A stretch of DNA of 64,000 nucleotides from Dyadobacter beijingensis DSM 21582 (lineage in GTDB: Bacteria > Bacteroidota > Bacteroidia > Cytophagales > Spirosomataceae): positions 124,001 through 188,000 of the forward strand of contig NZ_KB907786.1 in assembly GCF_000382205.1 (NCBI RefSeq). Direction: 5' to 3'. Positions 1-64,000 of this stretch are shown piece by piece (positions within the stretch are counted from its first letter, which is position 1; each line of letters starts with the position of its first letter). The notes under the pieces were generated by a model. That model was not told where the DNA came from, searched no databases, and saw only the letters and a list, made by a program, of their open reading frames with translations. A program made the translations under genes and the position numbers.

Positions 1-879
1 GACGAGATTTTCCGGATCTCGGACACAATTACCGTGCTGCGCGACGGGAAGTACATCGGCACCAAACCCGCGGCGGAGCTCAATCACAATGCGTTGATCG
101 CCATGATGGTGGGCCGCGAGATCGCTCAAATGTTCCCCGAGGCGACGCAAGCGGTAGGCGAGGAAGTTCTATCGGTGCGAAACCTGGGTAGGGCGGGCAA
201 GTTCTCGAATATCAGTTTTACTGTAAAATCCGGTGAAATAGTAGGACTGGCAGGGTTAATGGGCGCCGGGAGAACGGAGATCGCCAGGGCGATATTCGGG
301 CTTGACCAATGGGATGAGGGGGAAATTACCCTGAAAACTTCTCCGCTTCGTGCGCGGACGCCGCGTGAGGCGATCGACAGGGGTGTTGGATATGTCAGTG
401 AGGATAGGAAGGGGTTAGGGTTTATTCCAAGAATGTCGGTGAAGGACAATATCACGCTTTCAAGCATGAACAATCACCGCAAAGGCGGTTTTATCGACAA
501 ACAAAGCGAAGAATCGGCTACCGAAAAAATGATCGCCGATTTGAAGATCAAAACGGCCGGTACCGGGCAGCATGTAACTTATCTGAGCGGGGGCAACCAG
601 CAAAAAGTCGTCATCGGCAGAGTGCTGCTTGCCTCGCCGGAGCTCATCATTCTCGACGAACCGACCCGCGGTGTCGACGTCGGCGCGAAATTCGAAATTT
701 ACAAACTGATCCGCAGCCTCGCCGACCGGGGCATGGCGATCATCATGATATCATCGGAACTGCCGGAAATCCTCGGCCTGAGCGACCGTATTCTGGTACT
801 TTCCAAGGGCAAACAAATGGCGCTGCTGCCGAAATCCGAAGCGACGCAGGAGGTGATTATGCGGTATGCGGTAGGGTAA
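1..879 (+). CDS. Sugar ABC transporter ATP-binding protein (RbsA/MglA type), 5' partial
   Basis: The frame is open from the first base, so the gene begins upstream of the window. RbsA/MglA-type ATPases energise import of monosaccharides and carry two nucleotide-binding domains; only the tail of the first domain and the whole second one are visible. The second domain shows a degenerate Walker A (GLMGAGRTE), the signature LSGGNQQKV and the Walker B/D-loop LIILDEPTRGVD. The Walker A lacks the usual lysine, which is typical of the C-terminal domain in this family. A GTG at 34 is internal and not the true start. The permease and binding-protein genes follow, giving the usual ATPase-permease-binding protein order. 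The substrate cannot be read from the sequence; ribose, xylose, galactose or inositol are all possible. Confidence 0.93.
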   Translation, partial: DEIFRISDTITVLRDGKYIGTKPAAELNHNALIAMMVGREIAQMFPEATQAVGEEVLSVRNLGRAGKFSNISFTVKSGEIVGLAGLMGAGRTEIARAIFGLDQWDEGEITLKTSPLRARTPREAIDRGVGYVSEDRKGLGFIPRMSVKDNITLSSMNNHRKGGFIDKQSEESATEKMIADLKIKTAGTGQHVTYLSGGNQQKVVIGRVLLASPELIILDEPTRGVDVGAKFEIYKLIRSLADRGMAIIMISSELPEILGLSDRILVLSKGKQMALLPKSEATQEVIMRYAVG

Positions 880-883
880 AAGG

Positions 884-1001
884 TGCCGACTGCCGACGAC
901 CGACCGCTGACGACCGATGACCGATGAATGAGGGATAATTAATTTACGAATTGCAATTATCTAACAGAGTAAGGCCGTCCGCGGTTAGCCGTCGGCCGTC
1001 G
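884..1001. repeat. Heptamer-based inverted-arm repeat, copy A
   Basis: The left arm (884-930) reads as degenerate 7-bp units of the type TGCCGAC/GACCGAC/GACCGAT. The right arm (973-1001) carries the reverse-complement motif GGCCGTC/GTCGGCC. The AT-rich centre holds a smaller inverted repeat (GATAATT...AATTATC). It fills the gap between the ATPase and permease genes. Similar blocks occur near 1990 and 53020. It may fold into a hairpin in the operon mRNA. Confidence 0.6.
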
Positions 1002-1032
1002 AAACGAAATCTGTGCAATACCCAACAAACGC

Positions 1033-1965
1033 ATGAACAGACTCTCCAAACTGGGCCAGTACGGCATTTTTCTCGCATTTGCATTGATATGCCTCGTGCT
1101 GGCGCTGAGTACGCCGAAGTTTTTTACCGTTTCCAACCTTTTGATCATCGGCAACCAGGTTTCGATCAATGCGTTGCTGGCTTTCGGCGTGACGTTTGTG
1201 ATCATTACCGGCGGTATTGACTTATCGCTCGGGTCAATGGTGGCCGTGACCGGCGTGGCGGCGGCCACATTTGCCCATCCTGACGCTTACCCGTTGGTCG
1301 TGCCCTTACTGGTTGGATTAGCAGCCGGTTCAGCAATGGGTGCTTTCAACGGATTGGTAATTACCAAAAGCAAAGTGCCGCCATTCATTGTCACACTGGG
1401 CACGATGACCATCGGCCGCGGGCTTGCATTGATCCTCAGTAAGGGAAGGCCGGTTTCCAACCTTTCGGACGAGTTCAACTTTATCGGCGGCGGCAATATC
1501 GCAGGCATCCCATTCCCGATCATCATCCTGATTGTGGCGTTCGCGGTATGCTCTGTCGTATTGAATAAAACCATTCTCGGGCGGTACATGTATGCGGTCG
1601 GGGGCAACGAGCCTGCGGCGCGCGCGTCGGGTATACGCGTGAGCCGGGTAAAAATGTGGGTATATACGATTTGCGGGCTGCTTTCTGCATTGGGCGGTAT
1701 CCTGCTGACATCCCGCATTACGACCGGCCAACCTAATGCCGGGGCGGGTTTCGAGCTGGATGCCATTGCCGCGGCGATTATCGGCGGTACCAGCACAGCC
1801 GGAGGCACAGGTACGATGACCGGTACACTGATCGGCGCATTGCTCATCGGCGTGATCAGCAATAGTCTGGATTTGCTGAATGTGACTTCCTATTACCAGC
1901 AGGTCGTGATGGGCGTCATCATCATCGGGGCCGTGGTGCTGGATGGGGTTGGAAAAAAGGATTAG
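1033..1965 (+). CDS. Sugar ABC transporter permease (RbsC type)
   Basis: Inner-membrane permease of a monosaccharide ABC importer (BPD_transp_2 family). It has 310 residues, close to the usual family length, and consists mostly of hydrophobic segments. The family motif GIDLSLGSMVA lies near residue 62, and glycine-rich EAA-like sequence (AIIGGTSTAGGTG) lies near residue 247. The start is MNRLSKLGQYG. It follows the ATPase and precedes the binding lipoprotein, so the three form one transport operon. The gaps on both sides are filled by GC-rich heptamer repeats, unusual for a tightly coupled operon. Confidence 0.94.
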   Translation: MNRLSKLGQYGIFLAFALICLVLALSTPKFFTVSNLLIIGNQVSINALLAFGVTFVIITGGIDLSLGSMVAVTGVAAATFAHPDAYPLVVPLLVGLAAGSAMGAFNGLVITKSKVPPFIVTLGTMTIGRGLALILSKGRPVSNLSDEFNFIGGGNIAGIPFPIIILIVAFAVCSVVLNKTILGRYMYAVGGNEPAARASGIRVSRVKMWVYTICGLLSALGGILLTSRITTGQPNAGAGFELDAIAAAIIGGTSTAGGTGTMTGTLIGALLIGVISNSLDLLNVTSYYQQVVMGVIIIGAVVLDGVGKKD

Positions 1966-1983
1966 GGTAAAAATATAAATTTG

Positions 1984-2016
1984 ACCACCGACGGCCGAAC
2001 ACTGACGGCCGATGGC
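1984..2016. repeat. Heptamer-type GC-rich repeat, copy B (single arm)
   Basis: A short block containing CCGACGGCCGA and CTGACGGCCGA in the 68-bp gap between the permease and binding-protein genes. It uses the same GACGGCC/CCGA units as the blocks at 884-1001 and 52978-53064 but has no clear second arm. Confidence 0.45.
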
Positions 2017-2033
2017 TTAATGACATTGGACTC

Positions 2034-2975
2034 ATGAAACGCAACGCAATTTTCGCTATACTCATTGCTACCGGTCTTCTGGCGGGCTGTAATCAATCGT
2101 CTGATCAAAAATCCGGTGATGGCCGCGGCGAGAAGCTGGTGATCGGCGCGACGATGCTGAGCATGCAGAACGAATTTATCGTGAATGTAAGCGACGCAAT
2201 GGAGGCGAAGGCGAAAGAGATGGGTGTGGAACTGATCACGGTGGACGCCGAACGTTCGGCGTTGAAGCAGGTGGAGCAGGTAGAGAGTTTCATCGGCCAG
2301 GGCGTGGACGCGATCATCATGAACCCCTGTGAGGTAGAGGCCAGTTCGCCGGCCGTCAAACTGGCTATGGATGCAAAGATTCCCATCATCAATGTCAATT
2401 CAGAAACTTCGGCCAAACCGACGGCATTCGTGGGCTCGGACGATACCGAATCGGCCCGCATTGCGATGAAATACATCGCCGAAAAGCTGGGGGGAAAGGG
2501 TAATGTGCTGATGATGCACGGCTTCATGGGCCAGGCCGCTCAGATCAAGCGCGATAACGGTGCGAAGGAAATCCTCAAAGCCAATCCCGGCCTCAAACTC
2601 CTCGCCGAGCAATCCGGCGAATGGGACCGCGCCAAGGGGATGTCGCTCACCGAAAACTGGATTCAATCCTACGGCGATAAAATCAACGCCATTTTCGCCC
2701 AGAACGACGAAATGGGCATGGGGGCCGTCAAGGCACTGGAAGCTGCCGGTTTGAAAAATAAAGTGCTGGTAGTGAGCGTCGACGCCATCCCCGACGCATT
2801 ACAAGCCGTAAAAAGGGGACCACTGGACGCCACGGTATTCCAGAATGCCAAAGAGCAAGGCGGAAAAGCGATCGAAACGGCGGTGAAAGCCGCTAGGAAA
2901 GAGGCGTTTGAAAAGGAGGTTTTAATTCCGTTTCAGCTGGTGACGAAGGGGAATGTGGGGAGTTTTTTGAAATAA
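2034..2975 (+). CDS. Sugar ABC transporter substrate-binding lipoprotein (RbsB type)
   Basis: Periplasmic-binding-protein-like lipoprotein of 313 residues. It starts with a lipoprotein signal ending in the lipobox LLAGC (Cys near residue 19), followed by a Peripla_BP_4 fold: KLVIGATMLSMQNEF, then GVDAIIMNP, then FAQNDEMGMGAVKALE. It should capture the sugar and deliver it to the upstream permease. The last 27 codons and stop (2892-2975) are repeated almost exactly at 3660-3743, beyond an inserted two-gene cassette. The 3' end of the gene has therefore been duplicated, and the original end may be the downstream copy. The next ORF can start immediately after the TAA. Confidence 0.93.
   Translation: MKRNAIFAILIATGLLAGCNQSSDQKSGDGRGEKLVIGATMLSMQNEFIVNVSDAMEAKAKEMGVELITVDAERSALKQVEQVESFIGQGVDAIIMNPCEVEASSPAVKLAMDAKIPIINVNSETSAKPTAFVGSDDTESARIAMKYIAEKLGGKGNVLMMHGFMGQAAQIKRDNGAKEILKANPGLKLLAEQSGEWDRAKGMSLTENWIQSYGDKINAIFAQNDEMGMGAVKALEAAGLKNKVLVVSVDAIPDALQAVKRGPLDATVFQNAKEQGGKAIETAVKAARKEAFEKEVLIPFQLVTKGNVGSFLK
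2892..2975 (+). repeat. Direct repeat, left copy (3' end of the binding-protein gene)
   Basis: 84 bp ending in the stop codon of the sugar-binding lipoprotein gene. It matches 3660-3743 at 77 of 84 positions by manual alignment and encodes the same peptide except for one Ser/Glu difference near the end. Most other differences are synonymous third-position changes, so the two copies diverged as coding sequence. Confidence 0.9.
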
Positions 2976-2990
2976 ATGGTACTGTATGAC

Positions 2991-3440
2991 ATGAACACAC
3001 ACTTATTTGACACGAATGGCTACCTGATCACGCAAGAAATCACGGATTTTAGCTGGCCCACTTTTGAGGAGATTTTTATCTTCAATCGTCAGCGGGCCGA
3101 ATTGGCAATAGAACTAAGAGATTTTATAGCGCGCGTGCTGGATTGGCAGATCGAGAGGCTGAAAATCTGGGTTGATGGTTCTTTTACAACACTTAAGCTG
3201 CATCCTAATGACATTGATTTAGTGTGTTTTATCGATCATGCTTTTTATGACTCGAATCAAAGTATCCTAGCTTCCATCAAGTTGGACTTCCCAAGTTTGG
3301 ACATCTATTTTATCAAAAGTTATCCAACAGAGCATCCGAATCACTTTTTGACTAACTTTGATAAGCTAGACTGGCTACATTTTCTTACCCGAGATCGTCA
3401 GAGCCGTAACAAAGGCATTGTAAACTTGCTGCTACAATGA
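2991..3440 (+). CDS. DUF6932-like protein, putative minimal nucleotidyltransferase
   Basis: About 149 residues from the ATG at 2991; an ATG at 2976, directly after the upstream stop, would add five residues. The segment WVDGSFTTLKLHPNDIDLV resembles the G-S-x(n)-D-x-D metal-binding motif of small nucleotidyltransferases and matches my memory of the DUF6932 family. The N-terminal part (FSWPTFEEIFIFN) also fits that family. Its stop overlaps the next gene's start as ATGA, so the two are probably translationally coupled. Base composition is visibly AT-richer than in the neighbours, and the pair sits between two copies of the binding-protein 3' end, so it looks acquired. A toxin-antitoxin or defence role is possible but not shown. 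Confidence 0.6.
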   Translation: MNTHLFDTNGYLITQEITDFSWPTFEEIFIFNRQRAELAIELRDFIARVLDWQIERLKIWVDGSFTTLKLHPNDIDLVCFIDHAFYDSNQSILASIKLDFPSLDIYFIKSYPTEHPNHFLTNFDKLDWLHFLTRDRQSRNKGIVNLLLQ

Positions 3441-3643
3441 GACCATTTGATCAACTTCAAGTAGAAATACAGGACACGCTGGAAAGGATTATTCGTGTAA
3501 ATGCATCCATCGCCAGGCATGAAACACAAGTGCAACCCGATTTGCTGGCTATCTCACAGTTCGAAGAAATTAAATTCCAATTTACACAGCATCTTTTGAC
3601 GCTTTTGGCAGAGATGGACATTAAATTGAAACTCGCAGCGTAG
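3437..3643 (+). CDS. Small hypothetical protein coupled to the DUF6932-like gene
   Basis: 68 residues starting MRPFDQLQVEI, with the ATG overlapping the previous TGA. The sequence is charged, lacks cysteine and looks largely alpha-helical, with a possible short coiled coil. There is no signal peptide or membrane segment, and I recognise no domain. The tight overlap suggests that it acts with the putative nucleotidyltransferase, for instance as a partner or antitoxin; that is inference from position only. Confidence 0.5.
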   Translation: MRPFDQLQVEIQDTLERIIRVNASIARHETQVQPDLLAISQFEEIKFQFTQHLLTLLAEMDIKLKLAA

Positions 3644-3659
3644 GGATGCAGGCAGAATG

Positions 3660-3743
3660 GCTAGGAAAGAGGCGTTTGAAAAGGAAGTTTTGATTCCGTT
3701 TCAGCTGGTGACGAAGGGGAATGTGGGGGAGTTTTTGAAGTAG
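3660..3743 (+). repeat. Direct repeat, right copy (orphan 3' end of the binding-protein gene)
   Basis: Second copy of the last 27 codons and stop of the sugar-binding lipoprotein gene, cut off from the rest of that gene by the two-gene cassette. The frame is intact from an ATG at 3657 to TAG at 3741-3743, but it encodes only 28 residues, so it is a gene remnant rather than a gene. It marks the right edge of the inserted segment. Confidence 0.88.
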
Positions 3744-3744
3744 A

Positions 3745-4130
3745 CTAGCGTTTTGTAGCGCGAAGTCTTTCCAGCCCTCCGTTTCCAATAAACTCCCGGG
3801 AAGCCTCCATTTTTTCTTTGATAATAGCCTGAACCCTTGGATCGGCAAGCACCCGTTTTTTGCTTCAATACTGGAAAGCTCACGAGCAATGATAATCCTA
3901 TATAAACGGTTCTTTTCTGGCGTATTAGCCCGAATTTGTAGTTCCGCATCAGGATTTTTTTTCAGAAAGAGCCGTATGCATTCTGCTCCTGTTGCCATGA
4001 CTTTTTTCAAATCGAGGCTGTTCTCATCGGAAGCGATATCACTCAATTCCCTATCCGGAAGCACGTCCACAAGGGCAAGATTGGAAGTCCCATATCGAAT
4101 GCAGGAAGTTGAGTGTTGAAGATGCCGCAA
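3745..4130 (-). pseudogene. DUF6934-like gene remnant (no ATG, frameshift)
   Basis: The minus-strand frame from about 4130 reads SNLALVDV...LKKVMATG...NRLYRIIIARELSSIEAK, a spacing of conserved residues that resembles DUF6934 proteins of Bacteroidota. No ATG opens it: the frame starts only at TTG codons and lacks the usual N-terminal part. At a run of six A (about 3857) the frame runs into unlikely sequence. Adding one base there restores a plausible tail, VLADPRVQAIIKEKMEAS, ending at a TAG at 3745, two bases from the repeat at 3660-3743. I read it as a truncated, frameshifted gene carried with or next to the cassette. The family assignment is from memory. Confidence 0.42.
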
Positions 4131-4229
4131 ATGTAAAATAATCTTCCCTTAAAAGTAAAACGCCGCAATGCACGCCCTTTTACCGGCATTGGCATGTGCC
4201 AGTTTTCCTAAAACCAATCAAAATCACGA

Positions 4230-5597
4230 ATGAACACTTTCAATATCAACCGCCGTAGCTTCCTCCACGGGGCCACGGCCGCATTGGCATTATCTACTTT
4301 CGGAGCGCAGGGAATGGACCTGATCAATCCTGCCAAAACCTGGCGCGTGGGGCTGATCGGGACCGGCTGGTATGGTAAAAGTGATCTTTTCAGACTGATA
4401 CAGGTAGCGCCGGTGGAGGTGATCGCATTGTGTGATGTGGATAAAAATCAACTGAACGAAGCGGGCAAACTGGTGAGCCAGCGGCAGAAATCCGGTAAGA
4501 CGCCAAAGCTGTACGGCGATTACCAGAAAATGCTGGCCGAAAATGAAATGGATATCGTGCTCATCGGCTCTCCCGACCATTGGCACGCATTGCAGATGAT
4601 CGATGCCGTGAAGGCCGGCGCGCACGTGTACGTCCAGAAACCGATCAGCGTCGATGTGCTCGAAGGAGAAGCGATGGTCGCTGCCGCGCGTAAATACAAA
4701 AAGGTGGTGCAGGTGGGAACGCAGCGTAAAAGCACGCCGCATTTGATCGACGCGAAAAAAAATATCGTCGATGCAGGCCTGCTGGGCAAGATTTCGCACG
4801 TCGAAATGTGCTGCTATTATCATATGCGGGCCAACGGCAACCCGCCGGTGGAAGCGGTACCCGATTTCCTGGATTATGAAAAATGGACCGGCCCCGCGCC
4901 GCTGCGTCCGTACGACGGCCTGCCGCACGTGCGCTGGTGGCGGACGTTCATGGAATACGGTAATGGCATAACCGGCGATATGTGCGTGCACATGTTCGAT
5001 ACCGTGCGCTGGATGCTGAAACTCGGCTGGCCGAAAAAAATCAGTTCTACCGGTGGTATATATGTGCAGAAAGAGGGCAAATCCAATATTTCGGATACGC
5101 AATCGGCGATTTTCGAGTATGACGGCCTGAACTGCGTCTGGCAGCACCGGACATGGGGCACGCCTAACAACCCGGATTATCCCTGGTCATTCACTTTGTA
5201 CGGTGAAAAAGGCACATTGTGGGCCAGCACCATGGCTTATGATTTCATTCCGCAGGGCAAAGGCGAAAAAATCCACAAGGATGTCGTTTACGAAAAAGAG
5301 AAGTATCCCGAAGACCTGAAAGAGGATAAAATCGAGCTGAATGCTGCCCCTGCCACGCGTCTCCACATGCTCGATTTCCTGGCGGCGATCGAGAACAACG
5401 GCAGACCGGTGGCGGACATCGAAGAGGGCCATATTTCGACGGCAAGCTGCATTTTGGCAAATCTTTCGATGAAAACAGGCCGTTCGATTGTTTATGATCC
5501 GATAAAACGCGAAATTGTGGGAGATAGAGAAGCCAACGCGCTGCTCGCCCGCGCATACCGGGCTCCATACAAGCATCCAGACTATAAACATGTCTAG
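4230..5597 (+). CDS. Gfo/Idh/MocA family oxidoreductase, Tat-exported
   Basis: NAD(P)-dependent oxidoreductase of 455 residues, about the length of secreted Bacteroidota members of this family. The N-terminus has a twin-arginine signal (NRRSFLHGATAALAL). Next comes the Rossmann start WRVGLIGTGWYG (about residues 38-49), then LCDVDK, and the family catalytic-region motif VQKPIS near residue 136. Such enzymes act on sugars or sugar derivatives, sometimes as part of glycoside-cleaving redox cycles. Its position after a sugar ABC importer suggests processing of the same substrate class. The exact substrate is unknown. A good hairpin terminator follows at 5642. Confidence 0.9.
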   Translation: MNTFNINRRSFLHGATAALALSTFGAQGMDLINPAKTWRVGLIGTGWYGKSDLFRLIQVAPVEVIALCDVDKNQLNEAGKLVSQRQKSGKTPKLYGDYQKMLAENEMDIVLIGSPDHWHALQMIDAVKAGAHVYVQKPISVDVLEGEAMVAAARKYKKVVQVGTQRKSTPHLIDAKKNIVDAGLLGKISHVEMCCYYHMRANGNPPVEAVPDFLDYEKWTGPAPLRPYDGLPHVRWWRTFMEYGNGITGDMCVHMFDTVRWMLKLGWPKKISSTGGIYVQKEGKSNISDTQSAIFEYDGLNCVWQHRTWGTPNNPDYPWSFTLYGEKGTLWASTMAYDFIPQGKGEKIHKDVVYEKEKYPEDLKEDKIELNAAPATRLHMLDFLAAIENNGRPVADIEEGHISTASCILANLSMKTGRSIVYDPIKREIVGDREANALLARAYRAPYKHPDYKHV

Positions 5598-5641
5598 GAT
5601 AGGTCATTAAAGTTCGTGGTCCCCATATATTCCCAGTACAT

Positions 5642-5670
5642 CGCGTCCGGCTAAATCCGGGCGCGTTTTT
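5642..5670 (+). terminator. Rho-independent terminator after the oxidoreductase gene
   Basis: Nine-pair stem CGCGTCCGG/CCGGGCGCG with one G-T wobble, a six-base loop and five T. It lies 45 bp past the stop codon of the oxidoreductase. Confidence 0.85.
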
Positions 5671-5913
5671 GTTTCGCAGCAAGTCGTCTTTAATGGTGTG
5701 GGATGCAACAGAAAGCGGCTGCGGCCGGTATTGGTAAAAGGAGGGTAAAAATTTTCATGCAAACGTTTGAAATGCATCAGATTAAGTATTTTTCAGGATC
5801 GATATATCGGTTTTAATTGTTTGTAAGTTTAATAGATGTTTCGAAGGCATTTAAACCATTTACCCTCGTAAACTGTCAGAATAACGTAAACAAACCAAAT
5901 AACTCAAAGCACA
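5671..5913 (+). promoter_or_regulatory. Leader region of the DUF4136 gene
   Basis: With the terminator just upstream, this forms a 316-bp gap without genes. It is AT-rich near its right end and must hold the promoter of the DUF4136 lipoprotein gene, but no convincing TAnnTTTG element stands out. A perfect 10-bp palindrome CAAACGTTTG lies at 5760-5769 and could be an operator. No ORF here looks real. Confidence 0.35.
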
Positions 5914-6489
5914 ATGAAAACCGTAGTGAAGTTGATAAAATCCGCCGGCATGGCGGTTGTGGCGGGAGTATTCATGATGGCGTGCAGCAATGCCCTTCAA
6001 GTCAGTTACGATTACGATTCGTCGGTGAACCTCAAACAATTCAAAACCTTCAAGGTGGAGGCTGAGCATAATATGGAGCAGGACCCGCTTTTGGGCAGCG
6101 AGCTGAACCGCAGAAGGCTGGGCGACGCGGTAGTAGAAGTAATGGAAGCCAAGGGTTATAAGCTGGACAATAAGAATCCCGAGATCGTCGTACGTTTCAT
6201 GACCGACGTGAAGGAACGTCAGCAGATCCGCTCCAATAATATGTACTCGCCCTATATGTGGTGGTATGGCGGTGGCAACAACATTTCCACTTATAACTAC
6301 CAGGAAAGCCGCTTCATCCTGAACATCTACCAGAAAACCAGCGAACGCATGGTATGGCAAGGCTGGGCATCCGGCAAAGTAAAAGCCCCGACCAAAAAAG
6401 AAGATCAGAACACGATGATCAAAAACACCATGGGCGACATCCTGAGATCCTTCCCCGAAGCGACGATGGATACTTACAGCAGGAAGTAG
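5914..6489 (+). CDS. DUF4136 domain-containing lipoprotein
   Basis: 191 residues. It has a lipoprotein signal with lipobox near VFMMAC (Cys about residue 24), followed by a DUF4136 domain starting VSYDYDSSVNLKQFKTF. This fits envelope lipoproteins that are common and often multicopy in Bacteroidota. The function of the family is unknown. It is monocistronic: a long gap lies upstream and a strong terminator directly downstream. Confidence 0.88.
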   Translation: MKTVVKLIKSAGMAVVAGVFMMACSNALQVSYDYDSSVNLKQFKTFKVEAEHNMEQDPLLGSELNRRRLGDAVVEVMEAKGYKLDNKNPEIVVRFMTDVKERQQIRSNNMYSPYMWWYGGGNNISTYNYQESRFILNIYQKTSERMVWQGWASGKVKAPTKKEDQNTMIKNTMGDILRSFPEATMDTYSRK

Positions 6490-6510
6490 TTTTGAAGCTT
6501 ACATAAAAAA

Positions 6511-6539
6511 TGCCGGACGCAAGTCCGGCATTTTTTTTT
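6511..6539. terminator. Terminator between the DUF4136 gene and the HigA-like gene
   Basis: Perfect eight-pair stem TGCCGGAC/GTCCGGCA with a four-base loop and a run of T on the plus strand. A run of A on its left side gives U-tract potential in the other direction too, so it may serve both convergent genes. Confidence 0.9.
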
Positions 6540-6550
6540 GTTTGTAGCGC

Positions 6551-6775
6551 TCAATCTTCGTTAATTCCCATTTCTTCTATGCGAATTTGAGCGTATTCGT
6601 CAGGCGAAGGCTCATCGATCGGATAATGCTCTTCTTCATACTGGCTGATCAGCAATGCCAGTACGTCTGCTTCCTTCGCTTCGGCGCTGCCGGCTGGCGC
6701 GTCGAACAATGCGTCTAGACGGCGCACGGCCCCGTTGTATTCCTCCTCCGTCTCGATCAGTTTTACGTCTACCAT
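6551..6775 (-). CDS. higA: HigA-family antitoxin, short form lacking the helix-turn-helix
   Basis: 74 residues from the ATG at 6775, three bases past the toxin stop (TGAGATG). The sequence matches the N-terminal half of COG5499-type HigA antitoxins (ETEEEYNGAVRRLDALF, then a YEEEHYPI motif). In typical members a Cro/C1-type helix-turn-helix follows directly. Here the protein ends with EEMGINED and a stop, so the DNA-binding domain is absent. It may still neutralise HigB but should not repress the operon through that domain. The stop lies next to the terminator of the convergent gene. Longer in-frame starts (to 6823) overlap the toxin and are less likely. Confidence 0.72.
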   Translation of the reverse strand: MVDVKLIETEEEYNGAVRRLDALFDAPAGSAEAKEADVLALLISQYEEEHYPIDEPSPDEYAQIRIEEMGINED

Positions 6776-6776
6776 C

Positions 6777-7070
6777 TCAGATTGTCTTTGCGTTAATGCG
6801 GTTATATTCTGCATGCGTCCCAAGCCATTTGATCATGATTCGCCTATGTTCAAAGCTTAAGCGGGTTACCATTCGGTACCGATTGCCTTTGACATTGAAA
6901 ATAATCCGGCTGTCGGCAATCATATCTGCACTTCTGAAATCACTTCTTACACTATTGAAATCCTTCCACTCCGCTTTTCTAACGGTTTTGAACCACGAGG
7001 TCAGGTAAGGTTTGGAATCAGGATGAATTTCGTAAAATTCTTTCAATTTTCTGAAACTGATCACATTCAT
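6777..7070 (-). CDS. higB: HigB-family mRNA interferase toxin
   Basis: 97 residues from the ATG at 7070 (MNVISFRKLKEFYEIHP), matching HigB_toxin (PF09907), a RelE-like ribosome-dependent mRNA endonuclease family. Family landmarks include WFKTVRKAEWKDF, then DSRIIFNVKGNRYRM and, near the C-terminus, KWLGTHAEYNRI. The ORF can be extended upstream to 7127, but that part lies over the efflux operon terminator and does not look like HigB. The toxin gene precedes the antitoxin gene, as usual for higBA. Confidence 0.85.
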   Translation of the reverse strand: MNVISFRKLKEFYEIHPDSKPYLTSWFKTVRKAEWKDFNSVRSDFRSADMIADSRIIFNVKGNRYRMVTRLSFEHRRIMIKWLGTHAEYNRINAKTI

Positions 7071-7093
7071 ATAATAGTATGCGTGGTTTTTAA

Positions 7094-7101
7094 CAAAAAT
7101 A
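7094..7101 (-). promoter_or_regulatory. Candidate -7 element for higBA
   Basis: The minus strand reads TATTTTTG, a full match to the Bacteroidota TAnnTTTG consensus, 23 bases upstream of the higB ATG. It directly abuts the hairpin at 7102-7137, so the efflux operon terminator and this promoter are nested. Confidence 0.5.
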
Positions 7102-7137
7102 GAGCGGAAAAGTGGCATCGCGACCACTTTTCCGCTC
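7102..7137 (-). terminator. Terminator of the efflux operon (perfect 14-bp stem)
   Basis: GAGCGGAAAAGTGG and CCACTTTTCCGCTC form a perfect 14-pair stem around an eight-base loop, followed on the minus strand by TATTTTTG. It lies 33 bp past the efflux ORF stop and just upstream of higB, so it could also act as an operator for higBA. Confidence 0.8.
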
Positions 7138-7170
7138 CAATGAACGAACGGCTGATGTTACGGTTAAAAC

Positions 7171-8301
7171 CTACAAGGCCTCCCCGTTCCGGTATTCCTC
7201 CGATGCCTTCTTCACAATCGCATCTCCGTCATGCAGGTCCCCGAAGACTTCTACGAGCGTATCAACCACGATGCCGCGCTTTACGGGTACCCATTCCGCT
7301 TTTTTGGATTTGTCGCGGATCACGAACACCTGCTCGCTGGAATTGACGACGGCCGTGACGGGCACGAACAGCGTGTTGCCCGTCCGCTCGGTGCTCAGCT
7401 GCACTTGCGCATACATGCCGGCCTTCAACTCGTTTGAGCGGTTATTGACATCGAATTCCGTGATCATCGAGCGGTTTTCTTCGGATAATGTGCGTGAGCT
7501 GCGGGCGTAGGATGCCTTGTATATTTTTTCAGGACTGGCCGATACCGTGAAACTGACCTCGCCCTTATTCGGGATGGCGCTCGACATGTTTTCGGGGATC
7601 GCGAGCGTCAGACGGAGCTTTGTATTGTCTTCCAGGATGAATAACGGCTTCGCACCGCCTTCGCCCGGCCCTACCAGCGCACCCGGACTGATATTCCGCT
7701 CGGTGATAATGCCGTCGAATGGCGCGGTTACCGTCAGATAGCGCGAGAGTTCGGTTTTCGTATCGAGGAAAGATTTCGAGGCCTGCACGTTGCCTTTGGC
7801 CACGGCCATGGCGGAGCTGTCGGCGGCGGCGCGGGCTCTGGCGAGATCGAGTTCATTGAGCGACACGGCCCCTTCCGTGCGGTTGGTTTTTTGCAAGCGG
7901 CTGTATGTCAATGCGCTGGCCTGGTAGCGTGTGGTGGTCTGTTGCAATGCGGCTTCGGCGGCGATGAGTTGCGCTTTTGCCTGGCTAAGTTCCGAGATGA
8001 CCTCCGGCGCTTCCAGTACCGACAATACCTGACCTTTCCTGACAAAAGTCCCGCGGTCGACATTGACCGTTTTTACAAATCCTTTCACCTTCGGATGAAT
8101 GCTCACCTTGTTCCAGGGTTTCAGTTCGCCGGGCAATGCGATCTGTTTCGCCGGTTTCATGCTTTTGACATGGGCCAGCTCCACGGCGGGCTGTTCTGCT
8201 GCTTTCGCTTCGTGTTTTTCACTTGTTTCGGCGGTACTGCTGCATGCGCTCATGCCGGCGGCGAAAGCGATCAATACCAGAATGGATTTCAGGGTGTTCA
8301 T
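7171..8301 (-). other. Adaptor (MFP) moiety with its own start and lipoprotein signal
   Basis: Within the long efflux frame, the ATG at 8301 opens a 376-codon unit of normal adaptor length. Its first residues form a lipoprotein signal with the lipobox AGMSAC. An internal signal like this makes sense only if this part is made as a separate protein, so the segment is probably a gene in its own right. It would link the inner-membrane permease to the outer-membrane factor encoded upstream in the operon. Confidence 0.75.
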
Positions 8302-11300
8302 GGAAACGGATGTTTGGAGTTTTTTACGGAAGAAATTGCTTTCGGGATCTTCGGGGTCGAGCGATACCGAATTGACGGACGCTTTGCGCTGTACCAATGT
8401 GAATACCGCCGGCAAAATGAGCAGCGATGCCAGCGTAGAGGCGATGAGCCCGCCGATTACCGCCTGGCCGAGCGGCGCGATCTGGTCACCGCCTTCACCG
8501 AGGCCCGAAGCCATCGGTACCATCCCGGCTATCATCGCGATACTGGTCATGAGGATCGGACGGATACGGCTGCCGGCTGCCAGCGTCACGGCCTTGTGCG
8601 CATCCTGCAATTTCAACCGCAGGTTTTCGGCATTGGTCACCATCAGAATCGCATTCGCGACGGATACCCCCACGGACATGATGAGGCCCATGTATGATTG
8701 CAGGTTCAGCGTCGCGCCGGTGATCAGCAGCAAGCCAATGGAGCCTACCACCACAGCAGGAATGGTCGAAAGTACCACGAGCGACAGTTTGAACGACTGG
8801 TAAGTAGCGGCCAGCAAAAGGAACATGATCACCACCGCTATCAACAAACCCGTTTGCAGGCTGCTCAATGTCTCCGTCAAAAGGTCCGTTTGGCCTTTCA
8901 GCTCTACAATTACCCCGCGCGGCGGTTCGCCCGCGTTCCTGATCGCCTTCTGAACGGCGGTTGTGGCTGCCCCGAGGTCTTTTTTGTGAATGTTGGCAGT
9001 TACAGTTACTAGCCGGTTGGGGCCGGCGCGGTCGTATTCGCCGGGAGCGGTTTTTTCGGAGAATGTCGCTACATCGGCCAGCAATGGGTTGCTCACGCCG
9101 GTTTTCAACGGGATGGTGCCAATGTCCTCCACGGAAGTCATCTGGTACTCCGGTATCTGAACCTGTACCTGGTAGGCAAGGCCTTTGGCATCGTCGAGCC
9201 AGAGGTTTTTGTCGGTAAATCGGCTGGAAGATGTGGCTGCGACCATCGAACGCGCCACTTGCGTGGAGGTAATGCCTAACTGTCCCGCCCTTTCACGGTC
9301 GATTTTTACATCCAGCACAGGGTATTGCAATGGCTGGGCGATCTGAACGTCGCGCAGGAATGCGATATGCTGCATTTCCTTCTGGATTTTACGGGCAAAC
9401 CGGCCGGCTTCTTCCACATCTTTCGCGGCCACGCTTACTTCGATCGGCGTCGAAGCGCCCTGGCTCATGATCTTATCCACCAGCTCGATCGGTTCAAATG
9501 AAATGGCCAGGTTAGGGATTTCCTTCCCGATCCTCGCCCGCAGTTTTTCTTTCAATGCGTCCATTTTAACAGGATACTCTTCCTTCAATGACACCTGCAA
9601 AACCGCTTCGTGCGGACCGCTGTTGAACACGAAAATATTGGAAGTACCATAGCTGGAAGGCACTGTACCCACATAAGCCGAGGATATTTCCACATTTTCC
9701 TTTCCTACCTCCGATTTAATCAGGTTCAAAACCTTCAATGTGGCCTGTTCCGTGCGCTCCACACGCGTACCGTCCGGTACCCGCATACGCATCTGAAACT
9801 GGTGGCTGTTGGCCTTGGGCAGAATATCGGTACCGATGAGGAAGAACCCGCCGACGATCAATGCAATGGTGCCGACGAGGTACACGGGCACGATCAGCCG
9901 CTTGCCCATGATGCCGTTGAGTACATTCAGGTATTTCAATTTAAATTTCTCGAAACCGGTCGGCGGCAACGAGGGGTGTGCACCTTCCTCGATCACATCC
10001 TCGATTTCGCGGTTATCCAATGCCAGAGTAGGCGCTTCGTGGTGCGGATGGTCTTTCAAAAGCCAGTTGGAAAGCACCGGTACCAATGTTTGCGACAGCA
10101 AAAAAGACGCGATCATCGCAAAACCCACGGCCAGCGATAGCGGGAGGAACATCGACCTTGGAATGCCGCTCATGACAAAAGACGGCGCGAAAACGGCCAG
10201 GATCGCCAGCAAAATCAGGAACTCGGGGAATGCGATTTCCTTACAAGCGTCCCAAATGGCCTGTTCCTTCGGCTTGCCCATTTCCTGGTGCTGGTGAATG
10301 TTTTCAATCGTCACCGTCGCCTGGTCGACGAGCACCCCGATAGCCAATGCGAGGCCGCTCAAAGTCATGATGTTGATCGTTTGACCGAACAAATTCATCA
10401 ATATCACGGCCGAAAGAATGGAAATCGGGATGGTGACGATCACGATGATCACGCTCCGCCAGTCTTTCAAGAACAGCAATACCATTAAGCCCGTCAACAA
10501 GGCACCGAGGATACCTTCCGTAATGAGGCTTTTGAGCGAGTTGGTCACATACACCGACTGGTCGAATTCATACGAAATCTTCACATCCTCCGGCACGGCG
10601 TTCCGCAATTGCGGCAATGCAGCGCGGATATTGTTCACCACATCGAGCGTGGAAGCATCGGATTTCTTGACCACGGGAATATAAACCGCCCGACGGCCAT
10701 TGATCAATGCATAGCTTACCGTCACGTCGGCGCCGTCTTCCACCATGCCTACGTCGCGGATGAACACGGTAGGACCTGCGCCTACGCGGATGGGGATATT
10801 CAGAAAGTCTTCCGGCTTCTTGATAAGCGAGTTAACAGGCGTCATCAAAGTTTTGTCGCCCATGCGGATGTTACCGGCCGGGGATGGCTGGTTGTTGGCA
10901 ATAATGGATTTGATCACCTCTTCGGGCGTCAGATGGTAGCTGCGAATGCGCTCCGGGTCTACACGGACGACGATCGTACGCTGGTTACCACCAAATGGCG
11001 GGGGGCTGGAAACACCTTCAATGCGGCTGAACATCGGACGTACCCGCGACGATGCGAAGTCCTGGATCTCGTTCAGCGAGCGGCTGGCGCTTTCAAAAAC
11101 CATCTGCCCGATCGGCACGGAGCTGGCGTCGAACCGGACTACCTGCGGCGGCACGGTTCCCTCGGGCATATAGGCCTTCGCGCGGGAAACGTTGTTGGCG
11201 ACCTCCGCCGCCGCCTGCGCCATATCGGTGCCGGGGTAGAAGGAGAGTTTGATCAACGACAAGCCCTGGATCGTTTTCACATCCACATCGCGGATACCCG

Positions 11301-11526
11301 AGACGTACAGGAAGTGGTCCTGGTAGCGGGTGGCGATGAAGCCGTCCATCTGGTCGGGTGCCATACCGCCGTAGGGCTGTACCACGTAAATGGTAGGCAG
11401 GTCGAGGTTTGGGAAAATGTCGACCGGAATGCTCCGGATCGATAATACCGAGAAGAATAGGATGCCGATCACGACCACCACGATGGAAATGGGCTGTCGG
11501 AGGGCAGTTCTGATGAGTTGGTACAT
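7171..11526 (-). CDS. RND efflux permease and periplasmic adaptor in one open frame
   Basis: A 1,451-residue frame. Residues 1 to about 1075 are an RND efflux permease (MYQLIRTALRQPISIVVVVI; membrane bundle near 335-490; second half from about 565). The last 376 residues are a complete membrane fusion protein, with barrel-sandwich start KVSIHPKVKGFVKTV, helical hairpin, and APFDGIITERNI. The adaptor part begins with its own lipoprotein signal (MNTLKS...GMSAC) at 8301. Just upstream is a run of six A on the coding strand. With one A fewer, the permease would end RKNSKHPFP with a stop overlapping the adaptor ATG as ATGA, the normal coupled arrangement. The fusion may thus be a recent indel, a slippage site or a sequence error. 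The permease starts four bases after the outer-membrane factor stop. Confidence 0.85.
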   Translation of the reverse strand: MYQLIRTALRQPISIVVVVIGILFFSVLSIRSIPVDIFPNLDLPTIYVVQPYGGMAPDQMDGFIATRYQDHFLYVSGIRDVDVKTIQGLSLIKLSFYPGTDMAQAAAEVANNVSRAKAYMPEGTVPPQVVRFDASSVPIGQMVFESASRSLNEIQDFASSRVRPMFSRIEGVSSPPPFGGNQRTIVVRVDPERIRSYHLTPEEVIKSIIANNQPSPAGNIRMGDKTLMTPVNSLIKKPEDFLNIPIRVGAGPTVFIRDVGMVEDGADVTVSYALINGRRAVYIPVVKKSDASTLDVVNNIRAALPQLRNAVPEDVKISYEFDQSVYVTNSLKSLITEGILGALLTGLMVLLFLKDWRSVIIVIVTIPISILSAVILMNLFGQTINIMTLSGLALAIGVLVDQATVTIENIHQHQEMGKPKEQAIWDACKEIAFPEFLILLAILAVFAPSFVMSGIPRSMFLPLSLAVGFAMIASFLLSQTLVPVLSNWLLKDHPHHEAPTLALDNREIEDVIEEGAHPSLPPTGFEKFKLKYLNVLNGIMGKRLIVPVYLVGTIALIVGGFFLIGTDILPKANSHQFQMRMRVPDGTRVERTEQATLKVLNLIKSEVGKENVEISSAYVGTVPSSYGTSNIFVFNSGPHEAVLQVSLKEEYPVKMDALKEKLRARIGKEIPNLAISFEPIELVDKIMSQGASTPIEVSVAAKDVEEAGRFARKIQKEMQHIAFLRDVQIAQPLQYPVLDVKIDRERAGQLGITSTQVARSMVAATSSSRFTDKNLWLDDAKGLAYQVQVQIPEYQMTSVEDIGTIPLKTGVSNPLLADVATFSEKTAPGEYDRAGPNRLVTVTANIHKKDLGAATTAVQKAIRNAGEPPRGVIVELKGQTDLLTETLSSLQTGLLIAVVIMFLLLAATYQSFKLSLVVLSTIPAVVVGSIGLLLITGATLNLQSYMGLIMSVGVSVANAILMVTNAENLRLKLQDAHKAVTLAAGSRIRPILMTSIAMIAGMVPMASGLGEGGDQIAPLGQAVIGGLIASTLASLLILPAVFTLVQRKASVNSVSLDPEDPESNFFRKKLQTSVSMNTLKSILVLIAFAAGMSACSSTAETSEKHEAKAAEQPAVELAHVKSMKPAKQIALPGELKPWNKVSIHPKVKGFVKTVNVDRGTFVRKGQVLSVLEAPEVISELSQAKAQLIAAEAALQQTTTRYQASALTYSRLQKTNRTEGAVSLNELDLARARAAADSSAMAVAKGNVQASKSFLDTKTELSRYLTVTAPFDGIITERNISPGALVGPGEGGAKPLFILEDNTKLRLTLAIPENMSSAIPNKGEVSFTVSASPEKIYKASYARSSRTLSEENRSMITEFDVNNRSNELKAGMYAQVQLSTERTGNTLFVPVTAVVNSSEQVFVIRDKSKKAEWVPVKRGIVVDTLVEVFGDLHDGDAIVKKASEEYRNGEAL

Positions 11527-11530
11527 AATA

Positions 11531-12997
11531 TTATGGGTTTATCTGGCTCAGAAAAATTTCGAGGTCACCCGCGGCTGCGGCTTTGAGCAGGAGCGAGCGC
11601 CAGGCATTGCCGTTGGTGACGAACTTGTCGACCTCGGCGCGGTTCAATGCATTGACGCTTTGTGCCAACGTGAAAAGGTCGGTCATACCGCTCTGGTAGC
11701 GCGCTTCGGCCTGGTTGAAAGCCCGTTGCGCGGCTGCGAGCTGCACGGGCGTGAGGCGTGCCTGCGCGAGTGAAAGCTGGAACTGGATCTCCGATTCGCG
11801 CGACTGGCGGTCGAGTTGCAGCTGCTGGGTTTGGTACAGGGATTTGAAACGTTCTACCTGGAATTGCTCCGCGTGGTAATCGTTCCTGACCTTGAAAATG
11901 TTGGTCAGGTTCCAGCGGGTCGAAATGCCGAAGAGATAATTGTAAACCTGGTATTTAACCCCGCTCGAAAAGTCGGTGCGGAAGGAATCGTCCTTATTCG
12001 AAACGCCCGAACCACGGCCCCAGCCGGCGCCTACGAGCGAAACGGATGGCAAATAGGAACGCTTCACGGCTACGCTGCGGGCCAATGAGGCATCGATTTG
12101 TGCCTGCGAGAACCTTAATGCGGGATTTTTCAAAAACGAAGCCGCGTCGCCTGGAACAGCAGGAAGCTGGGAGTAAAAACCCATCGTATCCACCTGAATG
12201 CTGTCGCGCAACTCGCCGGTGAGTTCGGAGAAACGCAATCGCTGCGCTTTTTCGGACCGCTGGCTTTCGAGGAGCAGCAATTGCGCCTTGGCATATTCCG
12301 CCGCGGCGAGCGAGCTATCGACGCCCGGGCGCATACCCGAACTGACGGCGGCGTCCGTGACACGTTTGAAAATCAATGCCCTTTCCAGGTTCTGGCGCTG
12401 TGCGCCGACCAGTTTCTGGTTGATCAGCAGCAGCAGATATGCGTCGATGATTTTGACCTGGTGCTGGAACAATTCATTTTCATAGTCGGCCTGGGCGCGG
12501 GCGAGATCGGCTTTGGCGGCGTTTACATTGGCCTTTATTTTTCCAAAATTAAAAACCCTCCAGTCGACCATTGCCGTCGTAAAACTGCCGAATGTGGCCG
12601 TGTAATAATTTTCGGGCCGGATACCGCCGGAGGGCGACAATGCGCTGCCCTCATTGGGCAGAAATGCCCCGGCCACGCTGTTGCTGGTGGCATAGGTATA
12701 TTGGTCCTGCACGATAAATGCGGGCAGGTAATCCGTTTTGACGGACTTGATACGGCTCTCAGCGCCGTGAATTTCAGCCTGTTTGGCTTTCAGGAAAGGG
12801 AAATTGCCCTTTCCCTGTTCGAGGGCCTCGTGCAGTTTGATCTGCTGCGGGTAGGCGGGAATGCATGCAAGCATGGCAAAAACCAACGCGAGCCAGCCGC
12901 TTTTGATGTTGAAGATCCGGTGTGTGAACCTTTCCTTGGAGTGCGCATTTCCCGGCGGGAACAGGCGGGAAACGGGGTGATACTGGGAGTGCTTCAT
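11531..12997 (-). CDS. TolC-family outer membrane efflux protein
   Basis: 488 residues from the ATG at 12997. A hydrophobic export segment lies unusually deep (about residues 33-50, GWLALVFAMLACIPAYPQQ), so translation may start later than annotated. The mature part has the two repeated outer-membrane-efflux domains, rich in helix-forming Ala/Gln/Leu, with the family-like LHEALEQGKGNFPFLKAK near the N-terminus. It forms the outer-membrane exit duct for the RND pump. It is the first gene of the efflux operon, divergent from the two-component system. Confidence 0.9.
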   Translation of the reverse strand: MKHSQYHPVSRLFPPGNAHSKERFTHRIFNIKSGWLALVFAMLACIPAYPQQIKLHEALEQGKGNFPFLKAKQAEIHGAESRIKSVKTDYLPAFIVQDQYTYATSNSVAGAFLPNEGSALSPSGGIRPENYYTATFGSFTTAMVDWRVFNFGKIKANVNAAKADLARAQADYENELFQHQVKIIDAYLLLLINQKLVGAQRQNLERALIFKRVTDAAVSSGMRPGVDSSLAAAEYAKAQLLLLESQRSEKAQRLRFSELTGELRDSIQVDTMGFYSQLPAVPGDAASFLKNPALRFSQAQIDASLARSVAVKRSYLPSVSLVGAGWGRGSGVSNKDDSFRTDFSSGVKYQVYNYLFGISTRWNLTNIFKVRNDYHAEQFQVERFKSLYQTQQLQLDRQSRESEIQFQLSLAQARLTPVQLAAAQRAFNQAEARYQSGMTDLFTLAQSVNALNRAEVDKFVTNGNAWRSLLLKAAAAGDLEIFLSQINP

Positions 12998-13021
12998 AAT
13001 TCGGGTAAAGAGATTTTTAGC

Positions 13022-13029
13022 CGAAATTA
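13022..13029 (-). promoter_or_regulatory. Candidate -7 element of the efflux operon
   Basis: The minus strand reads TAATTTCG, one mismatch from TAnnTTTG, 24 bases upstream of the outer-membrane factor ATG. It sits exactly 12 bases downstream of a GTTTCC half-site, mirroring the regulator promoter on the other side. Confidence 0.45.
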
Positions 13030-13038
13030 GAGCCCAAT

Positions 13039-13113
13039 TCTGGAAACATTTGGGAAACGGATGCCTGCAAAGAGCTGTTTATTACGTTATTATCCTTCCT
13101 AAATGTTTCCAGA
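13039..13113. promoter_or_regulatory. Paired operators between the efflux operon and the two-component genes
   Basis: 13039-13056 and 13096-13113 are inverted copies of one 18-bp sequence (17 of 18 identical). Each copy is a direct repeat of two 6-bp half-sites with 11-bp spacing. Reading toward its promoter, the left operator is GTTTCC-N5-GTTTCC and the right is CCTTCC-N5-GTTTCC. Such spacing is typical of OmpR/PhoB-family regulators. Each proximal half-site lies 12 bases from a -7 element of the facing promoter. The response regulator encoded next door is the obvious candidate to bind both. Confidence 0.7.
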
Positions 13114-13122
13114 TTCCGCGCG

Positions 13123-13130
13123 TATTTTTG
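13123..13130 (+). promoter_or_regulatory. -7 element of the response regulator gene
   Basis: TATTTTTG matches TAnnTTTG exactly, 22 bases before the regulator ATG, and is followed by a good ribosome-binding site (AAGAGGA). The right operator half-site ends 12 bases upstream and overlaps the expected -33 region. Confidence 0.6.
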
Positions 13131-13152
13131 TAAAGTATCTTTTGAAAGAGGA

Positions 13153-13830
13153 ATGAAAATATTAGTTGTTGAGGACGAAAAGGGACTGGCGGAAAGTATT
13201 ACGGATTACCTTTCCCGCGAGGGCTTCGTGTGCGAGGTGGCCAACACATTCTGGCAGGCCGACGAGAAGATCAGCTTGTACCAGTACGACTGCACGATCG
13301 TAGACCTGACGCTGCCCGACGGCACCGGTTTCGACATTATCAAAACATTGAAAAAGATCGCAGCAGCAACGGGTATTATCATTATATCGGCCCGTAATAC
13401 ATTGGAGGACAAGCTTAAAGGGCTCGAAATCGGCTCGGACGATTACATGACCAAGCCGTTTCACCTCTCGGAGCTGAATGCGCGGGTGAAGTCGCTGATA
13501 CGCCGGCGGAATTTCGGCGGGAACAATGATATGACCTGGAAAGATATTCGCGTAAACCTGCCTCAGCGGAAGGTATTTATCCGGGACGCCGAGACAACAT
13601 TATCCAAAAAGGAATACGATCTGCTGCTCTATTTTCTGTCCAATATCGATGTGGCGCTTACGAAGGAATCCATCGCCGAGCACCTTTGGGGCGATAACAT
13701 GGATTCGGCCGATTCGCTGGATATGGTGTATTCGCATATCAAAAATCTCCGCAGGAAAATCGTTGAGAAAGGCGGAAAAGATTACATTCAGTCGATTTAC
13801 GGGATAGGCTACAAATTTACGGCACCTTGA
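13153..13830 (+). CDS. OmpR/PhoB-family response regulator
   Basis: 225 residues. The N-terminal receiver domain starts MKILVVEDEKG, has the phospho-acceptor Asp near residue 51 (IVDLTLPDGTG) and the conserved Lys in TKPFHLSELNARV. The C-terminal winged helix (about 125-222) contains LSKKEYDLLLYF and IQSIYGIGYKF. It should bind DNA as a dimer at 11-bp-spaced direct repeats, such as those in its own promoter region. Its stop overlaps the kinase start, and it is transcribed divergently from the RND efflux operon, which it probably controls. Confidence 0.94.
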   Translation: MKILVVEDEKGLAESITDYLSREGFVCEVANTFWQADEKISLYQYDCTIVDLTLPDGTGFDIIKTLKKIAAATGIIIISARNTLEDKLKGLEIGSDDYMTKPFHLSELNARVKSLIRRRNFGGNNDMTWKDIRVNLPQRKVFIRDAETTLSKKEYDLLLYFLSNIDVALTKESIAEHLWGDNMDSADSLDMVYSHIKNLRRKIVEKGGKDYIQSIYGIGYKFTAP

Positions 13831-15083
13831 AACTACTCGAAAAAGCCAGCCGCATTTACCTCATGGCGTCGCTGCTGATCTACGCGGCGGTGGGGATCGC
13901 CTTTTTCTGGATCATCAAATTCATGATCTACGACGAGGTGGAAAGCAGGCTGATGGTCGAAAAGCAGGATTTCGAGGCGTACGTACGCAGCAACGACACC
14001 TGGTCCAACAATTCCTATTTTGTCGAGAACAAGATCGAGGTGGTGCCGATTTTCGGGAAGTTCAAGAATGAGGTCGCATTTACCGACACGCTGATCAGCA
14101 ACCGCTATGACGAAACCGCCGACCCGTTCCGGCAGCTTACTTTTTATACATTGATCGGCGGCTCGCCCTATCGCGTGGCGATCAGGAAATCGATGATCGA
14201 ATCCTACAAGCTGATCGAAGCCATTTCTGCGGCGATGATCGCGTTTTTGGGATTGCTGTTCGTGAGTACGCTCATCTTCCACCGCGTGCTGTCGGGCAAG
14301 CTCTGGAAGCCTTTTTACGACTCGCTGGCGCGGATTAAGGATTTTGACTGGACGAAAAACAAACCCCTGGAAACAGTCCGCAGCGAGATCACGGAGTTCA
14401 ACGAGCTGGGCGACGTGATGGAAAAGATGGCTTCCAAAATGCAGCATGATTACCGCAGCCTGCGCGAATTCACGGAAAATGCCTCTCACGAGATCCAGAC
14501 GCCGCTGGCGCTCATCAATGCGCGGGTAGAGCAGTTTATCCAGTCGAAAGATTTGGGCGAAAACCATACTTACTGGATCGAGGAAATTTACCATGCCGCC
14601 CGGCGTATGTCGCGGCTGAACCAGGGACTTTTATTGCTGGCGAAAATTGAAAATCAGCAGTTTACCGAACAGGAGGAGCTCGATCTTTCGGAAGTGGCAT
14701 TGAACAAGCTGAAAGATTTCGAAGATATTCTGCAGCATAAGGACATTCGCCTTACCGTGCAATCGACGGGCAGTTTCAGGAAGGTTATGTCGCCGGCATT
14801 GGCGGAAATCCTGCTGACGAACCTGATCAACAATGCGATCCGGCACAACTACAATGGCGGCGAGCTCCGGCTGGAATCGGGGCCGGACTTTGTGCAGGTG
14901 AGCAATACGGGCAACCCGCTGAAAAGCGATCCCGAGCGGCTTTTTGAGCGATTCAAAAAAGAATCCACCGGCGCGGAATCGCTGGGTTTGGGGCTGGCGA
15001 TCGTGAAGCAGATTTGTGATAACTGCGATTTACAGATTTCGTACCAGTACCACGAGCCTGTTCACTCCATTCGCATTACCTAG
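13827..15083 (+). CDS. Sensor histidine kinase
   Basis: 418 residues from a TTG at 13827 that overlaps the regulator stop (TTGA); an ATG at 13863 is an alternative. Two membrane segments (about 12-31 and 130-152) enclose a periplasmic sensor region of about 100 residues. The H-box is ENASHEIQTPLAL, with His near residue 220, and the ATP-binding domain has NLINNAIRHN and GLGLAIVKQI. It should phosphorylate the adjacent regulator. The signal is unknown; the linkage suggests envelope stress or a pump substrate. Its 3' end overlaps the convergent TlpA-like gene by eight bases. Confidence 0.92.
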   Translation: MKLLEKASRIYLMASLLIYAAVGIAFFWIIKFMIYDEVESRLMVEKQDFEAYVRSNDTWSNNSYFVENKIEVVPIFGKFKNEVAFTDTLISNRYDETADPFRQLTFYTLIGGSPYRVAIRKSMIESYKLIEAISAAMIAFLGLLFVSTLIFHRVLSGKLWKPFYDSLARIKDFDWTKNKPLETVRSEITEFNELGDVMEKMASKMQHDYRSLREFTENASHEIQTPLALINARVEQFIQSKDLGENHTYWIEEIYHAARRMSRLNQGLLLLAKIENQQFTEQEELDLSEVALNKLKDFEDILQHKDIRLTVQSTGSFRKVMSPALAEILLTNLINNAIRHNYNGGELRLESGPDFVQVSNTGNPLKSDPERLFERFKKESTGAESLGLGLAIVKQICDNCDLQISYQYHEPVHSIRIT

Positions 15084-16545
15084 CCACTTTCTGTAACTCG
15101 GCTTCCAAGGTTTTGTTGTTCGGGAACTCCTGGGGAATCCACCGGTTGACGATCTTGCCGGAGCCATCCAGCACCAGGAACGGATACCGGATATCAATGC
15201 CGTATTTCTCTTTCAAAACCTCGATATTCTCGTCCGAAGCCCATAAATGCTTCGCAGTCGGGCGTGCCTTCACATATTGTTTCCACGTAGAAAGCGGAAT
15301 GCCGGAAGCGACCGAAACGTATACGAACGTCACTTTGTCCGCATATTTGTCTTCCAAAACCTTCAACCCCGGCTCGTGCTGGCCGATGCTGAATGAAAAT
15401 ACCATGCACACGGGCTTGCCTTGCAGGGAAGAAACGGCCACTGCGGCGCTGTCGGGGCTAAGCAACGTCACGTCGGCAATGGCCGCGCCGGGTTGCAGCG
15501 ATTCCTTCGTCTGGATCAGTTTGGCAATATAGTCCGTGTAGGGCGACTGCGGAAAGGTGGCCTTGTAATCCGCGAGCAGCGTTTTGGCGGTTTCCACGTT
15601 CGGGATGGCCGTGGCGGCGTAATTGAGCCAATAGGTGGCGAGGTATTCCTTCTGTTTCGGATAGGCGGCGAGTTTTTCCTTGCTGAATGCGTATACATCC
15701 TGCAACGCCTGGGGACTTATTTCGTAGCGGGTTTCGGATTCGAGAGGAAATTTACGGGTCGACGGGATGAGTGCCCAGTTGCGGAGCTCGTCGCGGTAGG
15801 CCTGGCTGAGCAACGCGTCGTCGGGCTGGATTTTGAAATCGGTTAATGTAAAATCTTCCAGTTCTTTCCGCTGGGCGGCGTCGAGTTTGGCAACTCGGTT
15901 CCGGCGCATGATTTTTTCCTGGATCAGCTGGCGGGTGATCGACGGCTCAGTAGCCGTCGTAGCGAGGACATAAGCTTCGAATGCAGGTACGACGGGATTG
16001 GCCATTTTGAATTTATCGAATGCATCGAGCCGCACTTTTTTGAGGCTGTCGCTCTGCTGTACCACGCTTTTGTTGTCGATTTGAGAAGGCTTGTAGCCGA
16101 AAACAGGCAGGTACTGGTACTGGTTTTCGAGAAAATAGTTTTTCAGAAAGGTCTGGTAACCGGCATTCTTACCGGCGAAAGTCACATCAGCATTTTCCCC
16201 GACATTGATCGTCAGGTCGTCGCCGGGTTGCAGGAACAGCATCCACGTTTTATTCACACCGCCGCCGCTGTACTGCAGGCGCATCATTTTGGGTTCGCTG
16301 AGCTGGATCACCGCTTTTTCGGAAGTTTTCTCGGAAAATGCCACGGAAGCTACCGCATCCAACCGGGTATCGGCAAGGCCGGTGCCCAGATTGGGGTGAA
16401 AATGTACATCTTCCAGCACGAGTGTAACCGTCACCGGAACCTGTTTGGGCGCTGTGAGCGTGATATTGGCGGTATTTTGCGCATACGAAGCAAGGCTTGC
16501 AGCCAGGCAGAATAGTGTGAGAATGAGAATGTTGATATGTTTCAT
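15076..16545 (-). CDS. TlpA-like thioredoxin-fold protein without a CxxC motif
   Basis: 489 residues from the ATG at 16545, which is followed directly by a signal peptide (MKHINILILTLFCLAASLASYAQ). The ORF is open to 16602, but that extension would displace the signal. A long N-terminal region (to about 350) resembles Bacteroidota proteins with a DUF4369-like front part. The C-terminal domain follows the thioredoxin/TlpA layout: PGAAIADVTLLSPDS, then GKPVCMVFSFSIGQHEPGLK, where the redox CxxC should be, then IDIRYPFLVLDGSGKIV. Only one cysteine is present there, so it is unlikely to be a normal thiol-disulfide reductase. Confidence 0.75.
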   Translation of the reverse strand: MKHINILILTLFCLAASLASYAQNTANITLTAPKQVPVTVTLVLEDVHFHPNLGTGLADTRLDAVASVAFSEKTSEKAVIQLSEPKMMRLQYSGGGVNKTWMLFLQPGDDLTINVGENADVTFAGKNAGYQTFLKNYFLENQYQYLPVFGYKPSQIDNKSVVQQSDSLKKVRLDAFDKFKMANPVVPAFEAYVLATTATEPSITRQLIQEKIMRRNRVAKLDAAQRKELEDFTLTDFKIQPDDALLSQAYRDELRNWALIPSTRKFPLESETRYEISPQALQDVYAFSKEKLAAYPKQKEYLATYWLNYAATAIPNVETAKTLLADYKATFPQSPYTDYIAKLIQTKESLQPGAAIADVTLLSPDSAAVAVSSLQGKPVCMVFSFSIGQHEPGLKVLEDKYADKVTFVYVSVASGIPLSTWKQYVKARPTAKHLWASDENIEVLKEKYGIDIRYPFLVLDGSGKIVNRWIPQEFPNNKTLEAELQKVAR

Positions 16546-16732
16546 CGGTTCGAAAGGGAAAACAGTTTTTACCAAAGCAGGTGGGTGTAAAAATTGTGCC
16601 AATATACGTAACTCGTGCCGGTATCGCTGCCGGCAGCTTAGCCAGCGTAGGCCGGGGGCACATTAATGCAGTTTTTCAAAGCATTAATAGGTCAACTACC
16701 GTAAATTCGCTTCCTGATATTTCACTATTCCC

Positions 16733-19681
16733 ATGACCCGCGTTTCACCATTGCAGTTCAATGCGCTCCGTGCCCGTTTCGAGGGGGAGTTGTATTTTGA
16801 TAATTCCACGCTACACACCGCGCAGCGGGCAGTTTACGCCACCGACGCATCCGTTTACCAGGAAATGCCGCTGGCTGTTGCATTGCCGAGAACGACGGAA
16901 GATATCCGGGCGCTTATCGAATTTGCCCACACAAACAAGGTGACGCTCATTCCCCGTGCGGCGGGGACCTCCCTGGCCGGGCAAGTGGTGGGTAAGGGTG
17001 TCGTCGTGGATATTTCGAAGCATTTCAGCCGGATCGTTGAAGTAAATGCGGCTGAAAAATGGGTGCGCGTGCAGCCGGGCGTGATCCGCGACGATCTGAA
17101 CAAACACCTGGCGCAATACGGCCTGCTGTTCGGGCCGGAAACGTCGACGGCGAGCCGTGCGATGATCGGCGGGATGATCGGTAACAACTCGTGCGGGCTG
17201 CATTCCATTACCTGGGGCGCCACGCGTGATCATCTGCTGGAAGTGAAAGTATTGCTTTCTGATGGCTCCGAGGCTGTTTTCAACGAGCAGACCATTGCAG
17301 ATTTCACCCAATCGGTTCGGGAGAAGCAGGTTAAAGGCCAGCGCCAGCAATCGATCCTGGCCGGGATGTTCGGCCTCATATCCAATCCGATTGACCAGGA
17401 TTTAATTAAAAAACAATTCCCCAAACCGACAGTGACCCGCCGTAACTCCGGCTACGCGCTGGATGCATTGGTGCGGAACTTTGAAAAGGGTAATATCAAT
17501 CTCTGTAACCTCATTGCCGGCTCCGAAGGTACATTATGCTTTGTGACGGAGGCAAAAATTGCGCTGGTAGATGCGCCCCCGGCAGCCGTAGGCGTCGTAT
17601 GCGTACATACGAACTCGCTTGCGGAAGCATTGCACGCCAACCGCGTGGCGATGCAGTATGCGCCCAAAGCCTCCGAGCTGGTGGACAAGTACATTATGGA
17701 TTTCACCAAAAACCATAATGTATATTCTCAAAACCGCTTTTTCATGCAGGGTGACCCCGCCGCCATGCTCATGGTCGAGTTCTGGGGCATCGCGAAAGAA
17801 GAAGTGGAGCAACAGGCATCCGCATTGATCGCTCAGTTGCAGGCTGAAAACCTGGGCTACGCTTATCCGCTCTTGTTTGGCGACGATGCCAACAAGGCCT
17901 GGGAGATTCGCAAGGCGGGCCTGGGCCTGATCCGCAACCTGCCCGGTGATACGCAACCTGTAAACCTGATCGAAGACTGTGCGGTTGCTGTCGAAGACTT
18001 GCCGGCATATATCGATGAATTGGAGATTTTGCTTGAAAAGCATGGCCTGCACGCCTCGTACTATGCCCATGCGGGCGCAGGCGAGCTGCATGTGGAGCCG
18101 ATGATCAACCTCAAAACGAGCGCGGGTAAGCAGCAATTCCGCGACGTGCTGGCCGATACGGCGGCGCTCGTCAAGAAATATAATGGCGCATTGTCGGGTG
18201 AGCACGGCGACGGACGGCTGCGCGGGGAGTTCATTCCGTTCATGATGGGTGATGAAGTGTACGAAATGTTCCGGCAGGTAAAGCGCATCTGGGACCCGGA
18301 AGGCGTTTTCAATGCCAACAAAATCGTAGACACGCCGCCGATGAACGAGTTTTTGCGCTACGAGCAGGATAAGCCTAATCCGCAAATCAACACCATATTT
18401 GACTTTTCGCGGCAGGAAGGCATCTTGCGTCTTGCTGAAAAGTGCAGTGGTTCAGGCGATTGTCGTAAAACCGAACTCACGGGCGGAACCATGTGCCCCA
18501 GCTACATGGCTACCCGCAGCGAACGCGACACGACCCGCGCACGGGCCAATATGCTGCGCCAGTACCTGACTCCCGCCACTGCGCCTGCTACCAGCCAGGA
18601 AATGGTGAAAGAAGTGCTCGATCTGTGCCTTTCCTGTAAAGGCTGCAAATCAGAATGCCCTTCGAGTGTGGATATTGGTAAAATGAAGGCTGAATTTACC
18701 CAACAGTACTACGATACGCACGGCGTGCCGATGCGCAGTAAGCTTATCGCGAACTTTTCGAGCCAAATGAAACTGGCCTCTGTGGCGCCCTGGGCATTCA
18801 ATGGTATATTCGGGACGCCCGCGTTGCGGAAAATCGCCAACAAAATGGTGGGTTTCCATCCGGAACGTTCCATGCCGAAGCTGGATAGCGTGACGCTGAA
18901 AACCTGGTGGGAGAAGCACCAGCGCAGTAAATCGGTGGCTGCCCACGCGCGGAAGGTGTATTTGTTCTGCGATGAGTTTACCAATTATAATGATGCGGAA
19001 GTAGGTCAGAAAGCCGTTTTACTGCTCGAAAAGCTGGGTTATGCGGTCATCATTCCAGAGCACGTCGAGTCCGGGCGATCCTATTTGTCCAAAGGTTTTG
19101 TGAAGGAAGCGCAGAAGCTGGCCATCCGGAATGTAGATTTGCTAAAAGATAAAATCACTTATGATACGCCGCTGATCGGTATCGAACCGTCCGCCATCCT
19201 TTCTTTCCGGGATGAATATGTGGACCTGGTTGGGGAAACCGAGCGCCCGAACGCGCAGAAAATTGCGGAAAATGCACTCTTGTTTGAAGAATTCATCGCC
19301 CGCGAAATCGATGCGAAACGCATTCATAAAAGTGCATTTGTGGCTAAAAATCAGCTCATCAAACTGCACGGGCATTGCCATCAAAAGGCGCTTTCTACGT
19401 TGACGGCCTCTAAAAAAGCATTGCAGCTGCCTGAAAATTATCAGGTTCAGCTGATCCCGTCAGGATGCTGCGGTATGGCCGGATCATTCGGTTATGAAGA
19501 AGAGCATTTCGAGGTCTCGATGCGAATCGGGGAGCTGGTGCTGTTTCCAACTGTCCGGCAGCAGCCGGAGGATGTGATCATCGCGGCTGCCGGGACGAGC
19601 TGTCGCCATCAGATCAAGGATGGCACCGGGCGCAAAGCCATGCACCCGGTCGAAATTTTATACGATGCGTTGATCAAATAA
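16733..19681 (+). CDS. FAD-binding and Fe-S oxidoreductase (D-lactate dehydrogenase type)
   Basis: 982 residues, the size of fused GlcD/GlcF-like or Dld-II-type D-2-hydroxyacid dehydrogenases. The N-terminal PCMH-type FAD domain carries PRAAGTSLAGQ (about 74-84) and MIGGMIGNNSCG; the FAD-oxidase C domain has HAGAGELHVEP and SGEHGDGR. Next come two ferredoxin-like cysteine clusters (near residue 571 and CLSCKGCKSECPS near 632), then the CCG-type domains with LHGHCHQKA and PSGCCGMAGSFGYE. It probably oxidises D-lactate or a similar hydroxyacid and passes electrons to the respiratory chain. It is a single gene with its own promoter region. Confidence 0.9.
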   Translation: MTRVSPLQFNALRARFEGELYFDNSTLHTAQRAVYATDASVYQEMPLAVALPRTTEDIRALIEFAHTNKVTLIPRAAGTSLAGQVVGKGVVVDISKHFSRIVEVNAAEKWVRVQPGVIRDDLNKHLAQYGLLFGPETSTASRAMIGGMIGNNSCGLHSITWGATRDHLLEVKVLLSDGSEAVFNEQTIADFTQSVREKQVKGQRQQSILAGMFGLISNPIDQDLIKKQFPKPTVTRRNSGYALDALVRNFEKGNINLCNLIAGSEGTLCFVTEAKIALVDAPPAAVGVVCVHTNSLAEALHANRVAMQYAPKASELVDKYIMDFTKNHNVYSQNRFFMQGDPAAMLMVEFWGIAKEEVEQQASALIAQLQAENLGYAYPLLFGDDANKAWEIRKAGLGLIRNLPGDTQPVNLIEDCAVAVEDLPAYIDELEILLEKHGLHASYYAHAGAGELHVEPMINLKTSAGKQQFRDVLADTAALVKKYNGALSGEHGDGRLRGEFIPFMMGDEVYEMFRQVKRIWDPEGVFNANKIVDTPPMNEFLRYEQDKPNPQINTIFDFSRQEGILRLAEKCSGSGDCRKTELTGGTMCPSYMATRSERDTTRARANMLRQYLTPATAPATSQEMVKEVLDLCLSCKGCKSECPSSVDIGKMKAEFTQQYYDTHGVPMRSKLIANFSSQMKLASVAPWAFNGIFGTPALRKIANKMVGFHPERSMPKLDSVTLKTWWEKHQRSKSVAAHARKVYLFCDEFTNYNDAEVGQKAVLLLEKLGYAVIIPEHVESGRSYLSKGFVKEAQKLAIRNVDLLKDKITYDTPLIGIEPSAILSFRDEYVDLVGETERPNAQKIAENALLFEEFIAREIDAKRIHKSAFVAKNQLIKLHGHCHQKALSTLTASKKALQLPENYQVQLIPSGCCGMAGSFGYEEEHFEVSMRIGELVLFPTVRQQPEDVIIAAAGTSCRHQIKDGTGRKAMHPVEILYDALIK

Positions 19682-19684
19682 CGG

Positions 19685-19939
19685 CTATTGAGTGCCGCGG
19701 ACGCTTTCATTAACGGTATCCGCACGTAACGTGGTACCTGATGTATCGGAAGCAATGGTGTCGGCCGGTGCAGCGTGATCGGCCGGGTTATCCGCCCGCC
19801 CCGCATTGCTGTCGTGATTGAAGAAGCCGCCGAGCCAGGCGATCAGCGAAAGGGCGATTCCTATGCCTAGAATCCACTTCCACACGTTTTTTACGTTCTT
19901 GGTGGCTCTTGCTTCCTTATCTGTTTCTTGCCTGTTCAT
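19685..19939 (-). CDS. Small single-pass membrane protein, unknown function
   Basis: 84 residues starting MNRQETDKEARATK. One hydrophobic segment, VWKWILGIGIALSLIAWLGG (about 21-40), is followed by a polar tail rich in Asp, Ala and Thr. I recognise no domain. It is convergent with the FAD/Fe-S oxidoreductase, three bases past its stop, and separated by about 210 bp from the divergent beta-barrel gene. The start codon and the clean membrane-segment layout support it as real. Confidence 0.6.
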   Translation of the reverse strand: MNRQETDKEARATKNVKNVWKWILGIGIALSLIAWLGGFFNHDSNAGRADNPADHAAPADTIASDTSGTTLRADTVNESVRGTQ

Positions 19940-20149
19940 GGGTTTATTGATTTAGTTTGAAATAAGCCCTACCATTTCCATACCAGCCCCATTTGAAAGC
20001 ATTCCGAACGATTTATATGATATTGTGTTGATAAAATTTCCCCAAACTAAGTCCTGAAATAAAAATGTAATAAATCGGGGACGTTTCGTGTTACCTTAGC
20101 TGGAAATTTCGTTTCACGTACTAGTTCTTCTCACAAACCAGCCATATTC

Positions 20150-20914
20150 ATGAAAATTAGCCATCGTTTCATTGTCCCCCTTTTTGCACTTTTCTTATTT
20201 GTACAGGTCGACGGCAAGGCACAAAACGATAACCGGAGCTTTTTCTCGGTCACTGCCGGATACAGTTTGCCGGTAGGGGAACTGGCAAGAGAAAAATTGA
20301 ACGACCCGTTTGCAGGCCTCACCGGGTCAGGCTATTACGGACAGATTAACTATGATTTTCGTATAGCACGCTGGTTTGGATTGAAATTATCCGGCAGCAT
20401 GAACCAGAACACCACGCGCCCGCAGCCCATTGTGGACATCGCCGACCGGCGTGTGGAAGAAATAAAAGGGTTTATCAACGAAACGACGGCGCACACCTGG
20501 GATACGAGTGTTTCGCGGTGGAAATTCAATGCGCTCATGGTCGGTCCGGCTATTTTCCTCAATTTCGGAAGGGTACAGCTGGAAGGGCATGTGCAGGGCG
20601 GTTATGTAAAAGTAACGTCGCCCACGGTGGATATGACGGGCAGATTTGAATCCGGCGAAAACCAGATCCTCGTGCATTTGAGCCCCGCTTCCACCAGCGG
20701 CTTCGGCGTTGGGGCGGGCGCCAGTCTGCGGCTGCCTATTGCCGGTCCATTGTATTTCCACCTTTCCGGCGACTTCCTTGCTACCGAGGCTGAGCTGAAA
20801 AATGTCGCCGTGAATGTACGCGTCGGCAATTATCCGGAGGTAGGTATTCCTATTAATGAAAAACGTTTTGTAGGCGTGGCCAATATCGGGGCCGGACTGG
20901 GTATTTCGTTTTAA
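20150..20914 (+). CDS. Outer membrane beta-barrel protein
   Basis: 254 residues. A signal peptide (MKISHRFIVPLFALFLFVQVDGKAQ) is followed by alternating polar/hydrophobic strands, such as SFFSVTAGYSLPVGELA and GFGVGAGASLRLPIAGPLYFHLSGD, and a C-terminal strand ending in Phe (GAGLGISF). This fits a porin-like or OmpA-barrel family protein (outer membrane protein beta-barrel domain). No function can be assigned. A possible -7 element TACCTTAG lies at 20092-20099. It shares a terminator with the convergent SusD gene. Confidence 0.8.
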   Translation: MKISHRFIVPLFALFLFVQVDGKAQNDNRSFFSVTAGYSLPVGELAREKLNDPFAGLTGSGYYGQINYDFRIARWFGLKLSGSMNQNTTRPQPIVDIADRRVEEIKGFINETTAHTWDTSVSRWKFNALMVGPAIFLNFGRVQLEGHVQGGYVKVTSPTVDMTGRFESGENQILVHLSPASTSGFGVGAGASLRLPIAGPLYFHLSGDFLATEAELKNVAVNVRVGNYPEVGIPINEKRFVGVANIGAGLGISF

Positions 20915-20935
20915 ATCAGATATTTATTGCCAAAG

Positions 20936-20977
20936 AAAACGGGCCGGATGCCGCACGCATCTGGCCCGTTTTGCTTT
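20936..20977. terminator. Bidirectional terminator between the beta-barrel and SusD genes
   Basis: AAAACGGGCCGGATGC pairs with GCATCTGGCCCGTTTT through a stem of about 14 pairs with one wobble. A runs on the left and T runs on the right allow use from both sides by the two convergent genes. Confidence 0.85.
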
Positions 20978-20997
20978 TTAGTAATAATCCAATGGCA

Positions 20998-22458
20998 TTA
21001 TTTGGCAAACCAAAGCTTCATTTTCATGTCATTCTTGCCTCCCTGGGCGGTGAGCGCCGCTGAAAAATTATCGAAGTTCAGCGATTCCTCCGAGCCGGGG
21101 TATGGCAGCCGCGTTGGAATGACATTTCCATTGGTATTCAACACAGGGGGGACGAGCGCCGGAATGCCCGTGCGACGGAATTCCGTCCAGGCCTCCACAC
21201 CCTGACCGAACAATGCGATCCATTTCTGCTCCATAATCTGGGTGAAACCGTCAGCACCGGGTTTCAATGCATTGGCCGTCAGGTATGCCTCGGGCACCGT
21301 CAGTTTGTACTGGGCAAATGATGCCGTGATACCGTCCGAGTAGTTTTTCGCCGCAGTACCGGCTGCCGCAATGCCTTTGTAGGCAAACTCCGCTTTCAGG
21401 AAAAGCAGCTCGGCGTAGCTCATGATCACGCCCGGAGCCGTTGCCGAGACGAAGTAGTCACCCACTTTCGAGGTTTTCGACAAGCCCAGTGCATTCGCGT
21501 CGGACGATGACAGGCCGTTGGGCACACCCTTGAAATCGCCTCCGTCGGCCGGTTTGTTGGCATATACCGCCAGGCGGCCGTCGTTCAATGCGGCGAGCTT
21601 GTTCACCAATGTTGCACTTACGCGGTGGTCATCGCGGGTTTTGCGGTTTTGGTTAACCGGGTTGTTGTTGTTGGTCGCATCGAGGTAGTTGAGCTGAATA
21701 TTGTCGGCAATGGCTTCCATCACGGGATACTTGGCCGGGTCGCTCAGGATGCGGGTCACCTCTGCTTTCACGTCGATGGGCGCGTCGGCTTTGTCGATCA
21801 TACGCGCGAGGACGCGGAGGCTGAGCGAGTTGGCGAACTTCTTCCATTTGGTGAGATTGCCATTGAACAGGATATCGCCTGCGATCGCCTTGTTCTTGTC
21901 GTTCACGTCGATGAGGTCGCTGGCGGTTTTCAGCTCGGCGACCAGCGCGGCGTACACATTCTTCTGCGCATCGTATTTAGGTAACAGCTTATCTTCCAGC
22001 CCCTGCAACGCATCAGTGTAGGGGATGTCCCCGTAAATGTCGGTCAGCAGCAGGAATACCCACGAGCGCATGATCGCCGCTACGGCTTTGTAGTTGGTAT
22101 TGCCCGATTCTTCCGAAATTTTCTGAATGCGCTGATAGTCAGCCAATGCCTCGATGTAGAGCGTCTGCCAGCCTGTGGTGTACACGTCGGCCGACACGGT
22201 GTACTGGTCGATGTCCGTGTACTGAATGCGCGCCCAATGCTGCGAGAAACCGTCGCCGATATCCTGGCCGATCGAACCGCCCCAGTACAAGTCCACGGCG
22301 CTCTGGATGCCGTGGGGCAGGAAGAGGTCCGCAGTCCCGGTAGCGGCGCTGTTGTTGTTGGTATTGACTTCGTCGAAATCACCCGTGCAGGCCGACAGGC
22401 ACACGATGGATGCCGCCAGCAATGTTTTGGATTTAAAAGAACGTATGATGCTTTTCAT
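20998..22458 (-). CDS. SusD/RagB-family outer membrane lipoprotein
   Basis: 486 residues with a lipoprotein signal (lipobox VCLSAC, Cys about residue 24). The mature start CTGDFDEVNTNNNSA and the segments DGFSQHWARIQYTDIDQY and RSWVFLLLTDIYGDIPYTDAL are typical of the SusD-like 2 subfamily (PF12771). SusD proteins cap a SusC transporter and bind oligosaccharides or other nutrients at the cell surface. It begins 25 bases after the SusC stop, so the two are co-transcribed. No hydrolase or sensor/regulator of a polysaccharide utilisation locus is adjacent, so the substrate cannot be inferred. Confidence 0.92.
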   Translation of the reverse strand: MKSIIRSFKSKTLLAASIVCLSACTGDFDEVNTNNNSAATGTADLFLPHGIQSAVDLYWGGSIGQDIGDGFSQHWARIQYTDIDQYTVSADVYTTGWQTLYIEALADYQRIQKISEESGNTNYKAVAAIMRSWVFLLLTDIYGDIPYTDALQGLEDKLLPKYDAQKNVYAALVAELKTASDLIDVNDKNKAIAGDILFNGNLTKWKKFANSLSLRVLARMIDKADAPIDVKAEVTRILSDPAKYPVMEAIADNIQLNYLDATNNNNPVNQNRKTRDDHRVSATLVNKLAALNDGRLAVYANKPADGGDFKGVPNGLSSSDANALGLSKTSKVGDYFVSATAPGVIMSYAELLFLKAEFAYKGIAAAGTAAKNYSDGITASFAQYKLTVPEAYLTANALKPGADGFTQIMEQKWIALFGQGVEAWTEFRRTGIPALVPPVLNTNGNVIPTRLPYPGSEESLNFDNFSAALTAQGGKNDMKMKLWFAK

Positions 22459-22483
22459 GCTTGAAATCAGTTAGGATAATGGC

Positions 22484-25400
22484 TTACAGGTTGAAGCTGA
22501 TGTTGAAACCAACCGTTCTGGTGGTCGGGATCTGGCCGTTTTCGATGCCTTGGAGGTTACCGTCGTTGTAATAGCTCGTTTCAGGATCGATATGCGGCAG
22601 GTTGCTTTTCAGGAGCGCCAGGTTGCGGCCTACCACCGACACGGCGATGTCGCGGAACGGCAGTTTTTTGAATACCTGGCCCGAAAGCACGTACGTCAGC
22701 TTCACTTCGCGGAGTTTCACATAGCTGGCGTCGAAAATGGTGTTTTCGTTGTTGGTCAGCAGGTAGTATTTGTGGTGGTATTCCTCGGAGCTGATACGTT
22801 TGTCGTTCGGCACATATTCCGGTGATGCGGCGGTGCCTTTGTTCACCACGCCCTGGCCGATGATGCCGTCTTCGCGTCCCAAGGTAGTTTCGGCCAAAAC
22901 GCCGGTGTAGCGACCGATGTTAATGGATTGCGAGAAAATGTCGCCGCCGTGTTTCACGTCGATCAATGTGCTCAGCGAGAGGTTTTTGTAACGGAATGTG
23001 TTCGAGAAGCCACCGATCCAGTCGGGTGTGAAGTTACCCAAAACACGGCTCGTCGGGTCGAGTACCGGGTAGCCCTGCGCATCGTACACGATCTGGCCGT
23101 CCGGGGCACGCTGGAAGCCTTTTCCGAAGAATGTGCCGTAAGGCTGGCCCACGCGTGCTTCCACCGACAATCCGCGGAAGCTGTTTGTCGATGTCGTCTG
23201 GGTCAATGGATTGTAGCTTGTATTCAACTGATAGGTAGTCAGGTTGTTAGCCAGCGAAACGACCTTGTTCTTGTTGCGCGCCCAGTTCAGGCCCACTTCC
23301 CATTCGAATTTCTCCGTTTTGACGGGAGAAGCTGTCAGCTGGATTTCAATGCCCTGGTTTTCGATCTTACCTGCATTCAGGAGTTTGGACAAATAGCCTG
23401 TCGCATTGGAAATGTTTACGTCCAGGATCTGGTTTGACGATACCTTTTTGTAATAGGTAATGTCCAATCCGATGCGGTTTTGCCACAAACGGATGTCCGT
23501 TCCGATTTCGTAGGACGAGGTCAGCTCGGGTTTCAGGTTCGCATTCAGCAATGCATTGTTTTCCGAAAGGCTCGGCGTACTGCCCCACGGGTTTTCGTAT
23601 TTATAGGTACTTGCGAGGCGATAGGGATCCGTATCATTACCCACACGCGCCCAGCCCGCACGCAGCTTGGCGAAAGACAGTACCGACGATTTTACATCGA
23701 AAATATCGGTGATAATCGCGCTTACCGCCGCCGACGGGTAGAAATATGAGCGGTTATCGCTCGGGAGGGAGCTCGACCAGTCGTTGCGGGCCGTCAAATC
23801 CACGAACAAATAGTTGCGAAAGCCGAGGTTAGCGGCGGCATAAAGGCTGTTTACCGTTTTGCGGATGAAGCTGTTCTCGGTCACCGGGCGCTGGCGCGAG
23901 TTGCCCATGTTGTACACGCGCGGGATCGCGAGCTCGGTTGCGCCCATGTAGTTGCGCTGCGCGTAGTTGCTGCGGTGGTTGCCGCCAATGTTCGCGGTAA
24001 TGTCGAATTCGCCGAATTTATGCGTCGCATTCAGGAGGAAATCCGAATTGGATTCGCGGACGAAGATTTGCTCTTCATTATAAGCATCGTACAATGCCGA
24101 TGCGCCGATCTTAGCCTGGCGTGCCGCGCTCTTGGTTTTGCGGCGGTCTTCGTAAAAATCCGTTCCGGTACGGGCCGTGAGGCTCAGCCAATCCGTGAAT
24201 TTGTACGTAGCCGACATGTTACCGTACAGTCTGTCGCGTTCGTTGGCGCGGGTGCTCTCGTTGAGCATATAATAGGGGTTTGTCCAGTAGTTGTCGTTCC
24301 AGTTGTACTGGTAAATGCTGCCCGGTTTTTTGTAGTTTTTCAATTTATCCATATCCACCTGGCGCCCAAACCAGATGAAGTACAGCCCGAAGTTGTTGCG
24401 GTTATCGCTGCCGTCTTTGACGTAATTGCCGGTAGCGCGGATGCTCAGTTTTTTGGACAAATTCCAGCCGGCGTTCAACGATACCGTCCGGCGTTCGTAG
24501 TCGGTATTGGGCAAAATACCGGTCTGGTCGAGGTTGGTGAAAGAGAGACGGAAATCGCCTTTGTCGTTCGCGCCGGTGATCGCCACGTTGTTGGTCAATG
24601 TGCGGCCGGTTTCGAAGAATTTATCGACATTATCAGGATGTGCGATCCAGGGCGTAGGCGTGCGGGTACCGTCGGCGGCGATGGGCGAATCGAACTGCGG
24701 GAGCAGGCGGCCGTCCAGTTTCGGGCCCCAGCTTTCATCCACACCGTCGTTCACACCGGCACCGGTGCCGTCCACGTACGAGAAAAGCCCTTTCGCGCCT
24801 TGCCCGTATTCATTTTGCCACTTAGGCAGGCGGAACGGCGATTCGAATGCGGTATTTGAATTAAATGAAACGCCGATACCTTTCGTGCCCTTGCCGCTTT
24901 TGGTCGTGATCAGCACCACACCGTTCGCGCCGCGCGAGCCGTACAATGCCGCCGCGCTGGGCCCCTTCAATACGTTGATGGATTCCACGTCGTCGGGGTT
25001 GATGGACGCCGCCGCATTGCCATAGTCGATACCCGTTCCCGAGCCGAAGTTGCTGTTATCCACCGGTACACCGTCCACGACGAACAGCGGCTGGTTATTG
25101 CTGCCGATGGAGCTCGCGCCGCGGATGATCATCCGGGACGACGAACCCGGCGCGCCATTGGAATTGGTCACCTGCACACCTGCGAGGCGTCCCGAAAGCG
25201 AATTGACCAGGTTGGTTTCGCGCGCCTGAGTGAGCGTTTTGCCGCTTACTTCCTGCACCGAATAGCCCAGGGCCTTCTTTTCACGGGCGATACCGAGCGC
25301 CGTCACGACGATCTCGTTGAATTGCGTCGCGTCGTTTTCGAGTGTAATGTCGAAGGTGGTTTTGGACCCTACCGGCAATTCCAGGGTTTTGTAGCCGATA

Positions 25401-25621
25401 AAGGAAACGACGAGGGTTGCATTGGCCGGCGCACTGAGGGTGAAGTCGCCGTTCGCGTCCGTGGTGCTGCCACGGCTTGTGCCCTTGATGAGGATGCTGG
25501 CACCCGGGAGATTCCCGTCGGCCGATTGCACTTTACCTTTAATTGTCAGGTCTTGTGCAAAACCTGTTCCCGCAAGGAACAGCAAGAGCAATAAGAAGCC
25601 TAATGTAAAGACTTTCTTCAT
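22484..25621 (-). CDS. SusC/RagA-family TonB-linked outer membrane transporter
   Basis: 1,045 residues. A signal peptide (to about FAQ, residue 22) is followed by a carboxypeptidase-regulatory-like domain (LTIKGKVQSADGNLPGASI to about residue 105). The plug has the SusC-specific stretch RGASSIGSNNQPLFVVDGVP, and the protein ends with a large barrel terminating in TVGFNISFNL. It imports a nutrient across the outer membrane with energy from TonB, with the SusD protein as lid. It is the first gene of a two-gene operon preceded by a long AT-rich leader. Confidence 0.94.
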   Translation of the reverse strand: MKKVFTLGFLLLLLFLAGTGFAQDLTIKGKVQSADGNLPGASILIKGTSRGSTTDANGDFTLSAPANATLVVSFIGYKTLELPVGSKTTFDITLENDATQFNEIVVTALGIAREKKALGYSVQEVSGKTLTQARETNLVNSLSGRLAGVQVTNSNGAPGSSSRMIIRGASSIGSNNQPLFVVDGVPVDNSNFGSGTGIDYGNAAASINPDDVESINVLKGPSAAALYGSRGANGVVLITTKSGKGTKGIGVSFNSNTAFESPFRLPKWQNEYGQGAKGLFSYVDGTGAGVNDGVDESWGPKLDGRLLPQFDSPIAADGTRTPTPWIAHPDNVDKFFETGRTLTNNVAITGANDKGDFRLSFTNLDQTGILPNTDYERRTVSLNAGWNLSKKLSIRATGNYVKDGSDNRNNFGLYFIWFGRQVDMDKLKNYKKPGSIYQYNWNDNYWTNPYYMLNESTRANERDRLYGNMSATYKFTDWLSLTARTGTDFYEDRRKTKSAARQAKIGASALYDAYNEEQIFVRESNSDFLLNATHKFGEFDITANIGGNHRSNYAQRNYMGATELAIPRVYNMGNSRQRPVTENSFIRKTVNSLYAAANLGFRNYLFVDLTARNDWSSSLPSDNRSYFYPSAAVSAIITDIFDVKSSVLSFAKLRAGWARVGNDTDPYRLASTYKYENPWGSTPSLSENNALLNANLKPELTSSYEIGTDIRLWQNRIGLDITYYKKVSSNQILDVNISNATGYLSKLLNAGKIENQGIEIQLTASPVKTEKFEWEVGLNWARNKNKVVSLANNLTTYQLNTSYNPLTQTTSTNSFRGLSVEARVGQPYGTFFGKGFQRAPDGQIVYDAQGYPVLDPTSRVLGNFTPDWIGGFSNTFRYKNLSLSTLIDVKHGGDIFSQSINIGRYTGVLAETTLGREDGIIGQGVVNKGTAASPEYVPNDKRISSEEYHHKYYLLTNNENTIFDASYVKLREVKLTYVLSGQVFKKLPFRDIAVSVVGRNLALLKSNLPHIDPETSYYNDGNLQGIENGQIPTTRTVGFNISFNL

Positions 25622-25981
25622 AAGTGATTAAGTAATGGAGTGAAACAGTTAGGTGATCCTTCAAAACAGAATAATCTTCTATTTTTAATTAATTTCAAAA
25701 AATATCTGATTGAGTAAAAATGTTTTAATAAAATATTCTCCGACAAAAGTGATTTTGTTTAAAATATTATATTTAAAAACGAGATGTTTATATGACGTGA
25801 CAGGCGGGCGAACCGGGCGCCGTCAGGAGGTCGCATTCAGGCATTTACCGAATTAGGAGAGGCCGGGTTGGATTTAGGCTTATTATTGAAATCAAGCGGC
25901 GTTTGAATTGCTATATTTGCATTCTGTTCAAAAGCGGGCGGCGCAGGCTCCCGCATTCGCATATTTCGAATATAGCTTTAA
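25622..25981. promoter_or_regulatory. Divergent AT-rich promoter region, susC-like gene / thrA
   Basis: 360 bp without a gene. The left 180 bp, next to the SusC start, are strongly AT-rich, which suits a long regulated leader, but I cannot pick one promoter with confidence. On the right, TATATTTG at 25912-25919 matches TAnnTTTG and lies 62 bases before the thrA ATG. No ORF, repeat or attenuator-like Thr/Ile-rich leader peptide was seen. Confidence 0.5.
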
Positions 25982-28438
25982 ATGAAGGTTCTTAAATTTG
26001 GCGGCACCTCTGTCGGATCGGTCGACAGCATCAAAACAGTAATCAGTATCCTCGAAGAAAACCTCACGAACGGCGAGCGTATCGCGGTGGTTTTTTCAGC
26101 CATGGGCGGTGTCACGAACAGGCTCATCGAGATCGGGAAAATGGCGGCTGCCGGCAATACGGAATATGTGGAGTTTTTGAAGGGCGTGGAGGAGCGGCAC
26201 TTTGCCGTCGTCCGCGGGCTGATACCGGTGAAGAACCAAAGCAGTACATTTGCCGCCGTTAGGGGCCTTTTCAATGAACTGGAAGACATTCTGCGCGGCG
26301 TCTCCTGGATCAGGGAGCTGTCCGAACGCACGCTCGACCTCATTATGAGCTTCGGTGAGCGGCTTTCGACGATGGTGATCACGGAAATCCTCAAAAGCAA
26401 AGGCGTGTCCGCCGAGTTCTGCGACGCGCGCCAGATCATCCGCACCAATGCCACTTACGGCATGGGCGACGTCAACTTTGAAACGACTAATCATTTAATA
26501 TTGGAGCATTTCGCGAAGAGCACGGCATTGCAATGCATTACCGGCTTCATCGCATCCACCGCCGAGGGCGTAACGACCACGCTTGGTCGCGGCGGCTCCG
26601 ATTACACGGCATCCATTTTGGGCGCGGCGCTCGAAGCCGATTCCATCGAAATATGGACGGACGTGGACGGCATGATGACCGCCGACCCGCGCAAGGTGGC
26701 GAATGCATTTACGATCCCGTCGATTTCCTACGCAGAGGCGATGGAGCTCTCGCATTTCGGTGCGAAAGTGATTTACCCGCCAAGCTTGCAGCCTGCATTT
26801 GCGAAGAATATTACATTAAAGGTCCTTAATACATTCAACACCGCTTTCGAAGGGACTTATGTCCAGAAATCCGCTAACGGTAAGGAATATGTGATAACAG
26901 GTATTTCGTCTATCGACGAGATCGCGCTCGTGAATATCCAGGGCAGCGGGATGATCGGTGTGGCCGGTATTTCGGGGCGTTTGTTCACCGCGCTTTCGAA
27001 CAATGCGATCAGCGTGATCCTCATTTCACAGGCATCTTCGGAGCATTCGATCTGTTTCTCGATCGACCCGAAGAATGCGCAGAAGGCGATCGATGTGCTG
27101 GAAAAGGAATTTGCGACGGAGATCGGCCTGGGGCATATCGATGGAATTTCGGTGGAGAAGAACCTGTCGATTGTCGCTATTGTGGGCGAGGGAATGAAGA
27201 AGAATACCGGTATTTCGGGCAAGCTGTTTTCGGCTTTGGGTAAAAACGGTATCAATGTGGTGGCTACCGCGCAGGGTTCTTCGGAGCTGAATATTTCGGT
27301 GGTAATCTCCAAAAGTGACCTTTCCAAAGCATTGAATGCCATTCACGGGGTGTTTTTCCAATCGGAAACACGCTCGCTGAACCTGTTTATCGTTGGGGTA
27401 GGGCTCATTGGCGGCACGCTGATCGAGCAGATCCGCAACCAGACGCAGTATTTGCGCGAGGAAAAGCTGCTGAACCTGAATATCGCCGGTTTGTCCAACA
27501 CCAAAAAAATGCTCCTCGACCCGGACGGTATCAAACCCGAAAACTGGCGCGACCGCGTCATGGACGAGGGTGTGAAAACGAGCCTGCCGGCATTCGTGCA
27601 GCGCATGATCGAGCTCAACCTGCCCAACAGCGTATTTGTGGATTGTACCTCGGACAAGGACATTGTACAATACTACCACATGCTGCTGGATGCCAGCATT
27701 AGCGTGGTTACCCCCAATAAAGTGGCCAACTCGGGCAGCTATTCGGAATACATTGCATTGCAGCGCACAGCCTTGCAGCGCGGTGTGAAGTTCCTGTACG
27801 AAACCAATGTAGGGGCTGGTTTGCCGATCATCAATACCATCCAGGGCCTGATGGCGAGCGGTGACAAGTTTTTGAAAATCGAGGCGATCCTGTCGGGAAC
27901 GCTATCGTATATATTTAACAATTTCGGCGGCGATAACCGCTTTGTGGACGTGGTGAAAGAAGCCAAAGCCAAAGGCTTCACCGAACCCGACCCGCGCGAC
28001 GACCTCAGCGGCGCGGATGTGGGACGTAAAATCCTTATCCTTTCGCGGGAAGTAGGCGTGGCATTGGAGCCGGAAGAGGTGAAAATCTCTCAAATCCTGC
28101 CCGGCAACTGCCTCAATGCGCCGACGGTGGACGCATTCTTCGAAGAGTTGGAGATTTCCAACGCATTCTTCGCCGATATGCAATCCGCCGCCGAAGCCAA
28201 AGGCGAAAAGCTTCGCTACATCGCGACGCTCGAAAACGGCAAGGCGACGATCGAGCTGAAAACCGTCGACGCCTCGCACCCGTTTTACACGCTTTCGGGC
28301 AGCGACAACATCGTGTCCTTCACGACGGAACGTTACAAAGACCGCCCGCTGGTGATCAAAGGCCCGGGCGCCGGTGCGGAAGTAACAGCCTCCGGCGTGT
28401 TTGCGGATATCATGAGCATTAGTAGCTATTTGGGATAG
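25982..28438 (+). CDS. thrA: Bifunctional aspartate kinase / homoserine dehydrogenase
   Basis: 818 residues, the normal length of ThrA. The N-terminal aspartokinase starts MKVLKFGGTSVGS and contains TTLGRGGSDYTAS. Two ACT domains lie around residues 315-450 (VAGISGRLFTAL and NTGISGKLFSALG). The C-terminal homoserine dehydrogenase begins near 463 with FIVGVGLIGGTL and includes LSGTLSYIFNNF. It catalyses the first and third steps from aspartate toward threonine, methionine and isoleucine; the ACT domains suggest feedback control. thrB follows 16 bases downstream. Confidence 0.96.
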   Translation: MKVLKFGGTSVGSVDSIKTVISILEENLTNGERIAVVFSAMGGVTNRLIEIGKMAAAGNTEYVEFLKGVEERHFAVVRGLIPVKNQSSTFAAVRGLFNELEDILRGVSWIRELSERTLDLIMSFGERLSTMVITEILKSKGVSAEFCDARQIIRTNATYGMGDVNFETTNHLILEHFAKSTALQCITGFIASTAEGVTTTLGRGGSDYTASILGAALEADSIEIWTDVDGMMTADPRKVANAFTIPSISYAEAMELSHFGAKVIYPPSLQPAFAKNITLKVLNTFNTAFEGTYVQKSANGKEYVITGISSIDEIALVNIQGSGMIGVAGISGRLFTALSNNAISVILISQASSEHSICFSIDPKNAQKAIDVLEKEFATEIGLGHIDGISVEKNLSIVAIVGEGMKKNTGISGKLFSALGKNGINVVATAQGSSELNISVVISKSDLSKALNAIHGVFFQSETRSLNLFIVGVGLIGGTLIEQIRNQTQYLREEKLLNLNIAGLSNTKKMLLDPDGIKPENWRDRVMDEGVKTSLPAFVQRMIELNLPNSVFVDCTSDKDIVQYYHMLLDASISVVTPNKVANSGSYSEYIALQRTALQRGVKFLYETNVGAGLPIINTIQGLMASGDKFLKIEAILSGTLSYIFNNFGGDNRFVDVVKEAKAKGFTEPDPRDDLSGADVGRKILILSREVGVALEPEEVKISQILPGNCLNAPTVDAFFEELEISNAFFADMQSAAEAKGEKLRYIATLENGKATIELKTVDASHPFYTLSGSDNIVSFTTERYKDRPLVIKGPGAGAEVTASGVFADIMSISSYLG

Positions 28439-28454
28439 AAAACAACCATTTACA

Positions 28455-29384
28455 GTGAATTCAGTAAGAGCTTTTGCGCCGGCGACAGTCGCTAATGTGT
28501 CGTGTGGGTTTGATATTTTCGGGTTTGCCATTCAGGAGCCGGGAGATACGGTCGAGTTGTACAAACGGGACGAGCCGGGGATTGTCATTACCGATATCAC
28601 GGGCGATGAAGGAAGGTTACCGCGCCAGGCGGAAAAGAATTCGGTGACGGTGGTAATGCTGGCCTTGCTGAAACACCTGGGCATTACGGACCTGGGCTGC
28701 GAAGTGGTTTTACGCAAAAATATGCCTTTGGGTAGCGGAATGGGGTCCAGCGCCGCGAGCGCGGTGGCCGGTGTGGTGGCGATGAACGAGTTGCTCGGCA
28801 ACCCGCTAAGCCGGAAAGAGTTGCTGCCTTTCGCGATGGAAGGTGAGCGCATTGCTTCCGGTTCGGCACATGCAGATAATGTGGGGCCGTCGCTTTTGGG
28901 CGGTTTTGTCGTGATCCGCAGCTATAACCCCCTGGATATTTTCACGATCCCCGTTCCGGATGACCTGTATTGTACATTGGTGCATCCTGATATTGAGATC
29001 AATACGAAAGACGCGCGTTTCATCCTCCGCAACGAAGTTTCCCTGAAAAACACCATTGCCCAAATGGGTAATGTAGCCGGTTTGGTAGCGGGTTTGATGA
29101 AGGCCGACTACGACCTCATCAGCCGCTCGATGGTGGATGTGATCATCGAACCTGTGCGTTCCATCCTTATCCCCGAATTTAAGGAAGTAAAACAGGCCGC
29201 TATTTCGAACGGCGCGCTGGGATGCAGCATTTCGGGGGCCGGGCCGTCGATGTTTGCGCTGAGCAGGGGCATAGAGAATGCGCAGAATGCAGGGAAGGCA
29301 ATGCAGGAGCGCTTTGCGGGCGCGGGTATCGAATCGGCCGTGCATGTGTCGGGTATCAACCAGGGCGGAGCGGTTATTTTGTAG
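28455..29384 (+). CDS. thrB: Homoserine kinase
   Basis: 309 residues, a GHMP-family kinase that phosphorylates homoserine for threonine synthesis. The start is a GTG at 28455 (read MNSVRAFAPATVANVSCGFD). The ATP-binding motif is PLGSGMGSSAASAV near residues 90-103, and the family C-terminal GALGCSISGAGPS is present. It is co-transcribed with thrA. The expected next gene of a Bacteroidota thr operon, threonine synthase, is absent; an IscA-like gene follows instead. Confidence 0.95.
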   Translation: MNSVRAFAPATVANVSCGFDIFGFAIQEPGDTVELYKRDEPGIVITDITGDEGRLPRQAEKNSVTVVMLALLKHLGITDLGCEVVLRKNMPLGSGMGSSAASAVAGVVAMNELLGNPLSRKELLPFAMEGERIASGSAHADNVGPSLLGGFVVIRSYNPLDIFTIPVPDDLYCTLVHPDIEINTKDARFILRNEVSLKNTIAQMGNVAGLVAGLMKADYDLISRSMVDVIIEPVRSILIPEFKEVKQAAISNGALGCSISGAGPSMFALSRGIENAQNAGKAMQERFAGAGIESAVHVSGINQGGAVIL

Positions 29385-29446
29385 TTTTTGTAAACAGATG
29401 AAGCGTTTTCGGCATTCCATTGAACTTTCAGGTAAGGCTGCAACGT

Positions 29447-29454
29447 TAATTTTG
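29447..29454 (+). promoter_or_regulatory. Candidate -7 element of the IscA-like gene
   Basis: TAATTTTG matches TAnnTTTG exactly, 23 bases before the ATG at 29478. It suggests that the Fe-S gene is transcribed independently of thrAB. Confidence 0.5.
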
Positions 29455-29477
29455 ACAGGTAATAAAACATTAGAAAA

Positions 29478-29804
29478 ATGGTTACGGTAAGCGATACAGC
29501 CAAAAACAAAATTGTAGAACTCCGCAAGGCCGACGGTTTTGACGACGACTATCAGATTCGCGTGGGCGTGCTGGGCGGCGGTTGTTCGGGTTTGACATAC
29601 AACCTCGAATTCAACTCCGATTCGAAGCCGAATGATATGGTTTTTGAAGATAAGGGTGTGAAGATTATCGTAGACAAGAAAAGCCTCCTGTACCTGGCCG
29701 GAACGACGCTCGATTTCAGCGACGGGCTCAATGGAAAGGGCTTTCAGTTCATCAATCCGAACGCGACACGTACCTGCGGTTGCGGCGAAAGCTTCGCGGT
29801 ATAA
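29478..29804 (+). CDS. IscA/HesB-family iron-sulfur assembly protein
   Basis: 108 residues, an A-type Fe-S carrier. The three family cysteines are present: one in LGGGCSGLTYN (about residue 36) and two in the C-terminal TCGCGESF. Members accept Fe-S clusters and hand them to client enzymes in the cytoplasm. It has its own candidate promoter and a strong terminator. The thr genes upstream are functionally unrelated. Confidence 0.93.
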   Translation: MVTVSDTAKNKIVELRKADGFDDDYQIRVGVLGGGCSGLTYNLEFNSDSKPNDMVFEDKGVKIIVDKKSLLYLAGTTLDFSDGLNGKGFQFINPNATRTCGCGESFAV

Positions 29805-29835
29805 TTAAATTATTAAAATATTTTATTTTGAAAAA

Positions 29836-29867
29836 ACGCGCTCCGAAACCCGGAGCGCGTTTTTTTT
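29836..29867 (+). terminator. Rho-independent terminator after the IscA-like gene
   Basis: Stem of about ten pairs, ACGCGCTCCG/CGGAGCGCGT, with a five-base loop, followed by a run of eight T. Confidence 0.92.
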
Positions 29868-29937
29868 ATCGTTTTGAATGGGTTTATTTTGAACCGTCTT
29901 TAACACACCACATTCAGGAACGCTTAAATCCAATTGA

Positions 29938-30837
29938 ATGAAACCAACTCTTTTGATTTTGGCTGCCGGCATCGGTAGCAGATACGGAGGTATCAAGCAG
30001 CTCGACCAGTTCGGTCCCAATGGAGAAACCATCATCGATTATTCTTTATACGACGCCATTCGCGCAGGTTTTGGAAAAGTAGTTTTTATCGTTCGCCAGG
30101 AGATCAAGGAAACCGCCGAGGCCGTTTTTACCCCCAAACTGCAAGGCAAGATCGACTTCGACTTCGCGATCCAGGGCATTCAATCCTATGTGCCGGAAGA
30201 CCTCGGCGCCGTGGAGCGCACCAAACCCTGGGGGACAGGCCACGCTACGCTTTGTGCCTGGGAGCAGACCGACACGCCATTTGCGGTGATCAATGCGGAC
30301 GATTTCTACGGTCGCGATGCATTCGAAACGATGGCCAAATTCCTGCAAACCGACACCAACGACAAGCAGCACGCGATGATCGGCTACGAGCTGAAACGTA
30401 CGCTGTCGGAAAACGGCACCGTATCCCGCGGCGTGTGCGTGGAGCGCCCCGATCATAACCTCGACTCCGTGGTAGAACGCACCAAAATATTCGAAGAAAA
30501 CGGCACGATCTATTTCGAAGAAGGCGAAACCCGCACCGAGCTTGCGCCCGAAACGCCGGTATCGATGAACTTCTGGGGCTTCAAACCATCGATGTTCCCC
30601 ATTACCAGAGACCTTTTCGAAAAATACGCCCGCGAGAATATCAATACGCCCAAAGCCGAATTCTACATCCCGACCGTGATGACCCACATCATCAAAGGCG
30701 GCCTCGGAGACTGCCGTGTGTTCCGCATTGCATCGGACTGGTTCGGCGTTACCTATCCCGAGGACAAGCCGTCGGTACAAGCATCGCTGAATGCATTGCA
30801 TGAAGCGGGCGTTTATCCAGGCAAGTTGTGGGATTAA
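29938..30837 (+). CDS. Sugar nucleotidyltransferase-like protein
   Basis: 299 residues with the nucleotidyltransferase start MKPTLLILAAGIGSRYGG and the metal-binding region VINADDFYGRDAF near residue 120. The fold is that of glucose-1-phosphate thymidylyl- or uridylyltransferase enzymes, which activate sugar phosphates to NDP-sugars. The loop after AAGIGSR is YGGIKQLDQFGPNGE instead of the usual GTRL...PK, typical of a subfamily annotated only as nucleotidyltransferase family protein. The sugar is unknown. It is monocistronic, ending at a terminator. Confidence 0.85.
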   Translation: MKPTLLILAAGIGSRYGGIKQLDQFGPNGETIIDYSLYDAIRAGFGKVVFIVRQEIKETAEAVFTPKLQGKIDFDFAIQGIQSYVPEDLGAVERTKPWGTGHATLCAWEQTDTPFAVINADDFYGRDAFETMAKFLQTDTNDKQHAMIGYELKRTLSENGTVSRGVCVERPDHNLDSVVERTKIFEENGTIYFEEGETRTELAPETPVSMNFWGFKPSMFPITRDLFEKYARENINTPKAEFYIPTVMTHIIKGGLGDCRVFRIASDWFGVTYPEDKPSVQASLNALHEAGVYPGKLWD

Positions 30838-30843
30838 CGAACA

Positions 30844-30878
30844 AAAAGGCGTTCATGAACCACTCGTGAGCGCCTTTT
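30844..30878 (+). terminator. Terminator after the nucleotidyltransferase gene
   Basis: AAAGGCGTTCA pairs with TGAGCGCCTTT (11 pairs with one wobble) and ends in TTTT. The rest of the gap to 31065 shows no gene. Confidence 0.8.
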
Positions 30879-31065
30879 ACATTACCACCTAAACCTTCTC
30901 AAATTTACTTGTCTTGTTCGTCTGCGACAGTTTTGTAATGTTTTCTCATAGTGTGTGAATGGATATGCAGGGCTTCATTGGACACTTCAATTTGAAAATC
31001 AATCTCCTGAAACGAAAAACGGATGTCCGATCGGCTGGAAACGAATGATTATCCGGCAATAAAAA

Positions 31066-31092
31066 ATGCTCCCCGGAAAATCCGGGAAGCAT
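31066..31092 (-). terminator. Terminator of FG-GAP gene 1
   Basis: AATGCTCCCCGG pairs with CCGGGAAGCATT with one mismatch and a short loop. On the minus strand it is followed by a T run (plus-strand AAAAAA). Confidence 0.85.
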
Positions 31093-31115
31093 TCTGCACT
31101 TCTAAGCCTCCACTA

Positions 31116-34100
31116 CTATTTTTTGATGAGAACGCGGTGTGAGGTTTGCGTACCATCTTTCCGGTTGATCATCAAAATATAAGTTCCTGGTGTCAGGTGT
31201 TTTACATCGAGTTCCGTTTGCGGTCTGGTCGACGTCAATGCTGTCGAGCCGTTCGATGAAATCAGTTGCAACGACTTGATTTGATCTGCATTGTCTGTTT
31301 TTATGAACAGCCTTTCGGATACTGGGTTGGGGTATACGGAGATAATGTCTCGGTATTCCGGCGTTTTATCCAGGATTTTGGCTGTTTCTACTTCTTCCCC
31401 AACGAGCTCCGGCACACTGCCTACCGGGACATAAAGAAGATATTCCGGAACATACCGCCATGGGCTGTACACTTGTCCGGTTAGGGCTGTCGCAAGTTCA
31501 TATTTGATCCTCACACGAACGCGCGTCGCCGACCATTGCTTATTGATCAGATTTTTCATCTCCGAGCCAGACAAGGACATGTAGGAAGCCTGGGCTCCAT
31601 CGGATGCGGTACTGTTAGTCATTGGGGCATTTTGGGGCTTGGTAAAAGCTGTACCGTGTTGCGCCCAGCTCCAAAGTAAGCGGCCGTTGTTTCTTCCCAG
31701 GAAGGATGTTGGATAAAGACTCACGCCAGCGTTATTTTGGCTTGTCTGAGACGCCGTCATAACGGTAGTGAGATTTGTGTTGTACAAACGAATGTTGTTA
31801 CGCTTGTTTTTGCCGGTAGCCCCATCGTTGCCGAAGTACGCCCATGTAACCCCACCATTCGTAATACCGCTTTGATCGTAACCTGGAATGCCCACAAGAA
31901 TGTCACCGTAGCCATCGCCATTCAAATCTCCCGCACCGGAAACGGATTCTCCCATATGAGATTCAACTTGTGCCCCCGTTGTCGAAAAGGCTGCTGAGGT
32001 GACAATGCCACCCGGAGATCCATGGAATACCCAAACCCCTCCGCCATTAGCCGAAAGACCATCATATTGAGGTGCACCCACCACTACATCATCGTATCCA
32101 TCACCATTCACGTCGGTAAAACCGCCCACAGACTTACCGAATGATGCATTAGATTGATTGGCATCCAACAGTGTTTTGTTCCCTATACTGCAACCGCCGT
32201 TGGAGCCATAGAATACGCTGGCGACACCCTCATCACTTTGCCCATTGTCATGTTTGGGCGCTCCGACAATCACGTCGCCGTAGCCGTCACCATTTACATC
32301 GCCGGCGCCCGACACCGAGGTTCCAAATTCAGCGTCTGCCTGATCAAGGCTGAGAGAATTACTCCATGGTGTGTTCGATGGTATACCTGCGATATTGCCA
32401 TACCAGATAAAGGCAGCTCCCTCTTTGTTTTTGCCGATATTAGCCTGGCTGGCGCCCGCAATAATGTCGTTGAATCCGTCTCCATTTACGTCACCGGCAT
32501 TGTCCAGGCTGTTACCCATTTTTGCTCCGGCAATACCGGAATAAACGATCGTTCCCGGCGATATCACTCCATTTGCGGATCCCAGGTACACGAACACTGC
32601 ACCGCATTGACTGATGGCAGGATTGGATTTGCTGGCGAAAGGAGCACCCACAATCACGTCATCGTACCCGTCACGATTAATGTCGCCGGCATCTGAGACA
32701 CTGATTCCGAAACCTTGGTTAGCGGCATACAGGGTCTTGGAGGGTGCTGATGCAATCCCTTGCGGTCCGCCTAGTATAATATACGCAGCCCCTACATTCA
32801 CACCGTTTTGTGCACCGCTTGCTCCAATAATTACGTCGTCGTAGCCATCCCCATTCGTGTCACCTGCTCCCGAGACAGAGCATCCCAAATGGGCGTTAAT
32901 TTCGTTGGAAGGAAAGCTGATATTTCCCACCGTTCCGGTCGCCGCGTCGCCATAGCTAATGAATGCAGCCCCTTCCCCGACTTGTCCCTGATCAAAATTT
33001 GGGGCGCCAACTATCATATCTTCAAGCCCATCTCCATTAATATCTCCTGCGTTACTTACTGATGAACCCGCCAGAGAACCGGAGACGGATGAATAGCCAG
33101 CTGCTTTCGGTAACGGACCAATATTTCCAGGTTTTCCATGATAAATATAGACTTGCCCTTCATCATTCTGACCGTGGTCATAAGTATAGCATCCAATGAT
33201 TATGTCGCTGTATCCGTCACCGTTGACATCGCCGGCACCAGCCACTGCACTTCCGAGCCAGCCGTCCCCCTGGTTGCTTTCGATCTTTGAAACCGGGGTT
33301 GCATTGAGTCCAAGTGAGGAACCCTGATAAATGAAAACAGCTCCTTCGTGGTTCTGCCCATTACTAAAAAATCTAGAACCGACGAGTATATCCCCGTATC
33401 CGTCGCCATTAACATCTCCTGCCGATGCGATAGACCAGCCGAATTGAGCTTCCAATTGCTCTCCTTCAATAATTTTATGTGGGTTGGGATTAATTCCGTT
33501 CTGGCCGCCGAGGTGGACATACACCGCGCCTTCATTGGAAAGTCCATTGTCAAACATATATGCTCCAATTGCGATGTCTGCGTATCCATCCCCGTTCACG
33601 TCACCTGCAGTGGAAACTACGTGGCCCAGGCGTGCATCAGGCTGGTTGATCTGGATTTTCAATGGCTGGCTTGCGATTACAGGTGTCGAATTGATCGAGC
33701 CGAGATAGACAAATGCGGCCCCTTCGTATAATTCGCCTTCGGTGTAAAGTCTGGCCCCTATGATAATGTCACTTGCTCCGTCTGCGTTAACGTCGCCTGC
33801 ACCGGCAACCGCGTAACCGAACATCGCTCCTGACTGGATATTGTCAAGGATTTCAGTTTTTGCAAGATTTGGGCCGCCGTTACCGCCGTAGTATAAGAAT
33901 GCAACACCTTCGTTCAATTGATCTTTGTCATACATATGTGCGCCTACCAGGAAATCGCTGTACCCATCCGCATTCACATCGCCGGCCAATGCTACCGAAA
34001 CGCCAAATCCGGCATCTGCCTGATCGGGTTGCAGGATTGTAAAATTACCTGGGTTGATCCCGATCGGCGCGTTTACCGGATCAACCGGGCCGCCATAATA

Positions 34101-35207
34101 TAGAAAGGCAGCGCCCTCATTGTTCTGACCATCTTCCCAGTACGGTGATCCGACAATCACGTCGCTGTAACCATCCTTGTTTACGTCTCCCGCGCTCGCC
34201 ACGGAGTAGCCCATTTGCGCCAGCGCCTGGTTTCGGTTGAGTCTTTGACCGTTCAGGCCAAGACCATTTGCAGACCCGGGGAAAACATAGGCGACACCTG
34301 CGTCCACACCATTCCAGTCGTATAGAGGTGCGCCAACGATCACGTCACTGTAACCGTCCTTATTCACGTCGCCTGCGCTCGACACCGAAAAGCCCAACCA
34401 GGCATTACTATGATCCAGTTCAATGGTTTTATCGGCGTCATTGGGATTGCCATTTGCCAGAATCGGGTCAATGGTCACGGGATATGCAGCGCCGTCCACT
34501 GCTACGTTAATTTCCACATGATCATTCACATAGGCCAGTGTGGCATCGAGTGGCTTTTTGTTGGCATCCCAGCAATGCAAATCGCTGTATACCAAAAAGT
34601 TTTCAACTTTGCCATTTGTGTCTTCATGATAGAAGCGGATTTCGTTCCGGGCGCCGTTTTGTGCCTTCAAGCCTTTTGCCGAAAGCCTTACCTGCAAGTT
34701 TCGCGTGTCTTCCGGTGCATTGCTGACGATAAAGTTCTGACGAACGCCGTCTTCGGTATTGATAAACTCTTCGGTAAAACCGTCGTGATCGATCTCCAAC
34801 TTATTTTCCTTATTCGAAGGTTCAGCGTCGGTTCGGGCGGAAAGGATCTTTTTGCCGTCGGCATAAATACCGTCATTCACCAGATGCAGTTTAAAGTTGT
34901 GACCCGCGGAATCCACCCGGTTCTGAACTGTCAGTTGGCCCGGCTTGTAGTATGCCCGCAGGTTCTGCTTTCTGTTAGGACTTTGAAGGGTTTGGGTCGC
35001 CTCGTCGTAGGAAATGTGATATTCCTGTTTGGCGATTTGTTCCTTAATGCGCTCAATGGCCGATTGCGGTACACCCGGAATCTCTTCTTTGACAGCGATT
35101 TCTTTGCTGCCCGGATGATTCCGCCAAAGGTCGGTGGTGAGATAACCCGCGGAACCGACCGCCAGGGCCATAGCTGCGATGAGCATGGACTTGTAAGTGT
35201 GTTTCAT
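31116..35207 (-). CDS. FG-GAP double-propeller protein with T9SS sorting domain, paralog 1
   Basis: 1,363 residues from the ATG at 35207. A short N-terminal hydrophobic export segment (about 7-24) is followed by a conserved domain (about 60-250, EYHISYD...LQSPNR...AAYPVTIDPI). Then come 14 FG-GAP repeats, each with an Asp-rich calcium loop such as AGDVNGDGYSDIIIG; repeat 13 starts FTDVNGDG instead. After a conserved region with NIRLYNTNL and TSFLGRNNGRLLWSW comes the C-terminal sorting domain (YPNPVSERLFIK ... SHRVLIKK), which marks it for type IX secretion. Fourteen repeats suit two seven-bladed propellers. It is the most diverged of the first four paralogs in the pre-sorting region. The ligand is unknown; an adhesin or binding role is inferred. 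Confidence 0.88.
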   Translation of the reverse strand: MKHTYKSMLIAAMALAVGSAGYLTTDLWRNHPGSKEIAVKEEIPGVPQSAIERIKEQIAKQEYHISYDEATQTLQSPNRKQNLRAYYKPGQLTVQNRVDSAGHNFKLHLVNDGIYADGKKILSARTDAEPSNKENKLEIDHDGFTEEFINTEDGVRQNFIVSNAPEDTRNLQVRLSAKGLKAQNGARNEIRFYHEDTNGKVENFLVYSDLHCWDANKKPLDATLAYVNDHVEINVAVDGAAYPVTIDPILANGNPNDADKTIELDHSNAWLGFSVSSAGDVNKDGYSDVIVGAPLYDWNGVDAGVAYVFPGSANGLGLNGQRLNRNQALAQMGYSVASAGDVNKDGYSDVIVGSPYWEDGQNNEGAAFLYYGGPVDPVNAPIGINPGNFTILQPDQADAGFGVSVALAGDVNADGYSDFLVGAHMYDKDQLNEGVAFLYYGGNGGPNLAKTEILDNIQSGAMFGYAVAGAGDVNADGASDIIIGARLYTEGELYEGAAFVYLGSINSTPVIASQPLKIQINQPDARLGHVVSTAGDVNGDGYADIAIGAYMFDNGLSNEGAVYVHLGGQNGINPNPHKIIEGEQLEAQFGWSIASAGDVNGDGYGDILVGSRFFSNGQNHEGAVFIYQGSSLGLNATPVSKIESNQGDGWLGSAVAGAGDVNGDGYSDIIIGCYTYDHGQNDEGQVYIYHGKPGNIGPLPKAAGYSSVSGSLAGSSVSNAGDINGDGLEDMIVGAPNFDQGQVGEGAAFISYGDAATGTVGNISFPSNEINAHLGCSVSGAGDTNGDGYDDVIIGASGAQNGVNVGAAYIILGGPQGIASAPSKTLYAANQGFGISVSDAGDINRDGYDDVIVGAPFASKSNPAISQCGAVFVYLGSANGVISPGTIVYSGIAGAKMGNSLDNAGDVNGDGFNDIIAGASQANIGKNKEGAAFIWYGNIAGIPSNTPWSNSLSLDQADAEFGTSVSGAGDVNGDGYGDVIVGAPKHDNGQSDEGVASVFYGSNGGCSIGNKTLLDANQSNASFGKSVGGFTDVNGDGYDDVVVGAPQYDGLSANGGGVWVFHGSPGGIVTSAAFSTTGAQVESHMGESVSGAGDLNGDGYGDILVGIPGYDQSGITNGGVTWAYFGNDGATGKNKRNNIRLYNTNLTTVMTASQTSQNNAGVSLYPTSFLGRNNGRLLWSWAQHGTAFTKPQNAPMTNSTASDGAQASYMSLSGSEMKNLINKQWSATRVRVRIKYELATALTGQVYSPWRYVPEYLLYVPVGSVPELVGEEVETAKILDKTPEYRDIISVYPNPVSERLFIKTDNADQIKSLQLISSNGSTALTSTRPQTELDVKHLTPGTYILMINRKDGTQTSHRVLIKK

Positions 35208-35326
35208 TTTGTGCTATGTTTTGGTAATTAATAGGATTTGGCAACTGCCGTATCAAATTTTACCCTTACCATTCTCCTGCAAAGAATCCGTTTAGCCAGT
35301 CGGTTATGGCAATGATTCTAAGGTAA

Positions 35327-35357
35327 AAGCGACCTGCCATTAATCAGCAGGCCGCTT
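35327..35357 (-). terminator. Hairpin after FG-GAP gene 2
   Basis: AAGCGACCTGC pairs with GCAGGCCGCTT (one mismatch, nine-base loop), 14 bases past the stop of the minus-strand gene. The U-tract is weak (TTTACC), so termination may be partial. Confidence 0.6.
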
Positions 35358-35370
35358 CGCTCGTTGCATA

Positions 35371-38300
35371 TCATCGTTTGACGATCACTTTCCTGCTGCT
35401 GGTCGAGCCGTCCCGGTTGGTGATGACCAGCAAATACGCACCGGTTTTCAGATCGCTTACATCTACTTCGCCTACTGCTTTCGGATAGCTCCGAAGAATC
35501 CGGCCGGCGGCATTCACCAGGTATATGGACTCCAATTGACCTGGATCAGGGATTTTAATGAATAATCTGTCAGCAACCGGATTGGGATATGCAACGAATG
35601 CCGACGCGCCATCTTCAAGCTGTGAAACCGGCCGTTGCGCATCGGACGTATTTTCAGTAACTTCTTCCGGCACGGGTGCATTATTAAAGCCAGCCAACTG
35701 GGACTGAACGTACCGCCAGGGGCCATATACCTGCCCTGTGATCGCGAGTGCGGGCGCGTACCGGGCACGCACGCGTAACTTCGTCGTAAGGCCGGCTTTG
35801 TCGACCAGGTTGCCCAGGAGCGTCGCGGCGCCGGTCGTATTGCTGAAAGAGGGCGTTGCACCGGTAAACTGGGTACTGGTGGTGATTGGATTGTTCGCAG
35901 TTTTCGAGAAGGGCATGCCCTGACCTCTGGTTTCCCAAACTAATTTGCCCTTGTTCCGGCCAATAAATGATTTTGCGAAAAGACCTGCTACAAAGTTAGG
36001 CTGATTGAATTGGCTGTGGCTGAGAGGGCTAACCAGATTGCTGTTCAAAAGCCGCACGCTGTTTCGCAATCCTTTGCTGTTATTTCCATAATAAACGAAT
36101 GTGCTCCCGGTCTTCTTCTGGCCGTTTGGATAACCGCTTGCACCGATAATCACATCGCTGTATCCGTCGCCATTAATGTCCCCGGCTGTTGCGGCGTCGC
36201 TTCCCAGCCTCGCTTCGTTGATGTCGGATTGAATGCTGAATGCGGCGGCCGGTTTGATGCCCGTAGAAGAACCGTGAAAGACAAACGCCGATCCCTCGTG
36301 CTGTTGGCCATCCGTGAAGTTGGCCGTGCTGGCGATGATGTCGCTGTATCCATCACCATTTACATCACCGGCAGTTTGTGCATTCTCACCGAAATAGGCA
36401 TCGATTTTATTAATTTCCAGTATTTCAAACGGGGTGGCGTTTGTGATGCCGCCCGACGCTCCGTAGTGAATGTAAATGATGCCCTCGTTGCTTTCCCCCT
36501 TATCGTAGTCCGGGGCGGAAACGAGTACGTCGGCATATCCGTCGCCGTTGATGTCCCCTGCACCGGCAACAGACCTGCCCATGAGCGCGTTGGTCTGGTT
36601 GCTTTGGAATTTCACAGCCGCATTGGTAGATGTCCCCGCAGCCGAGCCGTGAAAAATGAATGCAGCTCCTTCGTCAGTTTGCCCCTCATCGTACCAGTCG
36701 GCACCTACGATCACGTCGGCATATCCGTCACCGTTAACATCACCGGCGGATGCCACACAGCCGCCAAATCGCGCGTCGGGCTGGTTGAGTATTTGCAGGA
36801 TGGTCGGGTTGCCGGTCAGGCCATTTGCCGACCCTTTGTACACATAAGCTGAATTGACACCGTCCGCGCCAACGATGACATCCGCATAACCGTCGCGGTT
36901 TACATCACCGGCGCAAGCCACGGAGCCGCCCATATAACTGTCCGCAAAATTTCTTTCGAAATGAATCGCGGCCTGCGTAGACAAACCGGCAGCCGAGCCA
37001 TGGTAGATGAACACCGCCCCTTCGTAAGCCTGCCCATTGGCATAGGTATCCGCGCCCACGATGACGTCGGCATATCCATCGCCATTCACATCGCCGGCCC
37101 CCGCGACCGCCGCGCCAAATCGAGCGCCCGCCTTGTTTTCTTGCAGGATCACAGCTGTATTGGTATTAAGCCCGGCAGCGGAACCATAGTAGAGGAAAGC
37201 CAGCCCTTCGTCGACCTGCCCCATATCATAGTAGTTCGCGCCTACAATCACGTCATCGTAGCCGTCGCCATTCACATCCCCTGCCGATGCGACCGCGCAG
37301 CCGAGCTGACCGAATGCTTCACTACCCAGGATTTGTGTGAAGCCTGCTGTGCCGACACCCGTTGGGCCTCCGTGATACACGAGGACCAGTCCCTCATCGG
37401 CCTGTCCATTATCGAATGCGTAAGCTCCGACGATAATGTCACTATGTCCATCGCCATTCACATCACCCGCACTGGCCACCGAGCTGCCTAGCCAGGCGTC
37501 ACTCTGGTCGCTCTCGATCGTTGCTGCCGGCGTCGAAAGCAATCCGTTTGCTGAACCATGGTGGATAAACGCAGCGCCTTCGTTGTTTTGCCCCTTGTCA
37601 AAATACCGGGCCCCTACAACCAGGTCGCTGTAACCGTCGCCATTCACATCGCCGGCACAATTGACCGCCCATCCGTATTGCGCTTCCGTCTGATTGACTT
37701 CTAAGGTGCTGTTGGGAAGGTTGCCGACGCCTGCCGCTGTTCCGTGGTAGACCCAGACAGCGCCTTCATTGGCCTGACCGTTATCATACATGTAAATACC
37801 TATGGCAATGTCGGAGTACCCGTCCCCGTTTACATCCCCGGCCGACGATAGGGAGTGGCCCATCCGGGCGTCAGGCTGGTTGCTTTCGAGCACGATCGGG
37901 CTGCTGGTATCCAGGCCGTTGGCGCCTCCCTTGTAAATAAATGCGGCCCCTTCGGCGTCTTCTCCGTTATCGTAAAAGCGGGCGCCGATGAGGATATCGG
38001 AATAGCCGTCGGCGTTGATGTCCCCGGCGGGCGCGATGGCGTAGCCAAACAAGGCATCGGGCTGGTTGTATTCGAGAAATACGTTACTGCCGATTCCCGA
38101 AACTGCCCCATATACCAGCATTACGGCGCCTTCGTTATGCTGTCCGTTATCATACTCATGTGCGCCGTAGAGAATATCGCTCAGGCCGTCGGCGTTGACA
38201 TCGCCTGCCGTTGCAACGGACACGCCCCAGTTAGCATCCGCCTGCTGGCCGCCGGTCAGGTTCTTGAAGGGTAGCTGGTTTGACTTAATACCATTTGCAG

Positions 38301-39411
38301 ACCCCAGATACAGCAACACAACTCCTTCATTTGAAAACAGCGCATCGTAGTAAGGAACTCCCACCAGCACATCGCTGTACCCGTCGCCGTTGAAATCGCC
38401 TGCCGTTGCGACAGCATATCCTGCTTGTGCTCCTGCCTGATTGCCTTCCAGTGTCGCGCCCGCAAGACTTAAACCATTGGCAGTACCATTGAAGACGAAC
38501 GCTGCGCCCTCGTCGGCCTGCCCATTGTCGTATTTCGGCGCGCCTACGATGATGTCGCTGTATCCATCGCCATTTACATCCCCGGCGCTGGCTACCGAGA
38601 GGCCCAGCCAGGCATTACCCTGGTTGATATCAATGACTTTGTCCGCATTGTTCGGATTGCCGTTTGACACGATGGGATCGATCGTTACCGGGTAGGTGGC
38701 GTGCTCGACATCCACGCGGATGGCAATATCGTTACCGGTCAGTTCGAGGCTTGCCAAAAGCGGTTTTTGATTGGCGTCCCAGCAATGGAGGTCGTTGTAT
38801 ACCAAATGATCCTCGATTTTTCCATGTTTTGAATGGCTGTAAAAGCGGATTTCATTGGCTTCGCCCTGGCGTGCTTTCAGGCCATGGGCTTGCAGACGTA
38901 CCGTCAGCTCTTTGGTGCCTGAAGGTGCGGATTCTATGATGAAGTTTTGCCTTACACCATCCTCGTTATTGATAAATTCTTCTTTAAACCCGTCGTGGTG
39001 GATGCGGAGCGTGTTATCCCGCTGTTCCGTTGCGCCGGCAGAGCTGGTCTTATGAAGTAGTTCGCCATCGGCGAAAATACCTTGATGGATCAGGTCCAGG
39101 TTGAAATTATGTCCCGCGGAGTCGATACGGTTCCGAATGCTGAATTTGCCAGGTTTGTAACTTGCCCGAAGGTTATGGGCGCGGTTGGGACTTTGAAGGG
39201 TTTGCGATTGGGGGTCGTAAGAAATGTTATATTCCTGTTTGCCGAGCGTGCTTCGGATGTTACCAATCAGGTTTTCTGAAACCGGAAGCGCGTTCATGTC
39301 AGGGCTTTTTTCCGGCTTCCGGTTTTTGGCCTGGAAACCTTTGCGAATGACGGGGTATGCGCAGAATGCGATCACGGCCAGGAGAATGGATAGTCTGTGA
39401 AGTGTTTTCAT
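35371..39411 (-). CDS. FG-GAP double-propeller protein with T9SS sorting domain, paralog 2
   Basis: 1,346 residues if started at MKTLHRLSILLAVIAF (39411), which puts the export signal at the N-terminus; the frame is open to 39441. Same layout as its neighbours: conserved N-terminal domain with EYNISYD and ATYPVTIDPI, 14 FG-GAP repeats, the conserved block SVRLLNSNL ... KSFIGRNKGKLVWETRG, then a type A sorting tail (YPNPVADRLFIK ... SRKVIVKR). Repeat 10 is shortened after its calcium loop (GADGVNSAYVYKGS). Repeats 12 and 13 end in VS/AS rather than VG. Confidence 0.87.
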   Translation of the reverse strand: MKTLHRLSILLAVIAFCAYPVIRKGFQAKNRKPEKSPDMNALPVSENLIGNIRSTLGKQEYNISYDPQSQTLQSPNRAHNLRASYKPGKFSIRNRIDSAGHNFNLDLIHQGIFADGELLHKTSSAGATEQRDNTLRIHHDGFKEEFINNEDGVRQNFIIESAPSGTKELTVRLQAHGLKARQGEANEIRFYSHSKHGKIEDHLVYNDLHCWDANQKPLLASLELTGNDIAIRVDVEHATYPVTIDPIVSNGNPNNADKVIDINQGNAWLGLSVASAGDVNGDGYSDIIVGAPKYDNGQADEGAAFVFNGTANGLSLAGATLEGNQAGAQAGYAVATAGDFNGDGYSDVLVGVPYYDALFSNEGVVLLYLGSANGIKSNQLPFKNLTGGQQADANWGVSVATAGDVNADGLSDILYGAHEYDNGQHNEGAVMLVYGAVSGIGSNVFLEYNQPDALFGYAIAPAGDINADGYSDILIGARFYDNGEDAEGAAFIYKGGANGLDTSSPIVLESNQPDARMGHSLSSAGDVNGDGYSDIAIGIYMYDNGQANEGAVWVYHGTAAGVGNLPNSTLEVNQTEAQYGWAVNCAGDVNGDGYSDLVVGARYFDKGQNNEGAAFIHHGSANGLLSTPAATIESDQSDAWLGSSVASAGDVNGDGHSDIIVGAYAFDNGQADEGLVLVYHGGPTGVGTAGFTQILGSEAFGQLGCAVASAGDVNGDGYDDVIVGANYYDMGQVDEGLAFLYYGSAAGLNTNTAVILQENKAGARFGAAVAGAGDVNGDGYADVIVGADTYANGQAYEGAVFIYHGSAAGLSTQAAIHFERNFADSYMGGSVACAGDVNRDGYADVIVGADGVNSAYVYKGSANGLTGNPTILQILNQPDARFGGCVASAGDVNGDGYADVIVGADWYDEGQTDEGAAFIFHGSAAGTSTNAAVKFQSNQTNALMGRSVAGAGDINGDGYADVLVSAPDYDKGESNEGIIYIHYGASGGITNATPFEILEINKIDAYFGENAQTAGDVNGDGYSDIIASTANFTDGQQHEGSAFVFHGSSTGIKPAAAFSIQSDINEARLGSDAATAGDINGDGYSDVIIGASGYPNGQKKTGSTFVYYGNNSKGLRNSVRLLNSNLVSPLSHSQFNQPNFVAGLFAKSFIGRNKGKLVWETRGQGMPFSKTANNPITTSTQFTGATPSFSNTTGAATLLGNLVDKAGLTTKLRVRARYAPALAITGQVYGPWRYVQSQLAGFNNAPVPEEVTENTSDAQRPVSQLEDGASAFVAYPNPVADRLFIKIPDPGQLESIYLVNAAGRILRSYPKAVGEVDVSDLKTGAYLLVITNRDGSTSSRKVIVKR

Positions 39412-39496
39412 TGGCTGTTTGTTTTGGGTGAAACAATGCATTGAAATGCCTGAAAACAGGCAGCCAGCAAAATGGACGGCACGAATAGGGATTGGT

Positions 39497-39529
39497 AAAA
39501 AGCCTCCCCGCTGTGGCAGGGAGGCTTTT
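39497..39529 (-). terminator. Terminator of FG-GAP gene 3
   Basis: AAAAGCCTCCC pairs with GGGAGGCTTTT around a ten-base loop, with A/T runs on both sides. The stem is the same as that after FG-GAP gene 4. Confidence 0.9.
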
Positions 39530-39543
39530 CGTGCTAAAACCGG

Positions 39544-42500
39544 TTATCGCCGGATCAGGATTTTATGCGAGGTAGATTTGCCATTGTGCTGATCAACTAC
39601 CAGGATATGCATTCCCTCCGGCAGTTTGCTCACATCGATGTTTTTTTCGTACCGCGATGATTGATACACCAGCTTACCGCCATTGTCGAACAGCCTGACC
39701 GAACGAATGTCGCCGGGGTGAGCGGCCTGGATCGACAGCCTGTCGGTCACCGGGTTCGGGAACAGCGTTACAGCATGTTCATCCTTCTCGATAGCGGGCT
39801 CGGCATGTCGCTTGATCGTCTCGGCCATGGCCTCTTCCGGCACCGGGGCATTGTTGTACCCGGCCAGCTGCGCCTGCACGTAGCGCCAGGGCCCGTACAC
39901 CTGCCCAGTGATCGCCAGTACAGGCGAGTAGCGCACGCGTACACGGACTTTGGTAGCGATGCCGGTTTTGTTGATAGCGCTACTGATGAATGTTGTTCCC
40001 GTCAGGTTGGAAAAAGTAGTAGCATCGGTGAACTGATTGCTGGTGGTAATCGGGTAAATCCCTACTTTGGAGAACGGTACACCGGGCCCCTTTGTTTCCC
40101 ACACAAATTTGCCTTTGTTTCTGCCGATGAATGATTTCGCGTACATCCCTCCCACAAAGTTAGCAAGGATAAATTGGCTGTAACTAATGGGCGTCACAAG
40201 GTCGCTGTTGAACAGGCGTACGCTGTTGCGAAGGCCTTTGCTGTTGTTGCCGTAGAACACCTTAGCATTTCCGGTATTTACCACCAATGGGGAATTAGCA
40301 TGCGGAGTACCCACTATAATGTCGCTGTAACCATCGCCATTGACGTCGCCCGCTCCGGATACCGAAGTGCCTAGTTCTCCATCAACTTTGTCGCCTTCTA
40401 TGCTGAATGCGGCAGCCGGTTTGATGCCTGAGGGCGAGCCGTGATACACATAGGCTTTTCCTTCGTGGACCTGACCGTTTTCATGATGGTACGCACCTAC
40501 GATCACATCAGCATATCCGTCACCATTTACATCACCAGCACCCCGGACACTGGAACCAAAGTAGGCATATGGTGCATCGCCATACAGATAGGTGGATGTG
40601 GGGTTCAGCTCGTTAATGCCGGCTGCGGCGCCGTAGTAAACAATGGCAGTACCTTCCGAGTTGTACCGGCTTGCACCTGCGATAATGTCGCCAAATCCAT
40701 CCCCATTCACATCCCCTGCGGCAGAAACGGATGCCCCGAGATAGGCGCTGGCTTGATTGCTCTGTAAAACTTTACCCGTTGTGTTAATTCCACCCAAAGA
40801 TCCGTAATAGATGTAGACAGCTCCTTCCTCGGCTTCTCCCAGGTTGGCAGCAAAGGCTCCGGCCAAAATATCGCTATACCCGTCGCCATTGATGTCGCCG
40901 GCTGTCGATACGCTGAACCCGAAACCACCCTTTGCGACTGGAATCGTCACTGGATTGACAGGCCCGTTTGCGCTTCCATAGTAAACGTGTATGGCTTCCT
41001 GGCCACTTACCATGTGGGGTGATCCAATGATGATATCTGCGTATCCATCCCTGTTTACGTCCCCGGCTCCGGCGACCGAAGCGCCAAATCTTGCCATCGC
41101 GCTGTTTTTTTCTATCAGCAGCCCTGCACCTGCATTGATACCTGTACTTGAACCATAATATAAAAAAGCGACTCCTTCGCCGTTTTCGCCATTGGTATAA
41201 CCCTGGGCTCCTATGATGATATCCCCATAGCCATTTCCATCGACGTCACCTGCTGCCGCTACCGAGCCACCAAAATAACCGCTGGTTTTGTTTTTACTGA
41301 GGACCAATTTGTTACCCGGATCAATTCCGTTGATGGAACCGTAATACAAGATAGCAATCCCGCCAAAGGTGCCGTTATAGTCATATTCCGGCGCCCCTAC
41401 GATCACCTCATCAAATCCATCGCCATTCACGTCGCCCGCGATGGCTACGGAATAGCCCATCAGCGACCCACCGTCGCTTCCGGTAAGCGTGACCGCCCCA
41501 TTCGTCCCGATTCCTTCCGGGCCGCCCTGGTAGATAAACGCATGCCCCTCATCATTCTGCCCGTTATCGAAAGTGTAGCAGCCGACGAGGATATCGCTGT
41601 ATCCATCCCCGTTCACATCGCCCGCGCTGGCTGCCGCCGTGCCAAACCAGCCTTCGTTCTGGTTGCTTTCCAGGATCGCAGCCGGGGTGTCCGAAACGCC
41701 ATTGGGCCCGCCGTGGTGGACAAACACCGCACCTTCGTTGGTCTGGCCATTGTCATAATACTGCGCACCCAGCAGGATATCGGCATACCCATCCCCGTTC
41801 ACATCGCCCGCGCATGCGACGGAGGTGCCGAGGCGTTCGTCGTTTTGGGTGCCGTCGAACTTCTTTGATGAATAAGAGTGAACACCAGTGGAAGATCCCA
41901 GGAACAATATAACTCTTCCTCTATTTAGGTAATCCTCTCCATCATCCATGTATTCGCTTACTAGAAGATCACTGAATCCATCGCCATTGACGTCACCTGC
42001 TGAGCTAACTTTGTGGCCCATGCGAGAATCTTCTTCGCTGCCTGATGTGAGCATAGCGTCATCCGCGTTGTTGATGATCAGTCCGCTTGCGCTGCCGCGA
42101 TAAACAAAAACGGCCCCACCGTTGATATGTAAGTGGTCATAGAATCTAGCGCCGACCGCTACATCACTAAATCCATCCCCGTCAACATCCCCCGCCGAAG
42201 CCGCAGAAAACCCAAACATCGCATTCGCCTGATTACATTGCAAAGTCGCGAAGTTCGTATTCAAATTATTCCCTGAACCTCCATAACTCACCCGCACAAG
42301 CCCTTCCTTACTCTCTCCATCCGTATCCTGGTGCGCACCGATGAGGACATCGCTGTAACCATCCCCATTCACATCACCTGCCGTGGCTACGCATACGCCG
42401 GTATTGGCATCCGGGTTGGCGGAGCTGTATGTGACGAATGTGCTTTGTGGGGTAATGCCGCCTGCGGAGCCGAAGTAGAGCCTGGCCTGGCCGACACTGT

Positions 42501-43596
42501 CCGTGGGGCTGACGCTGTAAAACGGAACTCCCACGAGCACATCGCTGAACCCGTCGCCGTTGAAATCCCCGGCGGTGGCCACGGAATAGCCCATTTGTGC
42601 GCCTTCCTGCCCGGACACGAGAAATTCTCCCGCAAGACTGAGGCCGTTGGCTGTCCCTTTAAAGACGATCGCTACGCCCTCGTTGGTTTTTGTTTTGTCA
42701 TACTTCGGCGCACCAACGACGATGTCACTGTAACCATCGCCGTTTACGTCCCCCGCGCTCGATACCGAGTAGCCGAGCCACATATTGCTCTGGTTCACCT
42801 CGATCACCTTGTTGGAGTTCTGCGGCGTGCCGTTGACTATGATCGGATCAATGGTGACCGGGTACGCGGCGTTGGCTACGTCCACGCTGATGCGGATCTG
42901 GCCGTCGGCATAAGCGAGGTTGGCGGATAGCGGCTGCTTGTTGGCGTCCCAGCATTTCAGATCGCTGTATGTGAGTGCGTTGCGGGTTTCTCCGTTCGCT
43001 GTCCTGGTTAGGAAGCGCAGCTCGTTGCCGTTTCCTTGCTGCACATCCAGGCCGCGGGCGCTCATGCGTACCTGCAACTCGCGGGTGCCGGCTGGCGCGT
43101 GGTCGACGATGAAGTTTTGCCGGACACCGTTTTCATTGTTCACAAATTCTTCAGTGAACGCGTCGTGCACGATCTCTACCTGGTTGTCCTGGTGATCCGT
43201 TTTCGCATTGGGCTGCGGTGCGTAGAGCGGCTTGCCGTCGGCGTAAATGCCCTCATTGATCAGTTCCAGCTTGAAACCCTCGCCGGTTGTGTCGATACGC
43301 GTCTGCACGGTGAGCTTGCCGGGCCGGTAATAGGCCCGGAGGTTCTGGGCCCGGTTGGGGCTTTGCAGGGATTTCGCGTCGGGATCGTAGGAGATGTGGT
43401 ACTCCTGCTTTTCCAGCATACCGCGGATGTCGGCCAGGGTGGCTTCGGACATTTCCGCCGGGAGTCTGTCGGCCTTGGCGACGTGGGCGACCGCCTCAGG
43501 GGGAGGCGTTTTCTGAAAATTCATAACAAAAATACCGGCGGAGATTCCCGCCAGCGCCATCCCGGTAAAGAGAATGGACTTGTAATTTTTTTTCAT
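39544..43596 (-). CDS. FG-GAP double-propeller protein with T9SS sorting domain, paralog 3
   Basis: 1,350 residues from MKKNYKSILFTGMALAGISAG (43596); nine more codons upstream are open. Conserved N-terminal domain (EYHISYD ... AAYPVTIDPI), 14 FG-GAP repeats, the conserved pre-sorting region (SVRLFNSDL ... KSFIGRNKGKFVWETKG ... AITGQVYGPWRYVQ), a Pro/Glu linker (APVPEEAMAETIKR), and the sorting domain FPNPVTDRLSIQ ... SHKILIRR. The N-terminal domain and tail are very similar to paralog 4, so these two are probably the youngest duplicates. Confidence 0.88.
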   Translation of the reverse strand: MKKNYKSILFTGMALAGISAGIFVMNFQKTPPPEAVAHVAKADRLPAEMSEATLADIRGMLEKQEYHISYDPDAKSLQSPNRAQNLRAYYRPGKLTVQTRIDTTGEGFKLELINEGIYADGKPLYAPQPNAKTDHQDNQVEIVHDAFTEEFVNNENGVRQNFIVDHAPAGTRELQVRMSARGLDVQQGNGNELRFLTRTANGETRNALTYSDLKCWDANKQPLSANLAYADGQIRISVDVANAAYPVTIDPIIVNGTPQNSNKVIEVNQSNMWLGYSVSSAGDVNGDGYSDIVVGAPKYDKTKTNEGVAIVFKGTANGLSLAGEFLVSGQEGAQMGYSVATAGDFNGDGFSDVLVGVPFYSVSPTDSVGQARLYFGSAGGITPQSTFVTYSSANPDANTGVCVATAGDVNGDGYSDVLIGAHQDTDGESKEGLVRVSYGGSGNNLNTNFATLQCNQANAMFGFSAASAGDVDGDGFSDVAVGARFYDHLHINGGAVFVYRGSASGLIINNADDAMLTSGSEEDSRMGHKVSSAGDVNGDGFSDLLVSEYMDDGEDYLNRGRVILFLGSSTGVHSYSSKKFDGTQNDERLGTSVACAGDVNGDGYADILLGAQYYDNGQTNEGAVFVHHGGPNGVSDTPAAILESNQNEGWFGTAAASAGDVNGDGYSDILVGCYTFDNGQNDEGHAFIYQGGPEGIGTNGAVTLTGSDGGSLMGYSVAIAGDVNGDGFDEVIVGAPEYDYNGTFGGIAILYYGSINGIDPGNKLVLSKNKTSGYFGGSVAAAGDVDGNGYGDIIIGAQGYTNGENGEGVAFLYYGSSTGINAGAGLLIEKNSAMARFGASVAGAGDVNRDGYADIIIGSPHMVSGQEAIHVYYGSANGPVNPVTIPVAKGGFGFSVSTAGDINGDGYSDILAGAFAANLGEAEEGAVYIYYGSLGGINTTGKVLQSNQASAYLGASVSAAGDVNGDGFGDIIAGASRYNSEGTAIVYYGAAAGINELNPTSTYLYGDAPYAYFGSSVRGAGDVNGDGYADVIVGAYHHENGQVHEGKAYVYHGSPSGIKPAAAFSIEGDKVDGELGTSVSGAGDVNGDGYSDIIVGTPHANSPLVVNTGNAKVFYGNNSKGLRNSVRLFNSDLVTPISYSQFILANFVGGMYAKSFIGRNKGKFVWETKGPGVPFSKVGIYPITTSNQFTDATTFSNLTGTTFISSAINKTGIATKVRVRVRYSPVLAITGQVYGPWRYVQAQLAGYNNAPVPEEAMAETIKRHAEPAIEKDEHAVTLFPNPVTDRLSIQAAHPGDIRSVRLFDNGGKLVYQSSRYEKNIDVSKLPEGMHILVVDQHNGKSTSHKILIRR

Positions 43597-43715
43597 AGTG
43601 TGAACCTGGTTTAAATGAAACAATCAGTAAATGGCGAACGCCGCCCTAAATTTTACCGATGTCACAAACCTGATATCAAACCGTTTATTCGCCGGAGGGG
43701 GCAATGAATTAAAGG

Positions 43716-43745
43716 AAAAAGCCTCCCACGGCAAGGGGAGGCTTT
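43716..43745 (-). terminator. Terminator of FG-GAP gene 4
   Basis: AAAAAGCCTCCC pairs with GGGAGGCTTTT across a short loop, 12 bases past the stop. The same stem follows gene 3, so the duplicated unit may have included its terminator. Confidence 0.9.
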
Positions 43746-43757
43746 TGAAGTGTTCGG

Positions 43758-46700
43758 CTAGCGCCGGATGAGGATTTTATGTGAAGAAGATTTGCCGTTT
43801 GCCCGATCAAGGATGAGGATATGAACGCCTCCCGGAAGGTTGCTTACATCGATATCTTTTTCATACCGCGGCAACTGGTGAACCAGCTTACCCGCCGTGT
43901 TGAAAAGCCGCACCGAGCGGACATCATTCGGGTTGGCGACTTGCACCGACAGCCTGTCCGTCGCCGGGTTCGGGAAGAGCGTCACGACGTCTTCCAATTC
44001 CTCGGAGGGTTCTGCCTTGCGTTTAATGGTTTCGGCCATCGCTTCTTCCGGTACAGGGGCATTGTTGATGCCCGAAAGCTGCGGCTGGATGTAGCGCCAC
44101 GGCCCGTACATCTGACCGGTGATGGCGAGTACAGGCGAGTAGCGGACGCGCACGCGGACTTTGGTGCTTACACCCTGTTTCACACCCGTTATTTTCAACT
44201 CCGTACCGGTTCCTGCGAGGTTGGAGAAATTGGGAGCAAGGAAACTGTACAGATTGCTGGTTGTAATGGGGTAAATGGAAATCTTCGAGAAAGGCACTCC
44301 CTGTCCCTTGTATTCGATGGCCAGCTTACCTTTGTTCACACCCAGAAACGATTTGGCAAACAGCCCGGTACCAAAGTTGCCCGCATTAAATTGGGCATGG
44401 TTTATAGGCGTTGTCATATCGGAAGTGTTGTACAGCCGGACGTTGTTGCGAAGGCTTTTGCCGTTGTTGCCGTAAAAAACCGTCGTTGCACCGGCGTCTG
44501 CAACAGCTCCGTTGTTAAAAGCAGGTTCACCCACTAGAACGTCACTATATCCATCCCCATTCACGTCCCCAGCTCCGGCAACTGACCATCCCAGGCGCGC
44601 TTGCAGTTGTTCTCCTTCTATGCTAAACGACGCGGCGGTCTTTGTGCCATCGGGTGAGCCGTGAAAGACATATACTTTCCCTTCTTGATTTAACCCATTG
44701 CTGAGATTATAGCTTCCTACAATTACATCACTGTATCCATCACCATTCACATCACCCGCGCCGCCCACAGCAGCTCCGAAATATGCACCAGCAACGTTTC
44801 CTTCCAAGACAGTAGGAGCTGGGCCATTGCCAATACCGATGTTTGTACCGTAGTAAACAACTGCGATGCCTTCATCTACCTCAGGGTGGTCATGGCGGCT
44901 TGCTCCTGCAATAATGTCACCGTAACCATCCCCATTCACATCGCCAGCAGAGGCAATTGAGATTCCGAAACGGGCATCGACCTGATTGCTTTCGATTGAT
45001 TTAACATAGTTGGTATTCATGAGGCCCGCAGAGCCGTGGTAAATGTAGATAGCGCCCTCGCTTTGCTCTCCGTAACTGGCACCCCACGCCCCTGCAACGA
45101 CATCCGCGTAGCCATCCCCATTGACATCGCCGGCAGCAGATACCGATTCTCCAAAGTGGGAGTTAATTTGACCCGCTAAGGTGACCGGCGCGCTAATACC
45201 ATTTTGAGTGCCATAATAGACAAAGATATTTCCTGTGTTTGCAAACGCAGGAGCGCCGATAGCAAAGTCGGCATAGCCATCGCGATTGATATCTCCTAGT
45301 CCCGCAACTATATATCCGAAGTCGGTATCGTTCTTATTTGCTTGGATTGACAGTGGATTCGCAGCCTGATCGATACCGGTATTTGAACCGTAATATATAA
45401 ATGCTGCACCTTCATTCGTGTGGCCGTCCGTGTATTCTTTTGCTCCGACAATAACTTCGTCATATCCGTCACCATTGATATCTCCCGCACTGGCTACCGA
45501 GCCTCCGAAGTAACTATTAGCCTGGTTTTTTTGCAAGATGTTATAGTTGGCGGTATTTAAACCGGTTGCGCTTCCTTTATAGACAAAGGCAACTCCCTCA
45601 CTCGCTTCCCCATTATCGTACGTTGGTGCACCCACGATCACATCGCTATATCCATCCCCATTCACATCGCCGGCGCTCGCTACCGACAGACCCATTTGAG
45701 CACTTGCTTTATTGTTTGTCACAAATACAGATTCATTCGTACCAACACCTTCCGCACCCCCCTGGTAAATGAACGCATGTCCTTCGTCCACTTGTCCATT
45801 ATCAAATGTGTAACAGCCAATTACAATATCGCTGTAACCATCCCCATTCACATCACCCGCGCTGGCAACGGCCGTTCCGAACCAACCTTCTACCTGATTA
45901 CTTTCAAGCAACGAAGCATAGCTGTTTCCAATGCCGTCTTTGGAACCGTGGTAGATGAATACGCCGCCCTCGTTGTTCTGGCCGAAGTCGCAGCGCTGGC
46001 AGCCTATGAGAATGTCGGCGTAGCCGTCCCCGTTCACGTCACCTGCGCTGGCAAGCGAGGTGCCCATCGCTGCATCCACGGAATTTGCTTCAAAAGTCTT
46101 TTTAGGAAATGGATCAAAACCCGAAGACATACCCATGTATAGAGATACTTTGCCTTCGTTGGATTCACCGTTATCATATTGAATTGCACTCACTAGGAAA
46201 TCACTGTAACCGTCGCCATTGACATCCCCTGCCGTACTTACCCTGTAACCCATTGTCGCTCCCGGCTGGTTACCTTCAATGATTGATGGATTATTTATGT
46301 CCAATCCATTCGCACCGCCTTTGTAGACAAACACGGCACCTTCTTGATTTTCAACATTGGTATAAAATCTTGCGCCTACAAGAACATCGCTGTAACCGTC
46401 GCCGTTAATGTCTCCCGCCGATGAAACTGAGAATCCGAATTGGGCATTGGCTTGGCTGGCCGTTAGCTGTTCTACTTTCTTGTAGTTGTTTTGAGCTCCG
46501 TAAATTACCATTGCAGCTCCCTGATTATTTATGCCAAAATCGAATTTGGCAGCTCCTAAGATTACATCACTGAATCCATCAGCGTCGATATCTCCCGCAG
46601 GCGCAACAGATATTCCATAGTTATCACCGGGATTGCCCGTGAAAAAATCTTTCGGAGTCGCATTGGCAGCAATACCCTGTGCCGAGCCAAAGTACATTTT

Positions 46701-47807
46701 TACGATGCCGTCATCCTTTCCATTGATGTTAAAGAGCGGAGCCCCCACGAGTATATCGCTGTAACCATCCCCATTAAAATCACCGGCAGTTGCCACAGAA
46801 TATCCCATCTGCGCGCTATCCTGGTTACATTGCAATATTGTTCCGTTTGCACTCAGGCCATTCGCCGTTCCGGGATACCAGATTGCCGCACCCTCATCAG
46901 TCTGGCCCAGATCGTATCTCGGTGCACCTATGATTACATCTGAATAACCATCCCCATTCACGTCGCCAGCGCTCGAAACAGAATATCCCAGCCACATGCT
47001 GCTTTGGTTCATCTCAATCACCTTATTGGAATTCTGCGGCGTCCCGTTCGTAATGATCGGATCGATCGTCACCGGGTATGCGGCTCCTGCCACGTCCACA
47101 TTAATCTCGATGCGCTTATTCACGTATGCCAGCGTGGCGTCGAGCGGCTTTTTGTTCGCGTCCCAGCATTGGAGGCTGTTGTAGACCAGCTCGTTGCGGG
47201 TTTCGCCGTTGGATTCGGTGTAGAAGCGGAGTTCGTTGCCGTTGCCTTGCTGCACTTTGAGGCCGCGGGCGGTCATGCGTACCTGCAATGCGCGGGTGCC
47301 TGCCGGCGCTTCGCCGATGATAAAGTTCTGGCGGACACCGTCTTCATTATTGACAAATTCTTCCGTGAATGCCGTGTGGCTGATCTGCACTTTGTTATCC
47401 TTGTGATCCGCTTTGGCGTTTGCCTGCGGAGTATAGAGGGGCTTGCCGTCGGCGTAAATGCCTTCGTTGATCAGGTCCAGTTTGAAACGGTGGCCCGTCG
47501 TGTCTACGCGTGTCTGGACGGTGAGTTGGCCCGGACGGTAATAGGCGCGGAGGTTCTGCGCCCGGTTAGGGCTTTGCAGCGATTGCACCTTATCGTCGTA
47601 AGAAATGTGGTATTCCTGCTTTTCCAACGCGCTGCGGATGTCGGCCATCGTTGCTTCCGTCACGCCCGAGGGCAATGCTTCGGTGTTTTGAGCGATCGTT
47701 TTTTCGGGCAATGGGTGAGCTAGCCGGCTTTTCTGCCAAACCCCGATGCCAAGAAGGGTGGTGGAGGCCAAAGCAACCGCCATGGCCTGTTGATAAATCT
47801 TTTTCAT
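43758..47807 (-). CDS. FG-GAP double-propeller protein with T9SS sorting domain, paralog 4
   Basis: 1,349 residues from MKKIYQQAMAVALASTTLLGIG (47807); the open frame extends to 47867, but this start gives a proper export signal. Conserved N-terminal domain (EYHISYD ... AAYPVTIDPI), 14 FG-GAP repeats, pre-sorting block NVRLYNTSD ... KSFLGVNKGKLAIEYKG ... AITGQMYGPWRYIQ, linker APVPEEAMAETIKR and sorting tail FPNPATDRLSVQ ... SHKILIRR. The middle of the gene looks more AT-rich by eye than its two ends, which could reflect exchange between paralogs at the ends. Confidence 0.88.
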   Translation of the reverse strand: MKKIYQQAMAVALASTTLLGIGVWQKSRLAHPLPEKTIAQNTEALPSGVTEATMADIRSALEKQEYHISYDDKVQSLQSPNRAQNLRAYYRPGQLTVQTRVDTTGHRFKLDLINEGIYADGKPLYTPQANAKADHKDNKVQISHTAFTEEFVNNEDGVRQNFIIGEAPAGTRALQVRMTARGLKVQQGNGNELRFYTESNGETRNELVYNSLQCWDANKKPLDATLAYVNKRIEINVDVAGAAYPVTIDPIITNGTPQNSNKVIEMNQSSMWLGYSVSSAGDVNGDGYSDVIIGAPRYDLGQTDEGAAIWYPGTANGLSANGTILQCNQDSAQMGYSVATAGDFNGDGYSDILVGAPLFNINGKDDGIVKMYFGSAQGIAANATPKDFFTGNPGDNYGISVAPAGDIDADGFSDVILGAAKFDFGINNQGAAMVIYGAQNNYKKVEQLTASQANAQFGFSVSSAGDINGDGYSDVLVGARFYTNVENQEGAVFVYKGGANGLDINNPSIIEGNQPGATMGYRVSTAGDVNGDGYSDFLVSAIQYDNGESNEGKVSLYMGMSSGFDPFPKKTFEANSVDAAMGTSLASAGDVNGDGYADILIGCQRCDFGQNNEGGVFIYHGSKDGIGNSYASLLESNQVEGWFGTAVASAGDVNGDGYSDIVIGCYTFDNGQVDEGHAFIYQGGAEGVGTNESVFVTNNKASAQMGLSVASAGDVNGDGYSDVIVGAPTYDNGEASEGVAFVYKGSATGLNTANYNILQKNQANSYFGGSVASAGDINGDGYDEVIVGAKEYTDGHTNEGAAFIYYGSNTGIDQAANPLSIQANKNDTDFGYIVAGLGDINRDGYADFAIGAPAFANTGNIFVYYGTQNGISAPVTLAGQINSHFGESVSAAGDVNGDGYADVVAGAWGASYGEQSEGAIYIYHGSAGLMNTNYVKSIESNQVDARFGISIASAGDVNGDGYGDIIAGASRHDHPEVDEGIAVVYYGTNIGIGNGPAPTVLEGNVAGAYFGAAVGGAGDVNGDGYSDVIVGSYNLSNGLNQEGKVYVFHGSPDGTKTAASFSIEGEQLQARLGWSVAGAGDVNGDGYSDVLVGEPAFNNGAVADAGATTVFYGNNGKSLRNNVRLYNTSDMTTPINHAQFNAGNFGTGLFAKSFLGVNKGKLAIEYKGQGVPFSKISIYPITTSNLYSFLAPNFSNLAGTGTELKITGVKQGVSTKVRVRVRYSPVLAITGQMYGPWRYIQPQLSGINNAPVPEEAMAETIKRKAEPSEELEDVVTLFPNPATDRLSVQVANPNDVRSVRLFNTAGKLVHQLPRYEKDIDVSNLPGGVHILILDRANGKSSSHKILIRR

Positions 47808-47876
47808 ACTCGTGTGTTTGTTTGGTTTAAAATCACGGTCAAATGCCCGCGTTTTCAAATTTTGCAAAGACGGAAA

Positions 47877-47923
47877 ACAAAAGGGCTAAGCGATTATTCT
47901 GAGGTTATCATCGCTTAGCCCTT
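47877..47923 (-). terminator. Terminator of FG-GAP gene 5
   Basis: AAGGGCTAAGCGA pairs perfectly with TCGCTTAGCCCTT (13 pairs) around a 17-base loop and is followed on the minus strand by TTGTTTT. Confidence 0.88.
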
Positions 47924-47958
47924 GGTCCGGTTGGTAGGTGGAATCTGCCGTAGGATAT

Positions 47959-50900
47959 TTAGTGAAGTAAAATTGGGTGACTACTTTCTGTGGCGTCGGT
48001 GTAATGGATCCGGAGGACATATTGGCCCGCCCGGATGCCTCGTGTGTCTAGGTACTGCGATGCGCCTTTCCAGGAACGGACCGGTCTGCCGCTGGTCGAG
48101 AACATCGTCACTTTGTCAATTTCCCGACCGAAGCCGGGTTGAACGTGCAAATTAACGCTTGCCGGATTGGGATATACGCGTGTCCCGGTAAGATTTCTTG
48201 CCAACGGCTGACGTCCTGTATTCTCCGGCGCAGGCGCGCTGCCCGTACCGGACAGGCAGCCCGACCAATACCGCCAAGGCCCGTACATTTGGCCCGTCAA
48301 CGCCCATACAGGATTGTACCGCACGCGTGCCCGCAAACGCGTTTGCGAACCTTCTTTAATCACCTTATTTTTCAATTCAATGCCTGCGCCCGCCAACACG
48401 TTAAATCCCTTTTGACTTGCCGTAAAAGCGGCACTATTGGTAATGCAATTGTTGCCGCCTTGTGAAAATCCCTGCCCGGCCGGGCGCGTTTCCCATACGA
48501 GTTTGCCCTGGCTGCGGCCCAGGAATGATCTGGAAAACAGCCATAAGCCAAAATCAACCTGACTTTTCTGCGTATGATCGAGCAATGTCGTGAGATCGGA
48601 GTTGTAGAGGCGCACATTGTTGCGAACGCCGGTCCCATTATTTCCGTAGTAAACAAATGCCGCATCGGCGTCGGTTTGGCCTGAACTGAAATTAGGCGAT
48701 CCGATAAGCAGGTCGCTGTCGCCATCGCCGTCCACATCCCCGCCAGCCGCCACCGACCAGCCGAAAAAGTCGAAGGCGTCGGTCTGGTTGCCGGTAATGC
48801 GCTGCGGGCCGGGATGGAGGCCGGTAGGCGAGCCATAATATAGGATGACGAGGCCTGTCATGACGGCAGTTTTATCATCCCAATACCAGGGCTCTCCGAT
48901 CACGACGTCACTATACCCGTCCGCATCCAGATCCCCGGCCCCGGCAACGGACTCGCCCATCGCGGCAGCCATACCCGCCTCATGCGAATAGAGATTAGTT
49001 ACATTGCCGGCGGTAATGCCTCCGGGCGCGCCGTAGTAAAGAAACACAGCGCCGTCGCCGTTGTCGTACCCATGCGCGCCGACGATCACGTCATCGAAAC
49101 CATCCGCATTCACATCCCCGGCCCCGGAAACGTCCCATCCGAATTGTGCAAAGTCCTGCGTGCATTTGATCCATTGAACAGACATCGAATCGATTGAGCC
49201 GGCATGGCCGTAGCCGATCAGGATACCCCCGGCATCCAAATCTCCCAGACTGTACGCGCCGGCCACGATGTCGGGCTGGTCATCGCCATTTACGTCATGC
49301 GCACCGGATACGGCATTGCCCAGCCGGGCGTCGTCCTGGTCGCTTTCGATGATCCGGGCCTGGGTGGCATCGGGGCCGGCGGAAGTTCCGGGATAAATGT
49401 AGATGGCCCCTTCTTCCGATTGCCCGTTGGAATAGTTCATGGCCCCTATGACGATTTCCGAAAAGCCGTCCGCATTCAAATCCCCCGCATGTGCGACCGC
49501 ACACCCGTACCACGCACCCGCGACGTTACTTTCCAGCCGGATCGGGATGGGCTGAATACCGGCGGACGAGCCCAGGTACACAAAAGCGGCACCTTCCTCG
49601 TCCTGTCCATTGTGGTAATGCATGGCTCCGACGATAAGGTCGGCATAGCCATTGCCATCCACATCGCCGGCGGCCGATACCGACGTTCCGAAAGCCGCAT
49701 CGGCCTGGTCGGCTTCCAGCAGATTGGACGGGTTGCTGTCAATCCCATTCGCCGTGCCGCGGAATACGAATGCGGCACCTTCATCGGCTTGGCCGTTGTC
49801 GTAACGCGGCGCGCCTACCACGATGTCGTCATAGCCATCGCCGTCGATATCCCCGGCGCCGGATACGGAATAGCCGAATTGCGATTCGGGCTGATTGACC
49901 ATCAATGCCGAAGCCGGCACAGGCCCGGAAGTAGTGCCGTGCCAAATCATCACCGCGCCCTCGTTGTTCTGGCCGTGGCTGTAAAGGTGGCAGCCGATGA
50001 CGACGTCGCTCACGCCATCGCCATCCACATCGCCCGCGCTGGCAACGGATTGTCCCAGGTATGCATTTGCCTGCCCGCTTTTCAAAGTTGACAGCGGCTT
50101 TTTACCCATACCTGCCTGTGAACCGGGATAAATATACACGACACCTTCATTGGCCGGACCTTTGCCCTGCAACCGGCTGCCGATCATGAGGTCGGCATAG
50201 CCATCGGCGTTTACATCGCCTACGCAGGCCACAGATCGCCCCATTTCCTCATTCATCTGCACCCCGGCGATAGCGGCCGACGGGTTTGCATTAATGCCGA
50301 ATGCGGAGCCGGAATAGATGGTCGTCAAACCGACGTCGGCCTGTACTTTGTCATAATGCGGTGCGCCAACGGCAATGTCGGCATAACCGTCCGCGTCGAG
50401 ATCGCCTGCGGAGGCGACCGCGCTGCCCATATGCGCATACGCCTGGTTTGACTGTATGACGGTAGGTTTGTTCCCCAACCCTTTCGGCGAACCAAAATAC
50501 AGGAATGCAGCTCCCTCTTCTGTCTGGCCCTGACTGTAAAAAGGTGCCCCGGCAAGCACATCGCCATACCCGTCGGCGTTTATGTCACCTGCGCCGGCCA
50601 CCGACATGCCCAGCATTGCATTGGCCTGATTTACTTCCAGTATGGCCGGTTGATTCGCGTTGATGCCTGATTTTGATCCATAAAAAACAAATGCAGCTCC
50701 TTCGTTGACCTGCCCCTGATCATACAGATTTGCACCAATGACCAGGTCGCTGAAACCGTTTCCGTCGATATCACCAGCCAAACCTACCGCAATGCCCATT
50801 TGGGCTTCAAACTGGTTACTTTCTAAAATCGCGACGGGATTCGGTTTAATGCCTTTGGCCGAACCTAAATAGACAAACACCGCTCCTTCATCACTTTGTC

Positions 50901-51990
50901 CCTTATCATAAAACGGCGCACCGATGGCGATGTCGCTTGCCCCATCCCCATTGATATCCCCCGCGCTGGAAACCGAATAGCCCATTGCCGCATCGGCCTG
51001 GTTGCATTCGATCAGGTGGGGAAGGGGATTGAGCCCATTTGTAGAACCATAATACAAAAAAGCGGCGCCCTCATCATTTTCTCCGTGGTCGTAATGTGGT
51101 GCGCCGGCGATCACATCACTATATCCATCCAAATTCACATCCCCGGCCGAGGCTACCGAAAACCCCATTAATGCATCGGCCTGGTCGCTTTCCAGCAGGG
51201 CATCCGCATTGGCCGGGGAACCATTCGCCACTAGCGGATCGATCGTAACAGGATAAGCGGCGTTTTCGACATCGACGGTGATCTGAATGTGCTGGTCGTA
51301 GTGGGTCAACCGCGCTGTCAACGGCTTGTCTTCGGCATCCCAGCAATGCAGGTCGCGATAGATGAGCGCGGGCCGGGCCGGGTTGTTTTTGGTATAAAAC
51401 AACAACTCATTCTCGTTCCCCGCCATCGCGGCGAGCCCGGTGGCGGCAAGGGTTACCTGCAACTGCCGCGTGCCTGCGGGAGCCCGGTGGACGATGAAAT
51501 TCTGCCGGACGCCGTCTTCGTTATTGATATATTCTTCGTCGAAGCCGTTGTGCCGGATCGTCAGTTTGTTGCCCTCGGTTTTGGTGTCTGCTTGTTTATC
51601 AGGTAAATAAATGAGTCGCCTGTCCGCAGCAATGCCTTCGTGGTCCAGCTGTAACCGGAAACTGCGGCCTGCGGAATCAATGCGGTTTTTAATGGTGAAA
51701 TGCCCCGGGCGGTAGTAGGCGCGGAGGTTATGCCGCCGGTTCGGACTTTGCAATATGCATTTTTGCCGGTCATAAGAAATGTGGTATTCGCGTGCGGCGA
51801 TCGTGGCCGAAAGCCCGGGAGGAACGGCGCCGTGTGGGCTTTCGGAGGATTTTGAGGAAGTGCTGGGGTTAATATTGTTCGACTTATGGTCCGGTATTTC
51901 GAACAAAATGCAGGTTAGCAATGCGTAGATCAGAAAAGCTACAACGGGCGTTGCGATGGACAATGGAAGGAGTTTACCGGTTTGTTTCAT
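47959..51990 (-). CDS. FG-GAP double-propeller protein with T9SS sorting domain, paralog 5
   Basis: 1,343 residues from the ATG at 51990. N-terminal hydrophobic segment (LSIATPVVAFLIYALLTCILF, about 8-28, preceding residues basic), then the conserved N-terminal domain (REYHISYD ... AAYPVTIDPL), 14 FG-GAP repeats and the pre-sorting block NVRLYNSDL ... RSFLGRSQGKLVWETRP ... ALTGQMYGPWRYW, and a diverged sorting tail (VYPNPASVNLHVQ ... SSHPILLH). It is the most divergent of the five. Repeat 11 has a degenerate calcium loop (AHDVNGDDQPDIVAG), and several loops use DIDGDG or DLDADG forms. It is the most upstream gene of the minus-strand array and appears GC-richer than paralog 1. Confidence 0.87.
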   Translation of the reverse strand: MKQTGKLLPLSIATPVVAFLIYALLTCILFEIPDHKSNNINPSTSSKSSESPHGAVPPGLSATIAAREYHISYDRQKCILQSPNRRHNLRAYYRPGHFTIKNRIDSAGRSFRLQLDHEGIAADRRLIYLPDKQADTKTEGNKLTIRHNGFDEEYINNEDGVRQNFIVHRAPAGTRQLQVTLAATGLAAMAGNENELLFYTKNNPARPALIYRDLHCWDAEDKPLTARLTHYDQHIQITVDVENAAYPVTIDPLVANGSPANADALLESDQADALMGFSVASAGDVNLDGYSDVIAGAPHYDHGENDEGAAFLYYGSTNGLNPLPHLIECNQADAAMGYSVSSAGDINGDGASDIAIGAPFYDKGQSDEGAVFVYLGSAKGIKPNPVAILESNQFEAQMGIAVGLAGDIDGNGFSDLVIGANLYDQGQVNEGAAFVFYGSKSGINANQPAILEVNQANAMLGMSVAGAGDINADGYGDVLAGAPFYSQGQTEEGAAFLYFGSPKGLGNKPTVIQSNQAYAHMGSAVASAGDLDADGYADIAVGAPHYDKVQADVGLTTIYSGSAFGINANPSAAIAGVQMNEEMGRSVACVGDVNADGYADLMIGSRLQGKGPANEGVVYIYPGSQAGMGKKPLSTLKSGQANAYLGQSVASAGDVDGDGVSDVVIGCHLYSHGQNNEGAVMIWHGTTSGPVPASALMVNQPESQFGYSVSGAGDIDGDGYDDIVVGAPRYDNGQADEGAAFVFRGTANGIDSNPSNLLEADQADAAFGTSVSAAGDVDGNGYADLIVGAMHYHNGQDEEGAAFVYLGSSAGIQPIPIRLESNVAGAWYGCAVAHAGDLNADGFSEIVIGAMNYSNGQSEEGAIYIYPGTSAGPDATQARIIESDQDDARLGNAVSGAHDVNGDDQPDIVAGAYSLGDLDAGGILIGYGHAGSIDSMSVQWIKCTQDFAQFGWDVSGAGDVNADGFDDVIVGAHGYDNGDGAVFLYYGAPGGITAGNVTNLYSHEAGMAAAMGESVAGAGDLDADGYSDVVIGEPWYWDDKTAVMTGLVILYYGSPTGLHPGPQRITGNQTDAFDFFGWSVAAGGDVDGDGDSDLLIGSPNFSSGQTDADAAFVYYGNNGTGVRNNVRLYNSDLTTLLDHTQKSQVDFGLWLFSRSFLGRSQGKLVWETRPAGQGFSQGGNNCITNSAAFTASQKGFNVLAGAGIELKNKVIKEGSQTRLRARVRYNPVWALTGQMYGPWRYWSGCLSGTGSAPAPENTGRQPLARNLTGTRVYPNPASVNLHVQPGFGREIDKVTMFSTSGRPVRSWKGASQYLDTRGIRAGQYVLRIHYTDATESSHPILLH

Positions 51991-52120
51991 GGATCAAATG
52001 TTTTAAGTGAAGTGTATCTGGCCCGACCGGACCGGGCACTAATTTTACACTTACCGAAAACTACCTCGCAATCCAATGAACGAATGGGCACATCGATTAT
52101 CAGAAGGCTGATCGTGACAC

Positions 52121-52152
52121 GAAAAAGCCCCGGAAGTGGCTCCCGGGGCTTG
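52121..52152 (-). terminator. Terminator of the SGNH hydrolase gene
   Basis: AAGCCCCGG pairs with CCGGGGCTT around a nine-base loop; plus-strand AAAAA on the left gives the U-tract for the minus-strand transcript. Confidence 0.88.
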
Positions 52153-52228
52153 TGTTCATACGTAAACTGAATGGCTGCGAATCAGATGGATGGTTGGCTA
52201 TCCAGGCTGCACTGAGCCGTTTCTAACA

Positions 52229-52906
52229 TTATTTCTGCACCAAAGCTTCCAGCATTTTTTCGGCCAGGAACTGGTTGCCCGCGTCGGTCAAATGCACGCG
52301 GTCGCTGGTGAGAATGCCTTTCTCCTTGTTTTCAGGATTATTTTTGGCCAGATAATCAAGGAAATGCTTGCGGAGGTCGAGCAGTTGCAGGCCGTTGCGC
52401 GTCGCGATCTCGCGGATCAGTTTGGAATACTGGTTCAAATCGCCGTCCTGCTGGTTGGAATTATCATTGCGCTCGCCGATGACGGTCGGCGTGCAGACGA
52501 TCACGCGGATGTTCTGCGCTTTGAGTTTTTTGATCAACGCCTCGTAAAACTTCACATATTTGTCGGGATCCGTGCCGGTTCCGGACGATGCTTTGTGCCA
52601 AACATCGTTGATACCCACATAAATGAATACGACATCCGGCTTTTTGGCCAGCACATCGTCTTCGAGGCGCAGATAAAGATCGTACACCTTATTGCCGCCG
52701 ATGCCCGCGCCGATCAGCTCGTACTGGCTGTCCTGGCCCTTGGATTTCAGCATTTCACCGACTTTGGTAATGTATCCCGTCGGGCTCACGCCGGCCTGGG
52801 TAATGGAATCGCCGAAGAAAACGACGCGTATGGGTTTGTCCTGGCGCATAGCCAGCAATGGCAGCGCGATAACGGCAATCTGAAATAGTTTGAAAAATAC
52901 CCGCAT
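52229..52906 (-). CDS. SGNH/GDSL-family hydrolase (secreted)
   Basis: 225 residues. A short signal (MRVFFKLFQIAVIALPLLA) is followed by the SGNH blocks: catalytic Ser in VVFFGDSITQAG (about residue 33), GIGGNK, VGINDVWH, and the Asp/His pair in DRVHLTDAGN. These enzymes are esterases or lipases that often deacetylate polysaccharides. The gene is separate from the mod operon upstream, with a heptamer repeat between them. The substrate is unknown. Confidence 0.9.
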   Translation of the reverse strand: MRVFFKLFQIAVIALPLLAMRQDKPIRVVFFGDSITQAGVSPTGYITKVGEMLKSKGQDSQYELIGAGIGGNKVYDLYLRLEDDVLAKKPDVVFIYVGINDVWHKASSGTGTDPDKYVKFYEALIKKLKAQNIRVIVCTPTVIGERNDNSNQQDGDLNQYSKLIREIATRNGLQLLDLRKHFLDYLAKNNPENKEKGILTSDRVHLTDAGNQFLAEKMLEALVQK

Positions 52907-52977
52907 GGTTTGGTGTTGAATATGATTTTGGGAAAAAGACAGACGGGCGGTGGAATTACCCGTATGGGTTGCGTTTC

Positions 52978-53064
52978 TGACGGCCGACGGCTGACCGCTG
53001 ACCGCTGACCGCTGATTGAAGTTAATGAGTACTGAATGTAATCGGCCGTCGGCGGTCGGCCGTC
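52978..53064. repeat. Heptamer-based inverted-arm repeat, copy C
   Basis: The left arm (52978-53018) holds 7-bp units, including TGACCGC three times in tandem, preceded by CGACGGC. The right arm (53042-53064) reads TCGGCCG-TCGGCGG-TCGGCCG. The arms are largely reverse-complementary, with an AT-rich spacer containing AGTACT. It occupies the gap between modC and the SGNH gene, and could act as a strong hairpin at the end of the mod transcript. Confidence 0.65.
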
Positions 53065-53070
53065 AAACAA

Positions 53071-53964
53071 TCACGTTTCAATAATCCGCAAATCCGCATT
53101 GCCGCCGGCGTAGTGCAGTGTAAATGTAACGCCGGGGCGCAGCTGGTTTTCATAATGCAGCGGTAGGCTCAGCCGGCGGATTTTACCGTCGATCCAGGCG
53201 GTGGCGGCGAGTGTGTCTTCATGGTGTTCGCAAGTGAGCACTTCGCCGTAGATGACCAGGCCGTCTGTCGCTGTTTGTTCATTTAAATAAACTTCGGACG
53301 GCGTGCCGAAATGCGTCAGCTTGCCTTTTTCCATCATGGCGACGCGGTCGGCGAGGCGGAAAATTTCGCCCATATCGTGGGTGACCAATATCACCGAAAA
53401 TGCCTGCTGGCGGTGGAGTTGAAGCAGCAAATCCTGCAACTGGTAACGCATTTCCGGATCGAGGGCGGCGAATGGTTCGTCCATGAGCAGCAATTCCGGC
53501 TTGCGTACGAGCGCCCGTGCGAGGGCCACGCGCTGCTGCTGCCCGCCCGAGAGCTGGGCCGGTTTACGGTCGGCGAGCTGGGCGAGGCCCGTCGCTTCCA
53601 GCAGCTCGTCCACGACTGCGGGCGATTGGTTCTTGGCCAATGCAAACAGCAGATTTTTCCGCACCGTCAGGTGCGGGAACAATGCGTAATCCTGGAAAAC
53701 AAAGCCGATATGCCGGTCCTGCGCAGGAATATGCAAGCGAGTTCGGGAATCCAGCCATCGGTCGTTTTGGAAGCTAATGCGGCCGGTTTTAGGATGGATC
53801 AGTCCGGCGATGAGCCGCAGTAACGTCGTTTTTCCGGCGCCGGAAGGGCCTGTCAATGCCATGATTTGCCCGCGCGCAAGCGCAAAATCGACCTCCATGG
53901 GCAGGACGCCGTGCGCGGTATGCAGGGTATGCCGGATATGGACGTCAAGCAGGTTGTCGGACAC
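53071..53964 (-). CDS. modC: Molybdate ABC transporter ATP-binding protein
   Basis: 297 residues from a GTG at 53964 that overlaps the end of modB. Walker A is GPSGAGKTTLL (about residue 38), Q-loop region FVFQDYALFPH, signature LSGGQQQRVA, Walker B ELLLMDEPFAALD, and H-loop VTHDMGE. A short C-terminal extension (about 235-297, VIYGEVLTCEHHED) resembles a TOBE-like regulatory domain, as expected for ModC. It energises molybdate (or tungstate) import with ModB and ModA encoded upstream. Confidence 0.9.
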   Translation of the reverse strand: MSDNLLDVHIRHTLHTAHGVLPMEVDFALARGQIMALTGPSGAGKTTLLRLIAGLIHPKTGRISFQNDRWLDSRTRLHIPAQDRHIGFVFQDYALFPHLTVRKNLLFALAKNQSPAVVDELLEATGLAQLADRKPAQLSGGQQQRVALARALVRKPELLLMDEPFAALDPEMRYQLQDLLLQLHRQQAFSVILVTHDMGEIFRLADRVAMMEKGKLTHFGTPSEVYLNEQTATDGLVIYGEVLTCEHHEDTLAATAWIDGKIRRLSLPLHYENQLRPGVTFTLHYAGGNADLRIIET

Positions 53965-54619
53965 GGAGCAGGCGGTTGTTGATTGAATAGACCACGAGCA
54001 AAATAATGAAAGTGATCGCGAAAAGCACCATCGCGTACGCGTTGGCGGCCGGATAGTTCAGCGCTTCGACCTCGTTATAAATAGCCACGGAAGCTACTTT
54101 GGTAACGCCGGGGATATTGCCGCCAATCATCAATACCACGCCGAATTCGCCCACGGTATGGGCAAATGTGAGCACGAATGCTGTGAGAACGGCCGGTTTG
54201 CAGTTGGGCAGAAGCACTTGCGTGAAAGTCTGCCATTCACTTTTTCCCAACGTGTACGATGCTTCCCGGAGCGATGGCGGCAAAGCTTGCAACCCCGCGC
54301 GGATCGGGTAGATCATGAATGGTAAACTATATAGGACCGAGGCTATCACCAATCCCTGGAAAGAGAATACGAGCCGCAAGCCCATCCATTCTTCGATGAA
54401 TGCACCAAACCAATGCGATGGGCTGAATGCCAGCAACAGGTAGAAACCGATCACCGAAGGCGGCAGCACGAGCGGCATGCCGATCAGCGCCTCCACCACA
54501 CCACGCCCCTTGAACTTCCCGAAAACAAGCCAGTAGGCGATCGGTAACGCGATCACCAGGAGCAATACCGAAGTTATGCCGGCGAGTTTGAAAGTGAGAA
54601 TGAGTGGTTGGGTATCCAT
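53945..54619 (-). CDS. modB: Molybdate ABC transporter permease
   Basis: 224 residues, several membrane segments, starting MDTQPLILTFKLAGITSVLLL. The ModB-typical stretch MPLVLPPSVIGFYLLL is near residue 49, and the EAA-like loop LPPSLREASYTLGKSEWQTF is near residue 134, followed by VGEFGVVLMIGGNIPG, characteristic of ModB/CysT permeases. The ATG directly abuts the modA stop codon, and modC overlaps its 3' end by 20 bases, giving a tight modABC operon. Confidence 0.93.
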   Translation of the reverse strand: MDTQPLILTFKLAGITSVLLLVIALPIAYWLVFGKFKGRGVVEALIGMPLVLPPSVIGFYLLLAFSPSHWFGAFIEEWMGLRLVFSFQGLVIASVLYSLPFMIYPIRAGLQALPPSLREASYTLGKSEWQTFTQVLLPNCKPAVLTAFVLTFAHTVGEFGVVLMIGGNIPGVTKVASVAIYNEVEALNYPAANAYAMVLFAITFIILLVVYSINNRLLRVRQPA

Positions 54620-55372
54620 TTATTTGTAGCCGTACTTTTTAAAAATCGCCTGTGCCTTAGGCGAGTACAAGAAATTATAGAACTTCTCGCTGGATGCTTT
54701 TTTGGGCGATGCGTCGCTGTGTTTAAGCAGAATGGCGGCCTGCTGAATAGGTTTGTGCAGGCTGGAATCGATGATCACGTAATGCCCTTTGCCTTTCATT
54801 TCAGGGGATAATACAATGGATAACGCGTTGAAACCCGCTTCCGCCGAGCCAGTGGTAATGTACTGGGCCGTCTGCGCGATGCTTTCGCCGAAAACGAGTT
54901 TCTGCTCCGTTTGTCCGTATAATTTCAATGCCTGCAATGCCTGCACGGCCGCTTCGCCGTAAGGTGCCGTTTTGGGGTTGGGGACGGCTATTTTCTTGAC
55001 CTTATCCGTCGCTAATGCTTCGGGTTTGAGGTCGGCTTCCGGGATGTCTTTCGACCAGAGTACCAATGCGCCCGTGGCGTAAACCTGCGGTTTGACATCG
55101 GAACCACCATTTTTGAATATCTCTTCCGGGTATTTTGTGTCGGCCGATACGAACACATCGAACGGCGCGCCTTCGCGGATCTGTGTCGTGAGCTTGCCGG
55201 ATGAAGCGACGACGATCTCGATTTTTTTGCCCGACTCCTTCTCAAATTCCAGCTGGATTTCCTTCATCACATATTGCACATTGGCGGCCGTGGCGACGAT
55301 GATTTTTTCCGTCGGTTGCGAGCAGCCGGCCAGGAATATGGCAAAAAAGGCGAGGGTCAGGAATTTGTTCAT
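54620..55372 (-). CDS. modA: Molybdate-binding periplasmic lipoprotein
   Basis: 250 residues from the ATG at 55372, which places a lipoprotein signal at the start (MNKFLTLAFFAIFLAGC). The ORF is open nine codons further. The mature protein shows ModA features: IIVATAANVQYVMKEI, then EIVVASSGKLTTQI, then GAPFDVFVSADTKYPE, and NPKTAPYGEAA. It captures molybdate or tungstate. The gene heads modABC and is divergent from the aminotransferase gene. Confidence 0.92.
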   Translation of the reverse strand: MNKFLTLAFFAIFLAGCSQPTEKIIVATAANVQYVMKEIQLEFEKESGKKIEIVVASSGKLTTQIREGAPFDVFVSADTKYPEEIFKNGGSDVKPQVYATGALVLWSKDIPEADLKPEALATDKVKKIAVPNPKTAPYGEAAVQALQALKLYGQTEQKLVFGESIAQTAQYITTGSAEAGFNALSIVLSPEMKGKGHYVIIDSSLHKPIQQAAILLKHSDASPKKASSEKFYNFLYSPKAQAIFKKYGYK

Positions 55373-55535
55373 GCCGCAATTTAAAATATTGTTTTGCAAT
55401 AATAACCGCTTGGAGTTTCCGCAGCGCGCCCCGTCGGGAAATTGTCGTAAATTGCGCCCCGTTTCGCCGGGGTGTTCCGGATGAACGTTTTAACCGCTGA
55501 TAGCCAAGGGCTAAAAGCACAATTTAATCATAATA

Positions 55536-56693
55536 ATGATCATTGAAACTGCACAGCGCACCAGGCAGACATCGGAATACTATTTTTCGGTGAAGCTGGC
55601 CGAAGTGCGCAAACTGATTGCCGAAGGGCATGACGTCATCAATCTCGGGATCGGAAACCCGGATATGATGCCCTCAGTAGAAACGCTGGAAGCATTGACA
55701 ACCGCTGCCTATCAACCGCAGGCGCATGGTTATCAGCCTTATACAGGCACCCCCGCTTTCAGAAAATCAGTGGCAGATTTTTATTATCGTACTTATGGCG
55801 TAACACTCGATCCGAATACCGAAATATTGCCCCTCATCGGCTCCAAGGAGGGCATTACCCACATATCGCTGACGTTCCTCGATCCGGGCGACGAGGTCCT
55901 CGTGCCTGAGCTGGGCTACCCGGCCTACCGGGCCGTGAGCCAGATGGTCGGTGCGGCGGTGAAGGAATATCCGTTGCGCGAAGATCACGGCTGGCAGCCT
56001 GACTGGAATGCGATGGAAAGCCTGGTGACGCCGAAAACGAAGATCATGTGGCTTAATTACCCGCATATGCCCACCGGAGCGCCCGCTACGCAGGAGTTGT
56101 TTGAAGAGGCCGTTGCGTTTGCGAAAAAGCACCGGATATTGCTTTGTCACGACAATCCGTACAGTTTGGTCCTGAATAAGAAGGAACCGATCAGCCTGCT
56201 CTCGGTGGAAGGTGCGAAGGATGTGGCGATCGAGCTGAATTCGATGAGCAAGTCGCATAATATGGCCGGCTGGCGGCTGGGATGGCTGGCGGGCGCGAAA
56301 GAGTACATCAGCGCCGTGCTGACGATCAAAAGCAATGTCGATTCGGGGATGTTCTGGGCGATGCAGGAAGCTGCCGTGGCCGCCTTGGCCAACCCACCGG
56401 AATGGCACGCCGAGCGTAATGCCGTGTACCAGGGCCGCCTGGAGGCTTCGGAGGCATTGCTGAGCGCGCTAGGCTGCACCTGGGACAACAAGCAGGAAGG
56501 CATGTTCCTCTGGGGCAAGCTGCCCGATTCCACGGAGTCGGCCGAAACGCTGGTGAATGGTTTGCTCGTCGGAAAGCATGTGTTTATCGCGCCCGGCTTC
56601 ATTTTTGGCCCCAAGGGCCAGCGTTATATCCGGTTGTCGTTGTGCCTGCCCAAAGAAAGGATCTGGGAGGCAGTGGCGCGGATCAAGGGGTAA
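55536..56693 (+). CDS. Class I/II aminotransferase, probably aromatic amino acid synthesis
   Basis: 385 residues, fold-type I PLP enzyme. Visible landmarks are the substrate region NLGIGNPDMMP, LIGSKEGITH, the PLP-contact DNPYSLV, the Schiff-base lysine in SMSKSHNMAGWRLGW (about residue 240), and the C-terminal arginine region RYIRLSLCLP. The prephenate dehydrogenase gene follows 30 bases downstream, so a role as phenylpyruvate/hydroxyphenylpyruvate or prephenate aminotransferase is likely. By sequence alone it could also use other 2-oxoacids or be DapL-like. Confidence 0.85.
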   Translation: MIIETAQRTRQTSEYYFSVKLAEVRKLIAEGHDVINLGIGNPDMMPSVETLEALTTAAYQPQAHGYQPYTGTPAFRKSVADFYYRTYGVTLDPNTEILPLIGSKEGITHISLTFLDPGDEVLVPELGYPAYRAVSQMVGAAVKEYPLREDHGWQPDWNAMESLVTPKTKIMWLNYPHMPTGAPATQELFEEAVAFAKKHRILLCHDNPYSLVLNKKEPISLLSVEGAKDVAIELNSMSKSHNMAGWRLGWLAGAKEYISAVLTIKSNVDSGMFWAMQEAAVAALANPPEWHAERNAVYQGRLEASEALLSALGCTWDNKQEGMFLWGKLPDSTESAETLVNGLLVGKHVFIAPGFIFGPKGQRYIRLSLCLPKERIWEAVARIKG

Positions 56694-56723
56694 TGTTTTT
56701 AGAGGTATTAAAATTTTAATATA

Positions 56724-57581
56724 ATGATAATCAGTATCATAGGGGTAGGCCTGCTGGGCGGGTCGTTTGCCCTGGGGCTGCGCGAGAAATACCCGCATGT
56801 GAAATTCGTAGGCGTGGACAACTCGGCGGTCAACCAGAAAATAGCATTGGCGAAAGGGATCGTGGACGAAATCCTGACGCTCGACGAGGCATTGCAGGTA
56901 GCCGAGCTGAATGTGCTTGCGACGCCCGTGGACGCCATTACAAAATTGCTGCCTTATATGCTCGATCACCTGCCCGACGGCCGGACGATCACCGATTTGG
57001 GCTCTACGAAAGAGCTCATATGCAAACTGGCAGACAAGCACCCGAAACGCGGCCAGTTCGTAGCGGCACACCCGATGGCCGGTACCGAAAATTCGGGCCC
57101 GGGCGCGGCATTCAAGGAGCTGCTGATCGATAAAAACGTGATCATTTGCGATAAGGAAAAAAGTAACCCGGATTCGATCGGGCTGGTAGAAACCTTCCTG
57201 CGCGACGTGGGCATGAGAATCCATTATATGAAGCCCGTCGAGCACGATTTGCATCTGGCTTACGTGTCGCATCTGAGCCATATCAGCTCGTTTGCATTGG
57301 GTATGACGGTTTTGGACAAGGAACGTGACGAGCGTGCGATCTTCGACATGGCCAGCACCGGTTTTTCCTCCACCGTACGTCTGGCGAAAAGCTCGCCCCA
57401 AATGTGGGCCCCGATTTTTGACCAGAACAAAAAGAACGTTTCCAAGGCATTGGGCGACTATATCGAGCTGCTGAAAAAATTCAAGGAAGCGATCGACGGC
57501 CGAGATATGGATGCCAGCCTTTCCTATATGGCCCGGGCGAATGACATCGGACGGGTTTTGGCGGGGATTGAGAAAAAGTAG
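56724..57581 (+). CDS. tyrA: Prephenate dehydrogenase
   Basis: 285 residues, a TyrA-family oxidoreductase converting prephenate to 4-hydroxyphenylpyruvate with NAD(P). The dinucleotide-binding motif is IIGVGLLGGSFALGL at the N-terminus. Family motifs are DLGSTKELI, AAHPMAGTENSGP, HLAYVSHLSHISSFAL and FDMASTGFSSTVRLA. No chorismate mutase or ACT domain is attached. It is downstream of the aminotransferase and probably co-transcribed with it. Confidence 0.95.
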   Translation: MIISIIGVGLLGGSFALGLREKYPHVKFVGVDNSAVNQKIALAKGIVDEILTLDEALQVAELNVLATPVDAITKLLPYMLDHLPDGRTITDLGSTKELICKLADKHPKRGQFVAAHPMAGTENSGPGAAFKELLIDKNVIICDKEKSNPDSIGLVETFLRDVGMRIHYMKPVEHDLHLAYVSHLSHISSFALGMTVLDKERDERAIFDMASTGFSSTVRLAKSSPQMWAPIFDQNKKNVSKALGDYIELLKKFKEAIDGRDMDASLSYMARANDIGRVLAGIEKK

Positions 57582-57653
57582 ACAACTGCTGTCAAGTGTG
57601 GTCAGGAATGGTTATGAATTGTGTATTTAAGTAATTGATTATTAGTTAATTGT

Positions 57654-57690
57654 AAATGGTTCTGAAATTTTTCGGAACCATTTGCGTTTT
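57654..57690 (+). terminator. Terminator after prephenate dehydrogenase
   Basis: AAATGGTTC pairs with GAACCATTT around a 12-base loop, followed by GCGTTTT. It separates tyrA from the L,D-transpeptidase gene. Confidence 0.7.
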
Positions 57691-57772
57691 CTGGGCTGTT
57701 AGGTTAGGGTCGTTTAGCGGCGCCTCTTCTTGATTGATTTTGAAGCATTTGATCTCAACAAAACAATAAGAA

Positions 57773-58537
57773 ATGACAAAAGCGCATGGAGTTCTGGTAG
57801 CGGTGTTGATAGCAGCAGGCATTTCAATGGGTGTACACCGGGCCGACTCATTTTCCAATCTTTCCCACAATAACACGGCCGTCGTGAAAACGGATTCGGC
57901 CGCCACACGCCCCGAATGGGTTTCCTTGTACGACTCCCTCGATCTCAAAAAACAGGGCTTATCGGAGCGTGCATTCTATTGTGCGTGGTTTGGTTTCCAG
58001 AAAATCAAGCTGGATAACCCGATCCTGGCGATCTGCGATTTTACGCAATCTTCGCGCAACAAGCGCTTGTATGTCATTGATTTACTGAAAAAGAAAGTGC
58101 TCTACAATACCTATGTAGCGCATGGCCGGAATTCAGGTAACGAGTTTGCCGAGCATTTCTCTAATGCCAATTCTTCCTACCAGTCGAGTTTAGGTTTTTA
58201 CAAAACATTAGGCACTTACCAGGGCAAACACGGCATTTCGCTGCGGCTCGAAGGCCTGGAAAAAGGTATTAACGACCGCGCACTGGAACGGGCCATCGTG
58301 ATGCACGGAGCGGATTACGTGAGCGAGTCATTTATCAAAAGCACCGGGCGGCTGGGCCGCAGCCTCGGTTGTCCCGCCGTTTCCATTGCTGATTCCAAAA
58401 AGCTGATCAATATGCTTTACAATGGTGCCGGGCTCTTCATCTACTCCGGCGACCAGCATTATCTCCAGAAATCATCCTTACTGGCTGGAATGGAGGCGAT
58501 TGCCGATGTTCAGGCATTGGGCGTTTCGCGTTTGTAA
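57773..58537 (+). CDS. Murein L,D-transpeptidase catalytic domain family protein
   Basis: 254 residues, with an N-terminal hydrophobic segment (ATG, then AHGVLVAVLIAAGISMG) that acts as signal or anchor. The catalytic region has VMHGADYVS and RLGRSLGCPAVS, with the nucleophilic Cys near residue 200. This matches the YkuD-like PF13645 family. Such proteins cross-link or modify peptidoglycan in the periplasm. The last 28 bases overlap the 3' end of a second, unrelated-looking L,D-transpeptidase on the other strand. Confidence 0.85.
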   Translation: MTKAHGVLVAVLIAAGISMGVHRADSFSNLSHNNTAVVKTDSAATRPEWVSLYDSLDLKKQGLSERAFYCAWFGFQKIKLDNPILAICDFTQSSRNKRLYVIDLLKKKVLYNTYVAHGRNSGNEFAEHFSNANSSYQSSLGFYKTLGTYQGKHGISLRLEGLEKGINDRALERAIVMHGADYVSESFIKSTGRLGRSLGCPAVSIADSKKLINMLYNGAGLFIYSGDQHYLQKSSLLAGMEAIADVQALGVSRL

Positions 58538-59706
58538 ACGTCCGGGAAAAACATCAGGTCGCCTTTCGGGTTACAGTCGGCGGGCAAATACAGCAGAAAA
58601 ACAGGAATCCGCACTTGCAGTTTGTGCCATTTCGGCGGGTGTGAAACCGTGTCCGGTTCGGTCATAAAGTCGCTGTCGAGCAGCTTGGTGCCGGCCATGT
58701 AATTGGCCAGGTCGGTTGGCCGCTGCACGCGTACGCACCCGTGGCTGCGCCAGCGCTGGTTGCTGGCGAACAGGTACCGCGCATTGGTATCGTGCAGGTA
58801 AATGGCCAGCGGATTTTTGATCTCCACTTTCAATAACCCCAATGAATTGTCCTCGCCCGTTTCCTGGCGGAAGCGGTAAGGGAATTTCTCGGCGGTGAGG
58901 TCGCCCCATTCGAGATCTTCCGGGTTGATGGCCTGGCCATCCTTGCCGATTACCTGAATGCGGTTTTTAGCCAGATATTCAGGATTGGCGGCAGCCTTGG
59001 GAAAAATTTCCTTGATCGCAATGCTTTTGGGCACGTTCCAGTAGGGATGCGTGACGATGCTCGTCGCGTAGGTATCGATCGTGGGCGTAGGCGTATCGCG
59101 CTTGCCGACGACGGTGCGCATGGTCAGTACGTTTTTGCCCGCTGAATCCATCGCCGTCAGGTAAGCGCCGCGGATGTTCACCACCACAAAGCGCGGAGCG
59201 CCCTTGGTTTGCCGGTGGATCCATCGGTAGGCATTCAGGGCCTGGGCCACATAGGCGGCGCTGTCCTTTTTCTGGGCTTTGAGCAGGCGATCGTAATGGA
59301 TTTTGAGGTTGTGGTAAACGGGAAAAACCGGTTCCAGCTTTTCCAGCACCTTCTCCGGGGACTCACCTTTGACCAGTTCCTCGGCTGCATTGCGGATTAG
59401 CGATGTGTCGGCCTTGATTTTCTTTTGGGTAAACCGGATGTCCGGCTTGTGACCGTAAGCGATTTCTTCCAGCAGCGCAAAAACGGGCGCCTGTGCACCT
59501 TTTATTTCGAATTTTTTGACATCCACACCGGCATTACCAGCCAGTGTAAGCAGTTGGTCGTAGGTTTTTTTCTCGCCGATCGCCGCGGCGAGCTCGGCAT
59601 CGGTCATTTCTTTCGGATTCTTCCGGCACGACTGCATGATAGCGAGCGTGAACAGGATCAGGAGGGGAATGTACCTGGCTTTACCCAGGCCTGACAGCAT
59701 TTGCAT
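58510..59706 (-). CDS. L,D-transpeptidase (YcbB-like, short)
   Basis: 398 residues. The N-terminal hydrophobic segment (YIPLLILFTLAIMQSC, with a possible lipobox Cys near residue 27) suggests export or lipid anchoring. The YkuD catalytic domain (about 170-330) has FVVVNIRGAYLTAM, then VVGKRDTPTP and the active-site SHGCVRVQ near residue 330. It is shorter than Escherichia coli YcbB and has no obvious peptidoglycan-binding repeat. It forms 3-3 cross-links or attaches proteins to peptidoglycan. It is convergent with the preceding transpeptidase. Confidence 0.87.
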   Translation of the reverse strand: MQMLSGLGKARYIPLLILFTLAIMQSCRKNPKEMTDAELAAAIGEKKTYDQLLTLAGNAGVDVKKFEIKGAQAPVFALLEEIAYGHKPDIRFTQKKIKADTSLIRNAAEELVKGESPEKVLEKLEPVFPVYHNLKIHYDRLLKAQKKDSAAYVAQALNAYRWIHRQTKGAPRFVVVNIRGAYLTAMDSAGKNVLTMRTVVGKRDTPTPTIDTYATSIVTHPYWNVPKSIAIKEIFPKAAANPEYLAKNRIQVIGKDGQAINPEDLEWGDLTAEKFPYRFRQETGEDNSLGLLKVEIKNPLAIYLHDTNARYLFASNQRWRSHGCVRVQRPTDLANYMAGTKLLDSDFMTEPDTVSHPPKWHKLQVRIPVFLLYLPADCNPKGDLMFFPDVYKRETPNA

Positions 59707-59795
59707 TACGATCGTGATTTTGGTGCTGTCAGGATTTATACAATTGTTGTGCTAACGTAAAAACCGCTGGATATGCACTTTCACACCGTTAGAAT

Positions 59796-59830
59796 GGGGA
59801 ATTAAAGTGCCATTGCTGTTCTTTAATTCC
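59796..59830. repeat. Perfect 11-bp inverted repeat between transpeptidase and permease genes
   Basis: GGGAATTAAAG (59796-59806) and CTTTAATTCCC (59820-59830) are separated by 13 bases. No T-run follows on either strand, so it is not a classic terminator. It lies downstream of the permease gene and upstream of the transpeptidase gene, and could be an operator of the latter. Confidence 0.5.
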
Positions 59831-59841
59831 CAAAAATCCCG

Positions 59842-62499
59842 TCATTCGCTACGAAGGCTCCGCACCGGATCGGCCGTAGCGGCGCGGATGGCCTGGTAGC
59901 TCACCGTCCCGATTGTCACAAGTAATGTGGCCGTGCCCGTCGCGACAAACACCCACCAGCTGATCGGCGTCCGGTAAGGGTAGCTTTCCAGCCATTTTTG
60001 CAATGCGTACCACGCCAGCGGCGACGCCACGACGATGGCAATCACCACCAATTTGACAAAATCCCTGGAAATCAGCCCCACAATGCCCGCCACCGAAGCG
60101 CCGAGTACCTTGCGGATACCGACTTCCTTCGCCCGCTGCTCCGCCGCCTGTACCACCAGCCCGAAAATGCCCAACGCCGATAAGAACATCGTCAACCCGC
60201 TAAAAAAAAGGAAGAGCTGATGAAGCTTGGATTCGGCTTCGTATTGTTTTGTGAGTTGTTGTTCCACGTTGTTGATCCGGAGTAGCTTGTCCGCGAAAAA
60301 CCCCTTCCAAATCCTGCGTATTCCGGCAGCGACCTGCATTTCGGTACCTGGCTGAATGCGGATGAGCATACCGCCATACTCTGGCGCCTTTTGCGCGAGG
60401 ATGAGCGTGGGTTTTATGGGTTCGTAGAGTGATTCGTTGTGGAAATCGCTTACAATTCCCACCGGCACCGATTGCGCATCCTTGGCATATGTATCCAGCT
60501 GCCTGATACCGAGCATTTGCGCAGCGGTTGCGGTCATAAGCGAACTTTGCCTCATCTGTGCCTGTTCAAATTTTGCGACATCCGCCTCTCGCAAGGAATC
60601 GGCATTGAATGCGTCGGCGAAGCGGTTGCTGAAAGTGCGGCCTTTCACCATTTTCAGCCCCAGGGTTGCGGGCAAATCTATATCGCCTGCGATGTACCAT
60701 ACCCTTATCCGGCGGTTGGCATGAATGGGGTCTTTGACTTCTCGCTGCATATAACCAGCGCCTTCCGTGGGCATCCACGTACTCAAAGTGCTGCGCACAA
60801 CGCCCGGTATCCGTTGCACCTCGTTTTTGAATGCCTCGCCCTTGCCATTCCATGAAATCTGTTCAATGCCGATCAGATTGTTTTTATCATAGCCTAGTTC
60901 CTTATTTTTCATCAGATCGAACTGTTGCCAAACCACAATCGTCGCCACCAGCACGATGATGGAAATGGAGAATTGCGCTACCACGAGTGTTTTACGAAGG
61001 CCGATTTGCCCGAGCGATGCCGTAAACATGCCGCGTAATGTAGCGGCGGGTTTAAAACCTGAAATAACCCAGGCGGGATATAAGCCTGTGAGGAGGGCTG
61101 TGAGAAAGAACATGAGTAAGGCGCCGGCCGCCATCAGCATATTCGAAGTGAAAGTCAGTATCAGCCGATGCCCAAGAAAGTTCTCGACGGGACTTAATGT
61201 GAAGAAGTAGGCAAACACCGCAACACCGACTGAAATACCAAAAAGAAGCAAGGTTTCGGTGAGGAGTTGCATGACAAGCTGCATCCTTGACCCGCTTAAT
61301 ACCTTCCGTACACCGGCTTCTTTCACCCTCGCAAATGCCTTGGCCGTGCTGAGGTTTACAAAGTTTACACAGGCAATGAATAGCAATAACAATGCAACGC
61401 CACCGAAGATATAGATCGTCCGGATACTCGCTTTGACACGTTGCCCTTCCGCAAAATCAGAATGCAGATAAACATCTGTCAGCGGTTGAAATTCAAACTG
61501 TTCCCGGTCATTGTTTTTCATAAACCGGACATAAAATGCATTCACCTTTTTGGTGAATTCCGCAATGTCGGTGCCATGTTTTAACAGTATGTAGTTTCTG
61601 CCGAAGCTCATGATGCCGTTATTGACAAGCGTTTCAGGCTTTGAGACTTCAAGTCTGATCGCATCGGCGCGTAGATGACTATTATACGGTAAATCGTCGA
61701 TCAGGCCCGTAATTTCATAAGGTGTGGGCTCGGAACTGAAAACAGGAATATCGTATATGATCTTTCCGACGGCGTCCTGGCCGGGGAAAATCCGTGCGGC
61801 GTAGGACCGGGTAACGACTAAACTCTGATGCGCTTGTGTCGGATGTTTGAGCGTTCCGGCAAGCAGTTTTAAATCCAATATCCTGCCGACCGACGTATCT
61901 GCGGTCAGTAGATTTGTATTGATGCCTTCATTGTCCGTCAGACGGATTTTAAAATGTTTTTCACCCGAGCTAAGGGCAGACCAGGATTCAACCTCTGCAT
62001 AGTTTTTCTGCAATACTGGAGCAAGGCCCGAAGGTGACGATGAATTACGTTCGGATATGTTTTGAGCCATTTTATTCACCGTCACTATCCGGTAAATATC
62101 ATCCTTCCGGCTCCATTGCCGGTCATACGAAAGGCTGTCGATTACCACGGTAGCCACCATCATGCATGCCCACAGGCCTATCGAGAGCCCTGTGATGTGG
62201 ATAGCGGAGTAGCCGCTGTTTTTGAGCAGCACCCGCGAGCCGATTTTGAAATAGTTACGTAACATTTCGGGGTTGAATGCGGATGGGGAGCGGTAAGGTG
62301 AGGGTTTGCGTTTCATGATGGATGGGCGCAAGAGCGCGGTTACCTCGCGCATGAAAAACCAGTTGGCCTTCCGGGCGCCGGTACGGCGGTGGCGCAGGGC
62401 GTAGCGTTCGTAGAGGTCGCCGAGGAGCTCTTCGCGGAGGTGCGGGGCGCAAATGCGGTGGGCCAGCTTGTCGAGCCAGCGGGGAGGGAGTGGTTGCAC
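59842..62499 (-). CDS. MacB/FtsX-type ABC transporter permease with prefix domain
   Basis: 885 residues from a GTG at 62499, four bases past the PadR stop. Residues 1 to about 65 (LPPRWLDKLAHRICAPHLRE, ELLGDLYERYALRH) are the permease prefix domain found in PadR-linked permeases. Two MacB-PCD/FtsX units follow; membrane segments lie near 95-120, 365-390, 415-440 and 460-490, and again in the last 130 residues (EQRAKEVGIRKVLGASVAGI). No ATPase is encoded nearby. The protein resembles Bacteroidota FtsX-like permeases that export peptides or lipids or act in signalling. The substrate is unknown. Confidence 0.88.
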   Translation of the reverse strand: MQPLPPRWLDKLAHRICAPHLREELLGDLYERYALRHRRTGARKANWFFMREVTALLRPSIMKRKPSPYRSPSAFNPEMLRNYFKIGSRVLLKNSGYSAIHITGLSIGLWACMMVATVVIDSLSYDRQWSRKDDIYRIVTVNKMAQNISERNSSSPSGLAPVLQKNYAEVESWSALSSGEKHFKIRLTDNEGINTNLLTADTSVGRILDLKLLAGTLKHPTQAHQSLVVTRSYAARIFPGQDAVGKIIYDIPVFSSEPTPYEITGLIDDLPYNSHLRADAIRLEVSKPETLVNNGIMSFGRNYILLKHGTDIAEFTKKVNAFYVRFMKNNDREQFEFQPLTDVYLHSDFAEGQRVKASIRTIYIFGGVALLLLFIACVNFVNLSTAKAFARVKEAGVRKVLSGSRMQLVMQLLTETLLLFGISVGVAVFAYFFTLSPVENFLGHRLILTFTSNMLMAAGALLMFFLTALLTGLYPAWVISGFKPAATLRGMFTASLGQIGLRKTLVVAQFSISIIVLVATIVVWQQFDLMKNKELGYDKNNLIGIEQISWNGKGEAFKNEVQRIPGVVRSTLSTWMPTEGAGYMQREVKDPIHANRRIRVWYIAGDIDLPATLGLKMVKGRTFSNRFADAFNADSLREADVAKFEQAQMRQSSLMTATAAQMLGIRQLDTYAKDAQSVPVGIVSDFHNESLYEPIKPTLILAQKAPEYGGMLIRIQPGTEMQVAAGIRRIWKGFFADKLLRINNVEQQLTKQYEAESKLHQLFLFFSGLTMFLSALGIFGLVVQAAEQRAKEVGIRKVLGASVAGIVGLISRDFVKLVVIAIVVASPLAWYALQKWLESYPYRTPISWWVFVATGTATLLVTIGTVSYQAIRAATADPVRSLRSE

Positions 62500-62502
62500 G
62501 GC

Positions 62503-62856
62503 TTAGCTATTTGAAAAATTGAGGCCCATTTTGGTCATTTCAGCGGGGGTAATACGGTCCCACAGGCTGTTGCGGACCGAACGCACGTCGTGGAGGATCT
62601 TGCCGCCATAGGCCGTAACGGTGAAGAGCCGCTTCCGCCTGCCTCCGCGCTCCTGTGTAGCCTCGCCCAGGTGCGAGCTCAGGTAACCTTTTTGTTCGAG
62701 GCGCTGCAATGCGGCATGTACAGCCCCGGTGCTGACGGTCTGCCCGGTTTCGTTTTCCAGCTCTTCGGCAATGCTCACCGAATACGCCCCCGGCGCCAGC
62801 GCGGCCACGGCCAGCAGCACGATTTCTTCAAATTCACCCAGATCGCTTCGTCTCAT
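62503..62856 (-). CDS. PadR-family transcriptional regulator
   Basis: 117 residues, a winged-helix PadR repressor. It has DLGEFEEIVLLAVAAL at the start, a recognition region STGAVHAALQRLEQKGYLSS (about 40-59), and a C-terminal helix for dimerisation. It lies four bases upstream of the permease gene and is probably an autoregulator of this two-gene operon. The signal is unknown. Confidence 0.92.
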   Translation of the reverse strand: MRRSDLGEFEEIVLLAVAALAPGAYSVSIAEELENETGQTVSTGAVHAALQRLEQKGYLSSHLGEATQERGGRRKRLFTVTAYGGKILHDVRSVRNSLWDRITPAEMTKMGLNFSNS

Positions 62857-63005
62857 GGAATGTGTTCAGGATTATATCTATTTCCGTATGTAAAATAACC
62901 TTGCCAAAATCCGGAAACTGCATTTGCATTCTGTTTGAGGCCCTTTTGCTAAAAATCCCTGTTCAAAACCGGACGCTACCTGTTCGGGGTTGCACGGGGA
63001 TTGTA

Positions 63006-63932
63006 TTACTTTTTACCAAAAAGCCCCGCCTTCGCGCCTCGCTTTTCTGTGAATTCCTTTACCGCCTCCGCGGCTTCTATCGGCAAATCCGATTCGAGGA
63101 TCGAGGCGCCGTCGCGGGCGATGGCGAGGTAGGCGGCTTTGCGCTCTTCCGGGGTTTTGAGTTTGTCATAGGACGAGGCGGCCGAAATCATGCACATGGT
63201 GCCTTTTCGGTGCAGTAATGTGTATAATTCCTTGTTTTCAGGCTTGACGTGCGGGCCGATGTAGGCGATCATTTGGGTAAACGGCACCCCGGCTTTTTCG
63301 TAATCTTCATATTCTTTCAAGTTCCGGACGAATGCCGAGAAGGTGTGGTTTTTGTTTTGGGATAAATAAAACTGCATTTCAGCAGCGCTGTGCACGGTAA
63401 GCATCACGAATGCGTCGGCTTTGTGCTTTTTGATCAGTGCGGCGGTCATGGCGAGGGGCACATCCTTGTGGTCGAGGTTGAGGACGGTTTTGCCGCGCGC
63501 CCATTCGATAACCTCGGATAAGGTCGGGATGGGGAAGTCGGTGACGTTGCCTTCGGCGTCTTTCAGACGGAATTTTTGGAGCTCGGCATATGTGTAATCC
63601 GATAACTTTCCCGTGCCGGTCGTCGTGCGGTCGAGCGTGGCGTCGTGCATGAGTACCATGACGCTGTCTTTCGTCAGCCGCGGGTCGATTTCGAAGAATG
63701 CGGGTGTGTATTTCAGCGTATTTTCAAAGGTGGCGATCGAGTTTTCGGGAAACCCTTTCACCATTCCGCCGCGATGCCCGGCTATGAGTATCGGGCCGTT
63801 TTCCGTATATCGGAATAGTGCGTGAAGGTCTTTTGGGGTTTTGATATTCAGTACATTGAGCTTGCTTTGTGCAAATCCCGAAATGCTGCCGGTGAGCAAT
63901 GCGGTGAGTAGCAGGACGAATTTCTTTTTCAT
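63006..63932 (-). CDS. Glycerophosphodiester phosphodiesterase family protein
   Basis: 308 residues from the ATG at 63932, which gives a clean signal peptide (MKKKFVLLLTALLTGSISGFAQ); seven further codons are open upstream. GDPD-family motifs are present: IAGHRGGMVKGFPENSIATF (catalytic His and Glu), FFEIDPRLTKD and MHDATLDRTTTG. It should hydrolyse glycerophosphodiesters in the periplasm. The C-terminal SDLPIEAAEAVKEF is also family-like. No partner genes are visible up to the window end. Confidence 0.9.
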   Translation of the reverse strand: MKKKFVLLLTALLTGSISGFAQSKLNVLNIKTPKDLHALFRYTENGPILIAGHRGGMVKGFPENSIATFENTLKYTPAFFEIDPRLTKDSVMVLMHDATLDRTTTGTGKLSDYTYAELQKFRLKDAEGNVTDFPIPTLSEVIEWARGKTVLNLDHKDVPLAMTAALIKKHKADAFVMLTVHSAAEMQFYLSQNKNHTFSAFVRNLKEYEDYEKAGVPFTQMIAYIGPHVKPENKELYTLLHRKGTMCMISAASSYDKLKTPEERKAAYLAIARDGASILESDLPIEAAEAVKEFTEKRGAKAGLFGKK

Positions 63933-64000
63933 GTTAAAGCGGTTAAATATCATGAGCGGCAGTTGAGTTTCAATAAACTGAATTCTCCCCGGGCATCGAG

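What the first reader, a model, noticed from the sequence alone, without database searches (positions are those of the whole stretch)
31116..51990. Five tandem giant FG-GAP proteins, each with exactly 14 repeats
I counted the AGDvNgDG-type calcium loops in each of the five proteins by reading the translations. All five have 14, in five genes of 1,343-1,363 codons (alternative starts aside). FG-GAP proteins usually fold as seven-bladed propellers, so 14 implies two complete propellers in series, held constant across strongly diverged paralogs. With signal, shared N- and C-terminal domains and T9SS tails, this looks like a dedicated surface-protein family expanded in place. The double propeller is inference from the count.
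Basis: partly seen in the sequence, partly recalled or inferred. Interest (0 to 1): 0.75.

Follow-up and report, generated by a model that had tools for sequence, protein, structure and literature searches.

The report
Twin seven-blade propeller surface-protein array
Five neighbouring genes of a bacterium (likely Dyadobacter) each encode a large protein with exactly 14 repeats that are predicted to fold into two seven-bladed, integrin-like propellers and likely serve as calcium-stiffened adhesins on the cell surface; related genomes carry one to six such genes at the same spot, and in three of them one gene looks like a hybrid of two different types of array member.

Summary
Five minus-strand genes (31116-51990) each give 14 separate PF01839 stretches, and all 70 calcium loops are intact. 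An AlphaFold2 model of one paralog (pLDDT 91.6) matches whole seven-bladed integrin-alpha propellers twice, at model residues 208-637 and from 636 on, so 7+7 is supported there; the other four were not modelled. A terminator-like hairpin follows each gene. Four of five type IX tails are above cut-off, the fifth is marginal. The N-domain is predicted to be a super-beta-sandwich. In fetched stretches of the genus, 92 of 98 complete members have 14 blades; others have 7 (2), 21 (1), 12 (2), 11 (1). The array lies in a slot shared with 15 other genomes, holding 1-6 copies. Three short genes there look like fusions of two paralog types; two are exactly seven blades short, one is two short. Tandem bacterial integrin-type propellers were inferred in 2011 (PMC3192720), so the kind is known; the type IX tails, slot and fusions are the fresh part. 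Function is inferred: a glycan-directed, calcium-stiffened adhesin (about 0.5).

The parts
31116..35207 (-). gene 1 (P0001, 1363 aa): N-domain, 14 FG-GAP blades, C-domain, T9SS tail
   Evidence: 14 PF01839 stretches and Por_Secre_tail
35371..39441 (-). gene 2 (P0002; likely start ATG at 39411, 1346 aa): same architecture, 14 blades
   Evidence: length as database entry P0062
39544..43623 (-). gene 3 (P0003; likely start ATG at 43596, 1350 aa): same architecture, 14 blades
   Evidence: length as P0026
43758..47867 (-). gene 4 (P0004; likely start ATG at 47807, 1349 aa): same architecture, 14 blades; residues 71-1268 modelled
   Evidence: length as P0006
47959..51990 (-). gene 5 (P0005, 1343 aa): most diverged paralog, 14 blades, marginal T9SS tail
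47037..47642 (-). gene 4 N-domain (about residues 76-277), predicted super-beta-sandwich
45747..47036 (-). gene 4 propeller 1 (residues 278-707), predicted
44454..45752 (-). gene 4 propeller 2 (residues 706 to about 1138), predicted
44073..44450 (-). gene 4 conserved C-domain (about residues 1140-1265)
   Evidence: alignment A1; C-domain HMM hits 107 of 125 proteins
43767..43979 (-). gene 4 T9SS type A sorting tail (residues 1297-1367)
   Evidence: Pfam and NCBIfam above cut-off
31779..34406 (-). gene 1 blades 1-14
36031..38616 (-). gene 2 blades 1-14
40198..42786 (-). gene 3 blades 1-14
48589..51177 (-). gene 5 blades 1-14
47880..47923 (-). terminator-like hairpin after gene 5
   Evidence: -28 kcal/mol for the gap, z -4.24
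43717..43746 (-). terminator-like hairpin after gene 4
   Evidence: z -3.29; also in the scan
39497..39530 (-). terminator-like hairpin after gene 3
   Evidence: z -5.00
35326..35358 (-). terminator-like hairpin after gene 2
   Evidence: z -3.16
31063..31095 (-). terminator-like hairpin after gene 1
   Evidence: z -3.90
29938..30837 (+). nucleotidyltransferase-like gene: shared flank of the slot on the thrB side
52190..52888 (+). unnamed 232-aa gene, with modCBA (53071-55399): shared flank on the other side

Best explanation
[quoted passage not shown] Shown: 14 repeats in each, an intact calcium loop in every repeat, four type IX tails above cut-off and one marginal, SprA and C25-peptidase genes in the genome, and a shared slot holding one to six copies in relatives. 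Predicted: the 7+7 fold (one paralog modelled), the N-domain fold, a terminator hairpin after each gene and hence separate transcripts. Inferred: secretion, calcium in each blade loop, and binding of polysaccharide or other surface ligands through the propeller faces and the N-domain. On this reading the tandem copies give the cell several receptors with different faces; recombination between misaligned blades of neighbouring genes contracts the array and makes hybrid receptors, and counts that leave whole propellers persist best.
Against: No ligand, expression or localisation data. Signal peptides were judged by eye only. The gene 5 tail is below both curated cut-offs as a protein. The best fold match of the N-domain, GLMP, is a lysosomal membrane protein, not a sugar enzyme, and Foldseek alone reaches only TM 0.51. 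Counts that are not multiples of seven are real: 12, 12 and 11 in the genus; 9, 12, 12, 13, 13, 19, 19, 20, 20 among 125 relatives; ten of 37 in a second set; 13 and 13 in one genome elsewhere in the phylum. So whole propellers are not strictly required, or such genes are failing. One of the three fusions is off by two, not seven, and in the G011 fusion residues 586-765 resemble no one type clearly. The terminator scan was at chance level overall, 22 against 19.8 in shuffles, and lists only the hairpin after gene 4 among the gaps it covered. No excess similarity at offset seven, so a doubling of one propeller left no trace.
Confidence: 0.5

Rival explanations
1. Polysaccharide-capture scaffolds rather than adhesins: the N-domain and propellers hold glycans at the surface to feed SusC/D-type uptake systems, so nutrition, not attachment, is the benefit.
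For: N-domain fold shared with lyases and glycosidases; a SusC/SusD pair lies 5.5 kb beyond the array's end in the window.
Against: The neighbours shared across genomes are thrB, a nucleotidyltransferase gene, an unnamed gene and modCBA; Sus genes did not turn up in the fetched stretches, but most of these end before that distance, so this is weak. No catalytic domain was listed by Pfam at E up to 1.
Confidence: 0.25
2. Variable surface receptors under diversifying pressure (phage, protist grazers or kin recognition): the array exists to generate and lose variants by recombination.
For: Fusion genes, 1-6 copies per genome, broken copies in several genomes, a terminator-like hairpin after each gene.
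Against: In this genome the paralogs share only six exact stretches of 20 nt or more, longest 30, so there is no sign of recent conversion here; no dN/dS or population test was done.
Confidence: 0.15
3. The number 14 is only inherited: all five descend from one 14-repeat gene and the count carries no structural meaning.
For: Gene types recur across species, so most 14s are not independent; off-counts exist.
Against: Relatives also have 21, 28 and 7, and the model closes at blade 7.
Confidence: 0.1
4. One open superhelix or a single 14-bladed ring instead of two propellers.
For: No linker between repeats 7 and 8.
Against: Seven-bladed integrin propellers align at two adjoining places with rmsd 2.3-2.6 over 383-385 residues each.
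Confidence: 0.02

Closest known systems
Bacterial integrin-type FG-GAP propellers of Chouhan et al. 2011 (PMC3192720; abstract and the section on the search in bacteria read)
   Same: PF01839 repeats of about 60 residues, one calcium site per repeat, some proteins with 14 signatures read as two tandem seven-bladed domains, including four such entries in one Rhodobacterales strain
   Different: Those authors limited any role to the cytoplasm; here type IX tails and likely signal sequences point outside. They report neither a slot with varying copy number nor fusions in the parts read.
Integrin alpha subunit beta-propeller (for example alpha-5, alpha-V, alpha-6)
   Same: Seven-bladed propeller fold with FG-GAP and calcium loops; closest solved structures by sequence and by fold
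   Different: Two propellers in series, a calcium loop in every blade, no integrin leg domain among the Pfam hits, a type IX tail at the C-end
T9SS type A cargo proteins
   Same: C-terminal sorting tail (TIGR04183, PF18962), and SprA in the genome
   Different: The tail of gene 5 is marginal
Repetitive beta-propellers amplified from single blades (Pereira and Lupas 2022, PMC9218822; abstract, part of one section and passages read)
   Same: Amplification by blades, blade numbers biased to a family median (peaks at 7 and 14 in WD40)
   Different: Here blades within a protein are diverged (about 48% identical on average) and three observed changes look like fusions between array members

Membership tests
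integrin-type FG-GAP beta-propeller (PF01839) | FG-GAP repeats above the curated cut-off | tested here: met
   316-346 bits against 22.1, 14 stretches in 5 of 5
integrin-type FG-GAP beta-propeller (PF01839) | seven blades per closed propeller | tested here: met
   predicted model of one of five paralogs: two whole propellers; the other four not modelled
integrin-type FG-GAP beta-propeller (PF01839) | calcium-binding loop in the blades | tested here: met
   sequence pattern 70 of 70; metal binding itself not tested
integrin alpha subunit | thigh/calf (integrin alpha) domains after the propeller | tested here: not met
   no such Pfam domain among the hits listed at E up to 1 in 5 of 5
T9SS type A cargo | C-terminal sorting domain above cut-off | tested here: met
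   4 of 5 in Pfam and NCBIfam; gene 5 below both cut-offs as a protein, above in the genome search
T9SS type A cargo | Sec signal peptide | tested here: inconclusive
   hydrophobic N-termini seen by eye; no predictor at hand
T9SS type A cargo | T9SS machinery in the same genome | tested here: met
   SprA, five C25 peptidases, PorU not singled out, 115 matches to the sorting tail; Gld proteins not searched
T9SS type A cargo | surface display or release | not testable with these tools
   needs cell fractionation
super-beta-sandwich (galactose-mutarotase-like) domain for the N-terminus | fold match over most of the domain | tested here: inconclusive

The most novel reading that the evidence does not exclude
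The slot between the thr and mod genes is a recombination-driven receptor foundry: neighbouring twin-propeller genes cross over between misaligned blades, whole propellers are gained or lost in units of seven blades, and each contraction leaves a new hybrid surface receptor, a natural experiment in which the propeller, not the blade or the gene, is the unit that selection keeps.
Probability: 0.3. Interest if true: 0.65.

Novelty: new variant of a known kind. Interest (0 to 1): 0.48.

Why it matters
Bacterial integrin-type propellers were described in 2011 without a known function, and were then placed in the cytoplasm. A type IX tail on a twin propeller puts these likely on the cell surface, where integrins act, and gives a genus with 1-6 copies at one slot in which deletion and complementation are straightforward. 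The hybrids with 7 or 12 blades are ready-made test pieces for the question whether a propeller must close with seven blades to be kept.

Tried and rejected
Doubling of one ancestral seven-blade unit: not visible in sequence, since mean blade identity at offset 7 (0.471) is no higher than at other offsets (0.455-0.502), in 45 of the 91 proteins with 14 blades and both end domains. Recent gene conversion between the five genes: no window of 30 codons above 0.84 nucleotide identity and six exact stretches of 20 nt or more, longest 30. One operon: made unlikely by a hairpin after each gene, although the simple promoter, terminator and TAnnTTTG scans were all at chance level. Off-count proteins as assembly collapse of near-identical repeats: not shown; their highest blade identity is not clearly above that of the others (0.720 against 0.679, Mann-Whitney p 0.18, 22 against 238, with overlaps between protein and locus rows). 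Five off-count rows (P0131, P0134, P0142, P0147, P0150) stop 35-119 residues after the start of their last blade and may be cut; contig ends were not checked. P0127 and P0159 have gaps of more than 350 residues between detected blades and are likely undercounted. P0055 (13 blades) has the contig length of G043 and is likely the broken gene seen there in L051. A Pfam or solved-structure family for the N-domain by sequence: none convincing. Papers: no paper holds 'Dyadobacter' with 'FG-GAP', nor 'FG-GAP' with 'T9SS', in the library searched; that on Dyadobacter HH091 (PMC9606717, passages only) holds neither 'integrin' nor 'propeller'. Other searches were seen as listings only. Genome searches scored only the two best first-look candidates per genome, so their misses are soft.
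Full report
What was checked. Pfam's FG-GAP model gives 14 stretches in each of five proteins; a type IX sorting tail is listed for each, above the Pfam cut-off in four. NCBIfam agrees; the tail of gene 5 is below cut-off as a protein but reaches 27 bits in the genome search. The calcium loop is intact in 70 of 70 repeats and the paralogs share 41-61% of their residues. Repeats are 62 residues apart with no linker in the middle.

Expression units and export. A hairpin follows each gene (z -3.2 to -5.0), which suggests five separate transcripts; the simple terminator scan was at chance level and listed only the one after gene 4 among the gaps it covered. The genome has SprA, five C25 peptidases and 115 matches to the type A tail. 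Signal peptides were judged by eye.

Whose genome. The window's genome is in the same genus, so likely Dyadobacter. At E up to 1e-50 the full-length model hits 31 of 222 genomes of the family, all 31 within this genus, that is 31 of its 48 (two candidates scored per genome).

Counts in relatives. Among 125 proteins (five of the window, 120 listed of 7,822 hits) an iterated blade model counts 14 in 95, 21 in 18, 28 in 3, and 9, 12, 13, 19 or 20 in nine. These are the best-scoring hits, not a random sample, and include near copies of the window's proteins. In fetched stretches of the genus there are 120 distinct ORFs with blades; 22 were set aside because they are cut by the stretch or lack the N- or C-domain. 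The other 98 have 14 (92), 7 (2), 21 (1, counted as 22 because one blade was hit twice), 12 (2) and 11 (1). The match list was cut at its end, so this is not exhaustive. A second protein set, found with the N-domain of a distant relative, has blades in 37 of 48: 14 in 25, 7 in 2, other numbers in 10. In 395 genomes spread over the phylum, 11 had a full-model match, the window's own among them; stretches were fetched from nine of the ten others. There, nine ORFs have an N-domain: 21, 14, 21, 21, 21, 7 and 7 blades, and 13 and 13 in two genes of one genome whose N-domains run into a contig end; three ORFs without N-domain have 4, 10 and 13. So multiples of seven dominate but are not a law.

The slot. 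In 14 other genomes the genes lie between the nucleotidyltransferase gene (next to thrB) and the unnamed gene with modC, with 1 to 6 N-domains between these flanks: 6 (two genomes), 5 (one), 3 (two), 2 (three) and 1 (six); a 15th, G025, left out, shows both flanks around one gene. G041 shows one flank only, and G028 has at least four genes running into a contig start. In G001 and G004 the stretches fetched show such genes, two in tandem in G004, without these flanks, and the window's own genome has two more members elsewhere, so the family is not confined to the slot. Some copies are broken by stops or frame changes. Trees of 39 N-domains and 40 C-parts show types that recur across species: a first type (gene 5), a middle type (genes 3 and 4) and two end types (gene 1, and one seen in other genomes). 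Gene 2 has a C-part inside the middle group but an N-domain of unsettled place, so it may itself be an in-register hybrid; this was not tested.

Fusions. Position-specific blade models (60 proteins to build, 32 held out, accuracy 0.67 against 0.07 by chance) read the 7-blade gene of G044 as blade 1, an unclear blade, then 10-14; the 7-blade gene of G011 as 1-5, an unclear blade, then 14; and the 12-blade gene of G016 as 1-4, then 7-14. Windowed comparison: G044 is middle-type (79-90%) up to about residue 405 and end-type (69-83%) from 406; G016 is middle-type (65-93%) up to about 540 and end-type (70-93%) from 496; G011 is middle-type (70-95%) up to about 630 and end-type (66-89%) from 721, while windows from 586 to 765 match no one type clearly (51-59%). 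Trees agree: N-domain with the middle type, C-part with an end type, in all three. This is what unequal crossing-over between array members would leave. Two of three are short by exactly one propeller. With three cases, found after the fact, this is suggestive only; the 11-blade and the other 12-blade gene were not tested for fusion.

Reading. The anatomy fits a surface protein: secretion tail, twin propellers with a calcium loop per blade, and a super-beta-sandwich in front. Attachment to polysaccharide is my best guess at function and is not tested. Bacterial tandem integrin-type propellers were described in 2011 (PMC3192720; abstract and one section read), where a role in the cytoplasm was assumed. 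A bias of blade numbers to whole propellers is reported for WD40 (PMC9218822; abstract, part of one section and passages read). The finding is a well-supported variant of a known kind, with the slot and the hybrids as the fresh part.

Noticed in passing
7171-11526, minus strand: A single 1451-residue ORF joins an AcrB-type RND permease (5-1045) to a HlyD/CusB membrane-fusion domain (1141-1373), beside an outer-membrane efflux gene and a response regulator.
   Followed up: no
53071-53964 and relatives: modC is only 58-78% identical to its counterparts in the other genomes, while its neighbours modB and modA are 75-94% identical.
   Followed up: no
L050, L051, L052, L048, L114: Broken FG-GAP members in the slot of several relatives: frame changes or stops split genes into pieces such as 9+5 or 6+8 blades.
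   Followed up: partly
P0009, P0013, P0050, P0086, P0101: Close relatives with 20, 19, 13, 12 and 9 blades that share a similar uneven spacing pattern; P0009 is named Dyadobacter jiangsuensis and P0013 lies on an 8.46 Mb contig.
   Followed up: partly
20998-25621, minus strand: A SusC/SusD-type pair lies 5.5 kb beyond the end of the array.
   Followed up: no
L103:3235-8928: A 1898-residue member with 21 blades in genome G026, which also has the 14-blade array.
   Followed up: no
35371-39441, minus strand: Gene 2 has a C-part in the middle-type group but an N-domain of unsettled place, so it may be an in-register hybrid.
   Followed up: no
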